From the NCBI RefSeq assembly GCF_030122805.1, contig NZ_CP126080.1:3973501-4037500 (forward strand): a stretch of 64,000 nt of DNA. The letters run 5' to 3'. Source of the stretch: Mesobacillus sp. AQ2. Lineage in GTDB: Bacteria; Bacillota; Bacilli; Bacillales; Cytobacillaceae. The notes under the pieces were generated by a model. It did not search any database. It had not been told where the DNA came from and saw only the letters and a list, made by a program, of their open reading frames with translations. How positions within the stretch are numbered: position 1 is the stretch's first letter; every line of letters starts with the position of its first letter. This document shows, piece by piece, positions 1 to 64,000 of this stretch. A program made the translations under genes and the position numbers.

Positions 1-1
1 T

Positions 2-805
2 GTGCTCTATGTCAGAATTATCGATCGCTGGATCCTTCCCTATACTCCAAATTGGGTAATCGGCGGTTTGCTTTTGCTGTCCGGAATCTATTTAAGTGTT
101 GGCGGATTGAAAGTCCTGGCCCGTTTTTACACATTGGTCACACCGCTTATCCTTTTGCTCTTGCTGCTTGTTTCCTACACGTTGAAGGATGCGAACATTT
201 ATTATATGTTACCGATAGGACAGGCTGGCATCAAAGATATTGTCATTGGCAGTAAAGACGCGATCCTTTCCATGCTGGGGTTTGAAATCATCCTTCTCAC
301 TTTTCCAATGGTATCAGGAACGACACTTCAAAAATTCAAGGCAGTATCTTTTGCTAACCTGTTCAGTACCATACTTTATGCCTATGTGGTTATCATCAGT
401 TTCATTTACTTCAGCCCGGCTGAAATAAAAATATTGCCAGAACCGCTTTTGTATATCTTAAAATCTTATACGTTCAAACTCATTGAACGAACGGATTTAC
501 TATTTCTGTCAATCTGGATATTCCTTGTATTCACTTCTTTCTGCAGTTACCTGTTTCTGGCCGCTGACTCAGCCGCTAAAATTTTTTATAAAAGGGATCG
601 ACGGAAACTTGTGTATTGTATGGCGCTTATCATTTATGGCTTTTCTTTTTTACCTGAAATTGACATCAAATATTTAGATATCATGAGTAGCAATATCCCG
701 AAGGCCGGTTTTATTTTCATCCTTTTCCCTGCCTTTTTACTCACCGTTTCATTCCTGTTCAAAAAATCCGAGCATGGAGGTAAGGCCAATGACCCGAATT
801 CTTAA
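2..805 (+). CDS. spore germination permease, GerAB family (5' truncated by window edge)
   Basis: Integral membrane B subunit of a germinant receptor (endospore germination permease, APC superfamily), acting in the spore inner membrane with A and C subunits. The 267 visible residues contain repeated long hydrophobic segments. About 100 N-terminal residues seem missing relative to the usual family length of roughly 365. The GTG at position 2 is therefore probably an internal valine codon. The stop codon lies inside the start of the following GerAC gene (overlap 789-805), the usual translational coupling in gerA-type operons. The A subunit would lie upstream, outside the window. Confidence 0.9.
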   Translation: MLYVRIIDRWILPYTPNWVIGGLLLLSGIYLSVGGLKVLARFYTLVTPLILLLLLLVSYTLKDANIYYMLPIGQAGIKDIVIGSKDAILSMLGFEIILLTFPMVSGTTLQKFKAVSFANLFSTILYAYVVIISFIYFSPAEIKILPEPLLYILKSYTFKLIERTDLLFLSIWIFLVFTSFCSYLFLAADSAAKIFYKRDRRKLVYCMALIIYGFSFLPEIDIKYLDIMSSNIPKAGFIFILFPAFLLTVSFLFKKSEHGGKANDPNS

Positions 806-1913
806 AACAGGCATTCTTGCTATTGTCACCCTTCTGTTGCTTAGTGCCTGCTGGGATCAGCATTTATTGAAGGATGTAAAATTATTCATGGCGGCCAGCT
901 TCGATTTGACTCCTGACGGAAAAATACTCGATGAGCTTACTTCCCCAATCATAAAAAAGAATCAAGAGGGAGGAGGGGTCAGCGGATATACCATCAGTTC
1001 TGGCCTCGGAAATACACCAAGAGAGGCACGGGCGGACATAGACAGAAAATCGGAAAAGGTCTTTGATGCATCCAAACTAAGGGTGTTAATCATAGGGAAT
1101 GAGCTCGCAAAAAAGGATATCTATTCTGTACTTGATTTATTCTATCGGGATCCCAAGAGTGCTCTAAGCGCCAAAGTAGTCGTAGCCGAGGGGATGGGTA
1201 AGGATTTGCTGCGAATAAATATTGAAGAGGAGAAGGCCAGTTCATATTTCTATGATTTATTAGAGAGCCAGGAAATCGCTTCCCTCATTCCAGCCGAAAA
1301 CATTCAATCGATCTGCGCGGAGATGTTTGATCCAGGAGAAGATTTCGTTTTGCCTTTCCTTCGTCCATCAGAAGACAGGAAAGCCGCCAGTGTTGAGGGT
1401 ATCGCCTTATTTAACGATAGGAAATTCACTGGTCGGGTACTTACCGGGGACGAGGCGGTTATTTTCCTATTGCTTGACGGCAATTCAGGAAAGTCACCAA
1501 AATTCACAAAAAGAATATCTGAAGGTGAAAGTTTCAAGCCGCCACATTTTGTTTCTTTTACCGTAAAAAAAGCAAAGGAAACATTAGAGGTAAAAGTGAA
1601 GAACAATCGGGCTATTGCGAATATACATTTAAAGTTAAAAATTGATATCACCGACTACGTTAAGAACCATTTATACAATAAGCAGGAAATTACAAAATTG
1701 AACAATAAACTATCTGAGATGCTGACCAATGATGCAGCAGCCACTATTAAAACTCTTCAGGAAGCAAATAGTGATAGTTTAGGGATTGGCAGAAGACTGA
1801 TTGCGCAATACCCCGACTATTGGAAGCATGTGGATTGGATAAAGGAATATCCAAACGTGGTCATAACTCCAAAAGTCGTTGTAGAAATTGTCGGACATGG
1901 AATCATAGAATAA
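789..1913 (+). CDS. spore germination lipoprotein, Ger(x)C family
   Basis: C subunit of a germinant receptor, a lipoprotein on the outer face of the spore inner membrane. The 374-residue protein starts with a lipoprotein signal peptide ending in LLLLSAC, followed directly by WDQ, which is typical of GerAC. I chose the ATG at 789 because GGAGG lies at 776-780 with 8-base spacing; an ATG at 774 overlaps the ribosome site and would spoil the signal peptide. It overlaps the upstream permease gene by 17 bases, so the two form an operon. The germinant cannot be read from sequence. Confidence 0.93.
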   Translation: MTRILKTGILAIVTLLLLSACWDQHLLKDVKLFMAASFDLTPDGKILDELTSPIIKKNQEGGGVSGYTISSGLGNTPREARADIDRKSEKVFDASKLRVLIIGNELAKKDIYSVLDLFYRDPKSALSAKVVVAEGMGKDLLRINIEEEKASSYFYDLLESQEIASLIPAENIQSICAEMFDPGEDFVLPFLRPSEDRKAASVEGIALFNDRKFTGRVLTGDEAVIFLLLDGNSGKSPKFTKRISEGESFKPPHFVSFTVKKAKETLEVKVKNNRAIANIHLKLKIDITDYVKNHLYNKQEITKLNNKLSEMLTNDAAATIKTLQEANSDSLGIGRRLIAQYPDYWKHVDWIKEYPNVVITPKVVVEIVGHGIIE

Positions 1914-1932
1914 ACTTGATTTCAACCAAACA

Positions 1933-1986
1933 AAATACTCCTATTGAGCTTCCAAATCTAAAGAAGATCAATAAGGAGTATTTTTT
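1933..1986. terminator. bidirectional intrinsic terminator
   Basis: Near-perfect stem: AATACTCCT-ATTGA on the left pairs with TCAATAAGGAGTATT on the right, followed by TTTTTT on + and preceded by an A-rich run for the - strand. It separates the gerAC gene from the convergent small membrane-protein gene. Confidence 0.85.
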
Positions 1987-1989
1987 AAG

Positions 1990-2190
1990 TTAAACCTGGC
2001 TATTTTCATTTCTATTTTGCAAAAGCAACAGCATCTCCCTTGAAATCCCGGCTGCGAACAGGCAGCCTACGAGAAGTGCCAATGTCCCGTACAACGGATC
2101 TGTCACCTTGGAAAAAATCAGTTGGACATAGAAGTAAAATCCTGCTCCGATGGCTACAATGAATAAAGTATTCCAAACGTATCGGTACAT
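1990..2190 (-). CDS. small two-helix membrane protein, unknown function
   Basis: A 66-residue protein beginning MYRYVWNTLF with two hydrophobic segments (about residues 6-24 and 32-50) and a short polar C-terminus rich in Q and N. The ATG at 2190 has GAGGAGG upstream with good spacing; an in-frame TTG at 2205 overlaps that ribosome site and is less likely. I do not recognise the family. It is monocistronic, divergent from the carboxypeptidase gene and convergent with gerAC. Confidence 0.65.
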   Translation of the reverse strand: MYRYVWNTLFIVAIGAGFYFYVQLIFSKVTDPLYGTLALLVGCLFAAGISREMLLLLQNRNENSQV

Positions 2191-2282
2191 ATTTTTCCTC
2201 CTCAACCTTCTATTAATTTAAACATTATCATAGACTCTACTAGTTGTTTATTGGGAAAATTCCTGTCGAAAACAGAAGAGTT

Positions 2283-3785
2283 ATGAAGGGAATGAACGAA
2301 AAATTGAAACAAAAAACTACATTCATCGTCCTGTTCATGTTTATTAGCATTTTAGCCATCATTCCGCTTTTCTATACGGATGAACCTCCTGCACAGGCTG
2401 TTTCAACCAGTGTTGATCTGTCAGAGGAAATCAATGAATTCATTGAAAACGAACCGATTCTTGATGGTGCGCTGGCGGGTATCAGCATCAGGTCAGCAGA
2501 TCACGGAAAGCTGCTGTATGAGCATAACGGAGAGATTCGAATGCAGCCGGCTTCTATACTGAAGATGTTCACTGCCGCCGCATCACTGTCAGTTTTAGGG
2601 GAAGATTATCGTTTTACAACCGAAGTTTTGACGACTGGTAAAATAGCAGGCGGCACTCTATCAGGAGATCTTTATTTAAAAGGCAAAGGAGATCCAACAC
2701 TCCTTCCAGCTGATTTTGCTGAAATAGCAAAAAAATTGAAGAATAAAGGAATCTCCAAGATTGATGGTGATATTATCACCGATGACAGCTGGTATGATGA
2801 TGTCAGGTATTCAGAGGACCTATCCTGGAATGATGAGCATCAATATTATGGAGCGCAAATATCGGCACTGACAGCATCACCGAATCTGGACTATGATGCC
2901 GGAACAGTAATAGTCTCCATTTCCCCCGGCAAAAAAGGCAAAGCAGCCAAGATTTCGCTTGAGCCGGATACAGATTTCGTCACAGTCGTTAATGAAACTA
3001 AAACAATCGAACCTAAAGGAAAGCAAGATATCCAAATCAAACGGGAGCATGGCACAAATGCTATTGTCGTGAAAGGGTCGATTCCTGCGGATTCACAACT
3101 GGTAAGGGAATGGGTCGCCGTCTGGAATCCAGCGCAATATGCCGGAACCCTTTTTAAGAAAGCCCTGGAAGACCAGGGCATCGAGATTGTTGGGAAAATA
3201 AAAAATGGCAAGGCTGCAGATGCCATGCCGGTATTAATTTTTCATAAATCCATTCCCCTTGCTGACCTGATGATTCCATTCATGAAGCTCAGCAATAATG
3301 GCCATGCAGAAGTACTAGTGAAAGAAATAGGCAAAGCCGTCCACGGTGACGGCAGCTGGGACAAGGGTATTGAGGGAATGTTGGATGAGTTGGAGAGTAT
3401 CGGTGTCGATACAAGTAAAATCATCCTCCGTGATGGCTCTGGTCTATCCCATGCGAACCTCGTTCCGGCAAATGAAATCACAAAAATTCTTTATGAAGTG
3501 CAAGGAGAGGAATGGTTTCCTGTTTTCAAGAATTCCCTTCCCGTGGCCGGAGCAAAGGATAGGATGGTTGGCGGGACGATGCGAAACAGACTGAAAGAAG
3601 AGGCGAAGTTCGTTACCGTTCAGGCCAAAACAGGCTCGCTGACTGGAGTAAGCACCCTCGCAGGATATGTGGAAAAGCCCGGCGGCGAGACACTAATTTT
3701 TACGATAATGCTGAATAACCTGCTGGATGACAGGGATGGCAGGAATGTTGAGGATCAAATCGTTAGAATACTTTCAAGACAATGA
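2283..3785 (+). CDS. dacB: D-alanyl-D-alanine carboxypeptidase/endopeptidase, S13 family (PBP4-type)
   Basis: Serine peptidase that trims peptidoglycan stem peptides or cuts D,D cross-links. It is anchored or secreted through an N-terminal hydrophobic segment (about residues 12-30). All three penicillin-binding motifs are present: SxxK as SILK (about residues 91-94), SxN as SNN, and KTG in AKTGSLTG. The 500-residue length fits S13 enzymes, which carry an insert between the first two motifs. B. subtilis calls its S13 protein DacC; dacB is the general family name. The start is uncertain (ATG 2283 or 2292, or TTG 2244), because no strong ribosome site stands out. Confidence 0.92.
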   Translation: MKGMNEKLKQKTTFIVLFMFISILAIIPLFYTDEPPAQAVSTSVDLSEEINEFIENEPILDGALAGISIRSADHGKLLYEHNGEIRMQPASILKMFTAAASLSVLGEDYRFTTEVLTTGKIAGGTLSGDLYLKGKGDPTLLPADFAEIAKKLKNKGISKIDGDIITDDSWYDDVRYSEDLSWNDEHQYYGAQISALTASPNLDYDAGTVIVSISPGKKGKAAKISLEPDTDFVTVVNETKTIEPKGKQDIQIKREHGTNAIVVKGSIPADSQLVREWVAVWNPAQYAGTLFKKALEDQGIEIVGKIKNGKAADAMPVLIFHKSIPLADLMIPFMKLSNNGHAEVLVKEIGKAVHGDGSWDKGIEGMLDELESIGVDTSKIILRDGSGLSHANLVPANEITKILYEVQGEEWFPVFKNSLPVAGAKDRMVGGTMRNRLKEEAKFVTVQAKTGSLTGVSTLAGYVEKPGGETLIFTIMLNNLLDDRDGRNVEDQIVRILSRQ

Positions 3786-3800
3786 CTGAAGCTTGAATGA

Positions 3801-4790
3801 TACCCTTATGTGGATAGTTTGGTCTTCATAAGGGTGTTTCGGCTAGAATGGTACCCTTATGTGGATGGTTTTGCTTGTATAAGGATGTCTTTCCGCTTGA
3901 ATGGTGCCCTTATGTGGACAGTTTCGCCTGTATAAGGGTGTCTTTTGGCTTGAATGGTGTCCTTATGTGGACAGTTTCGCCTGTATAAGGGTGTCTTTCC
4001 GCTTGAGTGGTACCCTTATGTGGATAGTTTTGCCTGCATAAGGGTGTCTTTTGGCTTGAATGGTGCCCTTATGTGGACAGTTTCGCCTGCATAAGGGTGT
4101 CTCTCGATCGGAATGGTGCCCTTATGTGGACAGTTTCGCCTGCATAAGGGTGCCTTTCCGCTTGAATGGTACCCTTATGTGAACAGTTTTGCCTGCATAA
4201 GGGTGTCTCTCGATCGGAATGGTGCCCTTATGTGGACAGTTTCACCTGCATAAGGGTGTCTTTCCGCTTGAATGGTGCCCTTATGTGGACAGTTTCGACT
4301 GCATAAGGGTGTTTTTCCGCTTGAGTGGTACCCTAATGTGGACAGTTTTGCCTACATAAGGGTATCTTTCGACTTGAATGGTACCCTTATGTGGATAGTT
4401 TCGCCTGTATAAGGGTGTCTTTCCGCTTGAATGGTACCCTTATGTGGATGGTTTGGTCTTCATAAGGGTGTTTTTCCGCTTGAGTGGTACCCTAATGTGG
4501 ACAGTTTTGCCTGCATAAGGGTATCTTTCGACTTGAATGGTACCCTTATGTGGATAGTTTCGCCTGTATAAGGGTGTCTTTCCGCTTGAGTGGTACCCTT
4601 ATGTGGATAGTTTTGCCTGCATAAGGGTGTCTTTTGGCTTGAATGGTGCCCTTATGTGGACAGTTTCACTTGCATAAGGGTGTCTTTCCGCTTGAATGGT
4701 GCTCTTATGTGGACAGTTTCGCCTGCATAAGGGTGTTTTTCCGCTTGAGTGGTACCCTTATGTGGACAGTTTCGCTTGTATAAGGGTATC
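3801..4790. repeat. array A: about 19 tandem 53-bp hairpin units
   Basis: The interval between the convergent dacB and NERD genes is almost wholly a tandem array with 53-bp period. I count 19 units. Each contains an inverted repeat, ACCCTTATG followed about 16 bases later by CATAAGGGT, then a spacer such as GTCTTTCCGCTTGAATGG. Units vary at scattered positions (GTGGACAG/GTGGATAG, CCTGCAT/CCTGTAT), yet most stem arms are preserved. A 53-bp period is not a multiple of three, so it is not coding. No promoter or known repeat family is recognised. Confidence 0.95.
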
Positions 4791-4805
4791 ATTCTCCTTC
4801 AAGAA

Positions 4806-5720
4806 TCATTTATCAACAGTTATATAGCGGGAAGATGGGCCATGGCCCTCCAATGTATAGTTTTCTGAAAGAATGTTCCTAATGGCTTTCTTTGTTTTGA
4901 CAGACTTGCACCATTCATGGACCGTATTGACTGTTAAAGCTTCTTCCGGAAAAAGTAATTGAATATCTCTAACACTTCTCAATACTGCTTCATGTAAAGT
5001 TTCCCGTTTCCCGCAACTGGTGCATATTAGTGTTTTTCGAGTCACGATTGTATTCATGCTATGACAATGGGAACAGGTTATTCCCTTCTTCAATTTGTCG
5101 AAACTATATTGAGGCAGCCGGGAGTATGGCGAATCTTGAGTATGCAGGGAATGCAGACGTTCGGCTAGGTTTGTGTGGGTATTTTTTATTGGAGAAAATT
5201 GTTTTTGCAGGTTTTTAAGAAGTCTTGGAATCTGGTTCGGAAAGATAATTGGTAAATTACGCGGAGCTTGATAGAGGTAAAAATTGTTGTTCACAAAGAC
5301 CAGTGTTGATTCAATATTTATGTTGTACCCAAGGTCTCGCACCATCCTTCGCAGGAGAGACTCTGCCCTTTCCATTTGTATCAGAGGATTTTTAATTTCT
5401 ACTCCATTATGGGTGTACCACCTATCGCCTTCGATATAATAATCTCCCTCGAGATTCTTCACTTCGAACATGTGGATTATCTGGGACAGGAATAGGGAAT
5501 CGACTTGGAATTTCGTATTTCCATGTTCCAGCAGCAAATCGTTCAAAACCAGAAAGCCTTTTTCTACCTCCCCCATCCAATGATCAAAAATCACTTCGCC
5601 TTCATATCCTTTTTCCAGGTACAGATAGTTACTATGTTCCTTCGTAGACAATTTCATTCTTGAATTCAGCTTTCTCAGAATCTGTAGTTCCAACGATTCA
5701 ACACGCGATTTAACTATCAA
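4806..5720 (-). CDS. NERD-domain protein with C-terminal zinc-binding motif
   Basis: A 304-residue protein with a nuclease-related domain in the N-terminal half: an EGEVIFD segment, FQVDSLFL and FEVKN match the E/D/ExK pattern of this restriction-endonuclease-like fold. A C-terminal pair, CSHC and CTSC about 16 residues apart, should bind zinc. NERD proteins are inferred to act on DNA or RNA; the substrate is unknown. The start is TTG at 5720, with GGAGG at 5729-5733 spaced 8 bases; the ATG at 5735 overlaps the ribosome site. The 3' end abuts repeat array A. Confidence 0.82.
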   Translation of the reverse strand: MIVKSRVESLELQILRKLNSRMKLSTKEHSNYLYLEKGYEGEVIFDHWMGEVEKGFLVLNDLLLEHGNTKFQVDSLFLSQIIHMFEVKNLEGDYYIEGDRWYTHNGVEIKNPLIQMERAESLLRRMVRDLGYNINIESTLVFVNNNFYLYQAPRNLPIIFPNQIPRLLKNLQKQFSPIKNTHTNLAERLHSLHTQDSPYSRLPQYSFDKLKKGITCSHCHSMNTIVTRKTLICTSCGKRETLHEAVLRSVRDIQLLFPEEALTVNTVHEWCKSVKTKKAIRNILSENYTLEGHGPSSRYITVDK

Positions 5721-5833
5721 AGAACATTCCTCCATTCGTTATGTATTGCAATTAAATAGTATGTTTTATTCGATTATTTAACAAGGTTTTTTATCACTTT
5801 GTTTTTTGGCTTTAGAAAAGCAGCCTAATTGAG

Positions 5834-5871
5834 AAAAAGCTGGGCAGAATGAGAATCTGCACAGCTTTTTT
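5834..5871 (-). terminator. intrinsic terminator downstream of the LysM hydrolase gene
   Basis: Read on the - strand: AAAAAGCTG, internal GCAGA, loop, TCTGC, then CAGCTTTTT. This is a two-segment stem ending in a T run just after the hydrolase stop codon. Confidence 0.8.
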
Positions 5872-5874
5872 GAG

Positions 5875-6471
5875 TCACTTCGCAAATCTATGATTTCCGA
5901 TTGTCACGGTTGCTTCTCTTGAAAACACCCATTTGCTTACTGCGGTTTTCGGATTAAAGAAGAATAATGATCCATTCCCCTGTCCCCTGAATGCAATGGC
6001 TTCTTTAACGGCTTTCTTGGACTCTGCATCCGCTGCCTTGTTGATGGCGCCATTTTTCACGGGTGTGAATGCATAATAGCCGTTTGATTTTTGATAAATG
6101 ACTCCCTTGATTGTATTAGGGAATTCAGAGCTTGCTACTCTATTCAAGACAACAGTCGCTACTGCTACTTTCCCAGCATATGGCTCGCCTTTTGCCTCAG
6201 CGTGGACCAGTCTTGCAAGCAAGTCCTGATCTGCCGCAGATACCGGCGAGGCAGGAATCGTCAACTTTTGTCCTGGATATAGTAGATTGCTAGTCCGGTT
6301 ATTGGCCTTTTTCAATTGATTCACAGGCACTGCATTTTTACTCGCAATTCCCCAAAGTGTATCTCCTGTTTTCACCTGGTAAGTTGCCGCTTCTGCAGCC
6401 GCACCCATTGAAAATACAGATAGAGATACTGCAGCTGTGAGTGCTGCCAAAGTCTTTTTCATCTTTTTCAT
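5875..6471 (-). CDS. secreted LysM cell-wall hydrolase, SleB/CwlJ-type catalytic domain
   Basis: A 198-residue exported protein with a signal peptide ending near AAEAATY, one LysM module (about residues 30-72: YQVKTGDTLWGIA ... YPGQKLTIP), and a Hydrolase_2 (SleB-like) domain beginning LLARLVHAEAKGEPYAGKVAVA and containing the AVATVVLNRV stretch. It likely cleaves peptidoglycan glycan strands. It resembles B. subtilis YkvT more than SleB itself, because the binding module is LysM. ATG at 6471 follows GGAGG with 8-base spacing. Monocistronic. Confidence 0.9.
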   Translation of the reverse strand: MKKMKKTLAALTAAVSLSVFSMGAAAEAATYQVKTGDTLWGIASKNAVPVNQLKKANNRTSNLLYPGQKLTIPASPVSAADQDLLARLVHAEAKGEPYAGKVAVATVVLNRVASSEFPNTIKGVIYQKSNGYYAFTPVKNGAINKAADAESKKAVKEAIAFRGQGNGSLFFFNPKTAVSKWVFSREATVTIGNHRFAK

Positions 6472-6832
6472 TTTCCAAACCTCCAGTAGAGTTGCTCTTT
6501 TTCTCTACTAATAAGGCTAGCAGTTGTAACATATGGATTCATCGTCCAATAAGTGCCAATCAGGATAAACCTTCTCAATCTATTGATAACGCTTGAGTCT
6601 TTATAAACCTAGCAGTTTATACCATTCTTCTTCCCCTTCCTTCAATAGCCAGCACTGTAAGGATCCGGTTCATTTTTTACATAGTGTTACAGGTTTGTAA
6701 CTTTGTCAGAGGCATATTCAGTTGGATTGGAGAGATTCAAAAATGTCGACAGCTTTTCAGTCTTTTTTTATCTACCATATTTTGTGACAGGGCCATATTT
6801 ATAGTAATTATTTTAATGTATCACCTCCTTAT

Positions 6833-6847
6833 TTAAAATAATTATAA
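6833..6847. promoter_or_regulatory. PerR box upstream of the catalase gene
   Basis: TTAAAATAATTATAA matches the Bacillus PerR consensus TTATAATNATTATAA at 13 of 14 defined positions. It lies just upstream of the -35 element of the catalase promoter, so peroxide-dependent derepression is expected. The rest of the interval 6540-6830 shows nothing I recognise. Confidence 0.8.
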
Positions 6848-6854
6848 ATTAATA

Positions 6855-6882
6855 TTGATTTTTAATTGAAAGATGTTATCAT
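6855..6882 (+). promoter_or_regulatory. sigma-A-type promoter of the catalase gene
   Basis: TTGATT (-35, 6855-6860), 16-base spacer, TATCAT (-10, 6877-6882). The start codon follows 37 bases later behind a purine-rich ribosome site, AAGGCGGG. Confidence 0.6.
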
Positions 6883-6919
6883 TTAGTCAACAACAAATTT
6901 TAAAAAGGCGGGATGAAGA

Positions 6920-8380
6920 ATGAGTAATGATCAAAAGAAGAATCTGACTACAAGCTGGGGAGCACCGGTTGGGGACAACCAGAACTCCATGACAGCTGGC
7001 CAAAGAGGTCCAACTTTACTGCAGGACGTTCACCTTTTGGAAAAATTGGCGCACTTTAACCGCGAGCGTGTGCCTGAGCGTGTTGTGCATGCAAAAGGTG
7101 CCGGAGCACATGGATATTTTGAAGTGACAAATGATGTAACCAAATATACGAAGGCAGCATTTCTTTCAGAGGCAGGAAAGAAAACACCTTTATTCGTCCG
7201 TTTCTCAACGGTTGCTGGTGAACTGGGATCAGCTGATACAGTGCGTGACCCACGCGGATTTGCCGTAAAGTTTTATACAGAGGAAGGAAACTATGATATT
7301 GTCGGCAACAATACGCCGGTATTCTTCATCCGTGATGCGATAAAGTTCCCTGACTTCATCCATACACAAAAAAGGAACCCTCAGACTCACCTGAAGGATC
7401 CAAATGCAGTGTGGGATTTCTGGTCACTGTCACCTGAGGCGTTGCATCAGGTAACGATCCTGATGTCTGACCGCGGCATTCCGGCTACTATCCGCCATAT
7501 GCATGGTTTTGGCAGCCATACATTCAAATGGACTAATGCTGAAGGAGATGGCGTCTGGATCAAGTACCACTTCAAGACAGAGCAAGGCGTGAAGAACCTG
7601 ACTGCCGATGTAGCGGCACAAATCGCCGGCGAAAACCCGGATTTCCATACAGAAGATTTATTCAATGCCATCGAAGCGGGAGACTTCCCTGCCTGGAAGC
7701 TTTATGTCCAGATCATGCCATTGGAGGATGCGAATACGTACCGTTTTGATCCATTCGATGTTACAAAGGTTTGGTCACAAAAAGACTACCCATTAATTGA
7801 AGTGGGCCGCATGGTCTTGGACCGTAACCCGGAAAATTACTTTGCGGAAGTTGAGCAGGCAACCTTCTCTCCTGGAACGCTGGTACCTGGTATCGATGTA
7901 TCGCCAGACAAAATGCTACAGGGCCGCCTGTTCGCTTATGCTGATGCGCACCGATACCGTGTAGGCGCAAATCACAATCATTTGCCGATCAACAGGGCTA
8001 GAACAGAAGTCAATTCCTACCAGCGTGACGGCCAGATGCGCTTTGATGGAAATGGCGGCAAATCTGTAAACTACGAGCCTAATAGTTTCGGAGGACCAAC
8101 AGAAGTGAATGAGCAAAAACAGGCAGCATTTCCTGTCAGCGGTGTGGCCGAAAACGCGGGCTATGATCACCATGACCATTACACACAAGCCGGTGACCTG
8201 TACCGCCTGATGAGCGAAGAAGAACGAGCTCGCCTGGTTGCTAATATCGTCACAGCAATGAAGCCAGTTGAACGCGATGATATCAAACTCCGCCAGATCG
8301 GCCACTTCTATAAGGCAGATTCTGAGTACGGAACCCGTATCGCGCAAGGATTGGGACTGCAGGTGCCACAGGAAGTTTAA
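6920..8380 (+). CDS. katA: monofunctional haem catalase
   Basis: Converts hydrogen peroxide to water and oxygen in the cytoplasm. The 486 residues are typical of small-subunit (clade 3) catalases. The distal histidine lies in [14 protein letters not shown], the catalytic asparagine region in [11 protein letters not shown], and the proximal haem tyrosine in [12 protein letters not shown]. The NADPH-binding type C-terminus is present and there is no extra flavodoxin-like domain. The gene is monocistronic with a PerR box upstream and a 15-bp perfect terminator stem downstream. It heads a stretch of oxidative and quinone stress genes. Confidence 0.97.
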
Positions 8381-8385
8381 AAGGT

Positions 8386-8427
8386 ATGATAAAACGGATG
8401 TCCTATATTGGGCATCCGTTTTATCAT
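8386..8427. terminator. terminator after catalase
   Basis: A perfect 15-base inverted repeat, ATGATAAAACGGATG and CATCCGTTTTATCAT, with a 12-base loop. T-rich arms at both ends make it plausible on either strand. Confidence 0.85.
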
Positions 8428-8449
8428 AAATAAGCAAATGGCCTTTGAA

Positions 8450-8695
8450 TGGTTCTTTTTGGACAAACTCAGGATTATTTCCTGAAAAAGCGTCCGTTAG
8501 AAGAGCCCTATCGGACAAATTCATGATAATTTTCCCGAAAAGTGTCCGTTACAAGACCTCTATCGGACATTCTCTAGAAGGGCCCTATCGGACATATTCA
8601 TGGTGATTTTCCCGAAAAGTGTCCGTTACAAGACCTCTATCGGACAAGCTCACGACGCTTTTCCCAAAAAGTGCCCCTTACACGAACTCTATCAA
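8450..8695. repeat. array B: 4-5 units of a 52-bp hairpin repeat
   Basis: Units of the form AAAAGTGTCCGTTACAAGAC ... CTATCGGACA recur at about 8491, 8543, 8620 and 8672. The step is 52 bp, except for one 77-bp step that contains a 25-bp partial duplication (around 8565-8595). The inverted repeat is GTCCG/CGGAC. The array lies between the convergent catalase and azoreductase genes. The last unit has decayed (GTGCCCC, ATCAAAC). Confidence 0.88.
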
Positions 8696-8741
8696 ACAAT
8701 CACACATCAATTAACTTCAGGAATCCCTCTAATAAATAGAA

Positions 8742-8765
8742 AAGCAGGCCATCTCTGACCTGCTT
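8742..8765 (-). terminator. terminator of azoR
   Basis: AAGCAGG and CCTGCTT form a 7-bp stem with a 10-base loop, followed on the - strand by a T-rich TTCTATTTATT. Confidence 0.6.
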
Positions 8766-8784
8766 GTTCTTGTTAAATCTTCTA

Positions 8785-9420
8785 TTAGAATGTATGTGCC
8801 AGATCCTTCGCACGGGCGATTCCGTTTTCTTTGATTTCCTGTGCTTTTTCTGGGGTTGCGTTATGACCTTCAAGAACAAGGGATTCAAATGAAGGTACTC
8901 CGAAGAAGTTCATGATTGTTTCGATGTAGCGATTTCCCATTTCCATGCTTGCTGCTGGTCCTTCTGAATAGTATCCGCCGCGAGCCTGGATGTGCAGGGC
9001 TTTTTTATCGGTCATTAAACCAACAGGGCCTTCTTGTGTATATTTGAATGTCTTGCCTGCGACTGCTACGGAATCCAGGTATGCTTTCATGACTGGCGGG
9101 AATGAGAAGTTCCAAAGCGGTGTCACGAAAACGAATTTGTCTGCTGCTGTGAACTGGTCAACAAGCTCTGCAAGACGTCCGATTTTTGCCTGTTCTTCTG
9201 CAGTTAGGGCTGAAAATCCAGTGCCTTTCTGCAGTTTTCCCCAGCCGCCTAATACATCGGCATCGATGTGTGGGATGTTTTCTTTGAATAGATCCAGATG
9301 AATGACTTCATCGTTCTGGTTTTGCTCCTGGTATGTGTCAATGAAGGCTTTTCCTGCTGACAAACTGAATGACTGTTCTTCAGTAAGTGGGTGTGCTGTG
9401 ATATATAAAACTTTTGCCAT
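8785..9420 (-). CDS. azoR: FMN-dependent NADH-azoreductase
   Basis: A 211-residue flavodoxin-fold NAD(P)H:quinone/azo reductase that carries out two-electron quinone reduction in the cytoplasm. The N-terminal [19 protein letters not shown]-phosphate loop and the [18 protein letters not shown] segment are characteristic of the AzoR/AcpD family. It lies downstream of the FMN reductase and catDE on the same strand but has its own promoter (TTGACC-17-TAATAT) and an overlapping palindrome (9472-9502). In B. subtilis azoreductases belong to the YodB and MhqR quinone-response regulons, which fits this context. Confidence 0.93.
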
Positions 9421-9471
9421 GATGTGATTCCACCTATTCCTTTTTTATTCTCCAAGCTATTTTCATGAAAA

Positions 9472-9502
9472 ATCTCGAAGTAAAAATAGCTTACTTCGAG
9501 AT
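9472..9502. promoter_or_regulatory. 31-bp palindrome over the azoR start site (MhqR-type operator candidate)
   Basis: Perfect 12-base arms, ATCTCGAAGTAA and TTACTTCGAGAT as read on the - strand, with a 7-base centre. It begins at the azoR -10 element. The end half-sites ATCTCGAA/TTCGAGAT equal those I recall for the B. subtilis MhqR operator, but lie 15 bp apart instead of adjacent. On the - strand it is followed by TTTTTC, so it could also act as a terminator for the upstream FMN reductase gene. Confidence 0.6.
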
Positions 9503-9529
9503 ATTACCCCGTTTAAAAAAGCAGGTCAA
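9501..9529 (-). promoter_or_regulatory. azoR promoter
   Basis: On the - strand: TTGACC (-35, 9524-9529), 17-base spacer, TATAAT-like TAATAT (-10, 9501-9506). Confidence 0.65.
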
Positions 9530-9543
9530 TTAATTTGCTCATT

Positions 9544-10092
9544 CTATCTTAAAGTCTTTAATGCTCCGCTCCATGCCACTACTTCATCCAGCATTGCATT
9601 TACATTATCACCATGAAGGGCTTGCGGCTTAAATTCTGTTCCGTTTTCAAAGTCAGTAAATAGAGATAATGTTGGATGTGTTCGGACATCGGCTATTTTT
9701 AATTCTCCGCAGATTCCTCTTAAATGTTCAGCTGCTCTTGCGCCGCCTGTTGAACCATAGCTGACGATTCCGGCTGCTTTGTTATTCCATGCCTCGCGTG
9801 CAAAATCAAGCGCGTTTTTCAATGCTCCGGTAATACTGTGATTGTATTCCTGAACAATGAACACGAAACCATCGAGGTTTGAAAGCTTTTCATTCCAGGC
9901 AGCAATCCCCGGCTCAGTTCCATCCGTTGTTCCCAAAAATGGCAGATCGAAGTCAGCTATATCGACGATTTCATAATTTGCGTCCCCGCGCTTGTCAGCC
10001 AGTTCCTTAACCCATTCGCCAACTTGCGGGCTCACACGGCCCTGTCTTGTGCTTCCTAAAATAATCCCGATATTCATTTTTTCTGCAGTCAT
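9544..10092 (-). CDS. NADPH-dependent FMN reductase (flavodoxin-fold oxidoreductase)
   Basis: A 182-residue NAD(P)H:FMN/quinone reductase family protein. The FMN-binding loop is IILGSTRQGRVSPQVGEWV near the N-terminus, and the VQEYNHSITGALKNALDFA block is typical of YhdA/ArsH-type reductases. ATG at 10092 has a strong AAGGAGGG with 7-base spacing. An alternative in-frame ATG at 10143 (MGLLNKLFGN) also has a GGTGGAG site, so a longer form with a 17-residue leader is possible. It sits 79 bases downstream of catE on the same strand and is likely part of the quinone-detoxification operon. Confidence 0.88.
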   Translation of the reverse strand: MTAEKMNIGIILGSTRQGRVSPQVGEWVKELADKRGDANYEIVDIADFDLPFLGTTDGTEPGIAAWNEKLSNLDGFVFIVQEYNHSITGALKNALDFAREAWNNKAAGIVSYGSTGGARAAEHLRGICGELKIADVRTHPTLSLFTDFENGTEFKPQALHGDNVNAMLDEVVAWSGALKTLR

Positions 10093-10171
10093 GATTTTTC
10101 CCTCCTTCGTTTTGTTCCCAAATAGTTTGTTTAATAGACCCATTCTCTCCACCGCCTGTTATCTTTTTCTA

Positions 10172-11026
10172 TCATGCTGTTTCTAACTTGATCCTGTTCC
10201 CCGAAGGGTCAACTGTAACAATAACACCATTTTCTTCTGTAACTTCAGCACCAACGCTGATCAGCCGGGAAATCGTTTCTTTTACCGACTCTTCATCTGG
10301 CAGTACCAAACTGAATGATCTGAGTCCCACACTGTTTTCCGCTGGTTTCGGAGCTCCAACTCCATTCCAGGTGTTCAGTCCAATATGGTGATGATATTTC
10401 CCTGTTGAAATGAACAGAGCCTGAGGCCCATATCGAGAAACTACATTAAAGCCAAGTCCCTTTGTGTAAAACTCTTCCGTTTTGTCTAATTCAGAAACAT
10501 GCAGATGGATATGTCCCATTACAGTGCCTGCAGGCAGACCATTCCATGTCCCTCTTTTGTCCTCCTCAAGCAGACCTTCTGCATCCAACGGCTCCGTGGT
10601 CATGACAACTTGAGACTCATTCCATGTCCAGTCTGAAGCTGGCCGGTCTATATAGATCTCAATTCCATTTCCATCTGGATCGGCAAGGTAAAGTGCCTCA
10701 CTCACCAGGTGGTCTGATGCTCCCTGAAGCGGAAGCCTTAACTGTACAAAATGTTTCAGTATGTTGGCTAAATCGGCGCGATGAGGCAATAAAATGGCAA
10801 AATGATAAAGTCCAGTGGTTCTTCTCTGCTTTGGCATTACATCCTCTGGCTGTTCAATTGACAGCAGCACATTATTGCCATCCACCGTAAACTTTGCTGA
10901 TTTCTGCGTTTTTTCAAATAGTTTAAAACCGATCACATCTTGATAAAAAGCAACCGAACGCTCAAGATCTTGCACCTTTAAATCCACCCGGCCCACAAAA
11001 GTAACCGGAGGCTGATGAAAATTCAT
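10172..11026 (-). CDS. catE: catechol-2,3-dioxygenase, VOC superfamily
   Basis: Extradiol ring-cleavage dioxygenase with two glyoxalase/VOC repeats: N-terminal FVGRVDLKVQDLERSVAFYQ and C-terminal MGHIHLHVSELDKTEEFYTK. Candidate iron ligands are His and Glu residues in HIHLHV, YHHHIGLNTW and the distal strands. The start is ATG at 11026 after AAGGAGG; further upstream ATGs overlap the preceding gene. The order doxX(catD)-catE matches B. subtilis catDE (yfiDE), which is induced by catechol and quinones through the DUF24-family repressors CatR and YodB. The 284-residue length is normal. Confidence 0.9.
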   Translation of the reverse strand: MNFHQPPVTFVGRVDLKVQDLERSVAFYQDVIGFKLFEKTQKSAKFTVDGNNVLLSIEQPEDVMPKQRRTTGLYHFAILLPHRADLANILKHFVQLRLPLQGASDHLVSEALYLADPDGNGIEIYIDRPASDWTWNESQVVMTTEPLDAEGLLEEDKRGTWNGLPAGTVMGHIHLHVSELDKTEEFYTKGLGFNVVSRYGPQALFISTGKYHHHIGLNTWNGVGAPKPAENSVGLRSFSLVLPDEESVKETISRLISVGAEVTEENGVIVTVDPSGNRIKLETA

Positions 11027-11039
11027 TGGATTTCCTCCT

Positions 11040-11447
11040 TTAGGCGTTTTTAGTTTGAAAAATGACATTATCAATAGCGAAGAGTGATTTATTAGTGATT
11101 GCCAGATAAATTGAGATGGCCATTAACGCAAGGTCAAGTTCATATCCCGCCATCTGGCCGTTTCCAAGGAATCCTCCGGCGAGCTTTACTTTAATGACCG
11201 CTACGGCCAAAACAACCGCAAACAAAATCGAAACAATCCTTGTCCCAACTCCCAGTATCATCGCGATACCGCCTACTAATTCTATTAAAGCTACAAGGTA
11301 TGCCGAAAAACCTGGCAGGCCAAGACTTTCAAAGAAACCCACTGTGTTTTCGATACCACCCTGGAACTTGGCCGCGCCATGGATCAGGAAAGTTGCTCCT
11401 AAAACAATTCTTAAAATTGTTGCTCCAACTTCATTCATCTTTATCAT
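11040..11447 (-). CDS. catD: DoxX-family membrane protein, CatD-like
   Basis: A 135-residue protein with four hydrophobic helices and the DoxX signature (RIVLGATFLIHGAAKFQGG ... FFESLGLPG). It is co-directional with catE, with a 13-base gap, as in B. subtilis catDE. Its biochemical role is unproven; it is inferred to help thiol/quinone homeostasis at the membrane. It is smaller than and not closely similar to the three 166-171-residue DoxX paralogues elsewhere in this window. A promoter with a palindromic operator precedes it. Confidence 0.87.
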   Translation of the reverse strand: MIKMNEVGATILRIVLGATFLIHGAAKFQGGIENTVGFFESLGLPGFSAYLVALIELVGGIAMILGVGTRIVSILFAVVLAVAVIKVKLAGGFLGNGQMAGYELDLALMAISIYLAITNKSLFAIDNVIFQTKNA

Positions 11448-11514
11448 TTGTATTATTCTCCTTTTTCATTTACTTTAACGAAAACAGCACTGCAGTTACA
11501 ATATCGTTAGTAGG

Positions 11515-11531
11515 TTACTTTATGTAAGTAA
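11515..11531. promoter_or_regulatory. palindromic operator TTACTT-N5-AAGTAA upstream of catDE
   Basis: TTACTTTATGTAAGTAA is a perfect 6-base inverted repeat that also contains TTAC-N5-GTAA, a form suited to HxlR/DUF24 regulators such as YodB and CatR. It lies immediately downstream of the catDE -10 element, between catD and the divergent HxlR gene. Confidence 0.7.
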
Positions 11532-11559
11532 TTATATTTTAGTTAACTATATACGTCAA
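11531..11559 (-). promoter_or_regulatory. catDE promoter
   Basis: On the - strand: TTGACG (11554-11559), 17-base spacer, perfect TATAAT (11531-11536). The operator at 11515-11531 directly abuts the -10 element, so bound repressor would block initiation. Confidence 0.75.
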
Positions 11560-11630
11560 GTAATCTTTTTGTTAAAAGTAATTTATTTTTAATTTAATAT
11601 GATTATAATATTAAGTAAGGAGTGATTAGA

Positions 11631-11939
11631 ATGGATAAGATTATTTGTCCTAGATTTGAAAAAGCCATGACCATCCTGAGCTTAAGATGGACCGGGCTGA
11701 TCATTTACCAGCTCCTATCTGGTCCACAACGATTCTGCAGCATCGAGTCTGCAATCGGGATCAGCGGCAGGGTTCTTTCTGAACGCTTAAAGGATTTGGA
11801 GAATGAAGGGATTGTTAAAAGAAAAGTCTACCCAGAGACTCCTGTGCGGATTGAATACTCTCTGACCGATAAAGGCGAGGCACTTGAACCTCTTATGGGG
11901 AAAATTGAAGATTGGTCCCAGAGCTGGCTGAAAGACTGA
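11631..11939 (+). CDS. HxlR/DUF24-family redox-sensing transcriptional regulator (CatR/YodB-like)
   Basis: A 102-residue winged-helix regulator. It begins MDKIICPRFEKAM; the single N-terminal Cys6 corresponds to the redox-sensing cysteine of YodB and CatR, which respond to quinones and diamide by disulfide formation or S-alkylation. The recognition helix lies around residues 45-70 (SGRVLSERLKDLENEGIVKR). ATG 11631 follows AAGGAG with 8-base spacing; the GTG at 11622 overlaps this site. It is divergent from catDE with a shared palindrome, so it is most likely their repressor. Confidence 0.9.
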   Translation: MDKIICPRFEKAMTILSLRWTGLIIYQLLSGPQRFCSIESAIGISGRVLSERLKDLENEGIVKRKVYPETPVRIEYSLTDKGEALEPLMGKIEDWSQSWLKD

Positions 11940-11985
11940 AAAACTAACAAAGTACACCAACAGAGCCTAAAAGGATTAGGATAAA

Positions 11986-12017
11986 AAAGAGACGTATGCA
12001 TCGGCATACGTCTCTTT
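11986..12017. terminator. bidirectional terminator between hxlR-type gene and dps
   Basis: AAAGAGACGTATGC, ATC loop region, GGCATACGTCTCTTT. A long perfect stem with A/T tracts on both sides, between convergent genes. Confidence 0.88.
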
Positions 12018-12028
12018 CATTTCCTCTC

Positions 12029-12472
12029 TTATCTGCCTAAAAATGAATTCAGCATCCAAACATGTTTTTCCAGCCCTGAATGAATCGACAAAAGAAGATC
12101 GCTTGTTGTTTCATCGTGTACTTCTCCAGCCAGTTCCATTCCCCGCTTTAATTCTTCGATCATGGTTGAATAGTCATGAACAATGCTTGCAACCATTTCT
12201 GAAGCGGACTCATTTCCTGCGGCTTCTTTTACCGAAGCAAGCTCGAGCGCACCAGTCATCGTTGCCACCGGCTTGTCCCCCATCGCCAGCAATCTTTCGG
12301 CTAATTCATCAATATGCAATGCAGCTTCATTGTACAGTTCTTCGAATTTCGCATGCAGAGTGAAGAATTCTGGTCCCGTTACATACCAGTGGTAGTTATG
12401 GAGTTTGATGTAAAGGACTGTACAGTTTGCAATTTGCTGGTTGACCATTTGTGTCAATTCATTTTTCATCAT
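12029..12472 (-). CDS. dps: Dps-family ferritin-like DNA-protection protein
   Basis: A 147-residue mini-ferritin that oxidises and stores iron and protects DNA from peroxide. The inter-subunit ferroxidase residues are visible in [45 protein letters not shown] precedes tandem ATGs at 12472 and 12469; the second has the better spacing (8). It groups functionally with the nearby catalase. I found no convincing PerR box in front of this gene. Confidence 0.93.
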
Positions 12473-12677
12473 GAATTCCTCCTGGATTTTTTATTCAGGT
12501 TCATTATAGTCCAAGATTATCCAGTAAGGTTTGTTAATGATGGATTGTTCACATTAATGTCAACTTTCAATTATGGTATGTGCTCGTACCAGGGGCAAAA
12601 ACCAAATTTCTCCATAAACTATACATAAAAACATGTGAATTTCTCCAAACTATGCATAGAACTGGAGGTGTATGATT

Positions 12678-12890
12678 TTGGGTTTATTCAATGCGCTTAA
12701 TCAATGGAGAAATGCAAGATACGAAAACCACCTTGCCAATATGAAGGATCAAAATAAATGCCCTGACTGCCATGGCAGGGGTTACTACGCTTTTTCCGCG
12801 AATGAATTTGTTTATTACGCGGCACCATACGAATGTCCCGGCTGCAACGGAAGCGGATTATACTCAGATTGGTATGAGAGCACAACCTAA
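12678..12890 (+). CDS. small protein with two DnaJ-type zinc-binding CxxCxGxG motifs
   Basis: About 70 residues. CPDCHGRG and CPGCNGSG lie about 25 residues apart, the same motif as in the DnaJ cysteine-rich domain, and should form one zinc centre. There is no J-domain or transmembrane segment. The likely start is TTG 12678 (MGLFNALNQW), with GGAGG at 12664-12668 and 9-base spacing; ATG 12672 is too close. Monocistronic. Function unknown; a protein-folding or thiol-related role is only a guess from the motif. Confidence 0.72.
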   Translation: MGLFNALNQWRNARYENHLANMKDQNKCPDCHGRGYYAFSANEFVYYAAPYECPGCNGSGLYSDWYESTT

Positions 12891-12923
12891 AAATGGCCCT
12901 GCATTTGCAGAGCCATTTTTTTG
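12890..12923. terminator. terminator, probably bidirectional
   Basis: AAAATGGC, inner CTGCATTTGCAG, GCCATTTTTTT, between the zinc-finger gene and the convergent HIT gene. Confidence 0.85.
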
Positions 12924-12934
12924 TGCCAATCTAA

Positions 12935-13330
12935 CTAGTTCCTCCTATTTGCTTCCTGCTTGATCCAGTATCTGATTCCCCGCCCGGCGAGAGGCTCATC
13001 TTTAAAACGCGGAATGACATGCAAATGAGCATGGAAGATCGATTGGCCGCCTGCTCTGCCAGTATTCCAGCCTACGCTGTATCCATCTGGCGAGTACTTT
13101 GTGTCGAGCCGTTCCTTTGCTGCGGCCAGCAATTCCCTTGAATCCATCCACTCTTGATCTGACAGCTCAAATACATTCTGCTTATGTTGTTTCGGGATGA
13201 TCAGTCCGCTCCCCTGCAGGATTTGCTGCTCTGATTCCTTTTGGATAAAATAACAGGTTTCATTTTCAAAAACGACATTCTGCTCCTCATCCGCATGTAT
13301 ATTGCAATATGGACAAGTCTCCTGGTACAT
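12935..13330 (-). CDS. HIT-family nucleotide hydrolase/transferase
   Basis: A 131-residue histidine-triad protein. The triad H100-A-H102-L-H104-V is in FHAHLHVIPRF. An N-terminal CPYC and a GLIIPKQHK strand are typical of bacterial HIT proteins. It likely hydrolyses phosphoramidate or dinucleoside polyphosphate bonds; the substrate is unknown. ATG follows GGAGG with 6-base spacing. It is transcribed after the DinB-family gene but separated by a terminator, so probably monocistronic. Confidence 0.9.
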   Translation of the reverse strand: MYQETCPYCNIHADEEQNVVFENETCYFIQKESEQQILQGSGLIIPKQHKQNVFELSDQEWMDSRELLAAAKERLDTKYSPDGYSVGWNTGRAGGQSIFHAHLHVIPRFKDEPLAGRGIRYWIKQEANRRN

Positions 13331-13383
13331 TGGCAGCCTCCATTTCTCGCATGGTCTAATTTAGGCCGATGCCTGCAATTATA

Positions 13384-13410
13384 AAAAGCAGTGGCCAAAT
13401 GGTCACTGCC
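13384..13410 (-). terminator. terminator of the DinB-family gene
   Basis: On the - strand, GCAGTGACC ... GGCCACTGC followed by TTTTTATAA. Confidence 0.75.
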
Positions 13411-13420
13411 ATATCTGTCA

Positions 13421-13873
13421 TTACTTCGCTAATTTTTTCATCGCATGGATTTGGCCAAGATGGTAGGATTCGTGGAACAAGGCCATATTGGCAAGTTCCC
13501 CAAACGTCTCCAGTCCGAGAAAAGGCTTTTTCAGCTTCTCGTCCAGCATCGAAGCCGGGACCTCTTTGATTCTTCCAAGCTGCGTTTTTAATTGTTCAGT
13601 CAATAGCTCGACAGAAGGAACATCGCCCGACCAATCAGATGGGCGCGTACCATTCCCAAATAGCTCTATGTAATTCTCTGGAAGATGACTTGATTTTTTA
13701 GGATAACCCAGCATGAATTGTTCTGCGACCGTCAACACATGTCCGATTTGCCAGTGGATGTTATTATTAAAGCCCTCGGGCTGAAAACTCGCCTGCTTAG
13801 GATCCAATCCCTCAATATCTTTTATAAAATTCCCTCTTGTTAATTCAAAGTGTTTAAACAATAGCTCGCTCAT
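13421..13873 (-). CDS. DinB/YfiT-like four-helix metal-dependent protein
   Basis: A 150-residue DinB-superfamily protein. The metal-binding histidines are visible as IHWQIGHVL (about residue 48) and HESYHLGQ (H-x3-H, near residue 135). The family includes thiol (bacillithiol) transferases and uncharacterised hydrolases. A bacillithiol S-transferase role would suit the neighbouring electrophile-defence genes, but this is inference. GGAAAGGGGAA upstream serves as ribosome site. Confidence 0.85.
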   Translation of the reverse strand: MSELLFKHFELTRGNFIKDIEGLDPKQASFQPEGFNNNIHWQIGHVLTVAEQFMLGYPKKSSHLPENYIELFGNGTRPSDWSGDVPSVELLTEQLKTQLGRIKEVPASMLDEKLKKPFLGLETFGELANMALFHESYHLGQIHAMKKLAK

Positions 13874-13958
13874 TACTTCATTCCCCTTTCCTGCTTGTTA
13901 TCTCCTTATGTTTATTCTATATATTTCCAACATATGTGACAAGGAAAAGAAATATCAT

Positions 13959-13976
13959 TATACCTATAAGGGTATA
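13959..13976. promoter_or_regulatory. CsoR/CstR-type palindrome TATACC-N6-GGTATA upstream of doxX paralogue 1
   Basis: TATACCTATAAGGGTATA is a perfect 6-base inverted repeat with a 6-base centre. The same pattern occurs at 59548-59565 and, with one mismatch, at 52351-52369. It lies about 145 bases upstream of the doxX start. A GTGACA hexamer 17 bases upstream suggests an overlapping promoter. Confidence 0.65.
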
Positions 13977-14080
13977 TTATCCATAAAAGGAACTCTCTGT
14001 CAAAAATTGTTCAAAACATTATGGCTGATATGTGTCTTCACACTTTATTCACAGATTTCCATATTTTTCTTTGATATTTT

Positions 14081-14095
14081 ATTAGTGTAATCATT
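14081..14095 (+). promoter_or_regulatory. conserved ATTAGTGTAATCATT promoter-region motif (doxX paralogue 1)
   Basis: GTGTAATCA is found 28-34 bases before the start codon here and at three other genes in the window: 16237-16251 (3-hydroxybutyrate operon), 31537-31547 and 32246-32256 (the other two doxX paralogues). TGTAAT could be a -10 element. No common -35 is visible, which suggests an activator-dependent promoter. Confidence 0.5.
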
Positions 14096-14121
14096 ATATT
14101 TTTTGAAGGGAAGCGATTTAG

Positions 14122-14637
14122 ATGTTCGCTAAATGGTTAAGGGAAAACAATATTGCTGCTGGCCTGTTGACAGTGATTCGTGTATGGCTTGGTTACAACT
14201 GGATGACTGCTGGGTGGGGAAAGTTGACGGGTGACGGTTTTGACGCAACTGGATTTTTAAAAAATGCTGCTGCCAATCCTGTAAAAGGTCCAGACGGACA
14301 TATGGTGTATGGATGGTATGTAAACTTCCTTGAAAGCTTTGCGATTCCTAATGTGGATCTGTTCAACTTCATCGTTCCGCTTGGTGAATTCCTTATCGGC
14401 CTTGGTTTGATTCTTGGATGCTTGACTACTGCTGCCATGTTCTTCGGCCTTGTCATGAACTTCAGTTTCTTCCTTGCCGGCACTGTATCCCACAACCCAA
14501 CTGACATCTTCTTCGGTTTCATCATTCTGTTTGCCGGTTTCAATGCTGGCAAATACGGTTTAGACCGCTGGGTGGTTCCTTTCATCCGCAAAACTGTTTT
14601 CAAACAGGCACCGGAAACTGTGCATAAAACTGCTTAA
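14122..14637 (+). CDS. DoxX-family membrane protein, paralogue 1
   Basis: A 171-residue protein with four transmembrane helices, related to the small DoxD/DoxX subunit of thiosulfate:quinone oxidoreductase. A conserved polar loop (WMTAGWGKLTG, NPVKGPDGHMVYGWYV) follows helix 1, and HNPTDIFFG lies between helices 3 and 4. It is nearly identical to the protein at 31581-32096 (about 92% by eye) and close to that at 32290-32790. A strong GAAGGGAAGCG ribosome site precedes ATG. The nearby CstR-type palindrome suggests a role in sulfane-sulfur or thiol oxidation; this is inference. Confidence 0.88.
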   Translation: MFAKWLRENNIAAGLLTVIRVWLGYNWMTAGWGKLTGDGFDATGFLKNAAANPVKGPDGHMVYGWYVNFLESFAIPNVDLFNFIVPLGEFLIGLGLILGCLTTAAMFFGLVMNFSFFLAGTVSHNPTDIFFGFIILFAGFNAGKYGLDRWVVPFIRKTVFKQAPETVHKTA

Positions 14638-14650
14638 CATGATATAGATA

Positions 14651-14690
14651 AAGCCCTCCGCCAACTATGGCAGAGGGCTTATTTTTATTT
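14651..14690. terminator. bidirectional terminator after doxX paralogue 1
   Basis: AAGCCCTC ... GAGGGCTT with a following TATTTTTATTTT; it serves the convergent NTP-pyrophosphohydrolase gene as well. Confidence 0.85.
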
Positions 14691-15020
14691 TGAACGTTCA
14701 TCTACTGATTTGAGAAGGATTTTTTTGCGGAAGCCGCCGCTTCGGTTCTTCTTCAGCTGGCGCATGAACTCCACTTCCGATTCGGTGATTCCTCGATGTT
14801 CCGCAATCGCATAGACCACCTCAAGCAAGTCCACTATTTCACTCAGCAGCCTATCGGTTCCGGCATTCCGGAATTTTTCAACTTCCTCATTGAATTTTTC
14901 CATTAGCTTTTCACTATATGCACTGCCTTCCAAGATTTCATATTCAATTTTCTTGCCTTTATCCTTCATCAAATCCGGAAAAAAGTCCCTTACGAGTTTG
15001 TTGTATTCTTTTTTTTCCAT
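14685..15020 (-). CDS. MazG-like nucleoside triphosphate pyrophosphohydrolase
   Basis: A 111-residue all-alpha NTP-PPase. It has the signature YNKLVRDFFPDLM at the N-terminus, then FNEEVEKF and EIVDLLEVVYAI, giving the EExxE...ExxD magnesium-binding residues. Close relatives are often annotated as phosphoribosyl-ATP pyrophosphohydrolase-like, but the context gives no link to histidine synthesis; a house-cleaning role is more likely. AAGGGGA precedes ATG 15020. Confidence 0.85.
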   Translation of the reverse strand: MEKKEYNKLVRDFFPDLMKDKGKKIEYEILEGSAYSEKLMEKFNEEVEKFRNAGTDRLLSEIVDLLEVVYAIAEHRGITESEVEFMRQLKKNRSGGFRKKILLKSVDERSK

Positions 15021-15207
15021 GACGATTCCCCTTTTGCTGTCTTACTGATAAACATAACCTTAAATCTATGTGTTCAAACGCATTTTCTTATAATACATGG
15101 CAATCATCCTGCTTGCCTCATTAAGTAGTGCTTCTAAACCATTATTTTTCTATGGTCAGCCTATGTTACAATAGCGGTACTTATGGGATTAATACGGAGG
15201 AATAATG

Positions 15208-16089
15208 ATGGATACACGTCAGTTAGCGTATTTTGTCCAGGTTGCAAAAGATAATAGTTTTACAGTCGCAGCGAGGAATCTCCATCTCTCTCAGCCTGCT
15301 TTAAGCAAAATGATTAAAAAACTGGAAGAAGATCTCGGTGTCCAGCTCTTTGACCGGTCCGAGCATAAAATGACTTTGACTGATGCAGGAGAAAAACTAT
15401 TCGAAGAGGGGCAAAAAATTCTGTTGGAGATGGACTCGATCACAGAAGCGATTCAGGATACAAAAAATTTAAGGACTGGAAATGTAAGCGTGGGAATCCC
15501 GCCTGTAATAGGGACAAGCTACTTCCCTCCTCTTATTGCTAATTTCCGGCAAGATTACCCAGGAATTAACCTTTCAATTATTGAAAATGGAGCTGTCACA
15601 GTCTATGAAATGGTCGAAAAGGGGTTCGTCGACCTTGGGCTGGTTATATTGCCTGAGCTTTCTGATCGAATTGAGTACATTCCAGTAACGGAAGACGAAG
15701 TGGTCTTAATCGTCCATAACGACCATCCGCTGGCTGAAAGGGAGAAAGTTACATTCGAAGACTTAAAGGACGAATCGTTTGCACTCCTCAATGAAACCTT
15801 CCTTCTCCATCACCATGTCCTCAAGGCTTGCCGTGAAGCTGGCTTTGAACCAAATGTTTATTTTAAGAGCTCCCAATGGGACTTCCTAACTGAATTGGTC
15901 TGTCTTAACCAGGGGATTTCGATTTTACCGCGTCCAATCCTGGCCAGATTCAACAGCAATAGCATTAAGCAAATCCCGATTGATCATCCGGAAATGAAAT
16001 GGCGGATTGCAATCATCCTGAAAAAAAACAGATACATCTCTTTTGCTGCGAAGAAATTCATCGAATACATCCGAGAACATATTAAATAA
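15208..16089 (+). CDS. LysR-family transcriptional regulator (next to 3-hydroxybutyrate operon)
   Basis: A 293-residue LTTR with an N-terminal winged helix (RQLAYFVQVAKDNSFTVAARNLHLSQPALSKMIKKLE) and a periplasmic-binding-like effector domain. GGAGG precedes tandem ATGs at 15205 and 15208; the second has the better spacing. An extended -10, TGTTACAAT, lies near 15163-15171. A terminator follows, then a T-N11-A palindrome (16171-16185) before the catabolic operon. It is therefore the probable activator of that operon, with a small acid or CoA-linked effector unknown. Confidence 0.9.
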   Translation: MDTRQLAYFVQVAKDNSFTVAARNLHLSQPALSKMIKKLEEDLGVQLFDRSEHKMTLTDAGEKLFEEGQKILLEMDSITEAIQDTKNLRTGNVSVGIPPVIGTSYFPPLIANFRQDYPGINLSIIENGAVTVYEMVEKGFVDLGLVILPELSDRIEYIPVTEDEVVLIVHNDHPLAEREKVTFEDLKDESFALLNETFLLHHHVLKACREAGFEPNVYFKSSQWDFLTELVCLNQGISILPRPILARFNSNSIKQIPIDHPEMKWRIAIILKKNRYISFAAKKFIEYIREHIK

Positions 16090-16124
16090 CTTTTTTTCGA
16101 ATTTAGCATTGTCCAGACAAAATG

Positions 16125-16166
16125 GCAGGAGTACGAGGCAATTACCTTGTACTCCTGCTTTTTTTA
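16125..16166 (+). terminator. terminator after the LysR gene
   Basis: GCAGGAGTACGAGG, CAATTA, CCTTGTACTCCTGC, then TTTTTTTA: a 14-base stem with one mismatch. Confidence 0.88.
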
Positions 16167-16170
16167 TTCC

Positions 16171-16185
16171 ATAACTTAAAGTTAT
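16171..16185. promoter_or_regulatory. LysR-type operator (T-N11-A palindrome)
   Basis: ATAACTTAAAGTTAT has perfect 7-base arms around one base and contains the LTTR box TAACTTAAAGTTA. It lies about 90 bases upstream of the 3-hydroxybutyrate dehydrogenase start, where an activator site would be expected. Confidence 0.65.
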
Positions 16186-16236
16186 AACAATCATGATTTA
16201 TATGTATTTTATTTTAATATTGATACCGCTTACATT

Positions 16237-16251
16237 ATTAGTGTAATCATT
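16237..16251 (+). promoter_or_regulatory. conserved ATTAGTGTAATCATT motif (3-hydroxybutyrate operon)
   Basis: Identical over 15 bases to the motif upstream of doxX paralogue 1 (14081-14095). TTGATA at 16220-16225 stands 16 bases before TGTAAT (16242-16247), the best -35/-10 pair among the four copies. Confidence 0.5.
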
Positions 16252-16276
16252 TAATATCGTGTAGGGGGCTTACATT

Positions 16277-17002
16277 ATGAATAGAATGGAAGGTAAAGTG
16301 GCTATTGTAACAGGAGGAGCACGTGGAATCGGCCGCCAAATAGTGGAAACGCTTGCGCAAGAGGGTGCTGCGATTGTCTATTCTCTCGATATGGGAGTCG
16401 GAGAATATCAATTGCCAAATGTACGCCATGTGCAGTTAAATGTGACGAATCGCGACCAGGTTGCGAAATTTGTTGAAGACGTGAAAACTGAGTTCGAAAA
16501 AATCGATGTCCTTGTCAACAACGCCGGAATTACCCGTGATGCTTTGATTCAGAAAATGACTGAAGATATGTGGGATGCAGTAATAGATGTAAATCTTAAA
16601 GGAGTATTCAACCTGACTCAAGCTGTGGCGCCAATCATGATGGAAAATGGAAAGGGCTCAATTGTCAGTATCTCTTCTGTTGTTGGCGTATATGGAAATG
16701 TTGGACAGACAAACTATGCAGCAACAAAAGCAGGTGTCATTGGCATGACCTATACCTGGGCGAAAGAGTTCACTCGCAAAGGGGCTGCAGTACGCTCAAA
16801 TGCTATTGCCCCGGCTTATGTTGAAACAGAAATGATGGCAACTGTACCTGATAAAGTCCTCCAGCCAATCAGAGAGAAAACCCCGCTTGGGCGCCTTGGT
16901 CAGCCGCAGGAAATTGCAAACGCAGTATTATTCCTTGCAAGCGACGAGTCAAGTTATGTCAATGGGCATGTCCTGGAAGTGACCGGTGGATTAAGACTTT
17001 AA
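16277..17002 (+). CDS. short-chain dehydrogenase, probable 3-hydroxybutyrate (or acetoacetyl-CoA) dehydrogenase
   Basis: A 241-residue classical SDR. The cofactor motif TGGARGIG is at 12-19, NNAG at 81-84, and the catalytic Ser133/134, Tyr147 and Lys151 are in SISSVVGVYG...YAATK. The sequence resembles FabG and PhaB. The operon (CoA-transferase, GntP permease, thiolase) resembles B. subtilis yxjC-scoAB-yxjF, which makes NAD-linked oxidation of 3-hydroxybutyrate to acetoacetate the best guess. GGGGG lies 9 bases before ATG 16277. Confidence 0.85.
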   Translation: MNRMEGKVAIVTGGARGIGRQIVETLAQEGAAIVYSLDMGVGEYQLPNVRHVQLNVTNRDQVAKFVEDVKTEFEKIDVLVNNAGITRDALIQKMTEDMWDAVIDVNLKGVFNLTQAVAPIMMENGKGSIVSISSVVGVYGNVGQTNYAATKAGVIGMTYTWAKEFTRKGAAVRSNAIAPAYVETEMMATVPDKVLQPIREKTPLGRLGQPQEIANAVLFLASDESSYVNGHVLEVTGGLRL

Positions 17003-17047
17003 TCCGACCCCTGGACTGAAATAGAAAATGACAATGAGGTGTTGACT

Positions 17048-18643
17048 ATGTCTTCTGTAAAAATCATTTCATCACAGAAAGCAGCAAATTTGATCACCGA
17101 CAACACGATTGTGGGCCTGGGCGGTTTTATTGGCGTTGGCGTTGCAGAAGAAATATATATCGAGGTAGAAAAGAGATTCCTTGAAAGCCAGTCTCCAAGA
17201 AACCTAACCCTTATGTATGCAGCAGGAAACGGTGATGGTGTTGACCGAGGCATGAACCATTACGCTCATGAAGGACTTGTGAAGCGAATCATCGGCGGTC
17301 ATATGGGACTTGCGCCAAAATTCCAGCCATTGGTGGTCAATGACAAAATTGAAGCCTATAACCTGCCGCAGGGTGTCATTTCACAGATGTTTCGTGATGG
17401 AGCAGCTGGTAAACCGCGCACGGTCACACATGTAGGATTAGGAACATTTGTCGACCCGGATATTGACGGCGGCAAGCTGAATCAAGCTACAAAAGAGGAA
17501 ATCGTTGAAAAAGTAAACTTTGACGGCAAATCTTATCTTGCCTATAGAACACAGAAGCTTGATTTTGCTCTGCTGAAAGGTTCGGTTTCCGATGAAAACG
17601 GTAACATCAGCTTCGAAAAGGAACCGCTTACACTAGAAATCCTATCCATCGCCATGAATGCACGCAATAGCGGAGGCAAGGTGATTGTCCAGGTAGAAAA
17701 GATTGTCAAAAACGGTTCAATAGATCCTAAGCTTGTGGCTATACCGGGAATACTCGTCGATTATGTGGTTGTTGTTGAAAACCCGGCCAACCATATGCAG
17801 ACATTCGGAACACAGCACAATGAAGATTTTTACCGGAGCGATGTTGTTCATAAGCAATCCGATAAAAAATATCCCCTTAACGAACGCAAGGTGATCGCGC
17901 GCCGTGCAGCCATGCTATTGAACGAGGATATCAAAGTACTGAATTATGGAATCGGAGTGCCTGAAATTATCGCACATGTCCTCCAGGAGGAAGGAATGAA
18001 TGACCAATTCACTCCAACTCTTGAGCCTGGTGCAATTGGCGGCACAGCAGCAGGCGGGCTGGATTTTGGCTGCTCAATCGGGCCACAGGCGATCATTGAT
18101 CAACCATATATGTTTGACTATTACGATGGCGGCGGAATTGATGCAGCATTCCTTGGCCTGGCTCAATGTGATACTAAAGGAAATATTAATGTTTCAAAGT
18201 TCGGCCCTAAAATTGCCGGATGCGGCGGATTCATCAATATTACCCAAAACGCCAGGCAAATCGCTTTTTGCGGAACATTCACTGCCGGTGGCTTAAAGGT
18301 AGGGACCGGCAAAGGGAAGCTTGAAATCCTCCAGGAGGGCAAAGCAAAAAAATTCATCGAAAATGTAGAGCAAATCACTTTCAGTGGTGATGTGGCACGT
18401 GAAAATAATAAAAGAATCATCTATATTACCGAACGAGCCGTTTTTGAACTTTTGCCTGAGGGATTGACGCTTACAGAGATTGCCCCTGGCATCAATTTAG
18501 AAAGAGATATCCTTTCCCAGATGAATTTCAGGCCATTGATTGCCAAAGACTTAAAATTAATGGACAGCAGGATTTTCATGGATGAACCTATGGGTTTAAA
18601 GGATAAAAAAACTCCTGGCTTACGAAATATTGCAGCAATCTGA
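17048..18643 (+). CDS. acyl-CoA:acetate/3-ketoacid CoA-transferase (fused alpha-beta, YdiF type)
   Basis: A 531-residue family I CoA-transferase with both halves in one chain. The N-terminal alpha-like domain contains GLGGFIGVG, and the beta-like domain contains the catalytic-glutamate region TLEPGAIGGTAAGG near residue 325. It would move CoA from succinyl- or acyl-CoA to acetoacetate. ATG 17048 has GAGGTG upstream with 6-base spacing; TTG 17039 is disfavoured. The gene is 45 bases downstream of the dehydrogenase. Unlike B. subtilis ScoA/ScoB, the subunits are fused. Confidence 0.9.
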   Translation: MSSVKIISSQKAANLITDNTIVGLGGFIGVGVAEEIYIEVEKRFLESQSPRNLTLMYAAGNGDGVDRGMNHYAHEGLVKRIIGGHMGLAPKFQPLVVNDKIEAYNLPQGVISQMFRDGAAGKPRTVTHVGLGTFVDPDIDGGKLNQATKEEIVEKVNFDGKSYLAYRTQKLDFALLKGSVSDENGNISFEKEPLTLEILSIAMNARNSGGKVIVQVEKIVKNGSIDPKLVAIPGILVDYVVVVENPANHMQTFGTQHNEDFYRSDVVHKQSDKKYPLNERKVIARRAAMLLNEDIKVLNYGIGVPEIIAHVLQEEGMNDQFTPTLEPGAIGGTAAGGLDFGCSIGPQAIIDQPYMFDYYDGGGIDAAFLGLAQCDTKGNINVSKFGPKIAGCGGFINITQNARQIAFCGTFTAGGLKVGTGKGKLEILQEGKAKKFIENVEQITFSGDVARENNKRIIYITERAVFELLPEGLTLTEIAPGINLERDILSQMNFRPLIAKDLKLMDSRIFMDEPMGLKDKKTPGLRNIAAI

Positions 18644-18680
18644 TCCATCAAAACTTGTGTTTTAGAAAGGAGTTCCCCAT

Positions 18681-20123
18681 ATGGAGCTATTCATTATACT
18701 ATTAGCCCTTGGATTATTGATGTTCACAGCTTACAAAGGGTATTCAGTCATCCTTTTTGCACCAATCGCTGCCCTTTTGGCTGTGCTGCTGACGGACCCA
18801 AGCCACGTACTGCCCTTTTTCAGCAACATCTTCATGGAAAAGATGGTCGGATTCATCAAAAACTATTTTCCAGTTTTCCTGCTTGGTGCAATTTTCGGTA
18901 AGGTAGTCGAAATGTCTGGGATTGCCGAATCCATCGCTAAGTCCATCATTAAATTGGTTGGCGGCACCCGTGCCATTCTAGCAATCGTGTTGATGGGCGC
19001 TATATTAACATACAGCGGGGTTAGCTTGTTCGTTGTGGTATTTGCCATCTATCCTTTTGCTAAAAACTTATTCAGAGAAGCGAACATTCCTAAAAGGCTT
19101 ATTCCGGGAACGATTGCCCTTGGAGCGTTCACATTCACGATGGACGCACTTCCAGGCACGCCCCAGATCCAAAACGTTATTCCAACAAGCTTCTTCGGGA
19201 CTGATATTTACGCGGCACCTGCCCTCGGGATCATTGGTGCAATCCTTGTTTTCACATTAGGCATGCTTTATCTTGAAACTCTTAGAAAGAGAGCTGCAAA
19301 ACGCGGCGAAGGTTTCTACGGATTTGATAATGCAGAATCCGCTGCTGCAGCAGAAGCTGAGGCACTAGATGAAGGTGTCAGCAACATTGACATGACTGCT
19401 AAAACGAGCACAATAAGAGCTGTACTTGCATTCGTACCATTAGTGCTTGTTGGTGTAGCTAACAAATTCTTCACAGTGAATCTGCCAAAATGGTATCCGA
19501 ATGGGTTTGATTTTTCAAAGATTGGTCTTGAATCCTATGGTACGGTCCAGATGGCTGGAGTAGTTGGAATCTGGTCCGTTGAACTGGCGTTGATTCTTGG
19601 CATCCTGGCTACTCTTTTATATGACTGGAAGAAGGTTACCGGAGGATTTAAAGTTGGAGTCAACACTGCAATAGGCGGTGCCTTGCTTGCATCGATGAAT
19701 ACTGGGGCTGAATACGGTTTTGGCGGAGTCATTTCCTCTCTTCCAGGATTCTCTGTTGTGAGTAAAGGAATTTCAACAACATTCACAGATCCGCTCATCA
19801 ATGGAGCAGTAACGACTACAACTCTTGCAGGTGTGACTGGATCTGCTTCAGGCGGTATGGGGATTGCTTTGAGTGCAATGGCTGATACTTACATGAAGGC
19901 AATCACAGAATTCAATATCCCGCCAGAAGTCATGCACCGTGTCATCTCGATGGCATCAGGCGGAATGGATACACTTCCTCACAACGGTGCAGTTATTACT
20001 TTGCTTGCTGTTACCGGATTAACTCATAAACAATCTTATAAAGATATTTTTGCTATTACTGTAATAAAAACATTGGCTGTATTCTTCATTATTGCAGTCT
20101 ACAAGTTAACTGGACTAGTATAA
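18681..20123 (+). CDS. GntP-family permease, likely 3-hydroxybutyrate/acetoacetate importer
   Basis: A 480-residue polytopic transporter (about 12 hydrophobic segments) of the gluconate:H+ symporter family. Characteristic stretches include LPGTPQIQNVIP, TGAEYGFGGVI and ASGGMDTLPHNGAV. The substrate is assigned from its neighbours: it stands between the CoA-transferase and thiolase genes, like YxjC in B. subtilis. AAAGGAG precedes ATG 18681, 37 bases after the transferase stop. Confidence 0.88.
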   Translation: MELFIILLALGLLMFTAYKGYSVILFAPIAALLAVLLTDPSHVLPFFSNIFMEKMVGFIKNYFPVFLLGAIFGKVVEMSGIAESIAKSIIKLVGGTRAILAIVLMGAILTYSGVSLFVVVFAIYPFAKNLFREANIPKRLIPGTIALGAFTFTMDALPGTPQIQNVIPTSFFGTDIYAAPALGIIGAILVFTLGMLYLETLRKRAAKRGEGFYGFDNAESAAAAEAEALDEGVSNIDMTAKTSTIRAVLAFVPLVLVGVANKFFTVNLPKWYPNGFDFSKIGLESYGTVQMAGVVGIWSVELALILGILATLLYDWKKVTGGFKVGVNTAIGGALLASMNTGAEYGFGGVISSLPGFSVVSKGISTTFTDPLINGAVTTTTLAGVTGSASGGMGIALSAMADTYMKAITEFNIPPEVMHRVISMASGGMDTLPHNGAVITLLAVTGLTHKQSYKDIFAITVIKTLAVFFIIAVYKLTGLV

Positions 20124-20186
20124 TAATAACAACAAAGGGGGAGCAATTCCCCCTTTCTTAACTTTAATTCGGAAGGGGCAGTAAAA

Positions 20187-21371
20187 ATGGAAAATTCAAT
20201 TGTGATTGCAAGTGCGGTCAGGACCGCTACAGGAGCTTTTGGCGGAGCTTTTTCAAAGGTATCTGCAGTTGATCTTGGAGCGGCCGCTATTAAGGCTGCA
20301 TTGGAAAAAGCAAATATTAGTGCTGATTCCGTCGATGAAGTCATCATGGGAAATGTCCTTCAAGCCGGGCTTGGTCAAAATCCGGCACGCCAGGCTGCCA
20401 TGAGAGCAGGACTTCCAGAGACATGCCCATCCATGACAATCAATAAACTATGCGGCTCAGGTTTGAAGGCCGTTCACCTGGCATATCAAGCAATTGCAGC
20501 AGGTGAAGCCGATATCGTTGTCGCTGGCGGAATGGAGAATATGAGCCAGGCGCCTTTCGTTCTCAAAGGTGCGCGAGAAGGCTTCAAAATGGGCGACCAA
20601 AAACTCGTTGATACATTGCTTGGCGATGGACTCGTATGTGCATTTAATGACTACCATATGGGTATTACTGCCGAAAACCTTGCCGAAAAATATGAAATCT
20701 CGCGCAATGAACAGGACGCTTTCGCAGTCAAAAGCCAGAACCGGGCAGAAGCAGCGATCACTTCTGGACGTTTCAAGGATGAAATCGTCCCTGTAGAAGT
20801 GAAACAGCGTAAAGGCGATCCTATTATTGTCGATCAGGATGAGCATCCTAAATTCGGCAGCACTCTTGAAAAGATTGGCAAGTTACGGCCTGCATTCAAG
20901 AAAGACGGAACCGTAACCGCAGCCAATGCTTCTGGAATCAATGATGGCGCAGCTGCAGTTGTGGTGATGAGTGGCAAAAAAGCAAAAGAACTAGGAGTTA
21001 CTCCACTTGTAACCATCAAGGCGAATGCTTCTGCGGGCGTTGATCCATCCATCATGGGTATTGGGCCTGTTAGCGCTGTTAAGAAAGCCCTTAAGAAAGC
21101 GGAAATGGAGTTAACGGATATCGATTTAGTAGAGGCGAATGAGGCATTTGCGGCACAGGCTCTTTCCGTCATGAAGGAACTTGGCATGAGCGAGGAGAAT
21201 GTAAATGTCAACGGCGGTGCCATTGCGCTTGGCCACCCAATTGGAGCAAGCGGAGCAAGAATTCTAGTCACACTCATCCACGAACTTAAGAAACGAGAAC
21301 AAAAATACGGACTGGCCACCCTCTGCATAGGCGGCGGAATGGGTGTCGCAACGATCATCGAAAATGTTTAA
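20187..21371 (+). CDS. acetyl-CoA C-acetyltransferase (thiolase)
   Basis: A 394-residue thiolase. Nucleophile Cys89 is in [12 protein letters not shown], the catalytic His is in [10 protein letters not shown], and the second Cys is in LCIGGGMG. Here it would cleave acetoacetyl-CoA to two acetyl-CoA as the last step of the operon, feeding the TCA cycle. GGAAGGGG precedes ATG. The 63-base gap from the permease holds no terminator; a strong terminator follows the gene. Confidence 0.94.
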
Positions 21372-21380
21372 TCAATAGAA

Positions 21381-21415
21381 AAAGCCTGTGGTCCGCACCA
21401 CAGGCTTTCATATTT
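21381..21415. terminator. bidirectional terminator
   Basis: AAAGCCTGTGGT, CCGC, ACCACAGGCTTT: perfect 12-base arms between the thiolase gene and the convergent small gene. Confidence 0.9.
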
Positions 21416-21424
21416 TAGCAGTTA

Positions 21425-21649
21425 TCAAACTACATAATCTTCAGTTAATTTACTGCATGCATTTGATAGATTCTCAAGGCATTCCCTTCTTAGCCTCTCG
21501 TCACAGATGAAATCATTCCGAAGCTCTTCTTCCAGCTTCATTTGTATCTGCTGAATTTCTTCCTGGAACCTTTCCCTTTTTTCAACATCTGTTAAATGAA
21601 ACTCTATCTCCCGTTCAAAGTACTCTACCGTCCCAAACAATACAGTCAA
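21425..21649 (-). CDS. 74-residue helical protein downstream of a c-di-GMP riboswitch, unknown
   Basis: An acidic, probably fully helical protein (MTVLFGTVEYFERE ... ECLENLSNACSKL) with many E/R heptad-like positions and two cysteines. It has no signal peptide, membrane segment or recognised domain. TTG 21649 follows GGAGG with 5-base spacing; an in-frame GTG at 21661 overlaps the ribosome site. It is the only gene between the c-di-GMP-I riboswitch/terminator (21831-21998) and the terminator shared with thiolase, so it is probably the riboswitch target. Confidence 0.65.
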   Translation of the reverse strand: MTVLFGTVEYFEREIEFHLTDVEKRERFQEEIQQIQMKLEEELRNDFICDERLRRECLENLSNACSKLTEDYVV

Positions 21650-21830
21650 CGTTTCCTCCACCTTCCATTCTATTTTTCAAAAATCCTTTTTCCTAAAAAC
21701 AAAACCTGCCAAAAGGATTATTTTCACTCGTCCTGTCAAGATACTTAAGTTTTATTTATCCTTTCTCACACTCGGCAAACGTGAAATTCAGTTCTTTTTG
21801 CATGATTGTGCAGAATGGACCAGGAAGAAT

Positions 21831-21862
21831 AAAAAAAATCCTCCAAAAAAGACGGCGGATTT
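21831..21862 (-). terminator. intrinsic terminator of the c-di-GMP riboswitch
   Basis: On the - strand, AAATCCGCC, GTCTTTTTT loop, GGAGGATTT, then a run of T. The 9-bp stem has one G-A mismatch. It lies 65 bases after the aptamer and before the 74-residue gene. Confidence 0.8.
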
Positions 21863-21926
21863 CCTTTGGCAAACAGTCAACCAATACCATTCACCGATAT
21901 GTTCTATACTCATCCGATCTTTTATT

Positions 21927-21998
21927 GGCAACCCGACTATCCTAGCAGCATGGCCTTAGACTCGTGGCTTTGCGTCCTCACCTTTCGATAAGTTTGCC
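21927..21998 (-). ncRNA. cyclic di-GMP-I (GEMM) riboswitch aptamer
   Basis: Read on the - strand the aptamer begins GGCAAACTTATCGAAAGGTG, continues ACGCAAAGCCACGAGTCTAA and ends GATAGTCGGGTTGCC. These are the GEMM hallmarks: the GAAA tetraloop in P2, GACGCAAAGCCACG...CTAAGG, and the pairing 5' GGCAA with 3' TTGCC. A sigma-A promoter precedes it and an intrinsic terminator follows, so it appears to be a transcription-terminating switch. Confidence 0.92.
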
Positions 21999-22016
21999 TT
22001 TTTCAGTTCTACTTAA

Positions 22017-22045
22017 AATATAAAACTTTAGAACCATACTTTCAA
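22017..22045 (-). promoter_or_regulatory. promoter of the GEMM riboswitch transcript
   Basis: On the - strand: TTGAAA (22040-22045), 17-base spacer, TATATT (22017-22022). The predicted start at about 22010 leaves a short 5' end before the aptamer. The remaining interval 22050-22247 holds a small palindrome, CATTGTTTTCACAATG, and nothing else recognised. Confidence 0.75.
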
Positions 22046-22247
22046 CAAAATTCGCCAATTAATTACAAAGATGAGTCTAATTTCCTATAACTTTGTGAGC
22101 GCATGAAAGATAGACAACCCTTTCAGGCGCCAACTTTGATTAGCGCATTGTTTTCACAATGTAATATCCCAGCAATCTCTATGTAAAGTTCAGTTGCTAG
22201 AATAAAAGGAAGAAGCTTTATTACAGGCGAATGGCAGGAGGATCCTT

Positions 22248-22592
22248 ATGGAACAGCATGTTAAAAAGTCGCTAGATGAATGGAAAGCAGAAATTGAAGA
22301 GATTCTTAAAGAAATAGATGCGGAGTATGACGAAGTAAAAAATGAGCTTAAAGTGTATACATATAAATTTAACATCACGAAGCAGGTTGTCCAGTCGACA
22401 GTGAATCCGGACCTGAACAGGAAGATTCGCGAATTGTATCATCAGCCATTTGAGGAGAAATTCAATGATTTGAAAGAGTATATCAAGGAGTTGGAAGAAA
22501 AAAAGCGGGTCTTCCAGATGTTCACCGATAAAATCGACAAAGTGACAGACAAAGAGGATGCGCCACAGTTAGCTATTGCGCAAACTGAATAA
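22248..22592 (+). CDS. 114-residue coiled-coil protein, unknown
   Basis: A soluble, highly charged helical protein (DEWKAEIEEILKEIDAEYDEVKNELK ... LKEYIKELEEKKRVFQMFTDKIDKV). No signal peptide, no membrane helix and no known domain. AGGAGG precedes ATG 22248 with 7-base spacing, so translation is credible. It is divergent from the GEMM riboswitch transcript and convergent with nadE. Confidence 0.7.
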   Translation: MEQHVKKSLDEWKAEIEEILKEIDAEYDEVKNELKVYTYKFNITKQVVQSTVNPDLNRKIRELYHQPFEEKFNDLKEYIKELEEKKRVFQMFTDKIDKVTDKEDAPQLAIAQTE

Positions 22593-22597
22593 AAAGG

Positions 22598-22639
22598 AAA
22601 GCCTGGCTTTTGATCGAAAATCTTAGCCAGGCCTTTTTT
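22598..22639. terminator. bidirectional terminator between the coiled-coil gene and nadE
   Basis: AAGCCTGGCT ... AGCCAGGC followed by CTTTTTT. Confidence 0.82.
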
Positions 22640-22643
22640 GTGC

Positions 22644-23465
22644 TTATTCCTTCCACCATGAATCAAACATGGACGCTGGAACATGCCGTTTATGCTCTGA
22701 AGCAAGATATCTGCCCTCAATTTTGGCTGCTGCTGCTTCATCAATCTGCTTTCCTTCAAGATAATCATCGATTACTTCATAGCTGACGCCAAGTTCGGTT
22801 TCATCCGATTGAAGCGGCTTGTTGTCTAAAAGGTCAGCGGTAGGCTCTTTCAGATACAGTCTTGATTCTGCATTCAATGCTTTGAGCAGTTCCCTGCCCT
22901 GGCGCTTGTTCAAGCCGGTAAGCGGCAGCAGGTCAGCTCCTCCATCCCCGTATTTTGTGAAAAATCCGGTTACTGCTTCAGCAGCATGGTCTGTCCCAAT
23001 CACCAGCAAGCCGTCCTGCCCGCCGATAGCATATTGGGTGATCATCCGGATCCTTGCCTTTGCATTTCCTTTGTTAAAGTCTGTCATCTTCTCGCCAATC
23101 GCTTCCTCGAACTGGGTATTGAAGGTGTCGACAGCAGGCTGGATATTGAAGGTGATCGTTTGATCCGGCTTGATGAATTCCAGTGCTTTCTGAGCATCAT
23201 CCTCATCTTTTTGCACCGCATAAGGAAGTCTGACAGCGACGAATTTGGCATCCTTGCCTTCTGACCGCAATTCCTCCGCAGCCATTTGCGCAAGTTTCCC
23301 CGCCAGAGTGGAATCCTGGCCGCCGCTGATGCCTAGAACGAACCCTTTCGCCCTTGATGTAAGCAAATATTCCTTTAAAAAATCGATTCTTTTCCTGATT
23401 TCTTGCTGGGGATCAATTTGCGGCTGCACATTCAAATCTTCAATTATCTGCTTTTGCAAGCTCAT
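22644..23465 (-). CDS. nadE: ammonia-dependent NAD+ synthetase
   Basis: Amidates nicotinic acid adenine dinucleotide to NAD+ using ATP and ammonia. The 273 residues lack the glutaminase domain, so this is the ammonia-dependent form. The PP-loop SGGQDST is at 47-53; [26 protein letters not shown] and [18 protein letters not shown] are conserved active-site blocks. AGGAGGG precedes ATG 23465. Monocistronic. Confidence 0.97.
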
Positions 23466-23684
23466 GATAACCCTCCTAATTCACGAAAAACTATTCAAAA
23501 AAGAGCATATCCCTTCTAAAGTCCAAAGTCCAGATTTTCGTCAGAAAACCTAACATCCCAATACCAAAAATGCTCATGTTTATTTTACCCATTACCATGG
23601 TGGACGTAACATTTTGTCTGCCATGATTTTTTTGCTAGACTATAAACCATAGTATTAACGCGAATTAAATTGGAGGCATTCATA

Positions 23685-24740
23685 ATGGCAACCCATGAAA
23701 AGTTCAAAGGCTATTTCGGTACCTATACAAAAGGCAACAGCGAGGGGATCTATTCTTTCACATTGGATGCGGCAAATGGAAAAATCCTTGATGTGGAACC
23801 AGCTGCAGCTCTGGAAAACCCTACTTACCTGACAATCAGCGATGACAACCGCTTCCTTTATGCAGTCGCAAAAGAAGGTGATTCCGGAGGAGTTGCAGGC
23901 TTCAACATTCTTGACTCCGGAAAATTATCTTTCATCGATTCACAGCTTGCTCCAGGAGCATCTCCCTGCCATGTGAGCGTGAACCCGGAAAACACTCTGC
24001 TTTTATCCGCTAATTACCATAAAGGGACTGCAGATTCTTATCTGCTGAACGCTGAAACCGGCAGTATTGAAAATGTGTTATCAAGCGTGGTCCATGAGGG
24101 TTCAGGACCGGATGAGCGGCAGGAAAAAGCGCACACGCATTATGCCGGCTTCACTCCTGACGGGAAATATGCGGCAGTGATCGACCTTGGCATCGACCAA
24201 CTGATCACCTACACCCTGGACAACGGTCAGCTGATTGAAAAGAGTGTATTGAATATTGCACCAGGAAGCGGTCCAAGACATCTTGTTTTCCATCCAAACA
24301 ACACAATTGCCTATCTGATGACAGAATTCAGCTCTGAGGTGCTTGTCTTAAAATACAATGTTGAAGATGGAAGCTTTGAACAACTTCAGACAATCACAAC
24401 CTTGCCAGCAGACTTCACCGAAAACAATCAGGGAAGTGCCATCCATATTTCTTCTGACGGAAACTACATCTACGCTGCCAATCGCGGCCATGACAGTATT
24501 GCCGTTTTCAAGGTGGATCCAGAAAGCTTCAAGCTCACCTTTGTTGAACACACTTCAACTGAAGGCAATTGGCCAAGGGATTTTATGCTTGACCCAAGCG
24601 AGAAATTCCTGATTGCCGCCAACCAGAATTCCAGCAATGTCACGCTTTATTCTCGTAACACAGAAACAGGCAGATTGACATTATTACAGTCTGATGTGCA
24701 AGTCCCGGACCCTGTCTGCGTAAAATTTTTACATTACTAA
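23685..24740 (+). CDS. lactonase-family seven-bladed beta-propeller (6-phosphogluconolactonase-like)
   Basis: A 351-residue cytoplasmic protein of the YkgB/Pgl lactonase family. It begins YFGTYTKGNSEGIYSF and contains repeated propeller blades (YLTISDDNRFLYAVAKEG, PCHVSVNPENTLLLSANY, GPRHLVFHPNNTIAYLM). It may hydrolyse 6-phosphogluconolactone; the true substrate is not shown by sequence. ATG 23685 follows GGAGG at 8 bases; the upstream TTG is rejected. Monocistronic, with a perfect 15-bp terminator. Confidence 0.87.
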   Translation: MATHEKFKGYFGTYTKGNSEGIYSFTLDAANGKILDVEPAAALENPTYLTISDDNRFLYAVAKEGDSGGVAGFNILDSGKLSFIDSQLAPGASPCHVSVNPENTLLLSANYHKGTADSYLLNAETGSIENVLSSVVHEGSGPDERQEKAHTHYAGFTPDGKYAAVIDLGIDQLITYTLDNGQLIEKSVLNIAPGSGPRHLVFHPNNTIAYLMTEFSSEVLVLKYNVEDGSFEQLQTITTLPADFTENNQGSAIHISSDGNYIYAANRGHDSIAVFKVDPESFKLTFVEHTSTEGNWPRDFMLDPSEKFLIAANQNSSNVTLYSRNTETGRLTLLQSDVQVPDPVCVKFLHY

Positions 24741-24770
24741 GGATCGTTCCATAAACAGCCGATACCATGA

Positions 24771-24807
24771 AAAACAGGCAGGTGCACTTAGCAGCACCTG
24801 CCTGTTT
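24771..24807. terminator. bidirectional terminator
   Basis: AAAACAGGCAGGTGC, 7-base loop, GCACCTGCCTGTTTT: perfect arms between the convergent lactonase and oxidoreductase genes. Confidence 0.92.
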
Positions 24808-24808
24808 T

Positions 24809-25792
24809 CTATTTGTCGCTCGGGAAGCTGACACCCATTTGCAATCTGGCTTCATCAAGGATTTTCATGGTGATCCTTGAGTTTTCAAGCGAATTGTTTA
24901 CCGACTCCAGTTTTCCTTGCTGGATCAATGTAATGAATTCCTCTGCTTCATAAAACATATTATCCTCAAGCTGTTTTACTGACAGATCTTCACTGCTTCC
25001 ATCACGGTAAAGGATTTCTACTTTTGTAGGAGTGCTGATTTTATCAATCCTGATGCAGCCGTTCTCACCGTGTATTTCAGAAGGGAGTGTTGAATCAGTG
25101 ATTTTCGAAAACATGATGACAGCATCCATTTCATCATACTTCAAAATCAGGCTTCCTTCCCCATCAACTCCTGACTCAAGTATGTAGCCATTTGCCTGGA
25201 TAGACTTTGGCTCTCCAAACAAGACAACGAGCGGATAAATGCAGTAAATACCGATATCCATCAGCGAACCTGCCGAGAATTCCGGGTTAAATGCGTTCAG
25301 GACGGTACCTTCTTTATATTTGTCATAGCGGGAAGAATACTGGCAATAGCTTGCGAAGTACCTTCTGATTGTGCCAATTTTGCCCAGGTTTTGCTGGACT
25401 GCCTTGAAGTTCGGCATCAAGGTCGATTTCAGCGCCTCCATCAAAACAACTTGATTTTCTTTTGCCGCTCGGATCATATCGTTCAGTTCGCGGCTGTTAG
25501 ACGCGATCGCTTTTTCACAAAGAACATGCTTGCCATTTTCCATTAGCATGATCGCCTGGCTGGCATGCAAAGAATTTGGGCTGGCAAGGTAGACAGCATC
25601 AATGGCATCGCTTTTCGCCATCTCTTCCAGGTCTGTAAAAACGGTATCCACTCCGAACTTCCCTGCAAAGTCCGCAGCACGGTCCTCTGAACGGGAATAT
25701 ACTGCAGCCAGCTTAAAATCCTTCTGATGGCGTGCTCCTTTAATAAACGCTTCCGTAATCCAATTTGTTCCTACCACTCCGAAACGCACCAT
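24809..25792 (-). CDS. Gfo/Idh/MocA-family NAD(P)-dependent oxidoreductase
   Basis: A 327-residue dehydrogenase with an N-terminal Rossmann fold (RFGVVGTNWITEAFIKGA), the family motif VLCEKAIAS in place of the usual EKP, and a C-terminal alpha/beta domain (SAGSLMDIGIYCIYPLV). It is probably a sugar or polyol dehydrogenase; the substrate is unknown. AAAGGGTG lies upstream of ATG 25792. It follows the histidine kinase gene by 60 bases on the same strand, so co-transcription is possible. Confidence 0.87.
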   Translation of the reverse strand: MVRFGVVGTNWITEAFIKGARHQKDFKLAAVYSRSEDRAADFAGKFGVDTVFTDLEEMAKSDAIDAVYLASPNSLHASQAIMLMENGKHVLCEKAIASNSRELNDMIRAAKENQVVLMEALKSTLMPNFKAVQQNLGKIGTIRRYFASYCQYSSRYDKYKEGTVLNAFNPEFSAGSLMDIGIYCIYPLVVLFGEPKSIQANGYILESGVDGEGSLILKYDEMDAVIMFSKITDSTLPSEIHGENGCIRIDKISTPTKVEILYRDGSSEDLSVKQLEDNMFYEAEEFITLIQQGKLESVNNSLENSRITMKILDEARLQMGVSFPSDK

Positions 25793-25852
25793 GTCGGTTC
25801 ACCCTTTCCAATAGCAAAAGCCGGGGGCAATGCCCACAGCTTCTTTATTATC

Positions 25853-27259
25853 TTAGCGAAAAGGGAGCTCAATCACAAACCTGGTCCCTTTTCCATGCTC
25901 GCTTTCCACAGAAATCTTCCCGGCATGCATCTGCACCAGCTGTTTGACGATGGACAAACCGAGACCGAATTCCCCAAACGGATTGCTCGTCCTCGAGATA
26001 TCGGCTTTGTAAAAACGATGCCAGATTTTTTCAATTTCGGCCGGTTCAATACCGATGCCAGTGTCCTCTATCTCAATCACCGTTGTGCTGCCTTTCATCC
26101 TGCCACGGAGCCAGACTGTTCCGTTATCCGTGAACTGGATGCTGTTTTTCGTAATATTGATCAAAATCTGGACGAGACGGTCATAATCAGCATGGACCAT
26201 CGCCGCTTCCTCTGCCTCGATCTCGATTCTATTATTGCGTTCCTCTGCCTGCAATCCGAGCTGATCCTGGATGATTTCGAGCACTTCGATCAGTTCAATA
26301 TCTTCTTTTACAAGCTGAACCTGGTTTGAACGGATCTTATCATAATCAAGATTCTCATTGACGAGTCTGATCAGCCGCTTCGTTTCCTGGCTGACCAGGT
26401 TGATTCCCCGCTCTTTTTCCGCCTCGGGAATCATATTATTCCTCAGGCCTTCGATGATCCCGCTGATGGTCGTGAGCGGCGTCCTCAATTCATGTGACAC
26501 ATCGGACATAAACTGGCGCCGCCGGTTCTCCAGGTTCTCGATTTCGGATTTTGATTCATTCAGCCTGTCGACCATGCCGTTAAAATCATTTGCCAACTCG
26601 CCAATCTCATCAAAATCCGAACTTGGTACTTTTACAGTATAGTCCCCAGCTGAGACGGCCGATGTTGCTTCCTGGAGCTTTTTGATCCTGTTGACGTGAA
26701 TTCGCGATAACACCCAGCTCAGCAAAAACGAAACGCCAAGGCCAATCAGCATCGTATAAAACAAATACTTATTGATTTCGGTAATCATTTCCCGTGTCCC
26801 GCTGATTGGAGAGGTAAGGAGAATGCCGCCAACGAAATTCCCGCGGTCCAAATATGGCAAAACAACCAAGGTCACAGCACGGTCATACCTTTCAAGGTCA
26901 TAATTTTTCACAATCGGTTTTCCGTTTGTAAGCTGGCTCCACTCTTTTTCCGATAATTCAATCGCCGGCCCTCTCCACCGGATGGGATTCAGCAGCTGGA
27001 TATTTTCATCAAACACACTGAATTGGATATCACGTCCAAACAGGACGCGGGCATACTGGTTGATCACCTGGTCCGGCTGTTCCCTACCCCGGTCGAGATC
27101 CCGCAGGATATTCTCACCATAGGAAACCAGCTCCTCCGTCTTGTTTTTATAGACCAGTGTTTCAACATATTGTGTGAAAACAAGACTAAGGATGAGGAAA
27201 GCGACAATGATAATGCTGATATGGCTGAGGAATTGCTGGTAGATATACTTAACCTTCAT
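25853..27259 (-). CDS. sensor histidine kinase
   Basis: A 468-residue membrane kinase with TM1 (about residues 12-30), an extracytoplasmic domain of about 120 residues, TM2, HAMP, HisKA (SDVSHELRTPLTTISG, phospho-His near residue 250) and HATPase_c (N-box ILINITKNSIQF, G-boxes DTGIGI and GLGLSIVK). The start overlaps the response-regulator stop. ATG 27259 (MKVKYIYQQF) gives a clean N-terminus; 27265 is possible. The signal is unknown. It pairs with the regulator at 27249-27947. Confidence 0.92.
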   Translation of the reverse strand: MKVKYIYQQFLSHISIIIVAFLILSLVFTQYVETLVYKNKTEELVSYGENILRDLDRGREQPDQVINQYARVLFGRDIQFSVFDENIQLLNPIRWRGPAIELSEKEWSQLTNGKPIVKNYDLERYDRAVTLVVLPYLDRGNFVGGILLTSPISGTREMITEINKYLFYTMLIGLGVSFLLSWVLSRIHVNRIKKLQEATSAVSAGDYTVKVPSSDFDEIGELANDFNGMVDRLNESKSEIENLENRRRQFMSDVSHELRTPLTTISGIIEGLRNNMIPEAEKERGINLVSQETKRLIRLVNENLDYDKIRSNQVQLVKEDIELIEVLEIIQDQLGLQAEERNNRIEIEAEEAAMVHADYDRLVQILINITKNSIQFTDNGTVWLRGRMKGSTTVIEIEDTGIGIEPAEIEKIWHRFYKADISRTSNPFGEFGLGLSIVKQLVQMHAGKISVESEHGKGTRFVIELPFR

Positions 27260-27947
27260 GCCCATCAACACATTCGTCGAATTTATAGCCGACTCCCCAT
27301 ACAGTGTGGAAGAATGGCTGTTCAGCTGTGCCAAGCTTCTTCCTTAAACGCTTGATATGGACATCGACCGTACGCTCATCTCCGTAAAACTGATAACCCC
27401 AGACACGCTCGAGAAGCTGTTCCCTCGTAAACACCTGACGCGGATGCTGGGCGAAAAGCAGGAGCAGGTCAAACTCTTTTGGTGTCAAATTCGTCACTGG
27501 CTTGCCGTCCAGGCTCACCTCACGTGTTTCTTTGTTGATTTTCAGCCGGCTTGTCCCGACATCGCTGTTCTCGTCAGGCTTCTGTTTTTGGTAACGGCGT
27601 GCCACAGCCTTGATCCTCGCCATCAAAGCCAGCGGACTGAACGGCTTCGTCACATAATCATCCGCCCCCATTTCAAGCCCAAGAACCTGGTCCGACTCAC
27701 TGTCCTTTGCCGTCAGCATGATAATGGGAATATCACTGCCCTCCTGCCTGATCTTCCTGCATAAGGTGACACCATCCATCCCCGGCAGCATCCAGTCGAC
27801 AATCATTAAATCCCAATCCTCATTTTTATAAGCCTCATAACCCTCTAGGCCATCATTCACAAACCTGCCTTCAATGCCCTCTTTCGAAAAAAACATCTCA
27901 ATCATCGCGCACACACTCTCATTATCCTCAATCACTAATATTTTCAC
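27249..27947 (-). CDS. OmpR-family response regulator
   Basis: A 232-residue regulator. The receiver domain has acidic residues E7/D8, phospho-acceptor D51 in MIVDWMLPG, and K101-type lysine in VTKPFSP. The C-terminal winged helix contains LTPKEFDLLLLFAQHPRQVFTREQLLERVWG. The start is GTG 27947, with GAGGGGA 7 bases upstream; upstream in-frame ATGs lack a ribosome site. It is the first gene of a regulator-kinase operon with an 11-base overlap. Confidence 0.95.
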   Translation of the reverse strand: MKILVIEDNESVCAMIEMFFSKEGIEGRFVNDGLEGYEAYKNEDWDLMIVDWMLPGMDGVTLCRKIRQEGSDIPIIMLTAKDSESDQVLGLEMGADDYVTKPFSPLALMARIKAVARRYQKQKPDENSDVGTSRLKINKETREVSLDGKPVTNLTPKEFDLLLLFAQHPRQVFTREQLLERVWGYQFYGDERTVDVHIKRLRKKLGTAEQPFFHTVWGVGYKFDECVDGHEG

Positions 27948-28094
27948 GGCAATCCCCTCTATCACGAAATCTGTTATCTCTAAATTATAGCGCAACAGGA
28001 ACATAATCAACTGATTAGGGTAATGTTACAGATTATTTAATGGATTGGACATAGTTTGTTCATGATTAAAAGGGACAGTTACCTCTTTTTCCTA

Positions 28095-28530
28095 GCCACT
28101 TTAAAAATTAGGGTTCCTATAAGCTGTATTGATGCCACGACCCTACTATATTCTTACAAATCACAGCTCCAATACGCCCTATTGGTGACAAGATTCTCCT
28201 ATATTGTTACAAATCAAAGTCCCAATACACTCTATTGGCGTCACAGTTCTCCTATATTCTTACAAATCAAGGCCTCAATACGCTCTATTGGTGACACAAT
28301 TCTCCTATATTCTTACAAATCAAGGCCCCAATACGCTCTATTGGTGACACGATTCTCCTATATTCTTACAAATCAAGGCCCCAATACGCTCTATTGGTAG
28401 CCCAATTCTCCTATATTCTTACAAATCAAGGTCCCAATAGGCTCTATAGGTGACCCAGTTCTCCTATATTCTTACAAATCAAGGCTCCAATAACCTCTAT
28501 TGGTGACAACTATTATATTCTTACAAACAA
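28095..28530. repeat. array C: about 7-8 units of a 53-bp hairpin repeat
   Basis: Units such as CTCCTATATTCTTACAAATC followed by AAGGCCCCAATACGCTCTAT and TGGTGACA recur every 53 bp. The inverted repeat CCAATA-CGCTC-TATTGG gives a tight hairpin. The terminal copies are degenerate. An open frame spans part of it, but 53 is not a multiple of three, so the repeats change frame and coding is unlikely. The array lies between the response-regulator promoter and the 3' end of the MBL-rhodanese gene. Confidence 0.93.
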
Positions 28531-28577
28531 GGGAGCTTTGCTTTTTCAAATTCACATGCATCAGCACTAACTCTTGT

Positions 28578-28612
28578 AAAAAAAAGAAGCCAGCTCACAG
28601 AATGAGCTGGCT
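28578..28612 (-). terminator. terminator of the CstB-like gene
   Basis: AGCCAGCTCA and TGAGCTGGCT are perfect 10-base arms; on the - strand they run into TTCTTTTTTTTT. Confidence 0.88.
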
Positions 28613-28618
28613 CTGGTA

Positions 28619-30004
28619 TTAATTTTTTTTAACAGGCAATCCTTCTTGTTCCCATGCGGAGAAGCCGCCTTCGAGGTTTAATACATCCTTGAAGCCATTT
28701 TTCAGCAGCAGGCTTGTTCCGATGGCAGAGCGTGCTCCTGATTGGCAATGGGCGATGATTTTCTTGTCTTTTGGCACTTCGTCAATCTTGTCGGTCAGGT
28801 TGCCGAGCATCATATGATGGGCACCGGGGATATGGCCGCTGTCCCATTCGCTCTGGTTGCGGACGTCGATGACAAAGTAGTTTTCGTCTTCCATTAGCTC
28901 TTTTGCCTCGCTGGCAGTTACAGACTTATATTCCTCGTGGCTTCCTCCGAGCTCTTCCGAATCAACATACCCGGTTACCTGGTCAAGACCGATTGATTGC
29001 AGGGATTTTTTCACATCAGGCAGTTTTTCCGGTTCTGCGATCAATACGATGTCCTGGTCATAGCTTAATAGCCATCCTGCCCAGTTTGCGAAGGATTTAT
29101 TGTATGGAATGTTGATCGTTCCTTCTGCATGCCCCGCGGCATAGTCACTTGCCTGCCGGGTATCTACGACTGCAGCATTCCCTGTGTCGGACAATGACAC
29201 TTCAGGGGTTTCCTCGCGTCTGAGCAATTCAGGGCCTTCCTTGTTCAGCTTTTTCATCTGAGCGAAGTATTTCGGAGGCTCTGGTTGTCCGGCTAGCAGC
29301 TCCTGAACAAATTGGTCCTCTTCTTTGATCTGGAAAGCCCAGTTGAATTTTTTTTCATAGCCTAATGTCGACATTGGCACCGCGCCTAGGGATTTTCCAC
29401 AGGCGCTTCCTGCTCCGTGTGCTGGCCATATTTGCAGGAAGTCAGACAGGTTTTCCACTTTGCGGAGCGATTCGTACATCTGGCGGGCGCCTGCTTCCGA
29501 TGTATCCTTGATGCCAGCTGCTTTTTCGAGAAGGTCAGGACGGCCGACATCGCCTACAAACAGGAAGTCGCCCGTAAAGATGCCCATTGGTTCATTGGCA
29601 CCGCCGCCCTTATCCGTCAGCAGGAATGAGATGCTTTCCGGCGTATGTCCTGGCGTGTGGATCACTTCAAAATAAATATTCCCAATATTGAAAGTCGAGC
29701 CCTCAGTCAGCAATTCATGCTCATACTGGTCGACATATTGATATTTCCAGTCCTTATCCCCTTCATCTGATACATACAGCTTGGCGCCATGGTGGTGAGC
29801 AAGTTCCCTTGCTCCTGACAGATAATCCGCATGAATATGGGTTTCGGTTGCGGCTGAAATATTGAATCCTTCTTTTTTTGCGATATCCAGATAAGGCTGG
29901 ATATTCCTTGCCGGGTCGATGACAAGCGCCTCGCCCGTCCTCTGGCAGCCGATCAAGTACGACATATGTGCTAGCTGGTCATCAAAAAATGATTTGAAAT
30001 ACAT
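28619..30004 (-). CDS. CstB-like persulfide dioxygenase: metallo-beta-lactamase fold plus two rhodanese domains
   Basis: A 461-residue protein. The MBL domain (1-240) has metal motif THIHADYLSG (55-64), HTPGHTPES and FTGDFLF. A first rhodanese domain lacks the catalytic Cys (VLIAEPEKL at the loop). A second has an intact loop AHCQSGARS. This order and the pseudo-rhodanese match S. aureus CstB, which oxidises low-molecular-weight persulfides to thiosulfate. It lies about 20 kb from the other cst-like genes (48816-52264). GAAGGAGGAATTC precedes ATG 30004. Confidence 0.88.
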   Translation of the reverse strand: MYFKSFFDDQLAHMSYLIGCQRTGEALVIDPARNIQPYLDIAKKEGFNISAATETHIHADYLSGARELAHHHGAKLYVSDEGDKDWKYQYVDQYEHELLTEGSTFNIGNIYFEVIHTPGHTPESISFLLTDKGGGANEPMGIFTGDFLFVGDVGRPDLLEKAAGIKDTSEAGARQMYESLRKVENLSDFLQIWPAHGAGSACGKSLGAVPMSTLGYEKKFNWAFQIKEEDQFVQELLAGQPEPPKYFAQMKKLNKEGPELLRREETPEVSLSDTGNAAVVDTRQASDYAAGHAEGTINIPYNKSFANWAGWLLSYDQDIVLIAEPEKLPDVKKSLQSIGLDQVTGYVDSEELGGSHEEYKSVTASEAKELMEDENYFVIDVRNQSEWDSGHIPGAHHMMLGNLTDKIDEVPKDKKIIAHCQSGARSAIGTSLLLKNGFKDVLNLEGGFSAWEQEGLPVKKN

Positions 30005-30159
30005 ATGAATTCCTCCTTCATTTTTAATAGGTTTATGAAGAGTTCATTCTTTTATACCCCACACCATATTTTTTAAAAGTAAAAAACCCCGGTGCCGGGT
30101 GCTGCTCTAATTCCAAAATATACCTACACAAGTATTTTACTCTATTAAAATTTCTACTT

Positions 30160-30197
30160 CAAATAAAAAGAACCTGCTCCAAAGCCGGAAGCAGGTC
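30160..30197 (-). terminator. terminator of the MFS gene
   Basis: On the - strand, ACCTGCTTCCGGCTTTGGAG closing with CAGGT, then TCTTTTTATTT. Confidence 0.75.
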
Positions 30198-31384
30198 TAG
30201 GTTCTTGGGGTCTTTTTCATCATTAAAATATAGAGAAGAATTGAAGCAAAAACGGAAATGGCGGAAGCAATGTAGATGCTTCCATATCCAAGCCAGTGGC
30301 CAATCTGGCCGAAAGCCATCGCCCCGACTCCAACACCTAAATCGAAAAAGGAGAAGAAAGTGGCATTCGCCATCCCTTTCCTGTTCATCGGAGCATCCTG
30401 GACAGCCCAAGCCTGTAATGCGGGCTGGACGGAGCCAAAACCGAATCCATACAGGCCGGCTGCAATGAACATCACAAGGCTGTTAGGCAGCCACGCCAAA
30501 AGGATCATAGCGATCATGATTAAAAATGTTCCTGGCAGGAAGACAGCACCATGTCCTTTTTTATCATAAAGTTGGCCTGCGAATGACCTGGAGAGCATCA
30601 GCGTCAACGCAAAAATAAAAAAGTACCACTCGATCCCTGCGATTCCCTTCTGCGCTGAGTAGAGCGGCAGGAATGAAGCGATTCCTCCAAAGGTGATCGT
30701 AATGAACAATAATAGCAAGGACGGCTGCAGGGCAGATCTTTCATATACATCCCACCTTCGCTTCACTGTTTTCTCTTCGGACTGTTCCACCTTTTTATAG
30801 GTGATACGTGATGCAAGGAGAAATGCAGCAATGCCCAGAGCGGCACTGATTAGAAATAATTGTTTGAAGGTAATGGCAGCAGCCAAAGCAAGTCCAAGCG
30901 TAGGTCCCATCGCGAGAGCAACGTTTCCGGAGAGCCCGAAGTATCCCATTCCTTCTCCCCTGCGCCTCGGCGGGATTAAATCCGTTGCGATCGTGCCAGA
31001 TGCTGTTGTCGAAAATCCCCAGCCAACCCCCTGGATAATTCGCATTAGAAACAAGAAGGCAATTCCAGATGCGAATCCAAATGAACCTACTGAGAACACA
31101 AAGATTGCCAGACCTGTGAGGTAAATGAAGCCTCTCCCTTTCGTTTCCAGCATCCGGCCGGCGAATGGGCGCACGAGCAATGCCGAAAAGGTGAAAATTC
31201 CTACGACAAAACCGATCAATTGGTCATTTCCGCCCAAATGCTCCACGAATAGCGGGATGGTAGGCAAGGTCATTTGAAACCCGAGGAATATGAAGAAATT
31301 CGCCAGGAATATAAACAGGAAATCCTTGCTCCAAATTTTCTCAGTGCCCTGATTTTGCTGAGCTTCTCTTGCTGATTGATCCAT
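30197..31384 (-). CDS. major facilitator superfamily transporter
   Basis: A 395-residue MFS permease with 12 predicted helices. The helix 2-3 signature is GIFTFSALLVRPFAGRMLETKGRG, repeated in the second half as ALTLMLSRSFAGQLYDKKGHG. It is probably a drug or metabolite exporter; the substrate is unknown. ATG 31384 follows AAAGGAAG; the apparent upstream extension lacks a ribosome site. Divergent from doxX paralogue 2. Confidence 0.88.
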   Translation of the reverse strand: MDQSAREAQQNQGTEKIWSKDFLFIFLANFFIFLGFQMTLPTIPLFVEHLGGNDQLIGFVVGIFTFSALLVRPFAGRMLETKGRGFIYLTGLAIFVFSVGSFGFASGIAFLFLMRIIQGVGWGFSTTASGTIATDLIPPRRRGEGMGYFGLSGNVALAMGPTLGLALAAAITFKQLFLISAALGIAAFLLASRITYKKVEQSEEKTVKRRWDVYERSALQPSLLLLFITITFGGIASFLPLYSAQKGIAGIEWYFFIFALTLMLSRSFAGQLYDKKGHGAVFLPGTFLIMIAMILLAWLPNSLVMFIAAGLYGFGFGSVQPALQAWAVQDAPMNRKGMANATFFSFFDLGVGVGAMAFGQIGHWLGYGSIYIASAISVFASILLYILMMKKTPRT

Positions 31385-31483
31385 ATGCTTTCTTCCTTTC
31401 TGACTGAATTGAAAAGGCACTGTCGCCACCTTTCCTTTAAAAAAGGATCATGTTCAATATTCCGTCAATTTGTTGTTGCGTTT

Positions 31484-31501
31484 TTGTGAACAACTTCACA
31501 G
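31484..31501. promoter_or_regulatory. Rex-like (or ResD-like) box upstream of doxX paralogue 2
   Basis: TTGTGAACAACTTCACAG matches the Rex consensus TTGTGAA-N4-TTCACAA except for the last base. ResD half-sites (TTTGTGAA) are also satisfied. A weaker version, TTGTGAACAGCGTTCTC, lies at 32194-32210 before doxX paralogue 3. Confidence 0.55.
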
Positions 31502-31536
31502 ATAACTCATTTTTATTTCGGATTTTGATATATTGT

Positions 31537-31547
31537 AAGTGTAATCA
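31537..31547 (+). promoter_or_regulatory. conserved GTGTAATCA motif (doxX paralogue 2)
   Basis: AAGTGTAATCA lies 33 bases before the start codon, in the same position class as the copies at 14081, 16237 and 32246. Confidence 0.45.
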
Positions 31548-31580
31548 ATAATTACTAATTTTTGAAGGGAAGCGATTTAG

Positions 31581-32096
31581 ATGTTAGCGAAATGGTTAAG
31601 AGAAAACAATGTTGCTGCTGGCCTGTTGACTGTCATCAGGGTATGGCTCGGATATAACTGGATGACTGCTGGATGGGGTAAATTGACTGGTGAAGGATTC
31701 GATGCTACCGGATATCTGAAAAATGCAGTTGCCAATCCAGTGAAAGGCCCGGATGGACACATGGTTTATGGATGGTATGTGAATTTCCTTGAAAACTTCG
31801 CGATTCCAAACGTCGACCTATTCAACTTCATCGTGCCGCTTGGTGAATTCCTTATCGGTCTTGGATTGATCCTAGGTTGTTTGACAACTGCTGCGATGTT
31901 CTTCGGACTTGTGATGAACTTCAGTTTCTTCCTTGCCGGCACTGTATCTCATAACCCAACTGACATCTTCTTCGGCTTCATCATTCTGTTCGCTGGCTAC
32001 AATGCTGGCAAATACGGTTTAGACCGCTGGGTAGTTCCTTTCATCCGCAAGACTGTTTTAAAGAGAGAACCGGAAGCCGCACATAAAACCGTTTAA
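31581..32096 (+). CDS. DoxX-family membrane protein, paralogue 2
   Basis: A 171-residue four-helix protein differing from paralogue 1 (14122-14637) at only about 14 positions by eye, including the loop NPVKGPDGHMVYGWYV and HNPTDIFFG. GAAGGGAAGCG precedes ATG and is conserved among all three copies. A terminator separates it from paralogue 3, so the two are separate transcripts despite being adjacent. Unlike paralogue 1, no CstR-type palindrome lies upstream; a Rex-like box does. Confidence 0.88.
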   Translation: MLAKWLRENNVAAGLLTVIRVWLGYNWMTAGWGKLTGEGFDATGYLKNAVANPVKGPDGHMVYGWYVNFLENFAIPNVDLFNFIVPLGEFLIGLGLILGCLTTAAMFFGLVMNFSFFLAGTVSHNPTDIFFGFIILFAGYNAGKYGLDRWVVPFIRKTVLKREPEAAHKTV

Positions 32097-32109
32097 CATT
32101 AAAGACCTT

Positions 32110-32139
32110 AAAGAGCCTGTTTTCTGCAGGCTCTTTTTC
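32110..32139 (+). terminator. terminator after doxX paralogue 2
   Basis: AAAGAGCCTG, 7-base loop, CAGGCTCTTTTTC. Confidence 0.88.
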
Positions 32140-32245
32140 ATTTCCTTGCAGATTATCGCTCGTTCAAATTCTTGACAATATGTTATTGCTATTTTGTGAA
32201 CAGCGTTCTCTGGCCCGCATCAAAAGGCCGAAAACCAATATATTG

Positions 32246-32256
32246 TAGTGTAATCA
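32246..32256 (+). promoter_or_regulatory. conserved GTGTAATCA motif (doxX paralogue 3)
   Basis: TAGTGTAATCA lies 33 bases before the start codon; fourth copy of the motif in the window. Confidence 0.45.
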
Positions 32257-32289
32257 AATAATCATTCATTTTGAAGGGATGCGATTCAT

Positions 32290-32790
32290 ATGTTCGCAAA
32301 ATGGTTAAGGGAAAACAATGTGGCAGCTGGCCTGCTGACATTCATTCGGATCTGGCTAGGCTATAACTGGATGACTGCCGGATGGGGAAAATTGACCGGA
32401 GAGGGATTTGATGCAACAGGGTATTTGACCAATGCCATTGCCAACCCTGTCAAAGGCCCTGATGGAATTGTTTATGGATGGTATGTATCTTTTCTGGAAA
32501 ATTTCGCACTTCCAAATATTGAGCTTTTCAACTTTATCGTTCCTGTCGGTGAATTCCTCGTTGGATTGGGACTCATTCTTGGCTGTCTGACAACAGCAGC
32601 AATGTTCTTCGGATTGATCATGAACTTCAGTTTCTTCCTTGCCGGAACCGTATCACATAACCCAACAGATATCTTCTTTGGCTTCATCCTCCTTTTCGCC
32701 GGATATAACGCAGGAAGATATGGGCTGGACCGCTGGGTGATCCCATTCATCCGAAAAACAATCCTTAGGAACAAAGCGGCAGCTAAATGA
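32290..32790 (+). CDS. DoxX-family membrane protein, paralogue 3
   Basis: A 166-residue four-helix protein and the most diverged of the three paralogues. It has GPDGIVYGWYVSF where the others have GPDGHMVYGWYVNF (one residue shorter), and a shorter, basic C-terminus (RNKAAAK). GAAGGGATGCG precedes ATG 32290. Tandem duplication with paralogue 2 is likely. A role in thiosulfate/sulfane or quinone chemistry is inferred from the DoxD relationship only. Confidence 0.87.
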   Translation: MFAKWLRENNVAAGLLTFIRIWLGYNWMTAGWGKLTGEGFDATGYLTNAIANPVKGPDGIVYGWYVSFLENFALPNIELFNFIVPVGEFLVGLGLILGCLTTAAMFFGLIMNFSFFLAGTVSHNPTDIFFGFILLFAGYNAGRYGLDRWVIPFIRKTILRNKAAAK

Positions 32791-32798
32791 ATTACGCT

Positions 32799-32827
32799 AG
32801 CCTCCTGAGTCAACTCAGGAGGCTTTT
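32799..32827 (+). terminator. terminator after doxX paralogue 3
   Basis: AGCCTCCTGAGT, two-base loop region, ACTCAGGAGGCT, then TTT. Confidence 0.82.
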
Positions 32828-32840
32828 GTCATATAGCCAT

Positions 32841-33209
32841 TTATATCGATTGAAGATCAGACACCGTTCGGTCATTTTGTTCATTACCGGTATTCAAGGT
32901 GGACTTTGGCTCAAAAAAGATGACATCTGCTTCCTCCTCGGCAATTGGAAGGTGCTCTACGCCTTTTGGCACAATGATAAATTCTCCCTCATTCAAATGC
33001 ACATCTTTATACCGAAACTTGAGCAAGAGCTTTCCTTTCATAACTAGGAACATCTCATCCTCATGTTCATGCATATGCCAGATGAATTCCCCCTTCAGCT
33101 TGGCGAATTTCACATGCATATCATTGATTTCCCCCGCTATTTTCGGGCTCCAATAGTCATTAAAAAGCGAAAACTTTTCACTGATATTAACCTTTTTCAG
33201 CTTAATCAC
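32841..33209 (-). CDS. small cupin-domain protein
   Basis: A 122-residue single-domain cupin with motif FIWHMHEHEDEMFLVMKGK and second motif EFIIVPKGVEHLPIAEE; the H, H, E and H residues are suited to one metal ion. Function unknown. It is translationally coupled to the upstream gene: its GTG start overlaps the TGA stop (GTGA at 33206-33209). A CTG nine bases later has the better ribosome-site spacing from AAAGGAG, so the exact start is unsure. Confidence 0.82.
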   Translation of the reverse strand: MIKLKKVNISEKFSLFNDYWSPKIAGEINDMHVKFAKLKGEFIWHMHEHEDEMFLVMKGKLLLKFRYKDVHLNEGEFIIVPKGVEHLPIAEEEADVIFFEPKSTLNTGNEQNDRTVSDLQSI

Positions 33210-33598
33210 TCCTTTTTAGATGTTGCATTCGGAAGAGTTTCAAATAGAAAATCCGTCTCTATCTCCCAAAATTTTGTTACCGTATTCCCGGTTGTTACTA
33301 TGTATCCTATTTGGACTTTTTCCGCTTCATTTTCAAAGCTCAGGATGCCATGGGGTAAAAAATCGTATGTAAAGCCAGCATTATAGTTGAATGAACGTTT
33401 GCCTTCATTGATTTTGGATACGATCTTTTCGATTTCACCCTTGTCCTCAATCACGTGAATGATGCCATCCATGTTACTGATTGTCAGCTTATCGTACGGT
33501 CCATTCACAATTTTGCAGTGATAAGCTCCATACACCGTTAAAGCAGTCATGAACACAATTAGCAACCCCAGTTTCAAAAGCAATCCGTTTTTAACCAT
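33206..33598 (-). CDS. membrane-anchored protein of unknown function
   Basis: A 130-residue protein with one N-terminal hydrophobic helix (about residues 7-25) and an extracytoplasmic domain of about 100 residues (NGPYDKLTISNMDGIIHVI, FEIETDFLFETLP-like end). I do not recognise a domain. GGAGGGGGA precedes ATG 33598. The first gene of a two-gene operon with the cupin. Confidence 0.7.
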   Translation of the reverse strand: MVKNGLLLKLGLLIVFMTALTVYGAYHCKIVNGPYDKLTISNMDGIIHVIEDKGEIEKIVSKINEGKRSFNYNAGFTYDFLPHGILSFENEAEKVQIGYIVTTGNTVTKFWEIETDFLFETLPNATSKKE

Positions 33599-33651
33599 AC
33601 ATCCCCCTCCCCGCCATTATACTACCATTTATTTCTTATTCCCGAATATAG

Positions 33652-33682
33652 TAAAAAGACCAATCCGATAACGAATTGGTCT
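33652..33682 (-). terminator. terminator of the DUF445 gene
   Basis: GACCAAT-CCG and CGA-ATTGGTC stem; on the - strand it is followed by TTTTTACT. Confidence 0.7.
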
Positions 33683-33687
33683 CAAGC

Positions 33688-34947
33688 TCACATGACAATG
33701 AGTTTGAAGATGGTTAAGCCCAGCCCGATCAGGAAACCGCATACCGCGCCGTTCACCCTGATCCATTGCAGGTCTTTTCCAACATTGTTTTCCATCATGT
33801 CAATCAGTGTTTCTGTATCAAGCTTATCCAGGTTTTCTCTGACAAGCTTCCCGATTTTTGAATGGTTTCTTTCAATCAGCCCAGCTATTTTAGCATGAAG
33901 CCATGTTTCGGTCGCTGAAACTTTTTCATCGTCTGCTTTGATTTCATCAATGAATTTTTTCACTACGGGAATCACCGTGTCATCCACAAAACTGTCCTTT
34001 TCGATAAAAGCCATCAAGCGATCCTTAGACTTAGCCAGGACTCCTTTGATTTGTCCGGTCAAATCCATTTCTTCGACCATTTTATTTTTCCAGGATTGGA
34101 TTTCCGACATGAGGGCTTCGCGCTCATTGATACTTCCCAGTTCTTTTTGGATCTTTTCAAGAATCATATGGCGGTATCGGTTATCCTCCTGCTGCAGGTT
34201 TTTCATTCTTTTTAAAATAAATGATTGCAAGATGTTGCCGACCTTTTCTTCGGTGATCATATTGCTGAAAGATTGAATTGCGAATTTCAGGAGACCATCC
34301 GCTTCGGTTGTATCAATTGCCTGTTTTCCAAGCTTGCCAAGGACCATTTTCGCTTCAGCCTGTGATGCCCATTTTTCTGTCTCTTGCAGGACATAGTCAA
34401 ATGCAGCTGAATCATATTCCTTCGCCAGGATATGGCTTGAGGCCTTTTGCAAAAACTCGGAAGAATCAGCTGAGAGCAGGAAGCCTTTGATTTCTTTTTC
34501 GATTGTTGGCGCAAATCTTTCAACGTCCACTTTCCTAGCCACATCCAGGCTGAATGCCTGGAGGCTGTTTTTAACAGATTCAGAGTGAAGCTCCTTCTCA
34601 ACTGTTTCAAAAATTTTATCCAAAATATGAATCTGCTTGAACTTTTCCATGATGCTTTCTTTTGTGAGCCAGTCATTCTCAAGCATATTGATTAATGCGC
34701 GTGTTACTTTATCACGATTTTTCGGCAAAAGTGCCGTATGCGGAATCGGAATGCCGAGCGGATGCCTGAACAACGCCGTCACAGCAAACCAGTCAGCGAG
34801 TCCGCCGACCAGACCGGCTTCAAAGCCGCCCATCAGCAGTTTCCCGATCAGCGAGTCCTGGAAAGGAATCATCGCAAGGAACCCCGCTCCCATAATCGCC
34901 AGCGAAATAGCCGCTAAATGTCTAGATCTATTATTTCGTTTTTCCAT
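33688..34947 (-). CDS. DUF445-family membrane protein
   Basis: A 419-residue protein with hydrophobic segments at both ends (N-terminal LAAISLAIMGAGFLAMI and GGFEAGLVGGLADWFAV; C-terminal VCGFLIGLGLTIFKLIV) and a long charged helical middle. The motif GGLADWFAVTALFRHPLGIPIPHTALLP is diagnostic for DUF445 (YheB/YjiN-like). Function unproven. ATG 34947 follows GAGGGAG; upstream codons lack a ribosome site. Monocistronic. Confidence 0.9.
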   Translation of the reverse strand: MEKRNNRSRHLAAISLAIMGAGFLAMIPFQDSLIGKLLMGGFEAGLVGGLADWFAVTALFRHPLGIPIPHTALLPKNRDKVTRALINMLENDWLTKESIMEKFKQIHILDKIFETVEKELHSESVKNSLQAFSLDVARKVDVERFAPTIEKEIKGFLLSADSSEFLQKASSHILAKEYDSAAFDYVLQETEKWASQAEAKMVLGKLGKQAIDTTEADGLLKFAIQSFSNMITEEKVGNILQSFILKRMKNLQQEDNRYRHMILEKIQKELGSINEREALMSEIQSWKNKMVEEMDLTGQIKGVLAKSKDRLMAFIEKDSFVDDTVIPVVKKFIDEIKADDEKVSATETWLHAKIAGLIERNHSKIGKLVRENLDKLDTETLIDMMENNVGKDLQWIRVNGAVCGFLIGLGLTIFKLIVM

Positions 34948-35071
34948 ATATCTCCCTCTGTTACTGTTTGATTGAAATTTGTGTAATGTTTCTAGTTCTG
35001 GAGCCCCCAATGTGAATTTCGGAAAAAAAGTCTCTTCAATATTTTACCCAATTTATAGGGGAGAAAGCTAT

Positions 35072-35111
35072 AAAAAAGGAAAAGTCCCAGGAGCATCGGC
35101 TGCTGGGACTT
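35072..35111 (-). terminator. terminator of the metNIQ operon
   Basis: AAGTCCCAG-GAGC, ATCG, GCT-GCTGGGACTT; on the - strand it is followed by TTCCTTTTTTA. Confidence 0.85.
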
Positions 35112-35126
35112 CCTTACATCATACTC

Positions 35127-35954
35127 TTACTTCATCCATTCTGGCTTTCCAAAACCTTTGAAATCATTATCGATGATTTTTTCAAACTCATCAGACTCGA
35201 CGACTTCCTTGATGTCCTCTGCAAATTGGGCATCCTGGTCCTTTGTGTTAATGACGACACGGTTGCGATACTGGTCCGGCATGTTTTCAAGCTGAAGCGC
35301 AGTCAACAGATCCATTTTTGCTGCGAGGGCAAAGTTGCCGGGTACCGCTGACAGGTCGACGCTCTCAACAGCCCTTGGAAGCTGAGCTGCTTCGATTGGC
35401 TTGAACTGCAGGTTCTTGACATTATCTTTTACATCTTTTTCAGAAACAGTCAGCGGATCAGCATTAGGATCGAGTGTAATCAGGCCGGCATCCTCAAGGA
35501 TCAGGAAGGCACGCGCAGCATTTGTTGGATCGTTTGGAATCGCGATGTCTGAACCCTCTGCGACTTCATCCAGTGAATTGAACTTCTTGGAGTAGATCCC
35601 CATTGGCGCTGTTGGTACAACAATTACTTCAGACAGTTCAAGATCGTGTTCTTTTGCAAAATTCTCCATGTACACCTTGTGCTGGAACAGGTTGGCATCA
35701 AGGTCTCCTTTTGACAAAGCCAGATTAGGCTGGATGTAATCGCTGAATTCGACCACTTTCACTTCATAGCCTTTTTTCTCAAGCAGAGGCTTGATGCCTT
35801 TTGTGACCATATCACTGTACGGTCCGGATGTCGCTCCGAATGTTACCTGCTTTTTGTCAGCCTTCGCATCGCCGCCTGAGGCTGAGTCACTGCCGCATGC
35901 AGCCAACAAGCTGATTGATAGAAGTAACAGTAAAGAGAATAATAATTTCTTCAT
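35127..35954 (-). CDS. metQ: methionine ABC transporter substrate-binding lipoprotein
   Basis: A 275-residue NlpA-family lipoprotein; signal peptide ends at LLAAC with Cys20. The motif VTFGATSGPYSDMV and the EVIVVPTAPMGIYSKKF block are typical of MetQ. It binds D/L-methionine outside the membrane and delivers it to MetI/MetN. Third gene of metNIQ, 20 bases after metI. Controlled by the S-box upstream of metN. Confidence 0.95.
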   Translation of the reverse strand: MKKLLFSLLLLLSISLLAACGSDSASGGDAKADKKQVTFGATSGPYSDMVTKGIKPLLEKKGYEVKVVEFSDYIQPNLALSKGDLDANLFQHKVYMENFAKEHDLELSEVIVVPTAPMGIYSKKFNSLDEVAEGSDIAIPNDPTNAARAFLILEDAGLITLDPNADPLTVSEKDVKDNVKNLQFKPIEAAQLPRAVESVDLSAVPGNFALAAKMDLLTALQLENMPDQYRNRVVINTKDQDAQFAEDIKEVVESDEFEKIIDNDFKGFGKPEWMK

Positions 35955-35974
35955 TTTAAAATAACCCCCAATTT

Positions 35975-36640
35975 TTATCTTTTGTCTACTAATTTAGCAA
36001 TCCTGTCGCCGCCAAACTGAATCAGCTGGACAAGGCATATCAGGATAATAACCGTCGTAATCATGATGGTATTGTCGTACCGGTAATAACCGAAGCGGAT
36101 TGCCAGGTCACCGACTCCGCCGCCGCCAACGATCCCGGCCATTGCCGAGTATGCTACAAGGCTGATGATCGTGATGGTGATACCCTGGACGATTCCAGGC
36201 TTTGCCTCTGGAATGAGGACATCCTTGATGATCATCCACGGAGTCGCTCCGGTGGCCACCGCTGCCTCGATGACCCCTTTATCAATTTCGCGCAAGCTTT
36301 GCTCTACGATTCTCGCAAAGAACGGAATCGCCGCGACAGATAATGAAACAGATGCCGCAGTCGGCCCGATTGTCGTGCCGGCGATTAAATTCGCCAGCGG
36401 CAGCAGTGCGATCAACAGGATGATGAACGGAACCGAGCGGATCATATTGACGATAAAACCAGCAATAGTTTTAAAAAGCTGGTTCTCCAGGAACAGGCCT
36501 TTATCGGTGACAAAAAGAAGAACACCTGTCGGCAGCCCAACAATGATCGAGACAAGGATGGAGATGCCGACCATATAAATTGTTTCAAAGAATGCTTTAT
36601 TCAGTTCCGGCAGCAGTGCGATCAGGTTATCAAGCAGCAT
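35975..36640 (-). CDS. metI: methionine ABC transporter permease
   Basis: A 221-residue inner-membrane permease with 5 helices and the EAA-type loop (VIEAAVATGATPWMIIKDVLIPEAKPG). ATG 36640 has GGAGGTG with 7-base spacing; the TTG two codons earlier is rejected. It overlaps the metN stop by 11 bases. B. subtilis calls this gene metP. Confidence 0.95.
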   Translation of the reverse strand: MLLDNLIALLPELNKAFFETIYMVGISILVSIIVGLPTGVLLFVTDKGLFLENQLFKTIAGFIVNMIRSVPFIILLIALLPLANLIAGTTIGPTAASVSLSVAAIPFFARIVEQSLREIDKGVIEAAVATGATPWMIIKDVLIPEAKPGIVQGITITIISLVAYSAMAGIVGGGGVGDLAIRFGYYRYDNTIMITTVIILICLVQLIQFGGDRIAKLVDKR

Positions 36641-37643
36641 CTTCAATCACCTCCAGATTTCTTGTCCTTGCTGCGATGTATTCAATGGCCCGGTCGATTT
36701 CAAGTGTCTCGCCCGAAACTTCCATAATGAAAATCCCTAGTGGGATTTCCTGAATATACTCGATTTTGCCGTGAAGGATGTTTCCCCTCACCTTGAATTT
36801 CTGGAATACATCCGAGATGACCCCCTGCTCGGCAATCTCGCCCTGGAAATAAATCTTGATCAATTTGCCTTCCCGCTCCTTCATCAGTCTTTCCGGCAAT
36901 TCGAATTGTAGGATGGAGTTGACGAAATCCTTTGTCAGCGGCTCCTGTGGATTGGCAAAAACATCGTAGACATTTCCCTCTTCAATGATTTTTCCATCTT
37001 GCATCACAGCCATTCGGTCACAAATCGTCTTGACCACTTCCATTTCATGCGTTATAAGCACGATTGTGATTCCTAACTCTCTATTAATCTTTTTTAGTAA
37101 AGATAAAATAGAGCGGGTCGTGCTTGGGTCAAGAGCAGAGGTTGCTTCATCGCAGAGCAGGACGGATGGATTATTCGCCAGCGCCCTGGCTATGCCAACA
37201 CGCTGTTTCTGGCCGCCGGACAGCTGTGCAGGATAGACGTCTTTCTTGTCGGAAAGGCCCACCATATGTAAAAGCTCTAGCACTCTCTCATTTATCTCTG
37301 TTTTCGGAGTGCCGGCAGCTTTTAGCGCAAAAGTGATATTTTCGCTGACTGTCTTTGCACTTACAAGATGGAAATGCTGAAAAATCATCCCGATTTTCAA
37401 CCGGGATTTCCTTAAATCGCCCTTGCCTAAAGAGGTTAGCTCCACACCCTCAATAAAAACCTCTCCCGATGTCGGCTTCTCAAGGAGGTTCAGGCATCTA
37501 AGCAAAGAACTTTTGCCTGCGCCGCTGTATCCGACAATCCCGTAAATTTCGCCCTTTTCTACTTTTAACGAAACATCGTCAACGCCTGTCACCGATCCCT
37601 TTTTCGTGTCATATACCTTGACCAGATTCTTCACTTCAATCAT
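36630..37643 (-). CDS. metN: methionine ABC transporter ATP-binding protein
   Basis: A 337-residue ATPase. Walker A is GYSGAGKSS, the signature is LSGGQKQRVGIARAL, and Walker B is VLLCDEATSALD. A C-terminal NIL/ACT-like domain (residues about 265-337) provides methionine feedback in this family. ATG 37643 follows GGGGGTG. First gene of the operon, behind an S-box riboswitch. Confidence 0.96.
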   Translation of the reverse strand: MIEVKNLVKVYDTKKGSVTGVDDVSLKVEKGEIYGIVGYSGAGKSSLLRCLNLLEKPTSGEVFIEGVELTSLGKGDLRKSRLKIGMIFQHFHLVSAKTVSENITFALKAAGTPKTEINERVLELLHMVGLSDKKDVYPAQLSGGQKQRVGIARALANNPSVLLCDEATSALDPSTTRSILSLLKKINRELGITIVLITHEMEVVKTICDRMAVMQDGKIIEEGNVYDVFANPQEPLTKDFVNSILQFELPERLMKEREGKLIKIYFQGEIAEQGVISDVFQKFKVRGNILHGKIEYIQEIPLGIFIMEVSGETLEIDRAIEYIAARTRNLEVIEDAA

Positions 37644-37667
37644 TTTTGCACCCCCATTTTCACTCAA

Positions 37668-37700
37668 TAAAAAAAGCCTCTTTCATTCAAAGAAAGAGGC
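37668..37700 (-). terminator. S-box expression-platform terminator
   Basis: On the - strand GCCTCTTTC, TTTGAATG-type loop, GAAAGAGGC, then TTTTTTTATT, just upstream of metN. Confidence 0.88.
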
Positions 37701-37719
37701 ATCGTAAATATCTATACGA

Positions 37720-37820
37720 CTTATCTTTCAGAATGAAACCATTCTGTAGGAAGTGGCACCTTTCCATAAAGGAGGTTGCCGGACGTCATCGGGCCTAATC
37801 CCTCAGTCTCTCTTGATAAG
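37720..37820 (-). ncRNA. SAM-I (S-box) riboswitch
   Basis: On the - strand: CTTATCAAGAGAGACTGAGG, then GGCCCGATGACGTCCGGCAACC, AAGGTGCCACTTCC and the closing GAAAGATAAG, which pairs with the 5' CTTATC. These are the canonical S-box elements. High SAM should favour the terminator at 37668-37700 and switch off metNIQ. Confidence 0.96.
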
Positions 37821-37850
37821 TAACTTATTAAATTCATTTTGATAATTGAA

Positions 37851-37879
37851 ATATTAAAACTCTCTGAAATATTTGTCAA
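37851..37879 (-). promoter_or_regulatory. metNIQ promoter
   Basis: On the - strand: perfect TTGACA (37874-37879), 17-base spacer, TAATAT (37851-37856), about 30 bases before the S-box. Confidence 0.8.
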
Positions 37880-37947
37880 CAGAGTTTTTTAGTCTTTTTC
37901 AGGTTGTAATCGCTTACATCATTGGGGCTGTAAGAGAATTTATTTTC

Positions 37948-37982
37948 AAAAAGAAAAACCCTTGTTTACGCTAAAACAAGGG
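37948..37982 (-). terminator. terminator of the chromate-transporter pair
   Basis: CCCTTGTTT and AAACAAGGG form a 9-bp stem overlapping the last codons; on the - strand it runs into TTTTTCTTTTT. Confidence 0.8.
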
Positions 37983-38496
37983 CACCATAGACGAGGGCAC
38001 CGGCTATGACATACGCCGGGTGTACCTTCAGTTTTTCCATCAGGACGAAGCTGATGCCGCCAATCAGGATGGTCTGTGTCAAACCGACACCTTCATAGGA
38101 GGAAAAAAAGAAATCATAGGTCATGACTCCCAGGAGCACCGCAATGACTGGCCGGACAACGATTGTCAGCCTTTTGACACGAGGAGAATCCTTGAATTTC
38201 ATCAACAGTCCTAGCAGACCGATCATCAGAATCAGCGATGGTGCCACGGCTGCAAACACACCGACAATGGCGCCGAGGATTCCGCCTTCTGAATAGCCGA
38301 TATACCCGGCCATCTTCGTCGCAATCGGCCCCGGGAGTGCATTGCCCATCGCCAGGACTTCACTGAATTCATTGACCGTCATCCAGTCATATCGGTCGAC
38401 GACTTCATTTTCAATCAACGGGATCGAGGCCGGCCCTCCGCCATAGCCTAAAATACCAGGAATGAAAAAGGCCAAAAATATTTGGAAATAAATCAT
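37966..38496 (-). CDS. chromate transporter, short-chain CHR subunit (second)
   Basis: A 176-residue half-length CHR protein with signature GYGGGPASIPLIENEVV and ALPGPIATKMAGYIGYSEGG. Short CHR proteins act as a pair to export chromate (ChrA function); B. subtilis YwrA/YwrB are the known example. Its ATG overlaps the stop of the partner gene (ATGA, 38493-38496), so the two are translationally coupled. Confidence 0.92.
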   Translation of the reverse strand: MIYFQIFLAFFIPGILGYGGGPASIPLIENEVVDRYDWMTVNEFSEVLAMGNALPGPIATKMAGYIGYSEGGILGAIVGVFAAVAPSLILMIGLLGLLMKFKDSPRVKRLTIVVRPVIAVLLGVMTYDFFFSSYEGVGLTQTILIGGISFVLMEKLKVHPAYVIAGALVYGALVLA

Positions 38497-39071
38497 TTCT
38501 GCTCCCCTCCCATTTGTTTCTTTTCAATTGGAGAAGAGTCTTTTTTTATTAAAGCGCCAAGCAGCAAAATGAAAATCAAGATTGCCGGATGTATATTCAA
38601 GATCTGGAGGAGCACCAGGCTGGCAATCAGCGCAATAGCTGTCCTGGCCCAGCCAAGCTTCGATTTACCCGATTTCTTAATGAAGTCCCATGTCAGGACA
38701 GCGAGCATGACGGCAACAACCGGTACAACAGCATCTGCCATTCCTTTTACCCACGGCTGATCCTTGTATGAGTTCAGAGTCGTAAGCAGGATAATCATCA
38801 GGATAATCGTCGGAATCATCGTTGCGGCCAGGGCATTGACCATGCCCAGGATCCCGCCCACACGATAGCCGATATACCCTGCCATTTTCGTCGCGATCGG
38901 ACCGGGGAGCGCATTTCCCAAAGCCAGAATATCACCGAACTCATCAGAGTCCATCCATTTATACTTATCTACCACTTCCTTATGTACGAGCGGAATCGAT
39001 GACGGCCCGCCGCCATAGCCAAGGATTCCCACGCGGAAAAATGCCAGGAATAAATCTTTTTGTTTCAACAC
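38493..39071 (-). CDS. chromate transporter, short-chain CHR subunit (first)
   Basis: A 192-residue half-length CHR protein with GYGGGPSSIPLVHKEVV and ALPGPIATKMAGYIGYRVGG. It is homologous to its downstream partner in antiparallel-pair fashion. The start is GTG 39071 or TTG 39068; GAAGGTG upstream suits the TTG slightly better. Confidence 0.92.
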   Translation of the reverse strand: MLKQKDLFLAFFRVGILGYGGGPSSIPLVHKEVVDKYKWMDSDEFGDILALGNALPGPIATKMAGYIGYRVGGILGMVNALAATMIPTIILMIILLTTLNSYKDQPWVKGMADAVVPVVAVMLAVLTWDFIKKSGKSKLGWARTAIALIASLVLLQILNIHPAILIFILLLGALIKKDSSPIEKKQMGGEQK

Positions 39072-39270
39072 TTCACCTTCTCTTCTGTTTTTAGCCCTAT
39101 GCAGTCTCTTTCTATAATTCTTATTTCTTTTATTTTATTATAGACTCATATATTGGAAACTGCATGTAAATTAAAGGGATCATATCACCGTCGGGAATCA
39201 TTTATCATAATTTCCGCCATTTTATATGCACTGATTTACTGCGCAACTCATTATTTTGGCGATTTTTTCA

Positions 39271-39372
39271 TTTTTTCGAACACTTTTTAGATTATTTCGA
39301 CCAAATTTCCGGATATATCGACCACATTTTGGATTATTTCGACCACTTTTTCAAATAATTCGACCAAGTGTC
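39271..39372. repeat. array E: five copies of a 21-bp TTCGACCA repeat
   Basis: Units like GGATTATTTCGACCACTTTT recur with TTCGA at about 39275, 39297, 39318, 39339 and 39360, a regular 21-bp step. The first copy is degenerate (TTCGAACAC). There is no long inverted repeat within a unit. It lies 5' of the chr pair and 3' of the chemoreceptor gene. The rest of 39072-39270 is AT-rich with no recognised feature except the probable chr promoter. Confidence 0.85.
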
Positions 39373-39425
39373 CATTTTGCTCCATAAAAAAAGTACCACA
39401 GCTCCAGGCCATGATACTCTTATAA

Positions 39426-41081
39426 TCATTTATTAAACTTAAAGATAGAAACAGATTCATTCAACTCATTGGTCAGTTTCCTTAAGTCTGTTACCTTTTT
39501 CGAAAGGTTGCCGAATGCCGATAATTGTTCCGTTGTGGAGGCTGAAATTTCTTCACTTCCAGCTGCTGTTTCTTCGACGACGGCACTGATGGATTCAACA
39601 TTGTGCAGGACCTTGGCTCCCAGTTCCTTGGAGGCTTCCATTCCGCTTACAAGCTGGGTGATTTTTTCAGAGATGCCGCTGACTCTGGCTTCGATATTTT
39701 CAAAAGCTGACATTGTCAGGTTCATCGAATCCATTTGCTCATCAGCGATGGCGCCGCCTTTGTTCACAGCTTCTCCGATTTCATCTAGTCCAGTCTTCAA
39801 CAGATTGACCATATCGAAAATTTGCGTTGTTGCGAGGTTTGACTCTTCAGCCAGCTTCCTGACCTCGGACGCAACGACCGCAAATCCTTTGCCAGCCTCT
39901 CCAGCCCTTGCAGCTTCGATCGCTGCATTCAACGCAAGCAGATTGGTCTGGGCTGCGATTGCCGAAACAGATTTGGCCATGTCTTCAATTTTAGCGGCAT
40001 AACCAACAAACTTGCCCGTTGCTGTCTGGATGGAATAGGATGCCGCTTTGTTTTCTGTAATTAACACTTTTTGCCCTTCTATTGCTTTTCTGCCTTCTCC
40101 GATTGCTTCCACTGCTTCCTGGCTATATGAGGATGACTCCTGGCTGTAGTCCAGATTCAGCATGATTTCCTTATCCATGTCGTCAATCAGTTCGACGGAT
40201 TGCTGCAGATCTTCCGAAACAGTTTGGGCACCTGCTGAAAGCTCATCCGTTGATACAGCTACCTGATTAGAAATCTCTGTCAGCGATACATTTTCCTGTT
40301 CAATTTCCGCTGCAAACTCTTCCACTTCTTTGCTTGTCCTATTCACCTTTTGCAGCAAGGAAGTCAATTGAGATGCCATCATGTCGAAGGACTCATTCAA
40401 AGTCCCCAGCTCATCCTTATGCTTGTATGGGACTTTTTCAATCATCAGGTTTCCTTTGGCGATTTCCTGGGCATTGATGGCAATCTGCTTCAATGGCCTT
40501 GTAATCGAACTCGTCAGCCTGATCCCGATTCCCCCGGCAACAACAACAAGCAGGATGCTGCCGATGATTGCCGAGAGGATTATGAATTGAATCTGGTTCT
40601 TCAAATCCTCCTGAAGATAATCGTAATAATCATTTACCTGGATATTCAAGAGGTACAGATCATTTAGGACGCCCTCACTGCGCAGCGATTGCCGCTTCAC
40701 TTCGGCACTGATTTTATCATCAAGTGCCTTCTCAGCTTCGGATTTGAGTGCATTAAACTTTTCAAAAGCTTTGTCCAACACTTTCTTGCTGTTTTCCTGC
40801 TGAATCAATCCTTCTGCCTGAGCAAAAATTTTAGAGGTCTTCTCCATTTTCGCTAATGCATCCTGCCTGTTCCCTTCGGTCGGACTGAAGGAAAAATTGC
40901 TTAGCGATTGTTTGGTTGCCGATGTTTCAGCCTCCAGGTTCTGAACGGTCAGCAGTACCTGTACATAATCTTGATTAGATGCCTGGACCATCAGCATTCT
41001 GTAAATGATAAAAGAAATCATCACAATCGATAAGCCAATGGCGAGCAATAAATTCAATAGTAATTTCTTTTTTATTGTCAT
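39426..41081 (-). CDS. methyl-accepting chemotaxis protein
   Basis: A 551-residue transmembrane receptor with TM1 (about 8-28), an extracytoplasmic helical-bundle sensor (about 30-165), TM2 (about 168-190), HAMP, and an MA signalling domain. The hairpin tip is IAAQTNLLALNAAIEAARAGEAGKGFAVVASEVRKLAEES. It is 23 bases downstream of a BMP-type substrate-binding lipoprotein on the same strand, with no ABC permease or ATPase nearby. That suggests the lipoprotein supplies ligand to this receptor. Confidence 0.93.
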   Translation of the reverse strand: MTIKKKLLLNLLLAIGLSIVMISFIIYRMLMVQASNQDYVQVLLTVQNLEAETSATKQSLSNFSFSPTEGNRQDALAKMEKTSKIFAQAEGLIQQENSKKVLDKAFEKFNALKSEAEKALDDKISAEVKRQSLRSEGVLNDLYLLNIQVNDYYDYLQEDLKNQIQFIILSAIIGSILLVVVAGGIGIRLTSSITRPLKQIAINAQEIAKGNLMIEKVPYKHKDELGTLNESFDMMASQLTSLLQKVNRTSKEVEEFAAEIEQENVSLTEISNQVAVSTDELSAGAQTVSEDLQQSVELIDDMDKEIMLNLDYSQESSSYSQEAVEAIGEGRKAIEGQKVLITENKAASYSIQTATGKFVGYAAKIEDMAKSVSAIAAQTNLLALNAAIEAARAGEAGKGFAVVASEVRKLAEESNLATTQIFDMVNLLKTGLDEIGEAVNKGGAIADEQMDSMNLTMSAFENIEARVSGISEKITQLVSGMEASKELGAKVLHNVESISAVVEETAAGSEEISASTTEQLSAFGNLSKKVTDLRKLTNELNESVSIFKFNK

Positions 41082-41104
41082 GTCTGTTCCCCCAGTTGCA
41101 GCTG

Positions 41105-42085
41105 TTAATCTAGCTGAATTGAAACTTCATTTGTTGATAATTTCTCTTCCAAGTCTTTCAAGGTTTTTTCCTGCTCTGGACTCAGCTTGATGACCCGGAT
41201 TGGTGCAAGCCCGACACCTTTTTCATTAATGCCCAGTTCGATTTGCCTTGATTTAAGCTTCTTCTCGGATTGGAACTCCTTAACTGCTTCATATAGTGCG
41301 ATATCCACATTCTTCAGCATGGAAGTAATAATGGCCTTTTCGGCAAAAAAGTATTGGTCGCTATCTACACCAATCGCAAACTTTTTCCTGGCTTGCGCTT
41401 CCTTCAATACACCTACTCCGGTAAAACCAGCGGCAGCATAAAGAACATCAGCACCTTCATCGATCATTCCTGCAGCAATCTTTCCTCCAAGGTCAGCATT
41501 GCCAAAATCCTCAGAGTAAGCGACCTTTATCTCAGCATCCGGCTTGACTGCTTTCACACCCTGCTCAAATCCCGATTTGAATTTGCGGATCAGCGGCACA
41601 TCCGCACCGCCCACAAATCCGACGACCTTTGATTTGGTGGTCATCCCGGCAACCGCACCGGCCAGGAAGCTGCCCTGTTCTTCTTTAAAAGTAATCGATG
41701 TGATATTCTCCATTTCTGATACCGAATCCACCAGTATAAACTGTTGTTCCGGATATTTCTTTGCGACTTTTTCCAAATCCTCAAGAACCATGAAACCAAG
41801 CCCGATGACAAGATCATTTCCGTCTTCCACCAGCTCAGTAAACCCCTTTTCATAGCTGCCTGCTTCCTGCAGCTCACGATAATCAAAAAGAATATCCAAT
41901 TCATCCCTTGCTTTTGTCAGTCCGGCAAACGCTGCATCACTAAAAGATTGATCGCCAAGTCCGACGTCAGACAACATGATGCCAATTTTAACCCTTTCCT
42001 TCGCCTTCAACTCTGTGTTGGCGCAGCCAGCAAGTCCCCCTGCGAGTAAAACTGCGATAAAAAATATATACATAATTCGTTTCAT
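41105..42085 (-). CDS. BMP-family (PnrA/Med-like) substrate-binding lipoprotein
   Basis: A 326-residue basic-membrane-protein family lipoprotein. Signal peptide ends at LAGGLAGC; VKIGIMLSDVGLGDQSFSD and VGFVGGADVPLIRKFKSGFEQGV match the nucleoside-binding BMP fold. B. subtilis Med and the purine-nucleoside receptor PnrA/TmpC are relatives. ATG 42085 is preferred to an upstream TTG because it gives a clean signal peptide. The partner gene is the chemoreceptor immediately downstream. Ligand unproven; nucleosides are likely. Confidence 0.88.
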   Translation of the reverse strand: MKRIMYIFFIAVLLAGGLAGCANTELKAKERVKIGIMLSDVGLGDQSFSDAAFAGLTKARDELDILFDYRELQEAGSYEKGFTELVEDGNDLVIGLGFMVLEDLEKVAKKYPEQQFILVDSVSEMENITSITFKEEQGSFLAGAVAGMTTKSKVVGFVGGADVPLIRKFKSGFEQGVKAVKPDAEIKVAYSEDFGNADLGGKIAAGMIDEGADVLYAAAGFTGVGVLKEAQARKKFAIGVDSDQYFFAEKAIITSMLKNVDIALYEAVKEFQSEKKLKSRQIELGINEKGVGLAPIRVIKLSPEQEKTLKDLEEKLSTNEVSIQLD

Positions 42086-42200
42086 CTTGATGTCCTGCTC
42101 CCTTTTCAAGTAAATTTATATTTATTTCATCGGCCACCGTCTATTTTTATTAATGCCAGAACAGAAAGTCTATTTTTTGTAAATTTTCAAAATAGTGAAC

Positions 42201-42235
42201 GAATAAAAAAGCAGGCTGTCTTCTTCCCAGCCTGC
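42201..42235 (-). terminator. terminator of ktrBA
   Basis: GCAGGCTG, TCTTCTTCC, CAGCCTGC; on the - strand it is followed by TTTTTTATTC. Confidence 0.88.
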
Positions 42236-42247
42236 CTCATACTGTCA

Positions 42248-42904
42248 TTATTTAATTTTCGCGAATTTATGCAAGTCGCCATTTTCTCCCAGGACGATCA
42301 GAATATCTTCTGCTCGAAGTGTCTTTTCAGGATCTGGAGAAATATCGACCTTATTTGCTGTTTTGACGCCGATTACGGTAATATTGTATTTTGCACGGAG
42401 ATTGATTTCAATCAGGTTTTTGCCTGCCATGCTCATTGGCAGCTTGATTTCCTCAATACTGTAATCATCTGAAAGCTCGATGAAATTCAATACATTCGGG
42501 GACGCCATCAGTTGATGGGCAACACGTTCCCCCATGTCCCGTTCAGGGAAGATGACTTTGTCAGCGCCAACCTTGAATAATACTTGTGCATGGTGTTTGT
42601 TGAGCGCTTTGGCCACGACATTGGAAACGCCCATTTCTTTTAAAATCAGAACGGTAAGGATACTTGCCTGGATATCATCGCCAATTGCCACGATGACCGT
42701 CTCGAAGTTCCTGATCCCCACAGCCTTCAAGGTTTGCTCATCAGTTGAGTCTCCGATTACCGCATGTGTAACAAACTCTTTATATTCCTCAATATGCTGC
42801 TCGCTCTTATCAATCGCCAGCACTTCATTTCCTTCATAATACAGTGTTGTCGCTACACTGGACCCAAAACGCCCCATCCCGATTACTGCGTATTGCTTTG
42901 CCAT
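42248..42904 (-). CDS. ktrA: potassium uptake regulatory subunit (RCK domain)
   Basis: A 218-residue cytoplasmic gating ring protein. The Rossmann nucleotide-binding motif is VIGMGRFGSSVATTLY, followed by an RCK_C domain (residues about 135-218, SIEEIKLPMSMAGKNLIEINLR) that binds c-di-AMP in KtrA. It pairs with KtrB 12 bases upstream. AGGAGG precedes ATG 42904. Confidence 0.94.
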   Translation of the reverse strand: MAKQYAVIGMGRFGSSVATTLYYEGNEVLAIDKSEQHIEEYKEFVTHAVIGDSTDEQTLKAVGIRNFETVIVAIGDDIQASILTVLILKEMGVSNVVAKALNKHHAQVLFKVGADKVIFPERDMGERVAHQLMASPNVLNFIELSDDYSIEEIKLPMSMAGKNLIEINLRAKYNITVIGVKTANKVDISPDPEKTLRAEDILIVLGENGDLHKFAKIK

Positions 42905-42916
42905 AATATACTCCTC

Positions 42917-44257
42917 CTACCCAATCATCACTTTTCCAGCTGGATATCGATAGTGATCCTCTTTTCTTTTTTTTGCCACTGCATAAGCAAGTGTCAATGG
43001 ACCAACCCGGCCCGCAAACATCGTAATAAGTATTAAAATTTTCCCGAATGAGGACAGCTCAGGGGTCAAGCCCATTGAAAGTCCTACAGTCGAAAAGGCT
43101 GACACCACTTCAAAAAAAATCATAAGAAAATCTTTTCCCGGTTCTGTGATAGTTAACACCATCGTCATGGATATCACTAAGAAAATAGCAATAAGTGTAA
43201 CCGTCAAAGACTTGGAAACGATGGAGAAATCCATCCTCCTTCCAAAGAAGGTCACATCTTCCCTGCCGCGGATTTGCGATTTGACAGCACCGATCAAGAC
43301 GGCAAATGTGGTAGTCTTGATCCCCCCTCCTGTTGATCCGGGAGAAGCGCCAATAAACATCAGGAAGATGATCAAAAACAAGGTTGATTGTTTTAAATCA
43401 GGAATGCTTAAGGTATTTGAACCCGCAGTCCTTGGAGTGACAGCCTGATAAAATGCCCCGAAAATTTTACCAGCCGCTGATAAAGGCTTCAGGGTAGCAG
43501 GGTTATTATACTCCAGGATAAAAATCAGGAGAGCCCCGCCAACTACCAGAATACTTGAAACAGATAGTGCCATTTTCGAATGCAGGGACAAGCGGCGAGT
43601 GCTTCGATACTCGAATAGTTCATTCATTACAATGAACCCGATGCCTCCCAGGCTGATCAGTGACGTCACCGTAAGATTGACGATCGGGTCTTCAGCATAG
43701 GCAGTAAGGCCCCTGAAACCTCCCATCAAGTCAAATCCGGCATTATTAAAGTTTGACACTGCGTGGAAGAAGCCGAAATAAATAGCTTTTCCCGCAGCCA
43801 TATCCTGCGAAAACCTGAATGATAACAGGATTCCGCCGACAATCTCGGCAGTTGCTGTGAAAATCAGGATTCTTTTTACAAGCCTTACGACTCCTTCAAC
43901 GTTCTCGTTGTTGAAAGACTCCTGGATGATCAATCTTTCTTTTAATGAGATTCTTTTCCCCAAGATGAATGCGAGCAATGTAGCAAAGCTCATAAATCCT
44001 AAACCGCCGACCTGGATCATCGACAGGATGACCACTTCTCCAAAGGCAGTAAAGGTGTCACCGGTATCCACGACAACCAGCCCTGTCACACATGTAGCCG
44101 ATGTTGCAGTGAAAAATGCATCAAGCAGCGGAAGCCCCTTACCATCAGTTGTAGCAGAGGGCAGTGACAGCAGCAATGCCCCCAGCAGGATAATCGTCCC
44201 AAAACCTAAGACGAGTATCTTTGGAGGGTCCAGCTCAATAAACAATCTCCTACGCAT
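42917..44257 (-). CDS. ktrB: potassium transporter membrane subunit
   Basis: A 446-residue TrkH/KtrB channel with four M1-P-M2 repeats; selectivity-filter segments include TSATCVTGLVVVDTG, SNFNNAGFDLMGG, VTPRTAGSNTL and SAFSTVGLSMGLTP. It imports K+ (Na+-linked in KtrAB). The first gene of a ktrB-ktrA operon behind a c-di-AMP riboswitch. The order is reversed relative to B. subtilis ktrAB. Confidence 0.95.
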   Translation of the reverse strand: MRRRLFIELDPPKILVLGFGTIILLGALLLSLPSATTDGKGLPLLDAFFTATSATCVTGLVVVDTGDTFTAFGEVVILSMIQVGGLGFMSFATLLAFILGKRISLKERLIIQESFNNENVEGVVRLVKRILIFTATAEIVGGILLSFRFSQDMAAGKAIYFGFFHAVSNFNNAGFDLMGGFRGLTAYAEDPIVNLTVTSLISLGGIGFIVMNELFEYRSTRRLSLHSKMALSVSSILVVGGALLIFILEYNNPATLKPLSAAGKIFGAFYQAVTPRTAGSNTLSIPDLKQSTLFLIIFLMFIGASPGSTGGGIKTTTFAVLIGAVKSQIRGREDVTFFGRRMDFSIVSKSLTVTLIAIFLVISMTMVLTITEPGKDFLMIFFEVVSAFSTVGLSMGLTPELSSFGKILILITMFAGRVGPLTLAYAVAKKRKEDHYRYPAGKVMIG

Positions 44258-44368
44258 GGTGTTTTCCTTCTTTCCTTAGTATGAGGAATTACGCGTCTAA
44301 TATTTCCTGGCAGGGAGTTATGTTTAACTGGTTCAAGATATAGCCGGCATATCTAAAATCACGCAAAA

Positions 44369-44388
44369 CAAAAAAGCCCCCGGAGGCT
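44369..44388 (-). terminator. terminator of the c-di-AMP riboswitch
   Basis: On the - strand AGCCTCCGGGGGCT then TTTTTTGTTTTG. The stem is short, and an upstream AAGGCT...AGCC offers an alternative pairing. Confidence 0.65.
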
Positions 44389-44447
44389 AAAAGATTTCAG
44401 CCTTGTGGACTTTTGAATAGTCGTCACACAAGCTTCATCTTCCTCTT

Positions 44448-44575
44448 CTGTAACGCTTGCGAAGTTAGCTGTCGGATTAGGACTCAGAATAGCCCTGCCT
44501 TTTGAAAAGGCTTCACCCCAAGTGGACGCATCCACAATATTGGTTCCCCCGCTCCTGCCGGATTCAGCGATTTAG
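44448..44575 (-). ncRNA. ydaO/yuaA-type cyclic di-AMP riboswitch
   Basis: On the - strand: CGCTGAATCCGGCAGGAGCG, GGGGAACC, TTGGGGTGAA, AGGCAGGGCTATTCTGAGTC, CTAATCCGACAGCTAACTTC and GCAAGCG. These are the conserved ydaO blocks in order. It is located upstream of ktrB, as in B. subtilis yuaA(ktrA), so c-di-AMP should repress K+ uptake. Confidence 0.95.
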
Positions 44576-44625
44576 AAATATGAAACTCATTCAGTTTTTT
44601 GTTCCAGAAATCTGAAACTGTTGTA

Positions 44626-44654
44626 ATCATACTCCTCCGGATTTCGGTTGTAAA
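44626..44654 (-). promoter_or_regulatory. promoter of the ktrBA leader
   Basis: On the - strand: TTTACA (44649-44654), 17-base spacer, TATGAT (44626-44631). Between 44655 and 44840 I see only the opposing promoter region of the lipid kinase. Confidence 0.7.
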
Positions 44655-44859
44655 CATGAAAAGGAACGCAAAAATGACTTATTTTATTCATTTCTTCCCA
44701 ATAATGACATGAAATCAAGGACTTTCTCACTGAATCGCTGTTTTTCTTTGTTTTACACTTCTGTTAACTCATTAACACCTTTCTCCACACCTGTACGCGG
44801 TTTATAGCCGGGGAATTAAAGGTAAATAATAAGTCAAAACAGTTTGGAGGTTGTTGCGG

Positions 44860-45753
44860 ATGAAAGCGATGGTTATAGTGAATCCTTCTTCAGGTAAAGA
44901 AAAAGCGAATGATTATGCAGAAAAAATTGAAGAAACATTGCGAAACAATTATGAGGACATAGAGATCAGAAGAACGGAAAAAGAGGGAGATGCCGCTGCA
45001 TTTGCCACCGAAGCATGCGTTGCTTTATATGATGCGGTCATCGCTATGGGCGGTGACGGAACCATCAATGAGGCCATCAATGGACTGGCCGAACAGGCAC
45101 ACCGGCCCGCTCTCGGCATAATACCGCTTGGGACAGTCAATGATTTTGCCAGGGCACTCAATATTCCGCTGGAACCTTATGAGGCCATCTCTATTTTAGA
45201 AGAGCAATATCTTCGTCCTGTTGATGTCGGAAAGGTCAATGAGTCTTATTTTGCCAATGTTCTTGCAGTTGGGGCGATCGCAGAAGCATCTTACAACGTA
45301 AGCGCCGAGCAAAAAACCAAACTTGGCCCACTGGCTTATTTTATGGAAGGTACAAAATCCTTCCTGAATGGCGAAGCTATTAAAATTAGTGTTGAACACG
45401 AAGGAGGGAAATGGGAAGGCGAGACTTTCCTTTTGCTTACTGCCCTCACAAATTCTGTTGGCGGATTTGAGGCACTTGCCCCTGAGGCAGACGTGAATGA
45501 TGGTAAATTCCACACTTTTATCATAAAAAAGTTATCCATCCCAAAAATTGCAACCCTAATCCCTTCACTTTTGAGAGGAGAATTGGAAGAAAGCAAGGAG
45601 GTCGAATATATACGCACCTCCTATCTGAATGTATCCTCCAACAAACCTCATGTGGTCAACATCGACGGAGAAGAAGGCGAGCCGCTTCCATTCAGTGCAA
45701 AAGTTCTTCCAGGACATCTGAATATTTTTGTACCGGTCATTAAAAAAACCTGA
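44860..45753 (+). CDS. diacylglycerol/lipid kinase (YegS/BmrU-type)
   Basis: A 297-residue ATP-dependent lipid kinase of the DagK_cat family. VIVNPSSGKEKA at the N-terminus and the nucleotide-binding loop AMGGDGTINEAINGL (about residues 65-80) are diagnostic, followed by LGIIPLGTVNDFARAL. It recycles diacylglycerol or phosphorylates another lipid; sequence does not separate DgkB from BmrU/YtlR-like proteins. ATG 44860 follows TGGAGG at 9 bases. Confidence 0.9.
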   Translation: MKAMVIVNPSSGKEKANDYAEKIEETLRNNYEDIEIRRTEKEGDAAAFATEACVALYDAVIAMGGDGTINEAINGLAEQAHRPALGIIPLGTVNDFARALNIPLEPYEAISILEEQYLRPVDVGKVNESYFANVLAVGAIAEASYNVSAEQKTKLGPLAYFMEGTKSFLNGEAIKISVEHEGGKWEGETFLLLTALTNSVGGFEALAPEADVNDGKFHTFIIKKLSIPKIATLIPSLLRGELEESKEVEYIRTSYLNVSSNKPHVVNIDGEEGEPLPFSAKVLPGHLNIFVPVIKKT

Positions 45754-45784
45754 GCAGGGATCACTCCTTGCTCAGGTTTTTTCA
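45747..45784. terminator. bidirectional terminator
   Basis: AACCTGAGCA-GGGA and TCC-TTGCTCAGGTT with A and T tracts on both sides, between the lipid kinase and protease genes. Confidence 0.85.
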
Positions 45785-45787
45785 GCC

Positions 45788-47614
45788 TTATTTCACGCTT
45801 GAATTAAAGTTATAGAAAAATTTAGCCGTGATTGATCCATCTTTGTTTTCCTTGATGTTCGTCACGTGGATTCCAGAATCAGCAGGTGTATCACTTAAGC
45901 CTTTCCAGAAGTAGTAAGAACCAGAGTGTACATTTCCAGAAACAGGAGTGATCTTGCTGCCAGTCTTGAAGAAGTCACCAGCATCGCCGCGATTCATGTT
46001 CTTCTCAAGGTTATACAAACCATCTGCCTGAAGGACGGATAATCCATAGTGCGTTACCACATCGCCATTGCTTGCCGTCTGTGACTGGTTGTACTGGAAG
46101 CGCTTGTTCATCCAGTTTTCAACATTATTCGGACGGAACCCAGCTGTCTGGTATAAGTTAATGACATTTTCATCCACATGCCATGCAACTAGACCATGGG
46201 CGTTTTCACCCTGACGGATCATACCTTTGTTAAAACCATCCTGTTGCATGTTTTCAAACAGGAAGTATTCAGTGCCATTTGAACCCGGAACTTCCATTTT
46301 CACGATTCCGTTGTCTGCCTTAGCTTTGTTTGCTGCAGGCAATGTTATTTCTCTTACTTCACCTGGCTTGACTTCGATTGGATTTGCCCATCCTAGGAAA
46401 ACCTTTGAGAATGGATCGAAGTGTGTTGGTGAGTTGCCGCCGTACTCAGCTTTATTCGGATAGCGCATCCATGAGCCGCCTGCCATCATGGAATAGTTTC
46501 CTACACCTTCTGATGAGTAAAGTGTGTCGTAGAAATCAGGCAATCCTAAAGCATGTCCAAATTCGTGAGCATAAACACCAGTTTGTACTGGGAATGGTCC
46601 TGTTTTCGATTCTTCTTTATACGTGTTAGTCGCAGCATCGAAACCAGCTACGTTACCGCCGATACCTGGCTGGATGTTGTAGTTGTTAACGACTACTCCA
46701 TCGTAGGTCATGTCTTCTTTGACTGTTCTGTCAATCCATGCTCCCTGGCTGATTCCTTCGTACTGAGGTGCAGTCTTGCCAGTTTCATAATACTTTCCAT
46801 AGTACAATGCACTTAGCAAGCTCCACTTATGAGACCAGAATTGCGCCGGGTCACGGCTGTATTCAGCGCCAGTACCTTCATGGACGACGAATACATTTGG
46901 AACTTCGCCATCTTCATTAGCGTATTTAGAGAAATCCACTTGATCATCTGCTGCTTTTAACAGGTCACGAATGAATTCGCCAGTATGAGCGTCACCGTTT
47001 ACGTTTCCAAGCTTGTACACTCCGCCTTCAGCGTATGTGCCTTCCTGGTCAAGATAGTAAGAAGCTCCCCTTGGCAGCTCAACCCATACAAATTCAGTGT
47101 TCTCTTTGCGGATAAGGTTGGTTTTTCCGTAACTTGATTCCTTGTAAGCATTTTGCATCGTACGGTCTTTTGGAACATCTGGGCCATCATACTTTTGGAA
47201 TTGCGGCAGCTCATAAGGATTATATTCGCTTCCAAAAATTAAATCTTCATAGTAATGAGCTGGGACTTGACCCTTCATATCGCCAACCGGCTCATCTCCA
47301 TCTTTGTACTTAGCCAAAATAACCAGTACCGGGATATCACCAGTTGCTTCCTTATATGCAACATGATTGTCACCAGGCTGCTGGAACTTTGCTCCAGTCT
47401 GGGCAATTTTCTCTGCAGGATCAACCTTGGAAATATCAATCCCTAATTCCTTAGCTCTATCAACAAGCTCAGGAGCTGCACCTACATGGTGAGCAAGACT
47501 TAGTTCATATTTACTTTGCGGCTTAACCGCGGAATCATTTGCACTGACTCCCGCAAAAACTGCGCTTCCTGCCAAAGCAAGGGATAACGCCGAAGTTGAA
47601 AGGACCTTTAACAA
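45788..47614 (-). CDS. secreted M6-family metalloprotease (immune inhibitor A-like)
   Basis: A 608-residue exported zinc protease. Signal peptide MLKVLSTSALSLALAGSAVF...SA; zinc motif HEFGHALGLPDFYD at about residues 350-363; downstream Met-turn-like region GNYSMMAGGSWMRYP. It resembles B. cereus/thuringiensis InhA but is shorter, apparently lacking the C-terminal carbohydrate/beta-sandwich region. The start is TTG 47614 (GGGAG, 8-base spacing) rather than GTG 47623, which overlaps the ribosome site. Monocistronic. It likely digests extracellular protein; host interaction cannot be inferred. Confidence 0.88.
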   Translation of the reverse strand: MLKVLSTSALSLALAGSAVFAGVSANDSAVKPQSKYELSLAHHVGAAPELVDRAKELGIDISKVDPAEKIAQTGAKFQQPGDNHVAYKEATGDIPVLVILAKYKDGDEPVGDMKGQVPAHYYEDLIFGSEYNPYELPQFQKYDGPDVPKDRTMQNAYKESSYGKTNLIRKENTEFVWVELPRGASYYLDQEGTYAEGGVYKLGNVNGDAHTGEFIRDLLKAADDQVDFSKYANEDGEVPNVFVVHEGTGAEYSRDPAQFWSHKWSLLSALYYGKYYETGKTAPQYEGISQGAWIDRTVKEDMTYDGVVVNNYNIQPGIGGNVAGFDAATNTYKEESKTGPFPVQTGVYAHEFGHALGLPDFYDTLYSSEGVGNYSMMAGGSWMRYPNKAEYGGNSPTHFDPFSKVFLGWANPIEVKPGEVREITLPAANKAKADNGIVKMEVPGSNGTEYFLFENMQQDGFNKGMIRQGENAHGLVAWHVDENVINLYQTAGFRPNNVENWMNKRFQYNQSQTASNGDVVTHYGLSVLQADGLYNLEKNMNRGDAGDFFKTGSKITPVSGNVHSGSYYFWKGLSDTPADSGIHVTNIKENKDGSITAKFFYNFNSSVK

Positions 47615-47880
47615 TTCACTCACTCCCTATCAGAATGTTTCTATTTCCTAAATAATATAAAATATTCAGTATATTCTAAATAGGGATAACGGCTTATTTG
47701 ATAGGTTTTCCGATGTGCCGAAAGGCTTAATTTCCAGATCCACCATATAAGTCATTATTATTCTTCCATAATAATCCATTAATAATATTCAGAAAAAATC
47801 TGGCTAAGAGAGCTTCTTATCGTTTTTCTATTATGACTCTTTTCTTTTCTCTCCGAAAGCTATCAAATTACAACAGGGTT

Positions 47881-48760
47881 CTTGACAGCTTTGTGCCTTC
47901 CCTCTTAAAACCTGTCAAAGTAACAATGGTTTCTTGACAACTTCGAGCCCCCACTCTTGAAACCTGTCAAGATTAACACGCTTTCTTGACAACTTCTAGC
48001 TTCCCCTCTTAAAAACTGTCAAAATAACGATGGTTTCTTGACAGCTTCGAGCCTCCACTCTTGAAACCTGTCAGAATAAACACGATTTCTTGACAACTTC
48101 GAGCCTCCCCACGTGAAACCTGTCAAAATTAACACGCTTTCTTGACAACTTTGAGCTTCCCCTCTCAAAACCTGTCAAAATAACGATGGGTTCTTGACAG
48201 CTTCGAGCCTCCCCACTTAAAACCTGTCAAAATAACGAAGGGTTCTTGACAGCTTCGAGCCTCCACTCTTAAAACCTGTCAAAATAACGAAGGGTTCTTG
48301 ACAGCTTCGAGCCTCCACTCTTAAAACCTGTCAAAATAACGATGGTTTCTTGACAACTTAGAGTCTCTCCACGTGAAACCTGTCAGAATAAACACGCTTT
48401 CTTGACAACTTCGAGTCCCCACTCTTGAAACCTGTCAAAATTAACACGCTTTCTTGACAACTTCTAGCTTCCCCTCTTAAAACCTGTCAAAATAACGATG
48501 GTTTCTTGACAGCTTCGAGCCTCCCCTCGTGAAACCTGTCAGAATAAACACGCTTTCTTGACAACTTCGAGCCCCCACTCTTGAAACCTGTCAAAATTAA
48601 CACGCTTTCTTGACAACTTCTAGCTTCCCCTCTCAAAACCTGTCAAAATAACGAAGGTTTCTTGACAACTTTGAGCTTCCCCTCTCAAAACCTGTCAAAA
48701 TAACGAAGGTTTCTTGACAGCTTCGAGCCTCCACTCTTGAGACCTGTCAAAATAACCATC
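47881..48760. repeat. array D: 17 tandem 52-bp hairpin units containing TTGACA on both strands
   Basis: CTTGACA occurs at 47881 and then every 51-52 bases up to 48713, 17 copies. A unit runs CTTGACAGCTTCGAGCCTCC, ACTCTTAAAACCTGTCAAAA, TAACGAAGGGTT. TTGACAG pairs with CTGTCAA either within a unit or with the neighbour. Each arm is also a perfect -35 hexamer, on + (TTGACA) and on - (TGTCAA read backwards). Fifty-two is not a multiple of three. The array lies between the 5' end of the protease gene and the 3' end of tauE. The region 47620-47880 is AT-rich promoter sequence without other features. Confidence 0.95.
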
Positions 48761-48772
48761 CAAACACACAAC

Positions 48773-48802
48773 AAAAAGACTTCGCCGGGGGCGAAGTCTT
48801 TT
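48773..48802. terminator. bidirectional terminator after tauE
   Basis: AAAAGACTTCGC, CGGGG, GCGAAGTCTTTT. Confidence 0.9.
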
Positions 48803-48815
48803 CCATACATGAATT

Positions 48816-49592
48816 CTAAAGAATATCCATCCAGATTTTGATTGCTGTACCTAGGATCAGTACTGCAAGGATGTATTGAAGAACTTTTGTGTTTACTTTT
48901 TTACCAGCGGTTGCTCCCAGCGGTGAAGCGATCAGACTTGCTACAACCATGATGAGTGCCGGCCAGAAATCTACTTGGCCAGTGGCAATCTTACCTACTG
49001 TTGAACCGATTGATGAAATGAATGTGATTGCCAGTGAAGTGGCGATGGTCATCCTTGTTGGTATTTTCAGGACGACGAGCATGATTGGCACTAGCAGGAA
49101 TGCTCCAGCTGCGCCGACGATACCGGCGCCAATTCCGACGATCAGGGCGAAAAATGCGGCAAGCCATTTGTTGAATGTTACCTGATCAAGCGGGATGTCA
49201 TCGACGTTTTTCTTAGGGATGAACATCATGACTGCTGCAATCAAAGCAAGAATACCGTATACAAGGTTGATGCCGCCTTCTGACATGAAGCGGGAACCGT
49301 AACTTCCGATTAAGGAACCAACCAGGATCGATGCGCCCATGTAAATGATCAATGTTTTGTTCAGATATCCGCCTTTACGGTAAGCCCAGACACCGCCGAT
49401 GGTCGCGAAGAAAACCTGGACAGCACTGATCCCTGAAACCTCATGTGCGCTGAATGCGGCAAGACCAAACAATGGCGGAATGTATAATAGCATTGGGTAT
49501 TTAATGATTGAACCGCCAATTCCAACCATCCCGGAAATATAAGAACCGATAAAGCCAATTAAAAATATGACGATAAAAAATGATAAATCCAT
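48816..49592 (-). CDS. sulfite exporter TauE/SafE-family protein
   Basis: A 258-residue permease with 8 hydrophobic segments. The two internal repeats carry the family signatures [21 protein letters not shown] and [17 protein letters not shown]. In S. aureus the equivalent cst-operon gene tauE is thought to export sulfite or sulfonate. It is the last gene of the persulfide cluster, 120 bases after tusA, with a possible GGGAG/CTCCC terminator at about 49683-49706 in between. AAGGAGG precedes ATG 49592. Confidence 0.9.
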
Positions 49593-49712
49593 CAGGCTTC
49601 CTCCTTAATTTGAATCATTGTTTCGTATTTAATGCTTCTGTAATAGGTTAGTCGCGAAAAATAACCTTTTTATAACCAAAAGAAAAGGGAGACAAGCTCC
49701 CCCTTCGTTCAA

Positions 49713-49940
49713 TTAGGCCTTCTTCATCCAGAACTTGAACACACCGTTTTCTTCTTCATGCTTCAGTAGTTCGTTTCCAGTTGATTGTGCCCAAGCTGCT
49801 AGATCTTTTACAGCGCCTTTATCAGTTGTATGGATTTCGAGTACGTCTCCGGATTGAAGGTCAGTGATGGCCTTCTTTGTTTTTACGATTGGCATTGGAC
49901 ATGCAAGTCCTTTTGCGTCTAATACTTTTGCTACGTTCAT
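49713..49940 (-). CDS. TusA-family sulfur carrier protein
   Basis: A 75-residue TusA-like protein with [18 protein letters not shown], whose CPMP cysteine carries persulfide sulfur. It is 75 bases downstream of the rhodanese-MBL gene and of the same type as the TusA domain in the fusion at 51179-51757. AGGAGG precedes ATG. Likely passes sulfane sulfur between rhodaneses in this cluster. Confidence 0.93.
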   Translation of the reverse strand: MNVAKVLDAKGLACPMPIVKTKKAITDLQSGDVLEIHTTDKGAVKDLAAWAQSTGNELLKHEEENGVFKFWMKKA

Positions 49941-50015
49941 GTTAAAATCCTCCTTGGTTGTTTAGAAAGTTGTATTTTTCAATACTGGCCGGGGAGCAAA
50001 GCCCCCTTGCCAGAT

Positions 50016-51137
50016 TTATCTTACCGCACAGCGGTTTGGTCCGATTTCCATTTCTCTTTGTTTCTCATCGTCTGGGTTGATTTTGCCCATATTTGTTTCA
50101 CGGATTTCCTGGTATGCATTTGGCTGCGGTGGCAGGTTCTCCGTTACAAGTCTGCGGAATTCCGCTTCGTCTTCGATGTTCAAGCCATGGTTTTTCGCGA
50201 AAAGAGTACCTAATTTTTCAGATACACTGCCATCTTCGTTCAGCTCTTCGATGATCATGAAGTGTGCTGGAAGAACAACCAGGTCATCAGAAAGCTGCTT
50301 GTAGCGATTGTATAGTGAGTTTCTTAAATCTGCTACCCAGTCTTCTGCTTTACCAGCTAAGTCCGGACGACCAATTGAGTCAATGAATAGTATATCCCCT
50401 GACAGAAGATATTTTTCATCTACCACGAATGAAGTGGAACCAATTGTGTGGCCAGGTGTGTAAAGAGCGTTGATGTCGATGTTTGTTTCACCGATTTTAA
50501 CGTTATTGCCATCTTCTAGAGGCTGGTAGTTGAATGTTACTTCATCAGCATCTTTTGGAGGCAGCCAGTATGTTGCACCTGTTGCTTCGGCAATTTTTCT
50601 GCCGCCAGAAATGTGGTCTGCGTGCAGATGTGTATCGAATACATGCTTGATTTCAACGCCAAGCTCTTTAGCGAAATCAAGATATACATCTGTCATTCTT
50701 GTTGCGTCGATCAAAGCAGCTTCCCCGTTTGAAACGACCGCGTAAGAAAGGCAGCCTTTTCCGATGCGGACGAACTGGTACATGGATCCGCCATCTTTAA
50801 GCTCTCCAACCTTAACTGGCTCAAGGTGTTCACTCCATGCTTTCATTCCGCCTTGAAGATATGAAACTTCGCGGCCAGCCTCGTCAAGCATTTCAGCGAC
50901 CATTACAGAAGATCCCTCTTTTGCACAGACAACAAGCACTTCTTTGTCAGTTGGCACCTGATCAAGTATTTCTTCTACTCCATCCAGAAGGTCGAAGTAA
51001 GGGATGTTCAAATGTTCGAAGTTTTCGCCTTCGATTTTCCAATCATTGAAGTCGCTCTCGTTACGGACATCAAGGATAAATAAAGGTTCTTTATTGAATA
51101 CTTTTTTTGTTACTTCTTTAGACGTCATTGCTTTCAT
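50016..51137 (-). CDS. rhodanese-metallo-beta-lactamase fusion (persulfide/hydroxyacylglutathione-like hydrolase)
   Basis: A 373-residue protein. The N-terminal rhodanese domain (about 1-105) has loop VVCAKEGSS with a catalytic Cys. The MBL domain (about 115-373) has metal motif [21 protein letters not shown] and LSGDILFID. Domain order is reversed relative to the CstB-like protein at 28619-30004. It probably acts as a persulfide dioxygenase or a bacillithiol-thioester hydrolase; sequence alone does not decide. Forty-one bases after the TusA-rhodanese gene. Confidence 0.87.
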
Positions 51138-51178
51138 AGTGTACTTTACCTCCCTGGGTATGAATTTTTCTAAAAAAA

Positions 51179-51757
51179 TTAATTAACTTTCGTTTCAGTT
51201 GGCCCGTTCCATTCGGACATGCCTGGTACAACATTCCAAACTTTCTTGAAGCCATTGCTAGCTAGTGCCTGGGATGCCATATCACTTCTGTTGCCTGTGC
51301 GGCAAACTACAAGGATTGTTTTGGATTTATCAAGTTCTCCCATCCGGTTTTCAAGATCCCCGAAAGGAACTGAGACCGCATTTGGAATATGTCCAAATGC
51401 ATATTCAGCTGGTTCCCTAACATCCAGTACAAGAACATCTTCGTTTGCTTCCAGCTTCTTAAGAACATCTTCGTTGGAAACAATGTTCTCGAATTTTGTT
51501 TCTTCCTGTTCTTCACCTGAACCGCCTTTGCGGATGTAGTGCTTTAGAACATCGCCTTCTTCAATTGTTCCAAGGTATTGGTTGCCAGAGCTTTTAGACC
51601 ATGCCTGGATATCTGCCCTTGAACCTTTATCCGTTGCGAGCACTTCTAAAACCTCGCCCGGATTCAAATTGTTGATTGCTTTTTTCGTTCTGACAATCGG
51701 CATTGGGCATGCAAGCCCTTTTGCATCGACTGTAGCATTTGTCTTAACAGTTTCCAT
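51179..51757 (-). CDS. TusA-rhodanese fusion sulfurtransferase (CstA-like, lacking DsrE)
   Basis: A 192-residue protein. TusA domain (1-75) with [11 protein letters not shown], Cys17; linker [11 protein letters not shown]; rhodanese domain (about 90-190) with [10 protein letters not shown]. aureus CstA is TusA-rhodanese-DsrE in one chain; here the DsrE part is a separate gene immediately upstream (27-base gap). It moves sulfane sulfur from persulfides. AGGTCGAC region upstream; ATG 51757. Confidence 0.92.
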
Positions 51758-51784
51758 TTGTCGACCTCCAATTAATAATATCTA

Positions 51785-52264
51785 TTAGATGAACAGGTTG
51801 ACGTTGCCGTTTTCAGCATCAGCCAGATACGCTGCTACACCAGCAAATTCGACACCTTCCATGATTTCCTCTTGTTTTAGACCAAATAAGTCTACTGTCA
51901 TCTGGCAGGCAACAAGTTTTACATCCTGTTCTTTAGCCATATCAATCAAGTCTGGAAGCGGCATTGCATTATGCTTCTTCATGACATCCTTAATCATCTT
52001 AGGGCCAAAGCCTGCATAGTTCATTTTTGACAATCCCAATTTGTTCGCACCTCTTGGCATCATCTTGGCAAACATCTTTTCAATGAAACCTTTGTCAGCC
52101 TGGATCGGCTCATCTTTACGCAGTGCGTTCAATCCCCAGAAAGTGTGGAAAATTGTCACTTCATGATCATAAGCAGCTGCACCATTGGCAATGATATAAG
52201 CAGCCATGACTTTGTCATAATCTCCACTGAATAAAATGATTGTCGTTTTTTTCTGTTCTCCCAT
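51785..52264 (-). CDS. DsrE/DsrF-family sulfur-carrier protein
   Basis: A 159-residue DsrE-like protein (KKTTIILFSGDYDKVMAAYIIANGAA ... DVKLVACQMTVDLFGLK) with a candidate sulfur-carrying Cys in VACQM. It is the first gene of the cst-like operon DsrE, TusA-rhodanese, rhodanese-MBL, TusA, TauE. It carries a sigma-A promoter with a CstR-type palindrome directly after the -10. It likely supplies the DsrE function that CstA has in a single chain in S. aureus. Confidence 0.92.
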   Translation of the reverse strand: MGEQKKTTIILFSGDYDKVMAAYIIANGAAAYDHEVTIFHTFWGLNALRKDEPIQADKGFIEKMFAKMMPRGANKLGLSKMNYAGFGPKMIKDVMKKHNAMPLPDLIDMAKEQDVKLVACQMTVDLFGLKQEEIMEGVEFAGVAAYLADAENGNVNLFI

Positions 52265-52352
52265 TATCTAACTCCCTCTCTTTAATTACGGTAATGGGTA
52301 TTTTAAACGGCAAAAAATAAAATATGTTTTCTAACGTGATAACGTTGTTAAA

Positions 52353-52368
52353 TACCTCACAGGGTATA
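52353..52368. promoter_or_regulatory. CsoR/CstR-type operator of the persulfide operon
   Basis: ATACC-TCACAG-GGTAT, extended to AATACC...GGTATA. It directly follows the -10 element, as expected for a repressor such as CstR. The regulator gene itself is not in the window. Confidence 0.7.
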
Positions 52369-52397
52369 TAATATAAAAGATTCATCCCATTGTCAAC
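52369..52397 (-). promoter_or_regulatory. promoter of the persulfide operon
   Basis: On the - strand: TTGACA (52392-52397), 17-base spacer, TATTAT (52369-52374). The leader is about 85 bases. Between 52400 and 52735 I see AT-rich sequence only, with no gene, repeat or known RNA. Confidence 0.82.
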
Positions 52398-52739
52398 CGT
52401 AATTATGAATTTTTTATGACTTTTTTTCTTTTAGGAATGCTTCAAGCAAATTATGGCCGTTCTCAACACGGATACATTCATCTTATGCACGACTCAGCAA
52501 AAGTTGATTAATGTTTCTATGATTATATTGAAAAAACAAAGTAAAAGCTCATTGTGCCGATTATTTCTATTTAATAGAAGAAAGTAGTTTCCTGATATAA
52601 AGATAAGTTAGTTTACTGGTATAAAATGAAAAGGATTGTGAGTTCATCAGAAGGAATTTATGCGGAAAATAAATAAAACCAAAGCCCGGTGTGAAGAATC
52701 TTTCAATTAGCAGATTGTAAAGATTGTGATCCTGGCTTT

Positions 52740-52874
52740 TTAGTCTTCGTCAAGCATTCTATATTTAACACTTTCATCGTAAAGTCCGTTTTTCTTGCTC
52801 CATGCCCAGATGATTCCTGCTGAAGCGGTGAATGCGAACATGACGATTAGTAAAATCCATGCTCCCGGTGCCAT
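52740..52874 (-). CDS. CcoS-like small membrane protein
   Basis: A 44-residue protein: a single hydrophobic helix (MAPGAWILLIVMFAFTASAG) then WAWSKKNGLYDESVKYRM and an acidic end LDED. The pattern (TM helix, W/F-rich, NGxxDD/E, R-hL-D/E-D) resembles CcoS, needed for cofactor insertion into cbb3 oxidase. AGGGGGTG precedes ATG 52874. Divergent from the cbb3 cluster that starts 0.5 kb away, which supports the assignment. Confidence 0.68.
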   Translation of the reverse strand: MAPGAWILLIVMFAFTASAGIIWAWSKKNGLYDESVKYRMLDED

Positions 52875-53017
52875 TCCTACACCCCCTTTTTTAAAATCAT
52901 CATCACTATCGAATTACTCTAACAGAAATTCCATAAACCGTCCAGAGTATATTTAAGGGGTTGTAAAAAAAAATCTATCGGATTACAATGTGGTCAAATA
53001 ATGAAGGAGGTACAAAA

Positions 53018-53140
53018 ATGGACCATCAATCCCTTGGCTTTTTCTTCGATTTCTTCTATTACATCGGAGTGCCCATCCTGATTATCTTCATCCTTGATAC
53101 ACTTCGTAAAAAGAATAATAAAAAAGAAGAACAAAACTAA
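53018..53140 (+). CDS. 40-residue membrane protein upstream of the cbb3 operon
   Basis: A short protein with an aromatic-rich hydrophobic helix (SLGFFFDFFYYIGVPILIIF) and a basic, lysine-rich tail. A perfect AAGGAGG lies 7 bases before ATG 53018 and an intrinsic terminator follows, so it is a real transcription unit. It could be a CcoQ-like accessory subunit or a regulator of the oxidase; no firm homology is recognised. Confidence 0.6.
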   Translation: MDHQSLGFFFDFFYYIGVPILIIFILDTLRKKNNKKEEQN

Positions 53141-53149
53141 AACTTCCCA

Positions 53150-53183
53150 AACAGAGCGAATAAATTCGTTCTGTTTTTTTTTG
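53150..53183 (+). terminator. terminator after the 40-residue gene
   Basis: AACAGA-CGAA, TAAA, TTCG-TCTGTT with one G/T pair, then TTTTTTTTT. Confidence 0.88.
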
Positions 53184-53362
53184 CCATAATTGTTAAAAAA
53201 CGCTGTGATTTTACCAGTTAGTTAGCAAGTATAAAACAATTGGATAACACTATAAAAAAGTTGAATAACTTTATTTCTTGTTGAGATGTATCATGTAACA
53301 TAGCAGATTGTGAAGAAAATGTGAAATATTTGTGGTTATTTTATGAACAAGGGAGTGTCAAA

Positions 53363-54736
53363 ATGTTTACAGACGAAAAATGGAGTTCTTCCAAGAATTG
53401 GTTCATCGCTGCTGTTTTTTGGATCATCATCGGCATGAGTATGGGACTTCTTACTGCAACAAAACAAATCTGGCCAGAATTGTTGAACAATCGCTGGACA
53501 ACATACGGGCATGTTCGCTCTGCGCATGTAATGCTCGTCATCTATGCTTGGTTATCTATGGCATATGTAGGATCAATGTTCTACATGATTCCAAAGCTTG
53601 CAAAAACAAAGGTTTACAGCGAAAAGCTGGGAAACTTCGCACTAGTATTTTATAACATTGTCATTTTAGAAGGTTTCTTCGCATTGCTATTCGGACAGAC
53701 ATCGGTCATCGAGTACGGCGAATTCCCGCTATGGGTTGACGTTCAGCTCCTTGTCGCAATCGGGCTAGTTGCTTATAACCTTTTCAAGACGGTTGGACAA
53801 AGAACAGAGAAAATGCTTTACGTCAGCCTTTGGTACTTCCTCGGCTCATTGCTGTGGCTGCCATTGACATGGATTGTCGGAAACTTCCCGGCACAATGGA
53901 TTCCAAGTGGCGTCCAGCAAGGTTTGATGGGCTGGTTCCTGGGACATAACGCAATCGGTCTCTGGATGACGACAGTCGGTGTCGGACAGATTTACTACCT
54001 GCTTCCTAAACTGACAGGACGTCCTTTATACAGTCACCAGCTTTCCATGATTGGATTCTGGGCAATTGCTACATTCTATGTTTGGAATGGTCCTCACCAT
54101 TTGATGAATGGTCCAATTCCAAGCTGGATTTCAAAAGCAGGTGTCATTCCTTCAATCGTTCTATTGATACCGGTTTGGGCCGTATTGGCTAACTTCTGGG
54201 GTACGATGAAAGGTTCATGGTCGCAGACAAGGACGAGCGTACCGCTTCGCTTCACAATGGCCGGTACGATTTTCTACCTTTTCGCATGTCTTCAGGGGCC
54301 ATTGCAAGCCCTTCCATCCGTAAGTTCAGTCATTAAGTTCACGCACTGGACAGTCGGGCATGCACATATGGGACCATTCGGCGCGTTTTCTTTCACATCG
54401 TTCGCAGCTATCTATTACATTCTGCCTAAAATCGTTGGCCGCGAAATGTTCAGCAAGAGAGCAATGGAAGCACACTTCTGGTTCTCTACTGTCGGTTTCC
54501 TTGTCTTCGCATTCTCATTATGGATCGCAGGTGTCGTCCAGGGATTCGCCTGGATCGAAGGTGTACCATTCCTGCAAACTGTCTTGATGATGGAACCGTA
54601 CGTACAAGGCCGCGCAATTGGCGGAACGATGATGTATGTAGCCCAGTTCTTCCTTGCATGGAATATGTATAAGACTATTAAACTTGCAAAACTTGAGAAA
54701 AAACAGCAAGCACAGCAGCAAGCTGCTACTGCTTAA
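53363..54736 (+). CDS. ccoN: cbb3-type cytochrome c oxidase subunit I
   Basis: A 457-residue catalytic subunit with 12 helices. The low-spin haem ligand His55 is in RSAHVML, CuB/high-spin ligands are in NGPHHLMN, and the last pair is in FTHWTVGHAHMGPFG. It reduces O2 to water with electrons from the cytochrome c subunits. ATG 53363 follows AAGGGAG. TTGTGAAGAAAATGTGAAAT upstream at 53309-53328 resembles tandem ResD half-sites, which would couple expression to oxygen limitation. Confidence 0.94.
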   Translation: MFTDEKWSSSKNWFIAAVFWIIIGMSMGLLTATKQIWPELLNNRWTTYGHVRSAHVMLVIYAWLSMAYVGSMFYMIPKLAKTKVYSEKLGNFALVFYNIVILEGFFALLFGQTSVIEYGEFPLWVDVQLLVAIGLVAYNLFKTVGQRTEKMLYVSLWYFLGSLLWLPLTWIVGNFPAQWIPSGVQQGLMGWFLGHNAIGLWMTTVGVGQIYYLLPKLTGRPLYSHQLSMIGFWAIATFYVWNGPHHLMNGPIPSWISKAGVIPSIVLLIPVWAVLANFWGTMKGSWSQTRTSVPLRFTMAGTIFYLFACLQGPLQALPSVSSVIKFTHWTVGHAHMGPFGAFSFTSFAAIYYILPKIVGREMFSKRAMEAHFWFSTVGFLVFAFSLWIAGVVQGFAWIEGVPFLQTVLMMEPYVQGRAIGGTMMYVAQFFLAWNMYKTIKLAKLEKKQQAQQQAATA

Positions 54737-54751
54737 TGAGGAGGGAACACG

Positions 54752-55291
54752 TTGGAACGTAAACCATCAGCTGTATTAATCGTTGCATTGATTTTATGGA
54801 TGTTCGGCGTAGCCGGAACGGTCATCCTTCCCCTCTTCGACCAGGAAATCAACTCTGCGACTGCAAGCGGTGAACTCCGCAACTATCCAGAGGATTCTGC
54901 TGAAGCAAGAGGACGAGATGTTTATATCCAGAACGGCTGCCAAACATGCCATACACAATTTGTCAGGGCGTTGCCTGCCGATACGAACCAAAACCTTGGA
55001 CCAGTATCCCAGGGCGGCGACTACAAATATGATTTACCACATCTTTTAGGTTCTAACCGTACTGGCCCGGATTTAATGTGGGTTGGCTTGAAATATAACG
55101 AAGACTGGCAGCGCCAGCACTTGATTGATCCTCAATCAACAAGCCCTGGTTCTATCATGCCATCCTTCGATTACCTAACCAATCAGGAACTGGACGACCT
55201 TGTTGCTTACTTGATGAGCCTCAAGCCAACTGAAGAAAGATTGGAAGAGTACCAGAAAGAGCGGGAAGAAGCAAAAATCAAGGGACAATAA
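54752..55291 (+). CDS. ccoO: cbb3-type oxidase subunit II, membrane-anchored mono-haem cytochrome c
   Basis: A 179-residue protein with one N-terminal helix (about 7-27) and a haem site CQTCH (63-67). The Met ligand is probably in GSIMPSFDYL. The TTG start has AGGAGGG at 7-base spacing. It follows ccoN by 15 bases and transfers electrons to CcoN. Confidence 0.92.
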   Translation: MERKPSAVLIVALILWMFGVAGTVILPLFDQEINSATASGELRNYPEDSAEARGRDVYIQNGCQTCHTQFVRALPADTNQNLGPVSQGGDYKYDLPHLLGSNRTGPDLMWVGLKYNEDWQRQHLIDPQSTSPGSIMPSFDYLTNQELDDLVAYLMSLKPTEERLEEYQKEREEAKIKGQ

Positions 55292-55380
55292 TTAAAAATT
55301 CATTAATTGCTCATCGCCTTGAACCCCAGCGATTTAAGGCGATGAGTTCCTATAACAGCTTTAAAAGGCAGGTGTAAATC

Positions 55381-55776
55381 ATGAAAAAAGAATATCAGCA
55401 ACATGAAAGCAAACATGAGGATATTGTCTCCGGTATTAAAATTGAACATAACAAGGTGCCGAAACTCCTTGTAGCTGTATTTTATATTGTGGCCATCTGG
55501 GCGATTGGGTATGCGATCTTCATGCCTGGAAAGCTTGCAGTCGAGCCTGCGGCGGCTCCACAGGATAACAAGGGAGAGCTTATTTTCACTGGAACTTGCC
55601 TGAATTGCCATGCTACGGGTGCTGCCCCTGACTTAAAGGGTGTTACAGACAGGATGTCGGAAGAGGACATTAAAAATGTCATCAAAAAAGGCCGCAACAC
55701 GATGCCGGCAATCGGACATCTTTACACAGAAAAAGAAATCGACAAGGTATATGAATACTTAGAGGATTACAGATAA
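55381..55776 (+). CDS. short CcoP-like mono-haem cytochrome c
   Basis: A 131-residue protein with one transmembrane helix (about 28-48), then CLNCH (73-77) and a Met ligand in NTMPAIG. Proteobacterial CcoP is larger and di-haem; this compact mono-haem form looks like the third subunit of the Gram-positive oxidase. Ninety bases after ccoO; AGGTG ahead of ATG. Confidence 0.88.
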   Translation: MKKEYQQHESKHEDIVSGIKIEHNKVPKLLVAVFYIVAIWAIGYAIFMPGKLAVEPAAAPQDNKGELIFTGTCLNCHATGAAPDLKGVTDRMSEEDIKNVIKKGRNTMPAIGHLYTEKEIDKVYEYLEDYR

Positions 55777-55792
55777 GGAAAGGAGGATTTAC

Positions 55793-56404
55793 GTGGGTAA
55801 AACAATAACTAGATGGGCATTTTTTATCATTATTTTCACATTGCCGTTGTGGAATGGTTTCCGGATGGATATCGACAACGAAAAGCTTTTCTTGTTCGGC
55901 TTCCAATTATCCTATGAAGCTGGCTATTTATTTTTCGTTTTCTTATTCTTGTTCCTGATGGCTTTCCTCGCACTGTCAATGATCGTGTACAGGGCTTTTT
56001 GCCAGTATGCATGCCCGCATAATACCTTCAGCATGCTTTTGAACAAAATCGAATCGAAGTTAGGTGACAAAGGCAAAGCAGTTACATTTCTGCTCGCTTT
56101 GGTTGTCAGCATCTTCATGGCTTACTCGACTGTGAGTTACTTCTACAACCCAATGACAATCTGGGAGTCACTCGTCAACTTCAAAATGGATAAATACTTC
56201 TTCCTTGTCACTTCTACTGCTGTTCTATATACAGCATTATCTTACAAGGCAAGAAACTCTTTTTGTAAAGTCTGCCCATACGGACTTGCCCAGGGCATTT
56301 CACGTGTGGATGATAAAACAAAATGGCTTACACATCCTGGCGTATGGATTACATGGGGTACAACAGCAGCCCTTGTACTAGTCCTGCTTGTTGGATGGTT
56401 CTAA
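55793..56404 (+). CDS. CcoG/NapH-like iron-sulfur membrane protein
   Basis: A 203-residue protein with 4-5 hydrophobic helices and two conserved cysteine clusters, FCQYACPHNTF and FCKVCPYGLAQG, as in the membrane part of CcoG/NapH. The C-terminal 2x4Fe-4S ferredoxin domain of full CcoG is absent. It probably takes part in copper reduction or oxidase assembly. GTG start with AAAGGAGG upstream, 17 bases after the cytochrome gene. Confidence 0.82.
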   Translation: MGKTITRWAFFIIIFTLPLWNGFRMDIDNEKLFLFGFQLSYEAGYLFFVFLFLFLMAFLALSMIVYRAFCQYACPHNTFSMLLNKIESKLGDKGKAVTFLLALVVSIFMAYSTVSYFYNPMTIWESLVNFKMDKYFFLVTSTAVLYTALSYKARNSFCKVCPYGLAQGISRVDDKTKWLTHPGVWITWGTTAALVLVLLVGWF

Positions 56405-56433
56405 TCAAAATTCAAAGCGAGGTGAAAATTCAT

Positions 56434-58014
56434 ATGAATAAGATTTTAAAACTATCTGCATTCGCTTTACTGGCCGTCTCACTTACCGCATGTTCTGAGG
56501 CCGCAGTTAAAGATACATCACTTGATGATAAAAACAGCAAGGAACTTCCTCCACTCCATGAAGACTATTCTTCTAACTGGTGGAAAGACCAGCCGAACGG
56601 AAACGCAGACTCCAATAAGGACTGGGATGGAGAAGGCTGGATCCTCTCAGCGAACGAAGTTAGTAATGGGGTGGCCATTGCTGACATCAAAACGGGGAAT
56701 CCGGTAAAATATATCCAAAGCTCAGGTACACCGCACCACATCCATTTGAACAAGGACCAGACTTGGGCATTTGCGACACAGCGTTATGGAACTAGCGTCT
56801 TAGCGATCAATATGGAAACTTTAGAGTCTCATAATATTGATTTCCCTGGCTTCGAAAAGCCTCCTGCGCCACAGCACATGACCTTATCTCATGACGGCAA
56901 ATACGCCTTCACTTCATTGAATGGTGTAGAAGCAGTCGGAATGATTGATGCAAAAACAGCTAAACTCGTTAAGGTGTTTAAAAACGTCGGTAAAAAGCCG
57001 AGGGATTTGAACGTCACTCCTGATGGAAAAAAACTCTTTGTCAGCTTGCAGGCAGAACCATTTATCACTGTTATCGATATTGATACCGGGGAAATGAGAC
57101 ATCTTGAACGGACAGAAACAGACTATGGCAAAGGGACAGGTTCCGGCCTTGATATGTCAAATGACGGAAAATATGTTGCAGTTGCCAACACTGCTGATAA
57201 TGAAGTTGCGGTTTATGACGCTAAAACAGAAAAGCTTTTAAAGAAATTTGGAGATATCCCTAAACCAGTTAACTTAAGCTTTATGGGCAATACGCATGAT
57301 CTGGTTACAGGCAATCGTAATGATGGGTCAATTTCAATCATTGATACTGATAAGCTAAAGTTCATCAAGACAGTAAAAACTGGAGCCGGTACGAACATTG
57401 CATACCTTGGTCCAGACGGGTACTGGTATACTTCGCAAAACGGTGCTGGCTTCTTGACAGTCCTTGATCCAAAGGATAATTACAAAATTGTCAGGAAAAT
57501 CTGGGGAGTACAGAATATTCACTGGCTGTCATGGAGCCCGGACGGAAGCATGATGTTTGGATCTAACTGGGGCGACAAAACACTCACAAAAATTGACTTA
57601 ACGAAAAAGAAGGATTTCAGACAGACAATTCCTGTTGGGTTGAATCCAAACGGCATCGCACTTAAAACAAATGTTCCAAAAGATCAGATTCTGGCTTATC
57701 AAAAAGGCAATGAGGAGGAAGCAAACAGAATCAAAAAAGCTTCTACCCTTGTATTCCCTGAGCCAAAAGATGTTAATGAGGAAGCTTTCCTCGGAACATG
57801 CCTGCAGTGCCATGATATCGGCCGAATCATGAAGAATTCAAGCAAAGGCGCCGAACAGTGGACATCTGTAGTGGACCGGATGGCTGGTAATGGAGCAAAG
57901 ATGACAGATGAACAAAGACAGCAGATCATCGATTATCTTGCATCTGATGCACACAAGGCCCTTAAGATCCAAACGGAGCTTGAACTGGAGATAGCCGAAC
58001 AAAATAAAAAATAA
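56434..58014 (+). CDS. lipoprotein with cytochrome d1-like beta-propeller and C-terminal cytochrome c domain
   Basis: A 526-residue protein. The signal peptide ends SLTAC, so it is a lipoprotein. Residues about 45-410 form repeated YVTN/d1-like blades (HHIHLNKDQTWAFATQ, PRDLNVTPDGKKLFVS, NIHWLSWSPDGSMMFGS). The C-terminal 90 residues contain the haem site CLQCH (about 456-460). NirS nitrite reductase has the cytochrome c first; here the order is reversed. ATG 56434 follows GCGAGGTG. It ends the cbb3 cluster and may be an electron-accepting or nitrite/NO-related protein; no d1-haem synthesis genes are visible. Confidence 0.82.
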   Translation: MNKILKLSAFALLAVSLTACSEAAVKDTSLDDKNSKELPPLHEDYSSNWWKDQPNGNADSNKDWDGEGWILSANEVSNGVAIADIKTGNPVKYIQSSGTPHHIHLNKDQTWAFATQRYGTSVLAINMETLESHNIDFPGFEKPPAPQHMTLSHDGKYAFTSLNGVEAVGMIDAKTAKLVKVFKNVGKKPRDLNVTPDGKKLFVSLQAEPFITVIDIDTGEMRHLERTETDYGKGTGSGLDMSNDGKYVAVANTADNEVAVYDAKTEKLLKKFGDIPKPVNLSFMGNTHDLVTGNRNDGSISIIDTDKLKFIKTVKTGAGTNIAYLGPDGYWYTSQNGAGFLTVLDPKDNYKIVRKIWGVQNIHWLSWSPDGSMMFGSNWGDKTLTKIDLTKKKDFRQTIPVGLNPNGIALKTNVPKDQILAYQKGNEEEANRIKKASTLVFPEPKDVNEEAFLGTCLQCHDIGRIMKNSSKGAEQWTSVVDRMAGNGAKMTDEQRQQIIDYLASDAHKALKIQTELELEIAEQNKK

Positions 58015-58015
58015 A

Positions 58016-58198
58016 GGCTCTTTTCTCAAACTTTGTTGCTATTGACTACTAAGTTGGATTGAATGACCTAGTTTTCTTTATAAAATTCAAGCTTATTATG
58101 AGAAAAGAGCTTGCACACTTAAAAACGAACTGCAAAATTGCTTATAGCACGTTAAAATCGGCTTTAAGATTTTAACAACAATCTTTACGAAAACAGCC
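58016..58198. mobile_element. MITE-like element of about 183 bp with imperfect terminal inverted repeats
   Basis: The left end GGCTCTTTTCTCAAACTTTG-TTG and the inverse of the right end GGCTGTTTTCGTAAAGATTG-TTG agree at 18 of 23 positions. AAATAAA flanks both ends as a possible target duplication. Inside are a 12-base inverted repeat (GCTCTTTTCTCA/TGAGAAAAGAGC) and TTAAAATC/GATTTTAA. No coding frame. The ends resemble IS1182-type termini as I remember them; this needs a database check. It begins directly after the stop codon of the d1-like gene. Confidence 0.55.
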
Positions 58199-58210
58199 AA
58201 AATAAAAGAA

Positions 58211-58246
58211 AAATCCTAATGCCCTTTTAACAAGAAGCATTAGGAT
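58211..58246 (-). terminator. terminator of the LysR gene
   Basis: AAATCCTAATGC ... GCATTAGGATTT, perfect 12-base arms overlapping the last codons; on the - strand it is followed by TTCTTTTATT. Confidence 0.85.
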
Positions 58247-59129
58247 TTTCATCTAGATTTCTAATAAAGTTCCATACTCTTTCATGGAGACTTGACTTGA
58301 ACTGTTTATCCTTCCTTAACAGGTAGAATGGACGGGAACGGTCCCTGTCTATAAAATGACTGACAATGAGCTGCCTGGATTGAACCTCCGGACAGATGGC
58401 CAGCTTGGAAAAAATTGCGACGCCAAGACCATTCTTCACCCCTTCCTTGATGAGCGTATTGCTGTTATAAACAAGGACGGACTTGGGGTCGATGTTCAGG
58501 CATCTCCATAAATCAAGCGTAGCCTGTCTCATAGCGCAGCCTGGTTCGCGGATCAGCCAGGTCATTTCTTCTAGTCTTTCAGGATCCTGGTTTTCCGGAT
58601 TAACTCTGAGCTGCGGGGACACGCCCAGAACGAGCAGGTCATCATAGAATTCATGGGAAATAAAATCATAGCGTCCAGCTTGTCCCTCAACAAGAGCAAG
58701 GTCAATTTCGGATGCATAAAGCAAATCGGTTATTTCAACCGAAGTACCGATTGTGACCTGGATTTGATGGCTCGCTATATCAGGGTTCAATTTTATAATA
58801 TCCTGTATCATTTTGGATATAAGGCATTCACCAATTGTATTGCTGCAGCCAATTTTAATTGTTTCGCTTGAATTCCCTTCAGCAAGCAGGCTTTCCAGTT
58901 TATCATTTAACGCCAGCAGCTGCTGGCCATGCTCATACAGGGTTTTGCCTGCCTCTGACAGCCTTATTTTACGGTTGGCCCTTATGAACAACTGCTTATT
59001 GTAGTAGGTCTCCAGCTGGCTGATTTGATGGCTGACTGCAGGCTGCGAAAGGTTCAGCATCTTCCCCGCCTGGGAGAAGCTTTCATATTTTGCAGCCGCT
59101 ATGAATGTCTTAAGATGTTCAAGATTCAA
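58227..59129 (-). CDS. LysR-family transcriptional regulator
   Basis: A 300-residue LTTR with N-terminal winged helix (HLKTFIAAAKYESFSQAGKMLNLSQPAVSHQISQLE) and a CysB/CysL-like effector domain (IKIGCSNTIGECLISKMI). It resembles regulators of sulfur or cysteine metabolism (CysL/YwfK type), which would suit the sulfur genes here, but the target is not shown. TTG start with GGGGTG 8 bases upstream. Divergent from the 61-residue gene with only 40 bases between starts. Confidence 0.87.
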   Translation of the reverse strand: MNLEHLKTFIAAAKYESFSQAGKMLNLSQPAVSHQISQLETYYNKQLFIRANRKIRLSEAGKTLYEHGQQLLALNDKLESLLAEGNSSETIKIGCSNTIGECLISKMIQDIIKLNPDIASHQIQVTIGTSVEITDLLYASEIDLALVEGQAGRYDFISHEFYDDLLVLGVSPQLRVNPENQDPERLEEMTWLIREPGCAMRQATLDLWRCLNIDPKSVLVYNSNTLIKEGVKNGLGVAIFSKLAICPEVQSRQLIVSHFIDRDRSRPFYLLRKDKQFKSSLHERVWNFIRNLDENPNASC

Positions 59130-59169
59130 TATGATCGCACCCCTTTACTAATAGATTGGAGGGAATAAA

Positions 59170-59355
59170 ATGAAGAAATTAGATATCGCCGTTACAGTTA
59201 TCGTATTATCTGTATTTATTTTTGGTTTAATGTACTTCACAAAAGACGATTCAATTAGCTATCGTGATGTAAAATTTGAAATCGCGTCGATGGTCATTTT
59301 ATCAACCGTATCACTGTTCACTTATTTCGGGATTAGAAGAAATTTAAATCATTAA
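59170..59355 (+). CDS. 61-residue two-helix membrane protein, unknown
   Basis: Two hydrophobic segments (about 6-23 and 38-54) separated by a charged loop (TKDDSISYRDVKFE), ending IRRNLNH. GGAGGG precedes ATG 59170, and a terminator follows. No family recognised. The divergent layout makes it a candidate target of the adjacent LysR regulator. Confidence 0.62.
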   Translation: MKKLDIAVTVIVLSVFIFGLMYFTKDDSISYRDVKFEIASMVILSTVSLFTYFGIRRNLNH

Positions 59356-59404
59356 TTGGCATTATACCACACAGGGTTTAAATGTGTAGATAAAAAAACA
59401 TAAG

Positions 59405-59445
59405 GATAAAACCTGGGAGCTCTCCTGGGTTTTATTTTTTTTACC
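59405..59445 (+). terminator. terminator of the 61-residue gene
   Basis: AAAACC-GGGAG-CTC-CTCC-GGGTTTT (approximate pairing) followed by ATTTTTTTT. Confidence 0.78.
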
Positions 59446-59507
59446 CAGACAGTATACTAACAAGCGAGCGGGATTATGAATTGGTTTACATTTGAGAGAG
59501 AAAAAAA

Positions 59508-59536
59508 TTGAAAGTCACACTCAGTCATTATACAAT
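59508..59536 (+). promoter_or_regulatory. promoter of the ccdA operon
   Basis: TTGAAA (59508-59513), 17-base spacer, TACAAT (59531-59536). Confidence 0.7.
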
Positions 59537-59547
59537 ATATTACGTTA

Positions 59548-59565
59548 TATACCAACAGGGGTATA
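59548..59565. promoter_or_regulatory. CsoR/CstR-type operator TATACC-N6-GGTATA upstream of ccdA
   Basis: TATACCAACAGGGGTATA, perfect 6-base arms, about 11 bases downstream of the -10 and 75 bases before the ccdA start. Same half-sites and spacing as 13959-13976 and the persulfide operon site. Confidence 0.68.
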
Positions 59566-59639
59566 ATAAGGAGTTCTTCTTCATTAATCCTTAACAAAGA
59601 CAACCCAATATAGTTTATAGAAAAGGAGTGAATATAAAT

Positions 59640-60353
59640 ATGTCAGATATCGGTTTATTTTTTGCTTTTACCGCCGGGATTTTATCATTTTTCTCACCAT
59701 GCGTGTTCCCTCTCCTCCCTGCTTACATAACTCATTTAACAGGAGGCAAAATTGAGGGGTCAAAGGTCGCAGTCGACCGGGCAACACTTTTCACCCGTTC
59801 ATTCGGATTTATCATCGGTTTTAGTATAATTTTTATTGTCATGGGGGCTTCGGCATCATTCCTGGGACAGGTTTTCGCAAATTACAGGACAATCGTCATG
59901 CAGATTGCCGGTTTACTGATCATCATTTTCGGATTGCAGATGGCAGGTTTGCTGAATATTAAATTCCTGATGATGGAGAAAAAGGTCCATTCTGAAACAA
60001 AATCAAAGGGCGCTTTCGGTTCTGTCTTTCTAGGAATGGCGTTTGCAAGCGGATGGTCACCTTGTGTAGGATTGGCACTATCATCCATCTTGCTGCTGGC
60101 CAGCTCGTCCGATACTTTATATCAGGGAATGTACCTGCTGACTTCTTACTCTCTTGGAATGGCCGTGCCTTTCCTGGTCATTTCTTTCGTCATTTCCTAT
60201 TCATTAAAAGCAATCAAGAAGATCAATAAATATCTGTCTAAGCTCGCACTCGTAAATGGTATGATTATGGTAGGCATGGGCTTTCTGGTCCTGTCAGGCC
60301 AGATGCAGAAAATCAGTGCATGGCTGTCAGCTTACAGTTTATTTGGATTCTGA
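59640..60353 (+). CDS. ccdA: CcdA/DsbD-like thiol-disulfide electron transporter
   Basis: A 237-residue membrane protein with six hydrophobic helices. The redox cysteines are C21 in FFSPCVFPLLPAYITHL and a second in GWSPCVGLALSS. It carries reducing equivalents from cytoplasmic thioredoxin to extracytoplasmic partners such as the TlpA/ResA-like protein at the end of this operon. ATG 59640 is chosen over the GTG that overlaps the GGAG ribosome site. Confidence 0.93.
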   Translation: MSDIGLFFAFTAGILSFFSPCVFPLLPAYITHLTGGKIEGSKVAVDRATLFTRSFGFIIGFSIIFIVMGASASFLGQVFANYRTIVMQIAGLLIIIFGLQMAGLLNIKFLMMEKKVHSETKSKGAFGSVFLGMAFASGWSPCVGLALSSILLLASSSDTLYQGMYLLTSYSLGMAVPFLVISFVISYSLKAIKKINKYLSKLALVNGMIMVGMGFLVLSGQMQKISAWLSAYSLFGF

Positions 60354-60398
60354 TTTTAAAAGGATCCACCTTAATGCCTGAAGGAGTGACTTATTTTT

Positions 60399-61094
60399 GT
60401 GAAGAAAGAACTGATCGGCAAAAGTGTATTGGTAGTCGAAGACGATCCCAAAATAAGGACGCTTGTCAAAATCTATTTAACGAATGAGGGCTATGAGGTT
60501 CTCGAAGCGGACAATGGAATTGACGCCCAGGAGATGATTGAAAAATATGACCCTTGCATCCTTATACTAGACCTGATGCTTCCCGGCAAAAGCGGAGAAG
60601 AAATATGCTGCTGGCTGCGGAACGATTTGGAAAGCATGATGCCTGTCATCATGCTGACAGCAAAAGCTTCGGAAAAGAGCCGGATTGAAGGCTTTAAGCT
60701 TGGCGCTGACGACTATGTGGTAAAACCATTCAGTCCGGCCGAGCTGATGGTCCGGATTGAAGCGGTGTTACGAAGGACGGCAAGCAGATGCGGGAAACTG
60801 ACTTTTACAGGTCTTACCCTCAAACCAGCAAAAGGCCAGGCGCTGGTTGATGGGGAAACACTCGACTTGACAAATTTTGAGTTCAGGCTTCTCCATATGT
60901 TCATGCAGCATCCTGGACAAATTCTTTCGCGGACGCAAATACTCGATACCATTTATGAAAATAACGAAAAGGCCGTGACGGAGCGGACAATCGATGTACA
61001 TATCAAGAATCTCCGTGAGAAAATCAAAGAAAAAACGCCGAAGGATTATATTCAGACAGTAAGAGGAATGGGGTATAAATTTGCGGCGAATTAA
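60399..61094 (+). CDS. OmpR-family response regulator (ccdA operon)
   Basis: A 231-residue regulator. Receiver: EDD at 14-16, phospho-acceptor D58 in LILDLMLPGKSG, conserved K in VVKPFSP. Winged helix: LTNFEFRLLHMFMQHPGQILSRTQIL. GTG start with AAGGAGTG upstream. It overlaps the kinase start by 14 bases. Confidence 0.93.
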   Translation: MKKELIGKSVLVVEDDPKIRTLVKIYLTNEGYEVLEADNGIDAQEMIEKYDPCILILDLMLPGKSGEEICCWLRNDLESMMPVIMLTAKASEKSRIEGFKLGADDYVVKPFSPAELMVRIEAVLRRTASRCGKLTFTGLTLKPAKGQALVDGETLDLTNFEFRLLHMFMQHPGQILSRTQILDTIYENNEKAVTERTIDVHIKNLREKIKEKTPKDYIQTVRGMGYKFAAN

Positions 61095-62148
61095 AAGCAT
61101 CACGAACTTGTTGTTATCGAAGTTGGTAGCGGTCAACAGTATTGTCATTCTGCTGGTCATCATGCTGGCAGGAATATCTGTAAAAGACTATGCCTGCTTC
61201 CTGGTCAATCATGAACAAGTGACCGGGCAGCAGCTCGTTGAAACCCTGAATTCATTCCTGATCAAAGTAAGCATCATCGCTTTCATCGCCGCCGGGCTTT
61301 TGCATTATTTTTCGGTAAAAAGAATTGTGAATCCAGTTAAGGCGATGGCTGCTGCCGCAATTCAGGTGAAAACAGGAACAATCCCTTCGAAGATTGATGT
61401 ACAGGCAGGCGGTGAACTTGGCGAACTCGTAACAAATTTCAATGCCATGACCGAAACCCTATCGGTTGTCCAAACAAGGCGTGAAGAAATGTTAAGGGAT
61501 ATCGCCCATGAATTAAGGACTCCGCTGACGAATATCAATGGGTATCTAGAAGCTCTTCACAGCGGTGTATTGGAAGGTGACCAGGAACTTTTCGGGTCTC
61601 TTCTCGAAGAATCCAGACGGATCACAAGAATTGTTGATTTGATTGCTGAGCTTGATGCATGGAGCCAGGAGTCCCATTTACCCGAAAAACAATTCGAGGA
61701 AATCGATATGAAACAAGCATTGGCTGAATCACTTGCAGCGTTCCACTTGAAGCTATCCGGCAGGTTCGAGACATTGAGCCAGCAGATTGAACACGCTCCT
61801 GTTCTTGGCCATAAAGACGGCTTAAAGCAAGTCCTGGCCAATCTGCTGCAAAATATTATCGATTATGACACTGGCGGGCATCTTGCCATAGTGGGACAGC
61901 GTAGTGATTCAGAATACAGAGTGACTTTTTCCCATGAAGGTACCTATATTGACCCGGATAATAAAGAGCTGATTTTTGAACGGTTTTACAGGCTTGAAGA
62001 ATCCCGCAGCACAAAAGCGGAGGGGGCCGGCCTCGGCCTGGCGATTGCCAAAAGTATCATGAATGCCCATCAGGGACATATTGGCCTTGATACAGATGGG
62101 CATAATCACTCATTTTGGATCAGAATCCCCCTCCATTCCGTTTCTTAA
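61081..62148 (+). CDS. short sensor histidine kinase (ccdA operon)
   Basis: A 355-residue kinase. TM1 is at about 15-35, with an extracytoplasmic loop of only about 20-25 residues holding one Cys (DYACFLVNHE), then TM2 (about 60-77), HAMP, HisKA with H143 in DIAHELRTPLTNING, and HATPase with NLLQNIIDYDTGG and GAGLGLAIAKS. The tiny sensor loop suggests membrane or intramembrane sensing. TTG start inside the regulator gene; no strong ribosome site, so translation is probably coupled. Confidence 0.9.
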   Translation: MRRIKSITNLLLSKLVAVNSIVILLVIMLAGISVKDYACFLVNHEQVTGQQLVETLNSFLIKVSIIAFIAAGLLHYFSVKRIVNPVKAMAAAAIQVKTGTIPSKIDVQAGGELGELVTNFNAMTETLSVVQTRREEMLRDIAHELRTPLTNINGYLEALHSGVLEGDQELFGSLLEESRRITRIVDLIAELDAWSQESHLPEKQFEEIDMKQALAESLAAFHLKLSGRFETLSQQIEHAPVLGHKDGLKQVLANLLQNIIDYDTGGHLAIVGQRSDSEYRVTFSHEGTYIDPDNKELIFERFYRLEESRSTKAEGAGLGLAIAKSIMNAHQGHIGLDTDGHNHSFWIRIPLHSVS

Positions 62149-62215
62149 TCAATCCTTAACAATACGATTACATACTGGACTGAAAAGTAGTTTTCGAATT
62201 AAAGGAGCGATTTTG

Positions 62216-62629
62216 ATGGAATTCACTTATTATAATGAGAAACTTATCGGACAGATGGAATATGGTTTCCTTCCAATATCCCCGAACGCAGAATTGGGAT
62301 ACAGACCTATGGAACTGTTCGTATCCTCCTTGACTGGCTGCAGTACTGCGGTGCTGGCAAATATTCTGGACAAGAAGAGAATAGACTATAAAAGAATCGA
62401 CGTTAATGTATCAGCAGTCAGGAATCCAGAAGAGGCAAACCGGATTGAACGGTTGACATTCGATGTTGCCGTGCAGACCGACACATTGGATAAGGCGAAG
62501 CAGGCTGAGAAAATTGCCGCCCTTGTCCTGAAAAATTGCGGCATGATTCAATCGGTCATTGGAAGCATCGACATCCGATACCAGATTGAATTCACGTCAG
62601 ACCAGCCCAAAAAAGGTGATGTTGCTTGA
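62216..62629 (+). CDS. OsmC/Ohr-family peroxiredoxin-like protein
   Basis: A 137-residue OsmC-type thiol peroxidase with the two family cysteines, C42 in SSLTGCSTAV and C108 in LKNCGM. It may reduce organic hydroperoxides or persulfides. AAAGGAGCG precedes ATG 62216. It overlaps the next gene through TTGA. Confidence 0.9.
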   Translation: MEFTYYNEKLIGQMEYGFLPISPNAELGYRPMELFVSSLTGCSTAVLANILDKKRIDYKRIDVNVSAVRNPEEANRIERLTFDVAVQTDTLDKAKQAEKIAALVLKNCGMIQSVIGSIDIRYQIEFTSDQPKKGDVA

Positions 62630-63237
62630 ATTATATAACGATTGGCAGATTCACGGTGCCAGCAGATTTGCTCGCGGCGTTTGCTGCCATATTTATCGGC
62701 GCCCTGATCTACCGGGCCAGGGAAAAAAAGAGCATAGGTGATTGGTATTGGAACAGCTTTTTCATATACATAGCCATCTACAAGCTGAGCTATGTCGTTT
62801 TCAATTTCAAGATGTTCCTTGACACCCCCTTCTCCCTCCTTTATTTTAATGGTGGCACAGAAGGCCAGATCCTTGCTTTTGCAGGCATTGCGGCCTATTT
62901 ATTTTGGATTGCAAGGAAAAAGGAAAGCATGGTCAAAGTGACCGAGTATCTTCCGGCTTATTTCCTTTTCTTTTTGCTCTATTGGACCGGACTATTCGCA
63001 TTTTCAGAGGAGTTCATCCCTGCTGGAGTGCAGGCACTAATGGCGTTGATCTTTGGAGTGTTTTATTTTAAAAGAATGGAGCTTTCGAAGGAATATGCTA
63101 TATTATTCTTGATGCTTGAAGCACTCGTTCTCAGTCTTTTTTCGAATTTGCTTTCAGCGGAAAACCTGCTGATCTTTGCACTTGGAATTTACTTGCTAGT
63201 ATTTCAGGGTTTAAATAAGGAGGAATTACAGCATTGA
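62626..63237 (+). CDS. polytopic membrane protein of unknown function (ccdA operon)
   Basis: A 203-residue protein with about six hydrophobic helices. No family recognised with confidence; the arrangement is faintly like prolipoprotein diacylglyceryl transferase-type scaffolds, which I do not rely on. TTG start with AAGGTGATG upstream. It overlaps the flanking OsmC and TlpA-like genes by 4 bases each (TTGA), so it is clearly part of the operon and a candidate partner of CcdA or the thioredoxin. Confidence 0.75.
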   Translation: MNYITIGRFTVPADLLAAFAAIFIGALIYRAREKKSIGDWYWNSFFIYIAIYKLSYVVFNFKMFLDTPFSLLYFNGGTEGQILAFAGIAAYLFWIARKKESMVKVTEYLPAYFLFFLLYWTGLFAFSEEFIPAGVQALMALIFGVFYFKRMELSKEYAILFLMLEALVLSLFSNLLSAENLLIFALGIYLLVFQGLNKEELQH

Positions 63238-63821
63238 ATAAAAATCTTTTATCATTCGCGATTTTAGCATTGGCTGTCGTCATATTGGTCGTGAATATCT
63301 GGAAACCAGGTTCGACCGAGAGCGAAAAGAAAACAACAGCACCGACTGAGGAAGCCGTAGAAACAACTGAAGATATCCCGGGCGCTAAGCTGTCTTCATT
63401 AAGGGAAGGCGCTGAGGCACCTGATTTTGAACTGAAAACCCTGGGAGGAGAGACAGTCAAGCTGTCCGATTACCGCGGCAAAAGAGTGATCCTGAACTTC
63501 TGGGCAACTTGGTGCCCTCCATGTAAGGCCGAAATGCCTCATATGCAAAATTTCTATGAAGAATATAACGATCAGGGCGTAGAAATCCTAGCTGTCAATT
63601 TGACCAACATGGACAAAGGCGTCGAAGAAGTGCAAAAATTCGTTGATGAATATGGCTTAACCTTTACCATCCCTTTGGATGAGGCAGGAAACGCAGGAAC
63701 AACCTATCAGGCCTTCACCATCCCAACCAGCTACATCCTCGATGAAAAAGGCGTCATAACAAAGAAAATTGTCGGACCGATGGATGAAAAAATGATGAAG
63801 GAACTTACAGGGGTAAAATAA
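63234..63821 (+). CDS. membrane-anchored TlpA/ResA-like thiol-disulfide oxidoreductase
   Basis: A 195-residue protein with one N-terminal helix (about 6-23), a linker rich in T and E, and a thioredoxin fold with the redox motif WCPPC (C94, C97) in NFWATWCPPCKAEMPHM and the cis-proline in AFTIPTSYI. It likely reduces cytochrome c haem-site thiols or other extracytoplasmic thiols, powered by CcdA. TTG start after AAGGAGG. Confidence 0.92.
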   Translation: MNKNLLSFAILALAVVILVVNIWKPGSTESEKKTTAPTEEAVETTEDIPGAKLSSLREGAEAPDFELKTLGGETVKLSDYRGKRVILNFWATWCPPCKAEMPHMQNFYEEYNDQGVEILAVNLTNMDKGVEEVQKFVDEYGLTFTIPLDEAGNAGTTYQAFTIPTSYILDEKGVITKKIVGPMDEKMMKELTGVK

Positions 63822-63824
63822 TAG

Positions 63825-63854
63825 AAAGTCACGGCTCAGGCCGTGACTTTTTTG
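63825..63854 (+). terminator. terminator of the ccdA operon
   Basis: AAAGTCACGGC, TCAG, GCCGTGACTTTTTTG. Confidence 0.92.
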
Positions 63855-63856
63855 TT

Positions 63857-64000
63857 TATGATGGACAGGATTCAGGAAGCGAACAGCAAAAGTGTCCGTC
63901 ATCAAGCCTATGATGGACAGAAATAAGAAAACATTCAGCAAAGGTGTCCGTCTTCTGGTTATATTGTAGGTGATGCTCTGACTGAAAGGTCTTTTTTGGA
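63857..64000. repeat. array F: start of a 52-bp hairpin repeat, cut by the window end
   Basis: GTGTCCGTC occurs at 63892 and 63944, a 52-bp step, each preceded by a CAGCAAAAG/CAGCAAAGG context; GATGGACAG closes the hairpin (GTCCGTCA with TGATGGAC, one G-T pair). A partial unit precedes them at 63860. The layout AAAGTGTCCGT...GGACA is shared with array B, with different stem bases. Confidence 0.75.

Follow-up and report, generated by a model that had tools for sequence, protein, structure and literature searches.

Tandem arrays at 52-53-bp and 21-bp spacing between Mesobacillus genes look like unnoticed chromosome-organising or regulatory DNA

The DNA between the genes of this Mesobacillus carries tandem arrays, estimated at a hundred or more, whose units keep near-helical spacings of 52-53 or 21 bp across several sequence families, and which look like unnoticed chromosome-organising or regulatory DNA. 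Our tentative reading, favoured without being probable in itself, is that they are helically phased double-stranded DNA sites for a putative architectural or topological factor, with a REP/BIME-like layout that lacks the REP tag and shows no correlation with RAYT. Six arrays, A to F, lie in the 64-kb stretch that was analysed as a whole (the window; Table 1), where Rfam returned only three riboswitches. Tandem Repeats Finder (TRF) confirmed the unit lengths that an earlier note on this DNA had given for A, C, D and E. Steps of 52 bp were seen in B and F as well; F has only two copies, and B is irregular, with GACA boxes at 8462, 8514, 8566, 8591 and 8643 (steps of 52, 52, 25 and 52) that TRF read as periods 52 and 77.

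Table 1. Arrays in the window (positions within the 64-kb stretch)
Array	Position	Strand	Units	Family or motif	Remarks
A	3791..4794		19 units of 53 bp (TRF 53 bp x 19.0)	CCCTTAT/ATAAGGG family	
B	8461..8699			GACA/TGTC family	TRF span 8461-8646; right-hand end judged by eye
C	28146..28509		about 7 units of 53 bp (TRF 53 bp x 6.9)	CACCAATA/TATTGGTG family	
D	47879..48756		17 units of 52 bp (TRF 52 bp x 16.9)	TTGACA..TGTCAA form, GACA family	
E	39263..39366	+	five degenerate 21-bp units (TRF 21 bp x 5.0, 73% matches)	TTCGACCAC motif	
F	63857..63955		two units 52 bp apart	GACA family	boxes at 63864 and 63916

The same spacing was found genome-wide, in a sample made up of the window and 59 pieces of 20 kb spread evenly over the genome (1.244 Mb in total; genes called by a custom script, 83% coding), from whose statistics L090, fetched for a known match, was excluded. 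TRF periods of the 80 collapsed arrays peaked at 52 (24 arrays), 53 (9), 21 (21) and 20 (7) without a broad spread, any other period accounting for at most two. Among intergenic arrays 150 bp or longer, 32 of 34 had a period of 52 (23) or 53 (9), with one each at 21 and 40, and the 52/53-bp arrays make up about 1.4% of the sampled DNA (17.7 of 1,244 kb). A lag spectrum of intergenic 8-mers from 754 segments, computed without a repeat finder, peaked at 21 bp (23 segments), 41 (15), 52 and 53 (34 and 16), 62 and 63 (9 each) and 104-106 (28 at 104, 12 at 106), corresponding to 2, 4, 5, 6 and 10 helical turns, while most other lags occurred in about 3-4 segments and the highest outside this ladder were 36 (9) and 71 (8). 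A 3-turn peak was absent from this spectrum (lags 30, 31 and 32 in 6, 2 and 4 segments), which counts against phased DNA sites. In coding DNA, taken as the first 300 bases of each of 1277 called genes, multiples of 3 made up most of the peaks, and lags 52 and 53 were not enriched (7 and 5). Repeats of coding origin were dropped as an explanation, since neither 52 nor 53 is a multiple of 3 and none of 33 sampled 52/53-bp arrays lay mainly inside a called gene, five being partly overlapped by called ORFs.

The arrays fall into a small number of families that recur across many loci, with chiefly the spacer differing from locus to locus. Of the 33 arrays, 18 belonged to the GACA family, 7 to CCCTTAT, 3 to CACCAATA and 3 to GCCCGAA, leaving 2 unclassed; with at least four stem families, the arrays do not reduce to one known repeat family, and a single family for all was rejected. 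Because B, D and F share one GACA/TGTC family, the earlier description of the sequences as mostly unrelated was too strong, even though A and C represent two other families and E a 21-bp one; array A itself has 20 further genome matches, spread over about 15 places and 64-84% identical. The recurrence of few families at many loci does not support independent amplification of locus-specific seeds. The companion idea, one spacing constraint acting on differing sequences, is supported by the near-helical spacing seen genome-wide and in other genera. In the 21-bp class, of CGACCA type genome-wide, the inner bases vary and exact 21-bp steps are kept, with neither palindrome nor hairpin; array E likewise consists of direct repeats without a significant inverted repeat. 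The CGACCA pattern was found in 16 of 397 genomes and its reversed form in 12 (in G362, 36 and 25 times), so it proves little outside Mesobacillus.

The commonest 52-bp unit consists of a 27-bp short-loop palindrome, with TGTC...GACA ends and covarying upper arms, and a 25-bp spacer. A scan for the GACA family that permitted cores of 20-30 and linkers of 14-24 nevertheless returned one geometry, with a core of 25, a linker of 19 and a period of 52, in nearly all neighbouring pairs (417 of 436), comprising 166/174 in the own genome, 141/148 in the same genus and 110/114 in other genera, and indel-shifted units were rare. Covariation was measured on exact tandem pairs, with shifted and two-copy cores listed separately and left out. 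In 22 arrays the linker arms formed 126 Watson-Crick pairs, whereas 2000 permutations, which ignore relatedness between arrays, gave a mean of 77 and a maximum of 108; the signal was weaker within the genus (p = 0.0065 and 0.059). The spacer formed 66 pairs against 75 expected, and a hairpin across this wide 25-bp element was rejected. Of the inverted repeats that had been assigned to each 52-53-bp unit, the short-loop one across the linker covaries and the wide one does not. Across 37 arrays, position 5/27 was G..G in 24 and paired in only 5, and good conservation beyond the stem was limited to TTT/AAA and a T four positions away. Arm sequence varies within one genome, which is awkward for a single sequence-specific protein, and the box-centre steps inside the unit, 29 and 23 bp, are not whole turns, which counts against phased sites. 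Supporting such sites, spacing remained exact where units had diverged, both at the D locus of G001 and in the 21-bp arrays.

The leading replication strand was purine-rich in 32 of the 33 arrays, including those beside convergent and divergent genes, an orientation that is new here; in array D, for example, it is the - strand. AT skew was 0.229 in the arrays against 0.008-0.026 in other intergenic DNA, and a plain mutational bias was dropped since that other DNA has almost no AT skew on the same strand. Within an array the spacers all point one way, while the palindromes are near-symmetric. The same polarity was seen by eye at 21 of 24 listed loci of Mesobacillus G018 (terminus assumed near mid-genome; listed places end at 3.66 Mb), and in 22 of 24 arrays from other genera, with local GC skew as a proxy for the leading strand and 20 of the 30 stretches chosen for holding a GACA array.

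Such polarity would fit a fork-linked process, and the arrays do turn over. The D locus holds 16.9 units against 13.9 in G061, a same-species draft that may collapse repeats, and array C has 53-bp units where its orthologs in four relatives have 52-bp units, indicating that units change together. The arrays might accordingly have no function and simply result from slippage during replication and from unequal crossing-over, with hairpins promoting slippage and the period inherited from ancestral units. We consider this the least probable of the explanations weighed here, since exact spacing survives unit divergence in several families and in other genera with few indel shifts, the arms covary, and the 21-bp arrays are non-identical units at exact steps. 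In addition, G045, which lacks the GACA pattern, had 0 of 9 arrays at 52-53 bp in 200 kb.

The earlier view that all arrays lie at a 3' side survives as a tendency: among the 33 arrays, flanking genes were tandem in 19, convergent in 9, divergent in 4 and unclear in one, a marginal bias (p = 0.05; custom gene caller). Array A abuts the stop codons of two convergent genes, S13 peptidase (6 bp away) and NERD (12 bp), and orthologous loci L151, L157, L162 and L163 carry, in place of a 53-bp array, an ordinary terminator-like hairpin (by eye). Array B, between convergent catalase and flavodoxin-like genes, is flanked by terminator-like hairpins on both sides; array D lies between the TauE gene terminator and the region upstream of an M6 peptidase gene, and array F directly after a terminator-like hairpin (by eye). 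This location, together with short-loop hairpins whose stems covary, is consistent with elements acting in RNA, as hairpin chains in 3' ends or read-through transcripts with a stabilising, attenuating or terminating effect, perhaps ending, in one direction, transcription that meets the replication fork head-on. Terminator-like matches, counted without a shuffled control, occur inside 13 of the 33 arrays (array A alone has 11 of these matches), and 12 of the 13 arrays have them on the strand that is transcribed head-on to the fork; the T-rich composition of that strand also predicts such matches. We nevertheless find an RNA role unlikely. No terminator-like match was present inside 20 of the 33 arrays, and at 22 of 39 gene ends (control 148/346) such a hairpin precedes the array, so that many arrays would be outside the transcript. 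Fold z-scores were equally non-random on the two strands (means -3.21 and -3.17), which says little by itself since near-palindromes fold alike on both. Purine polarity, moreover, tracks replication whatever the orientation of the neighbouring genes, a role in RNA would not call for helical phasing, and hairpins are absent from the 21-bp class. Some arrays had no significant fold (e.g., L032 10989, L049 4131), which, like the missing palindrome of the 21-bp class, counts against the phased-site reading.

The distribution of the GACA pattern was patchy and confined to one order among the genomes sampled, with matches in 67 of the 397 genomes from the host order, which represent 28 of its 135 sampled genera, zero in the reversed control and 0 of 246 sampled genomes outside that order; within the genus, counts in G008 and G011 were at background. 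Exceptions to the period, 54 bp in G248 and L181, count against phased sites. L196 has two 66-bp arrays that resemble CRISPR and are distinct from the arrays described here. Patchiness, families recurring at many loci, and the replacement of one family by another at a single locus (at the C locus, L092 and L097 have CCCTTAT arrays where the four relatives have TATTGGTG units) would suit selfish repeats of REP/BIME type, in which a transposase recognises the palindrome and copies units between loci, tandem growth follows, and the period is set by the enzyme complex. The location of the arrays, intergenic and seldom between divergent genes, also matches REPs as described in PMC3733652. This origin too seems improbable to us, to about the same degree as a role in RNA. 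The RAYT domain Y1_Tnp was found in 50 of 61 genomes irrespective of arrays and, in a co-occurring-protein search that covered this domain, had no match in G006 and G014 (543 and 68 tandem cores; drafts whose gaps could hide the gene) or in G015 (304 palindromes; one contig), and REP/RAYT membership was dropped on this ground. Viral contigs held only 9 single places, near chance by a rough estimate, and a phage origin was provisionally dropped on the strength of these contigs. Selfish copying also leaves the replication polarity and the 21-bp class unexplained.

Under the reading that we prefer, phased sites in double-stranded DNA, the arrays would be chromosomal elements with a site every 5 turns (52-53 bp) or, in the 21-bp class, every 2, steps that would place each site on one face of the helix. 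In the main class, the short-loop palindrome would be bound by a symmetric protein or extruded as a cruciform, with purine-rich spacers, directed by replication, separating the sites. Lying mostly after genes and often past the terminator, an array may be bound cooperatively along its length by a putative architectural factor such as a nucleoid protein, a gyrase-type enzyme or a condensin loader, while copy number would shift by recombination or slippage, units would be homogenised within the array, and families could move between loci. A bolder version, which we regard as rather doubtful, is that the arrays form an undescribed chromosome-organising system in many bacteria of the order. Interchangeable palindrome families and 21-bp direct repeats would then meet one structural demand, namely the same helix face every 2 or 5 turns, and a dedicated machine, architectural or topological, would read them directionally on each replication arm. 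That the spacing rule persists where sequence has changed suggests that something reads the helix face, with replication polarity as a strong clue, and it turns a vague question, the role of extragenic repeats, into directly testable ones. If confirmed, the arrays would be for the chromosome architecture of Gram-positive bacteria what BIMEs are in enterobacteria, and they may serve as fast-evolving typing markers. The interpretation of the earlier note is, overall, partly supported.

Several known systems share part of this design. In CRISPR arrays a palindromic part alternates regularly with a fixed-length spacer, as here, but CRISPR spacers are unique and the repeats near-identical, whereas these spacers repeat within an array and variable stems occur at many loci. 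Minisatellites (VNTR, MIRU) are likewise tandem arrays between genes, in which copy number changes and units are homogenised; ordinary VNTR periods vary between loci, whereas nearly all long intergenic arrays here have one period, covarying palindromes and a fixed inner geometry. The polar sequences SRS of SpoIIIE, KOPS and Chi are oriented along the direction of replication, as these arrays are, but no common short motif was seen in the spacers, and the SRS octamer, which we take to be GAGAAGGG, occurs once in 17.7 kb of arrays, so that its carriage was dropped. BIMEs combine regularly spaced palindromes in alternating orientation and are bound by gyrase, IHF or Pol I. According to PMC2817692 and PMC3733652, REP/BIME elements are palindromes of 20-40 bp, present in more than 100 copies per genome, intergenic, chromosome-wide and clustered, with several families per genome, mostly between tandem and convergent genes, and with suggested roles in chromosome organisation and termination. 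REPs are defined by an unpaired GTAG or CGTC (TGTC in many repeats) at one stem end (PMC3733652, in whose text the word Firmicutes is absent). The TGTC of the present arrays pairs instead with GACA at the stem base, both being imposed by the search pattern, and the arrays differ further in their 52-53-bp head-to-tail arrangement over several families, their replication polarity, a 21-bp class without palindromes, and a main family found, as sampled, only in one Bacillota order. They share with REP/BIME a small palindrome (here covarying), high copy number (571 tandem matches to GACA in the own genome), intergenic and chromosome-wide spread, several families, clusters and few divergent placements. 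In line with the earlier note, searches of the open-licence literature found no described family that matches the arrays, and REP/BIME palindromes are their nearest counterpart.

All six intergenic arrays that the earlier note had claimed in the window (positions 3,973,501-4,037,500 of the single 4,803,959-base AQ2 contig) are present, with the qualification that array B is irregular and array F amounts to merely two units. Tandem Repeats Finder (TRF) was run on 59 evenly placed 20-kb pieces of the genome plus the window (1.244 Mb), and the 80 collapsed arrays had periods of 52 bp (24 arrays), 53 bp (9), 21 bp (21) and 20 bp (7), with any other period occurring at most twice. Restricting the set to intergenic arrays no shorter than 150 bp left 34, with a period of 52 or 53 bp in 32, 21 bp in one and 40 bp in one. 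Lags between repeated 8-mers in 754 intergenic segments, obtained without a repeat finder, fell chiefly at 20-21, 40-42, 51-53, 62-63 and 103-106 bp, equal to 2, 4, 5, 6 and 10 helical turns of 10.5 bp each; lags of 36 and 71 were also slightly raised (9 and 8 segments), and the 3-turn lag was absent from this spectrum. In coding DNA, lags were mainly multiples of 3 and 52-53 was not elevated. The predicted peak at 52-53 and 21 bp thus extends genome-wide. The 40-bp array of locus L047 is the 4-turn rung of the same period ladder. In G248, a genome from another family of the Bacillales, ten evenly spaced pieces (200 kb) gave a 52-bp period in 4 of 15 arrays, and G045, which does not have the GACA pattern, gave 0 of 9. 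Exceptions do occur: one G248 array (L181) repeats every 54 bp, and other arrays repeat every 58, 60 or 66 bp.

Positions of the window arrays and of further elements in the window and in sampled pieces
Feature	Positions	Strand	Description
Array A	3791-4794		53 bp x 19 (TRF)
Array B	8461-8699		Irregular; GACA boxes in steps of 52, 52, 25, 52
Array C	28146-28509		53 bp x 7 (TRF)
Array D	47879-48756		52 bp x 17 (TRF)
Array E	39263-39366		21 bp x 5, degenerate (TRF)
Array F	63857-63955		Two units, 52 bp apart
c-di-GMP-I riboswitch	21924-22008	-	Window
SAM (S box) riboswitch	37718-37822	-	Window
c-di-AMP (ydaO/yuaA) riboswitch	44438-44579	-	Window
M6-upstream inverted repeat	~47624-47690		Window; imperfect, TCCCTAT ... 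ATAGGGA, ~63 bp, immediately upstream of M6 peptidase gene
L047 array	5719-6086		Intergenic; each 40-bp unit holds the TCGCTATA motif twice; 9.2 copies with 95% matches
L167 repeat (G274)	8720-9492		Higher-order repeat of 311 bp (2.5 copies with 98% matches) containing 52-bp GACA units
L039 repeat	6186-7620		9-bp unit CCAACAGGA, ~159 repeats, within a called gene

The six arrays had been described as mostly unrelated in sequence, a view that proved too strong, as the 33 sampled 52/53-bp arrays sort by stem into GACA/TGTC (18), CCCTTAT/ATAAGGG (7, all of 53 bp), CACCAATA/TATTGGTG (3) and GCCCGAA (3), with two unclassed, of which L059 is GACA-like by eye. The arrays are several families with one common period, not six unrelated inventions. 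The 20/21-bp class carries other motifs, ATCGACCAC among them, with copies separated by about seven variable bases in steps of exactly 21 bp. Locus L169 (G208) holds five 21-bp arrays in one 19-kb stretch near a 52-bp array, three of them with a TCGCGCGA-like motif. The gene containing the L039 9-bp repeat probably encodes a repetitive protein.

In 37 GACA-family consensuses, TTT/AAA lies just inside GACA/TGTC (themselves conserved through the search pattern) and a T four bases outside, the remaining spacer being variable. The linker, TGTC-n19-GACA, covaries: 22 arrays from other genera gave 126 Watson-Crick pairs against a permuted mean of 77 and maximum of 108 (2000 permutations), 17 arrays of our own sample 81 against 61.7 (p = 0.0065) and 20 same-genus arrays 91 against 77.5 (p = 0.059). 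No covariation was found about the spacer axis (observed/permuted pairs 66/75, 71/82 and 92/98), and the GACA unit is therefore made up of a short-loop palindrome of 27 bp and a spacer of 25 bp. By eye, the folds of the CCCTTAT and CACCAATA families allow the same reading. The layout of the GACA unit is rigid, with core, linker and period at 25, 19 and 52 in 166/174 own, 141/148 same-genus and 110/114 other-genera pairs.

Among 397 Bacillales genomes, 67 (28 of 135 genera) carry the tandem pattern GACA-n25-TGTC-n19-GACA-n25-TGTC, and its reversed control matched none of the 397. A 249-genome phylum draw, which included three members of the order, yielded the pattern in AQ2 alone, with 0/246 outside the order. 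Viral contigs gave nine single places. A looser single-palindrome pattern was near its control in 2 of 19 same-genus genomes, G008 and G011, the latter nonetheless having a short D array. The 21-bp CGACCA pattern matched 16/397 genomes, including 8/10 Mesobacillus, and its reversed control matched 12/397, so the signal is firm in Mesobacillus only. One genome, G362, matched that control 36 and 25 times and thus has its own frequent 21-bp-spaced repeat of a different motif. Records titled Chryseobacterium sp. ISL-80 (95%; L092) and Pseudomonas sp. ISL-84 (74%; L115) encode close relatives of one window protein and look mislabelled.

By TRF, 13 of 16 relatives carry a 52-bp array at the D locus. 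In G001 the locus has three diverged units spaced exactly 52 bp apart, in G014 two units that look degenerate by eye, and in G002 no array there and one across the same gene, on its other side. The M6-upstream inverted repeat is conserved in the seven relatives compared at this locus. The A locus carries a 53-bp array in 11/16 relatives and none in G018, G007 and G002; the G005 contig ends there, and G014 has instead, by eye, a row of TTCCGGAAA-like motifs ~21 bp apart. Arrays occupy 8 of 12 C loci (at least 81% identity): 52-bp TATTGGTG units in four, 53 bp in the same-species draft, the CCCTTAT family in two and another 52-bp unit in one. These differences indicate that copy number and family change at a fixed place and the period stays; perhaps the class changes as well. 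The L167 repeat is tandem amplification at two levels. That the arrays as a whole are a by-product of slippage we regard as quite improbable.

By a purpose-made gene caller, none of the 52/53-bp arrays lies mainly inside a gene, and five are partly overlapped by called ORFs. Their contexts (19 tandem, 9 convergent, 4 divergent, 1 unclear) compare with 399, 92 and 145 for background gaps of at least 80 bp (chi-square p = 0.05; convergent versus rest, p = 0.036). A terminator-like hairpin stands between gene end and array at 22/39 gene ends versus 148/346 controls, and array A adjoins both its convergent genes directly. Within arrays, terminator-like matches occur in 13/33 (11 of the matches in array A); in 12 of the 13 they lie on the strand whose transcription would oppose the fork, a count made without shuffled control.

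The arrays are also oriented with replication, the GC skew of AQ2 changing sign near 2.5 Mb. Leading-strand purine averaged 0.601 over the 33 arrays, exceeding 0.5 in 32, and A outnumbered T by a skew of 0.229, against 0.512-0.530 and 0.008-0.026 for other intergenic DNA (390 segments, four classes). The same lean appears in arrays flanked by convergent genes (0.58, 0.52, 0.64, 0.58, 0.62, 0.65, 0.51, 0.55, 0.48) or by divergent ones (0.55, 0.50, 0.60, 0.64), and in one of two whose neighbouring genes are oriented against the fork (0.68, 0.50). Hand counts of the matches listed for G018, a complete genome, placed the polar core GACAGG-n18-AAAGCTGTC on the + strand at 13/15 left-half loci and the - strand at 8/9 right-half loci; in AQ2 all matches listed were +, up to 1.69 Mb if the list is in positional order. 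Arrays were purine-rich on the strand with leading-type skew in 15/16 cases from other genera and 7/8 from G248. Polarity is weaker in the 20/21-bp class (16/22); array E, which lies in the right arm, is itself on the + strand.

Mean RNA folding z-scores were -3.21 for the leading strand and -3.17 for the lagging strand, the leading folding more stably in 22/33 arrays, and since near-palindromes fold alike on both strands these values discriminate poorly between DNA and RNA. The phasing shared by two dissimilar classes, the exactness of the inner distances and the frequent siting of arrays past a terminator favour the DNA duplex over RNA as the level of action; action at the RNA level, including directional termination of head-on transcription, is unlikely. 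The covarying arms indicate that two-fold symmetry matters more than sequence, and replication polarity adds direction. Because of these duplex-level signs, symmetry and polarity we tentatively favour, at somewhat below even chances, arrays of helically phased sites for a putative architectural or topological factor, in which the symmetry would reflect dimer binding or a cruciform.

The earlier note knew of no matching family, and our search of the open-licence full-text literature likewise turned up no account of phased 52-bp arrays from this order. The tagged REP superfamilies differ from these arrays in their tag and in association with a REP-associated transposase (RAYT, domain Y1_Tnp), and REP-like selfish spread appears improbable. 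Among known kinds, the arrays come closest in layout to REP and BIME elements (PMC2817692, PMC3733652).
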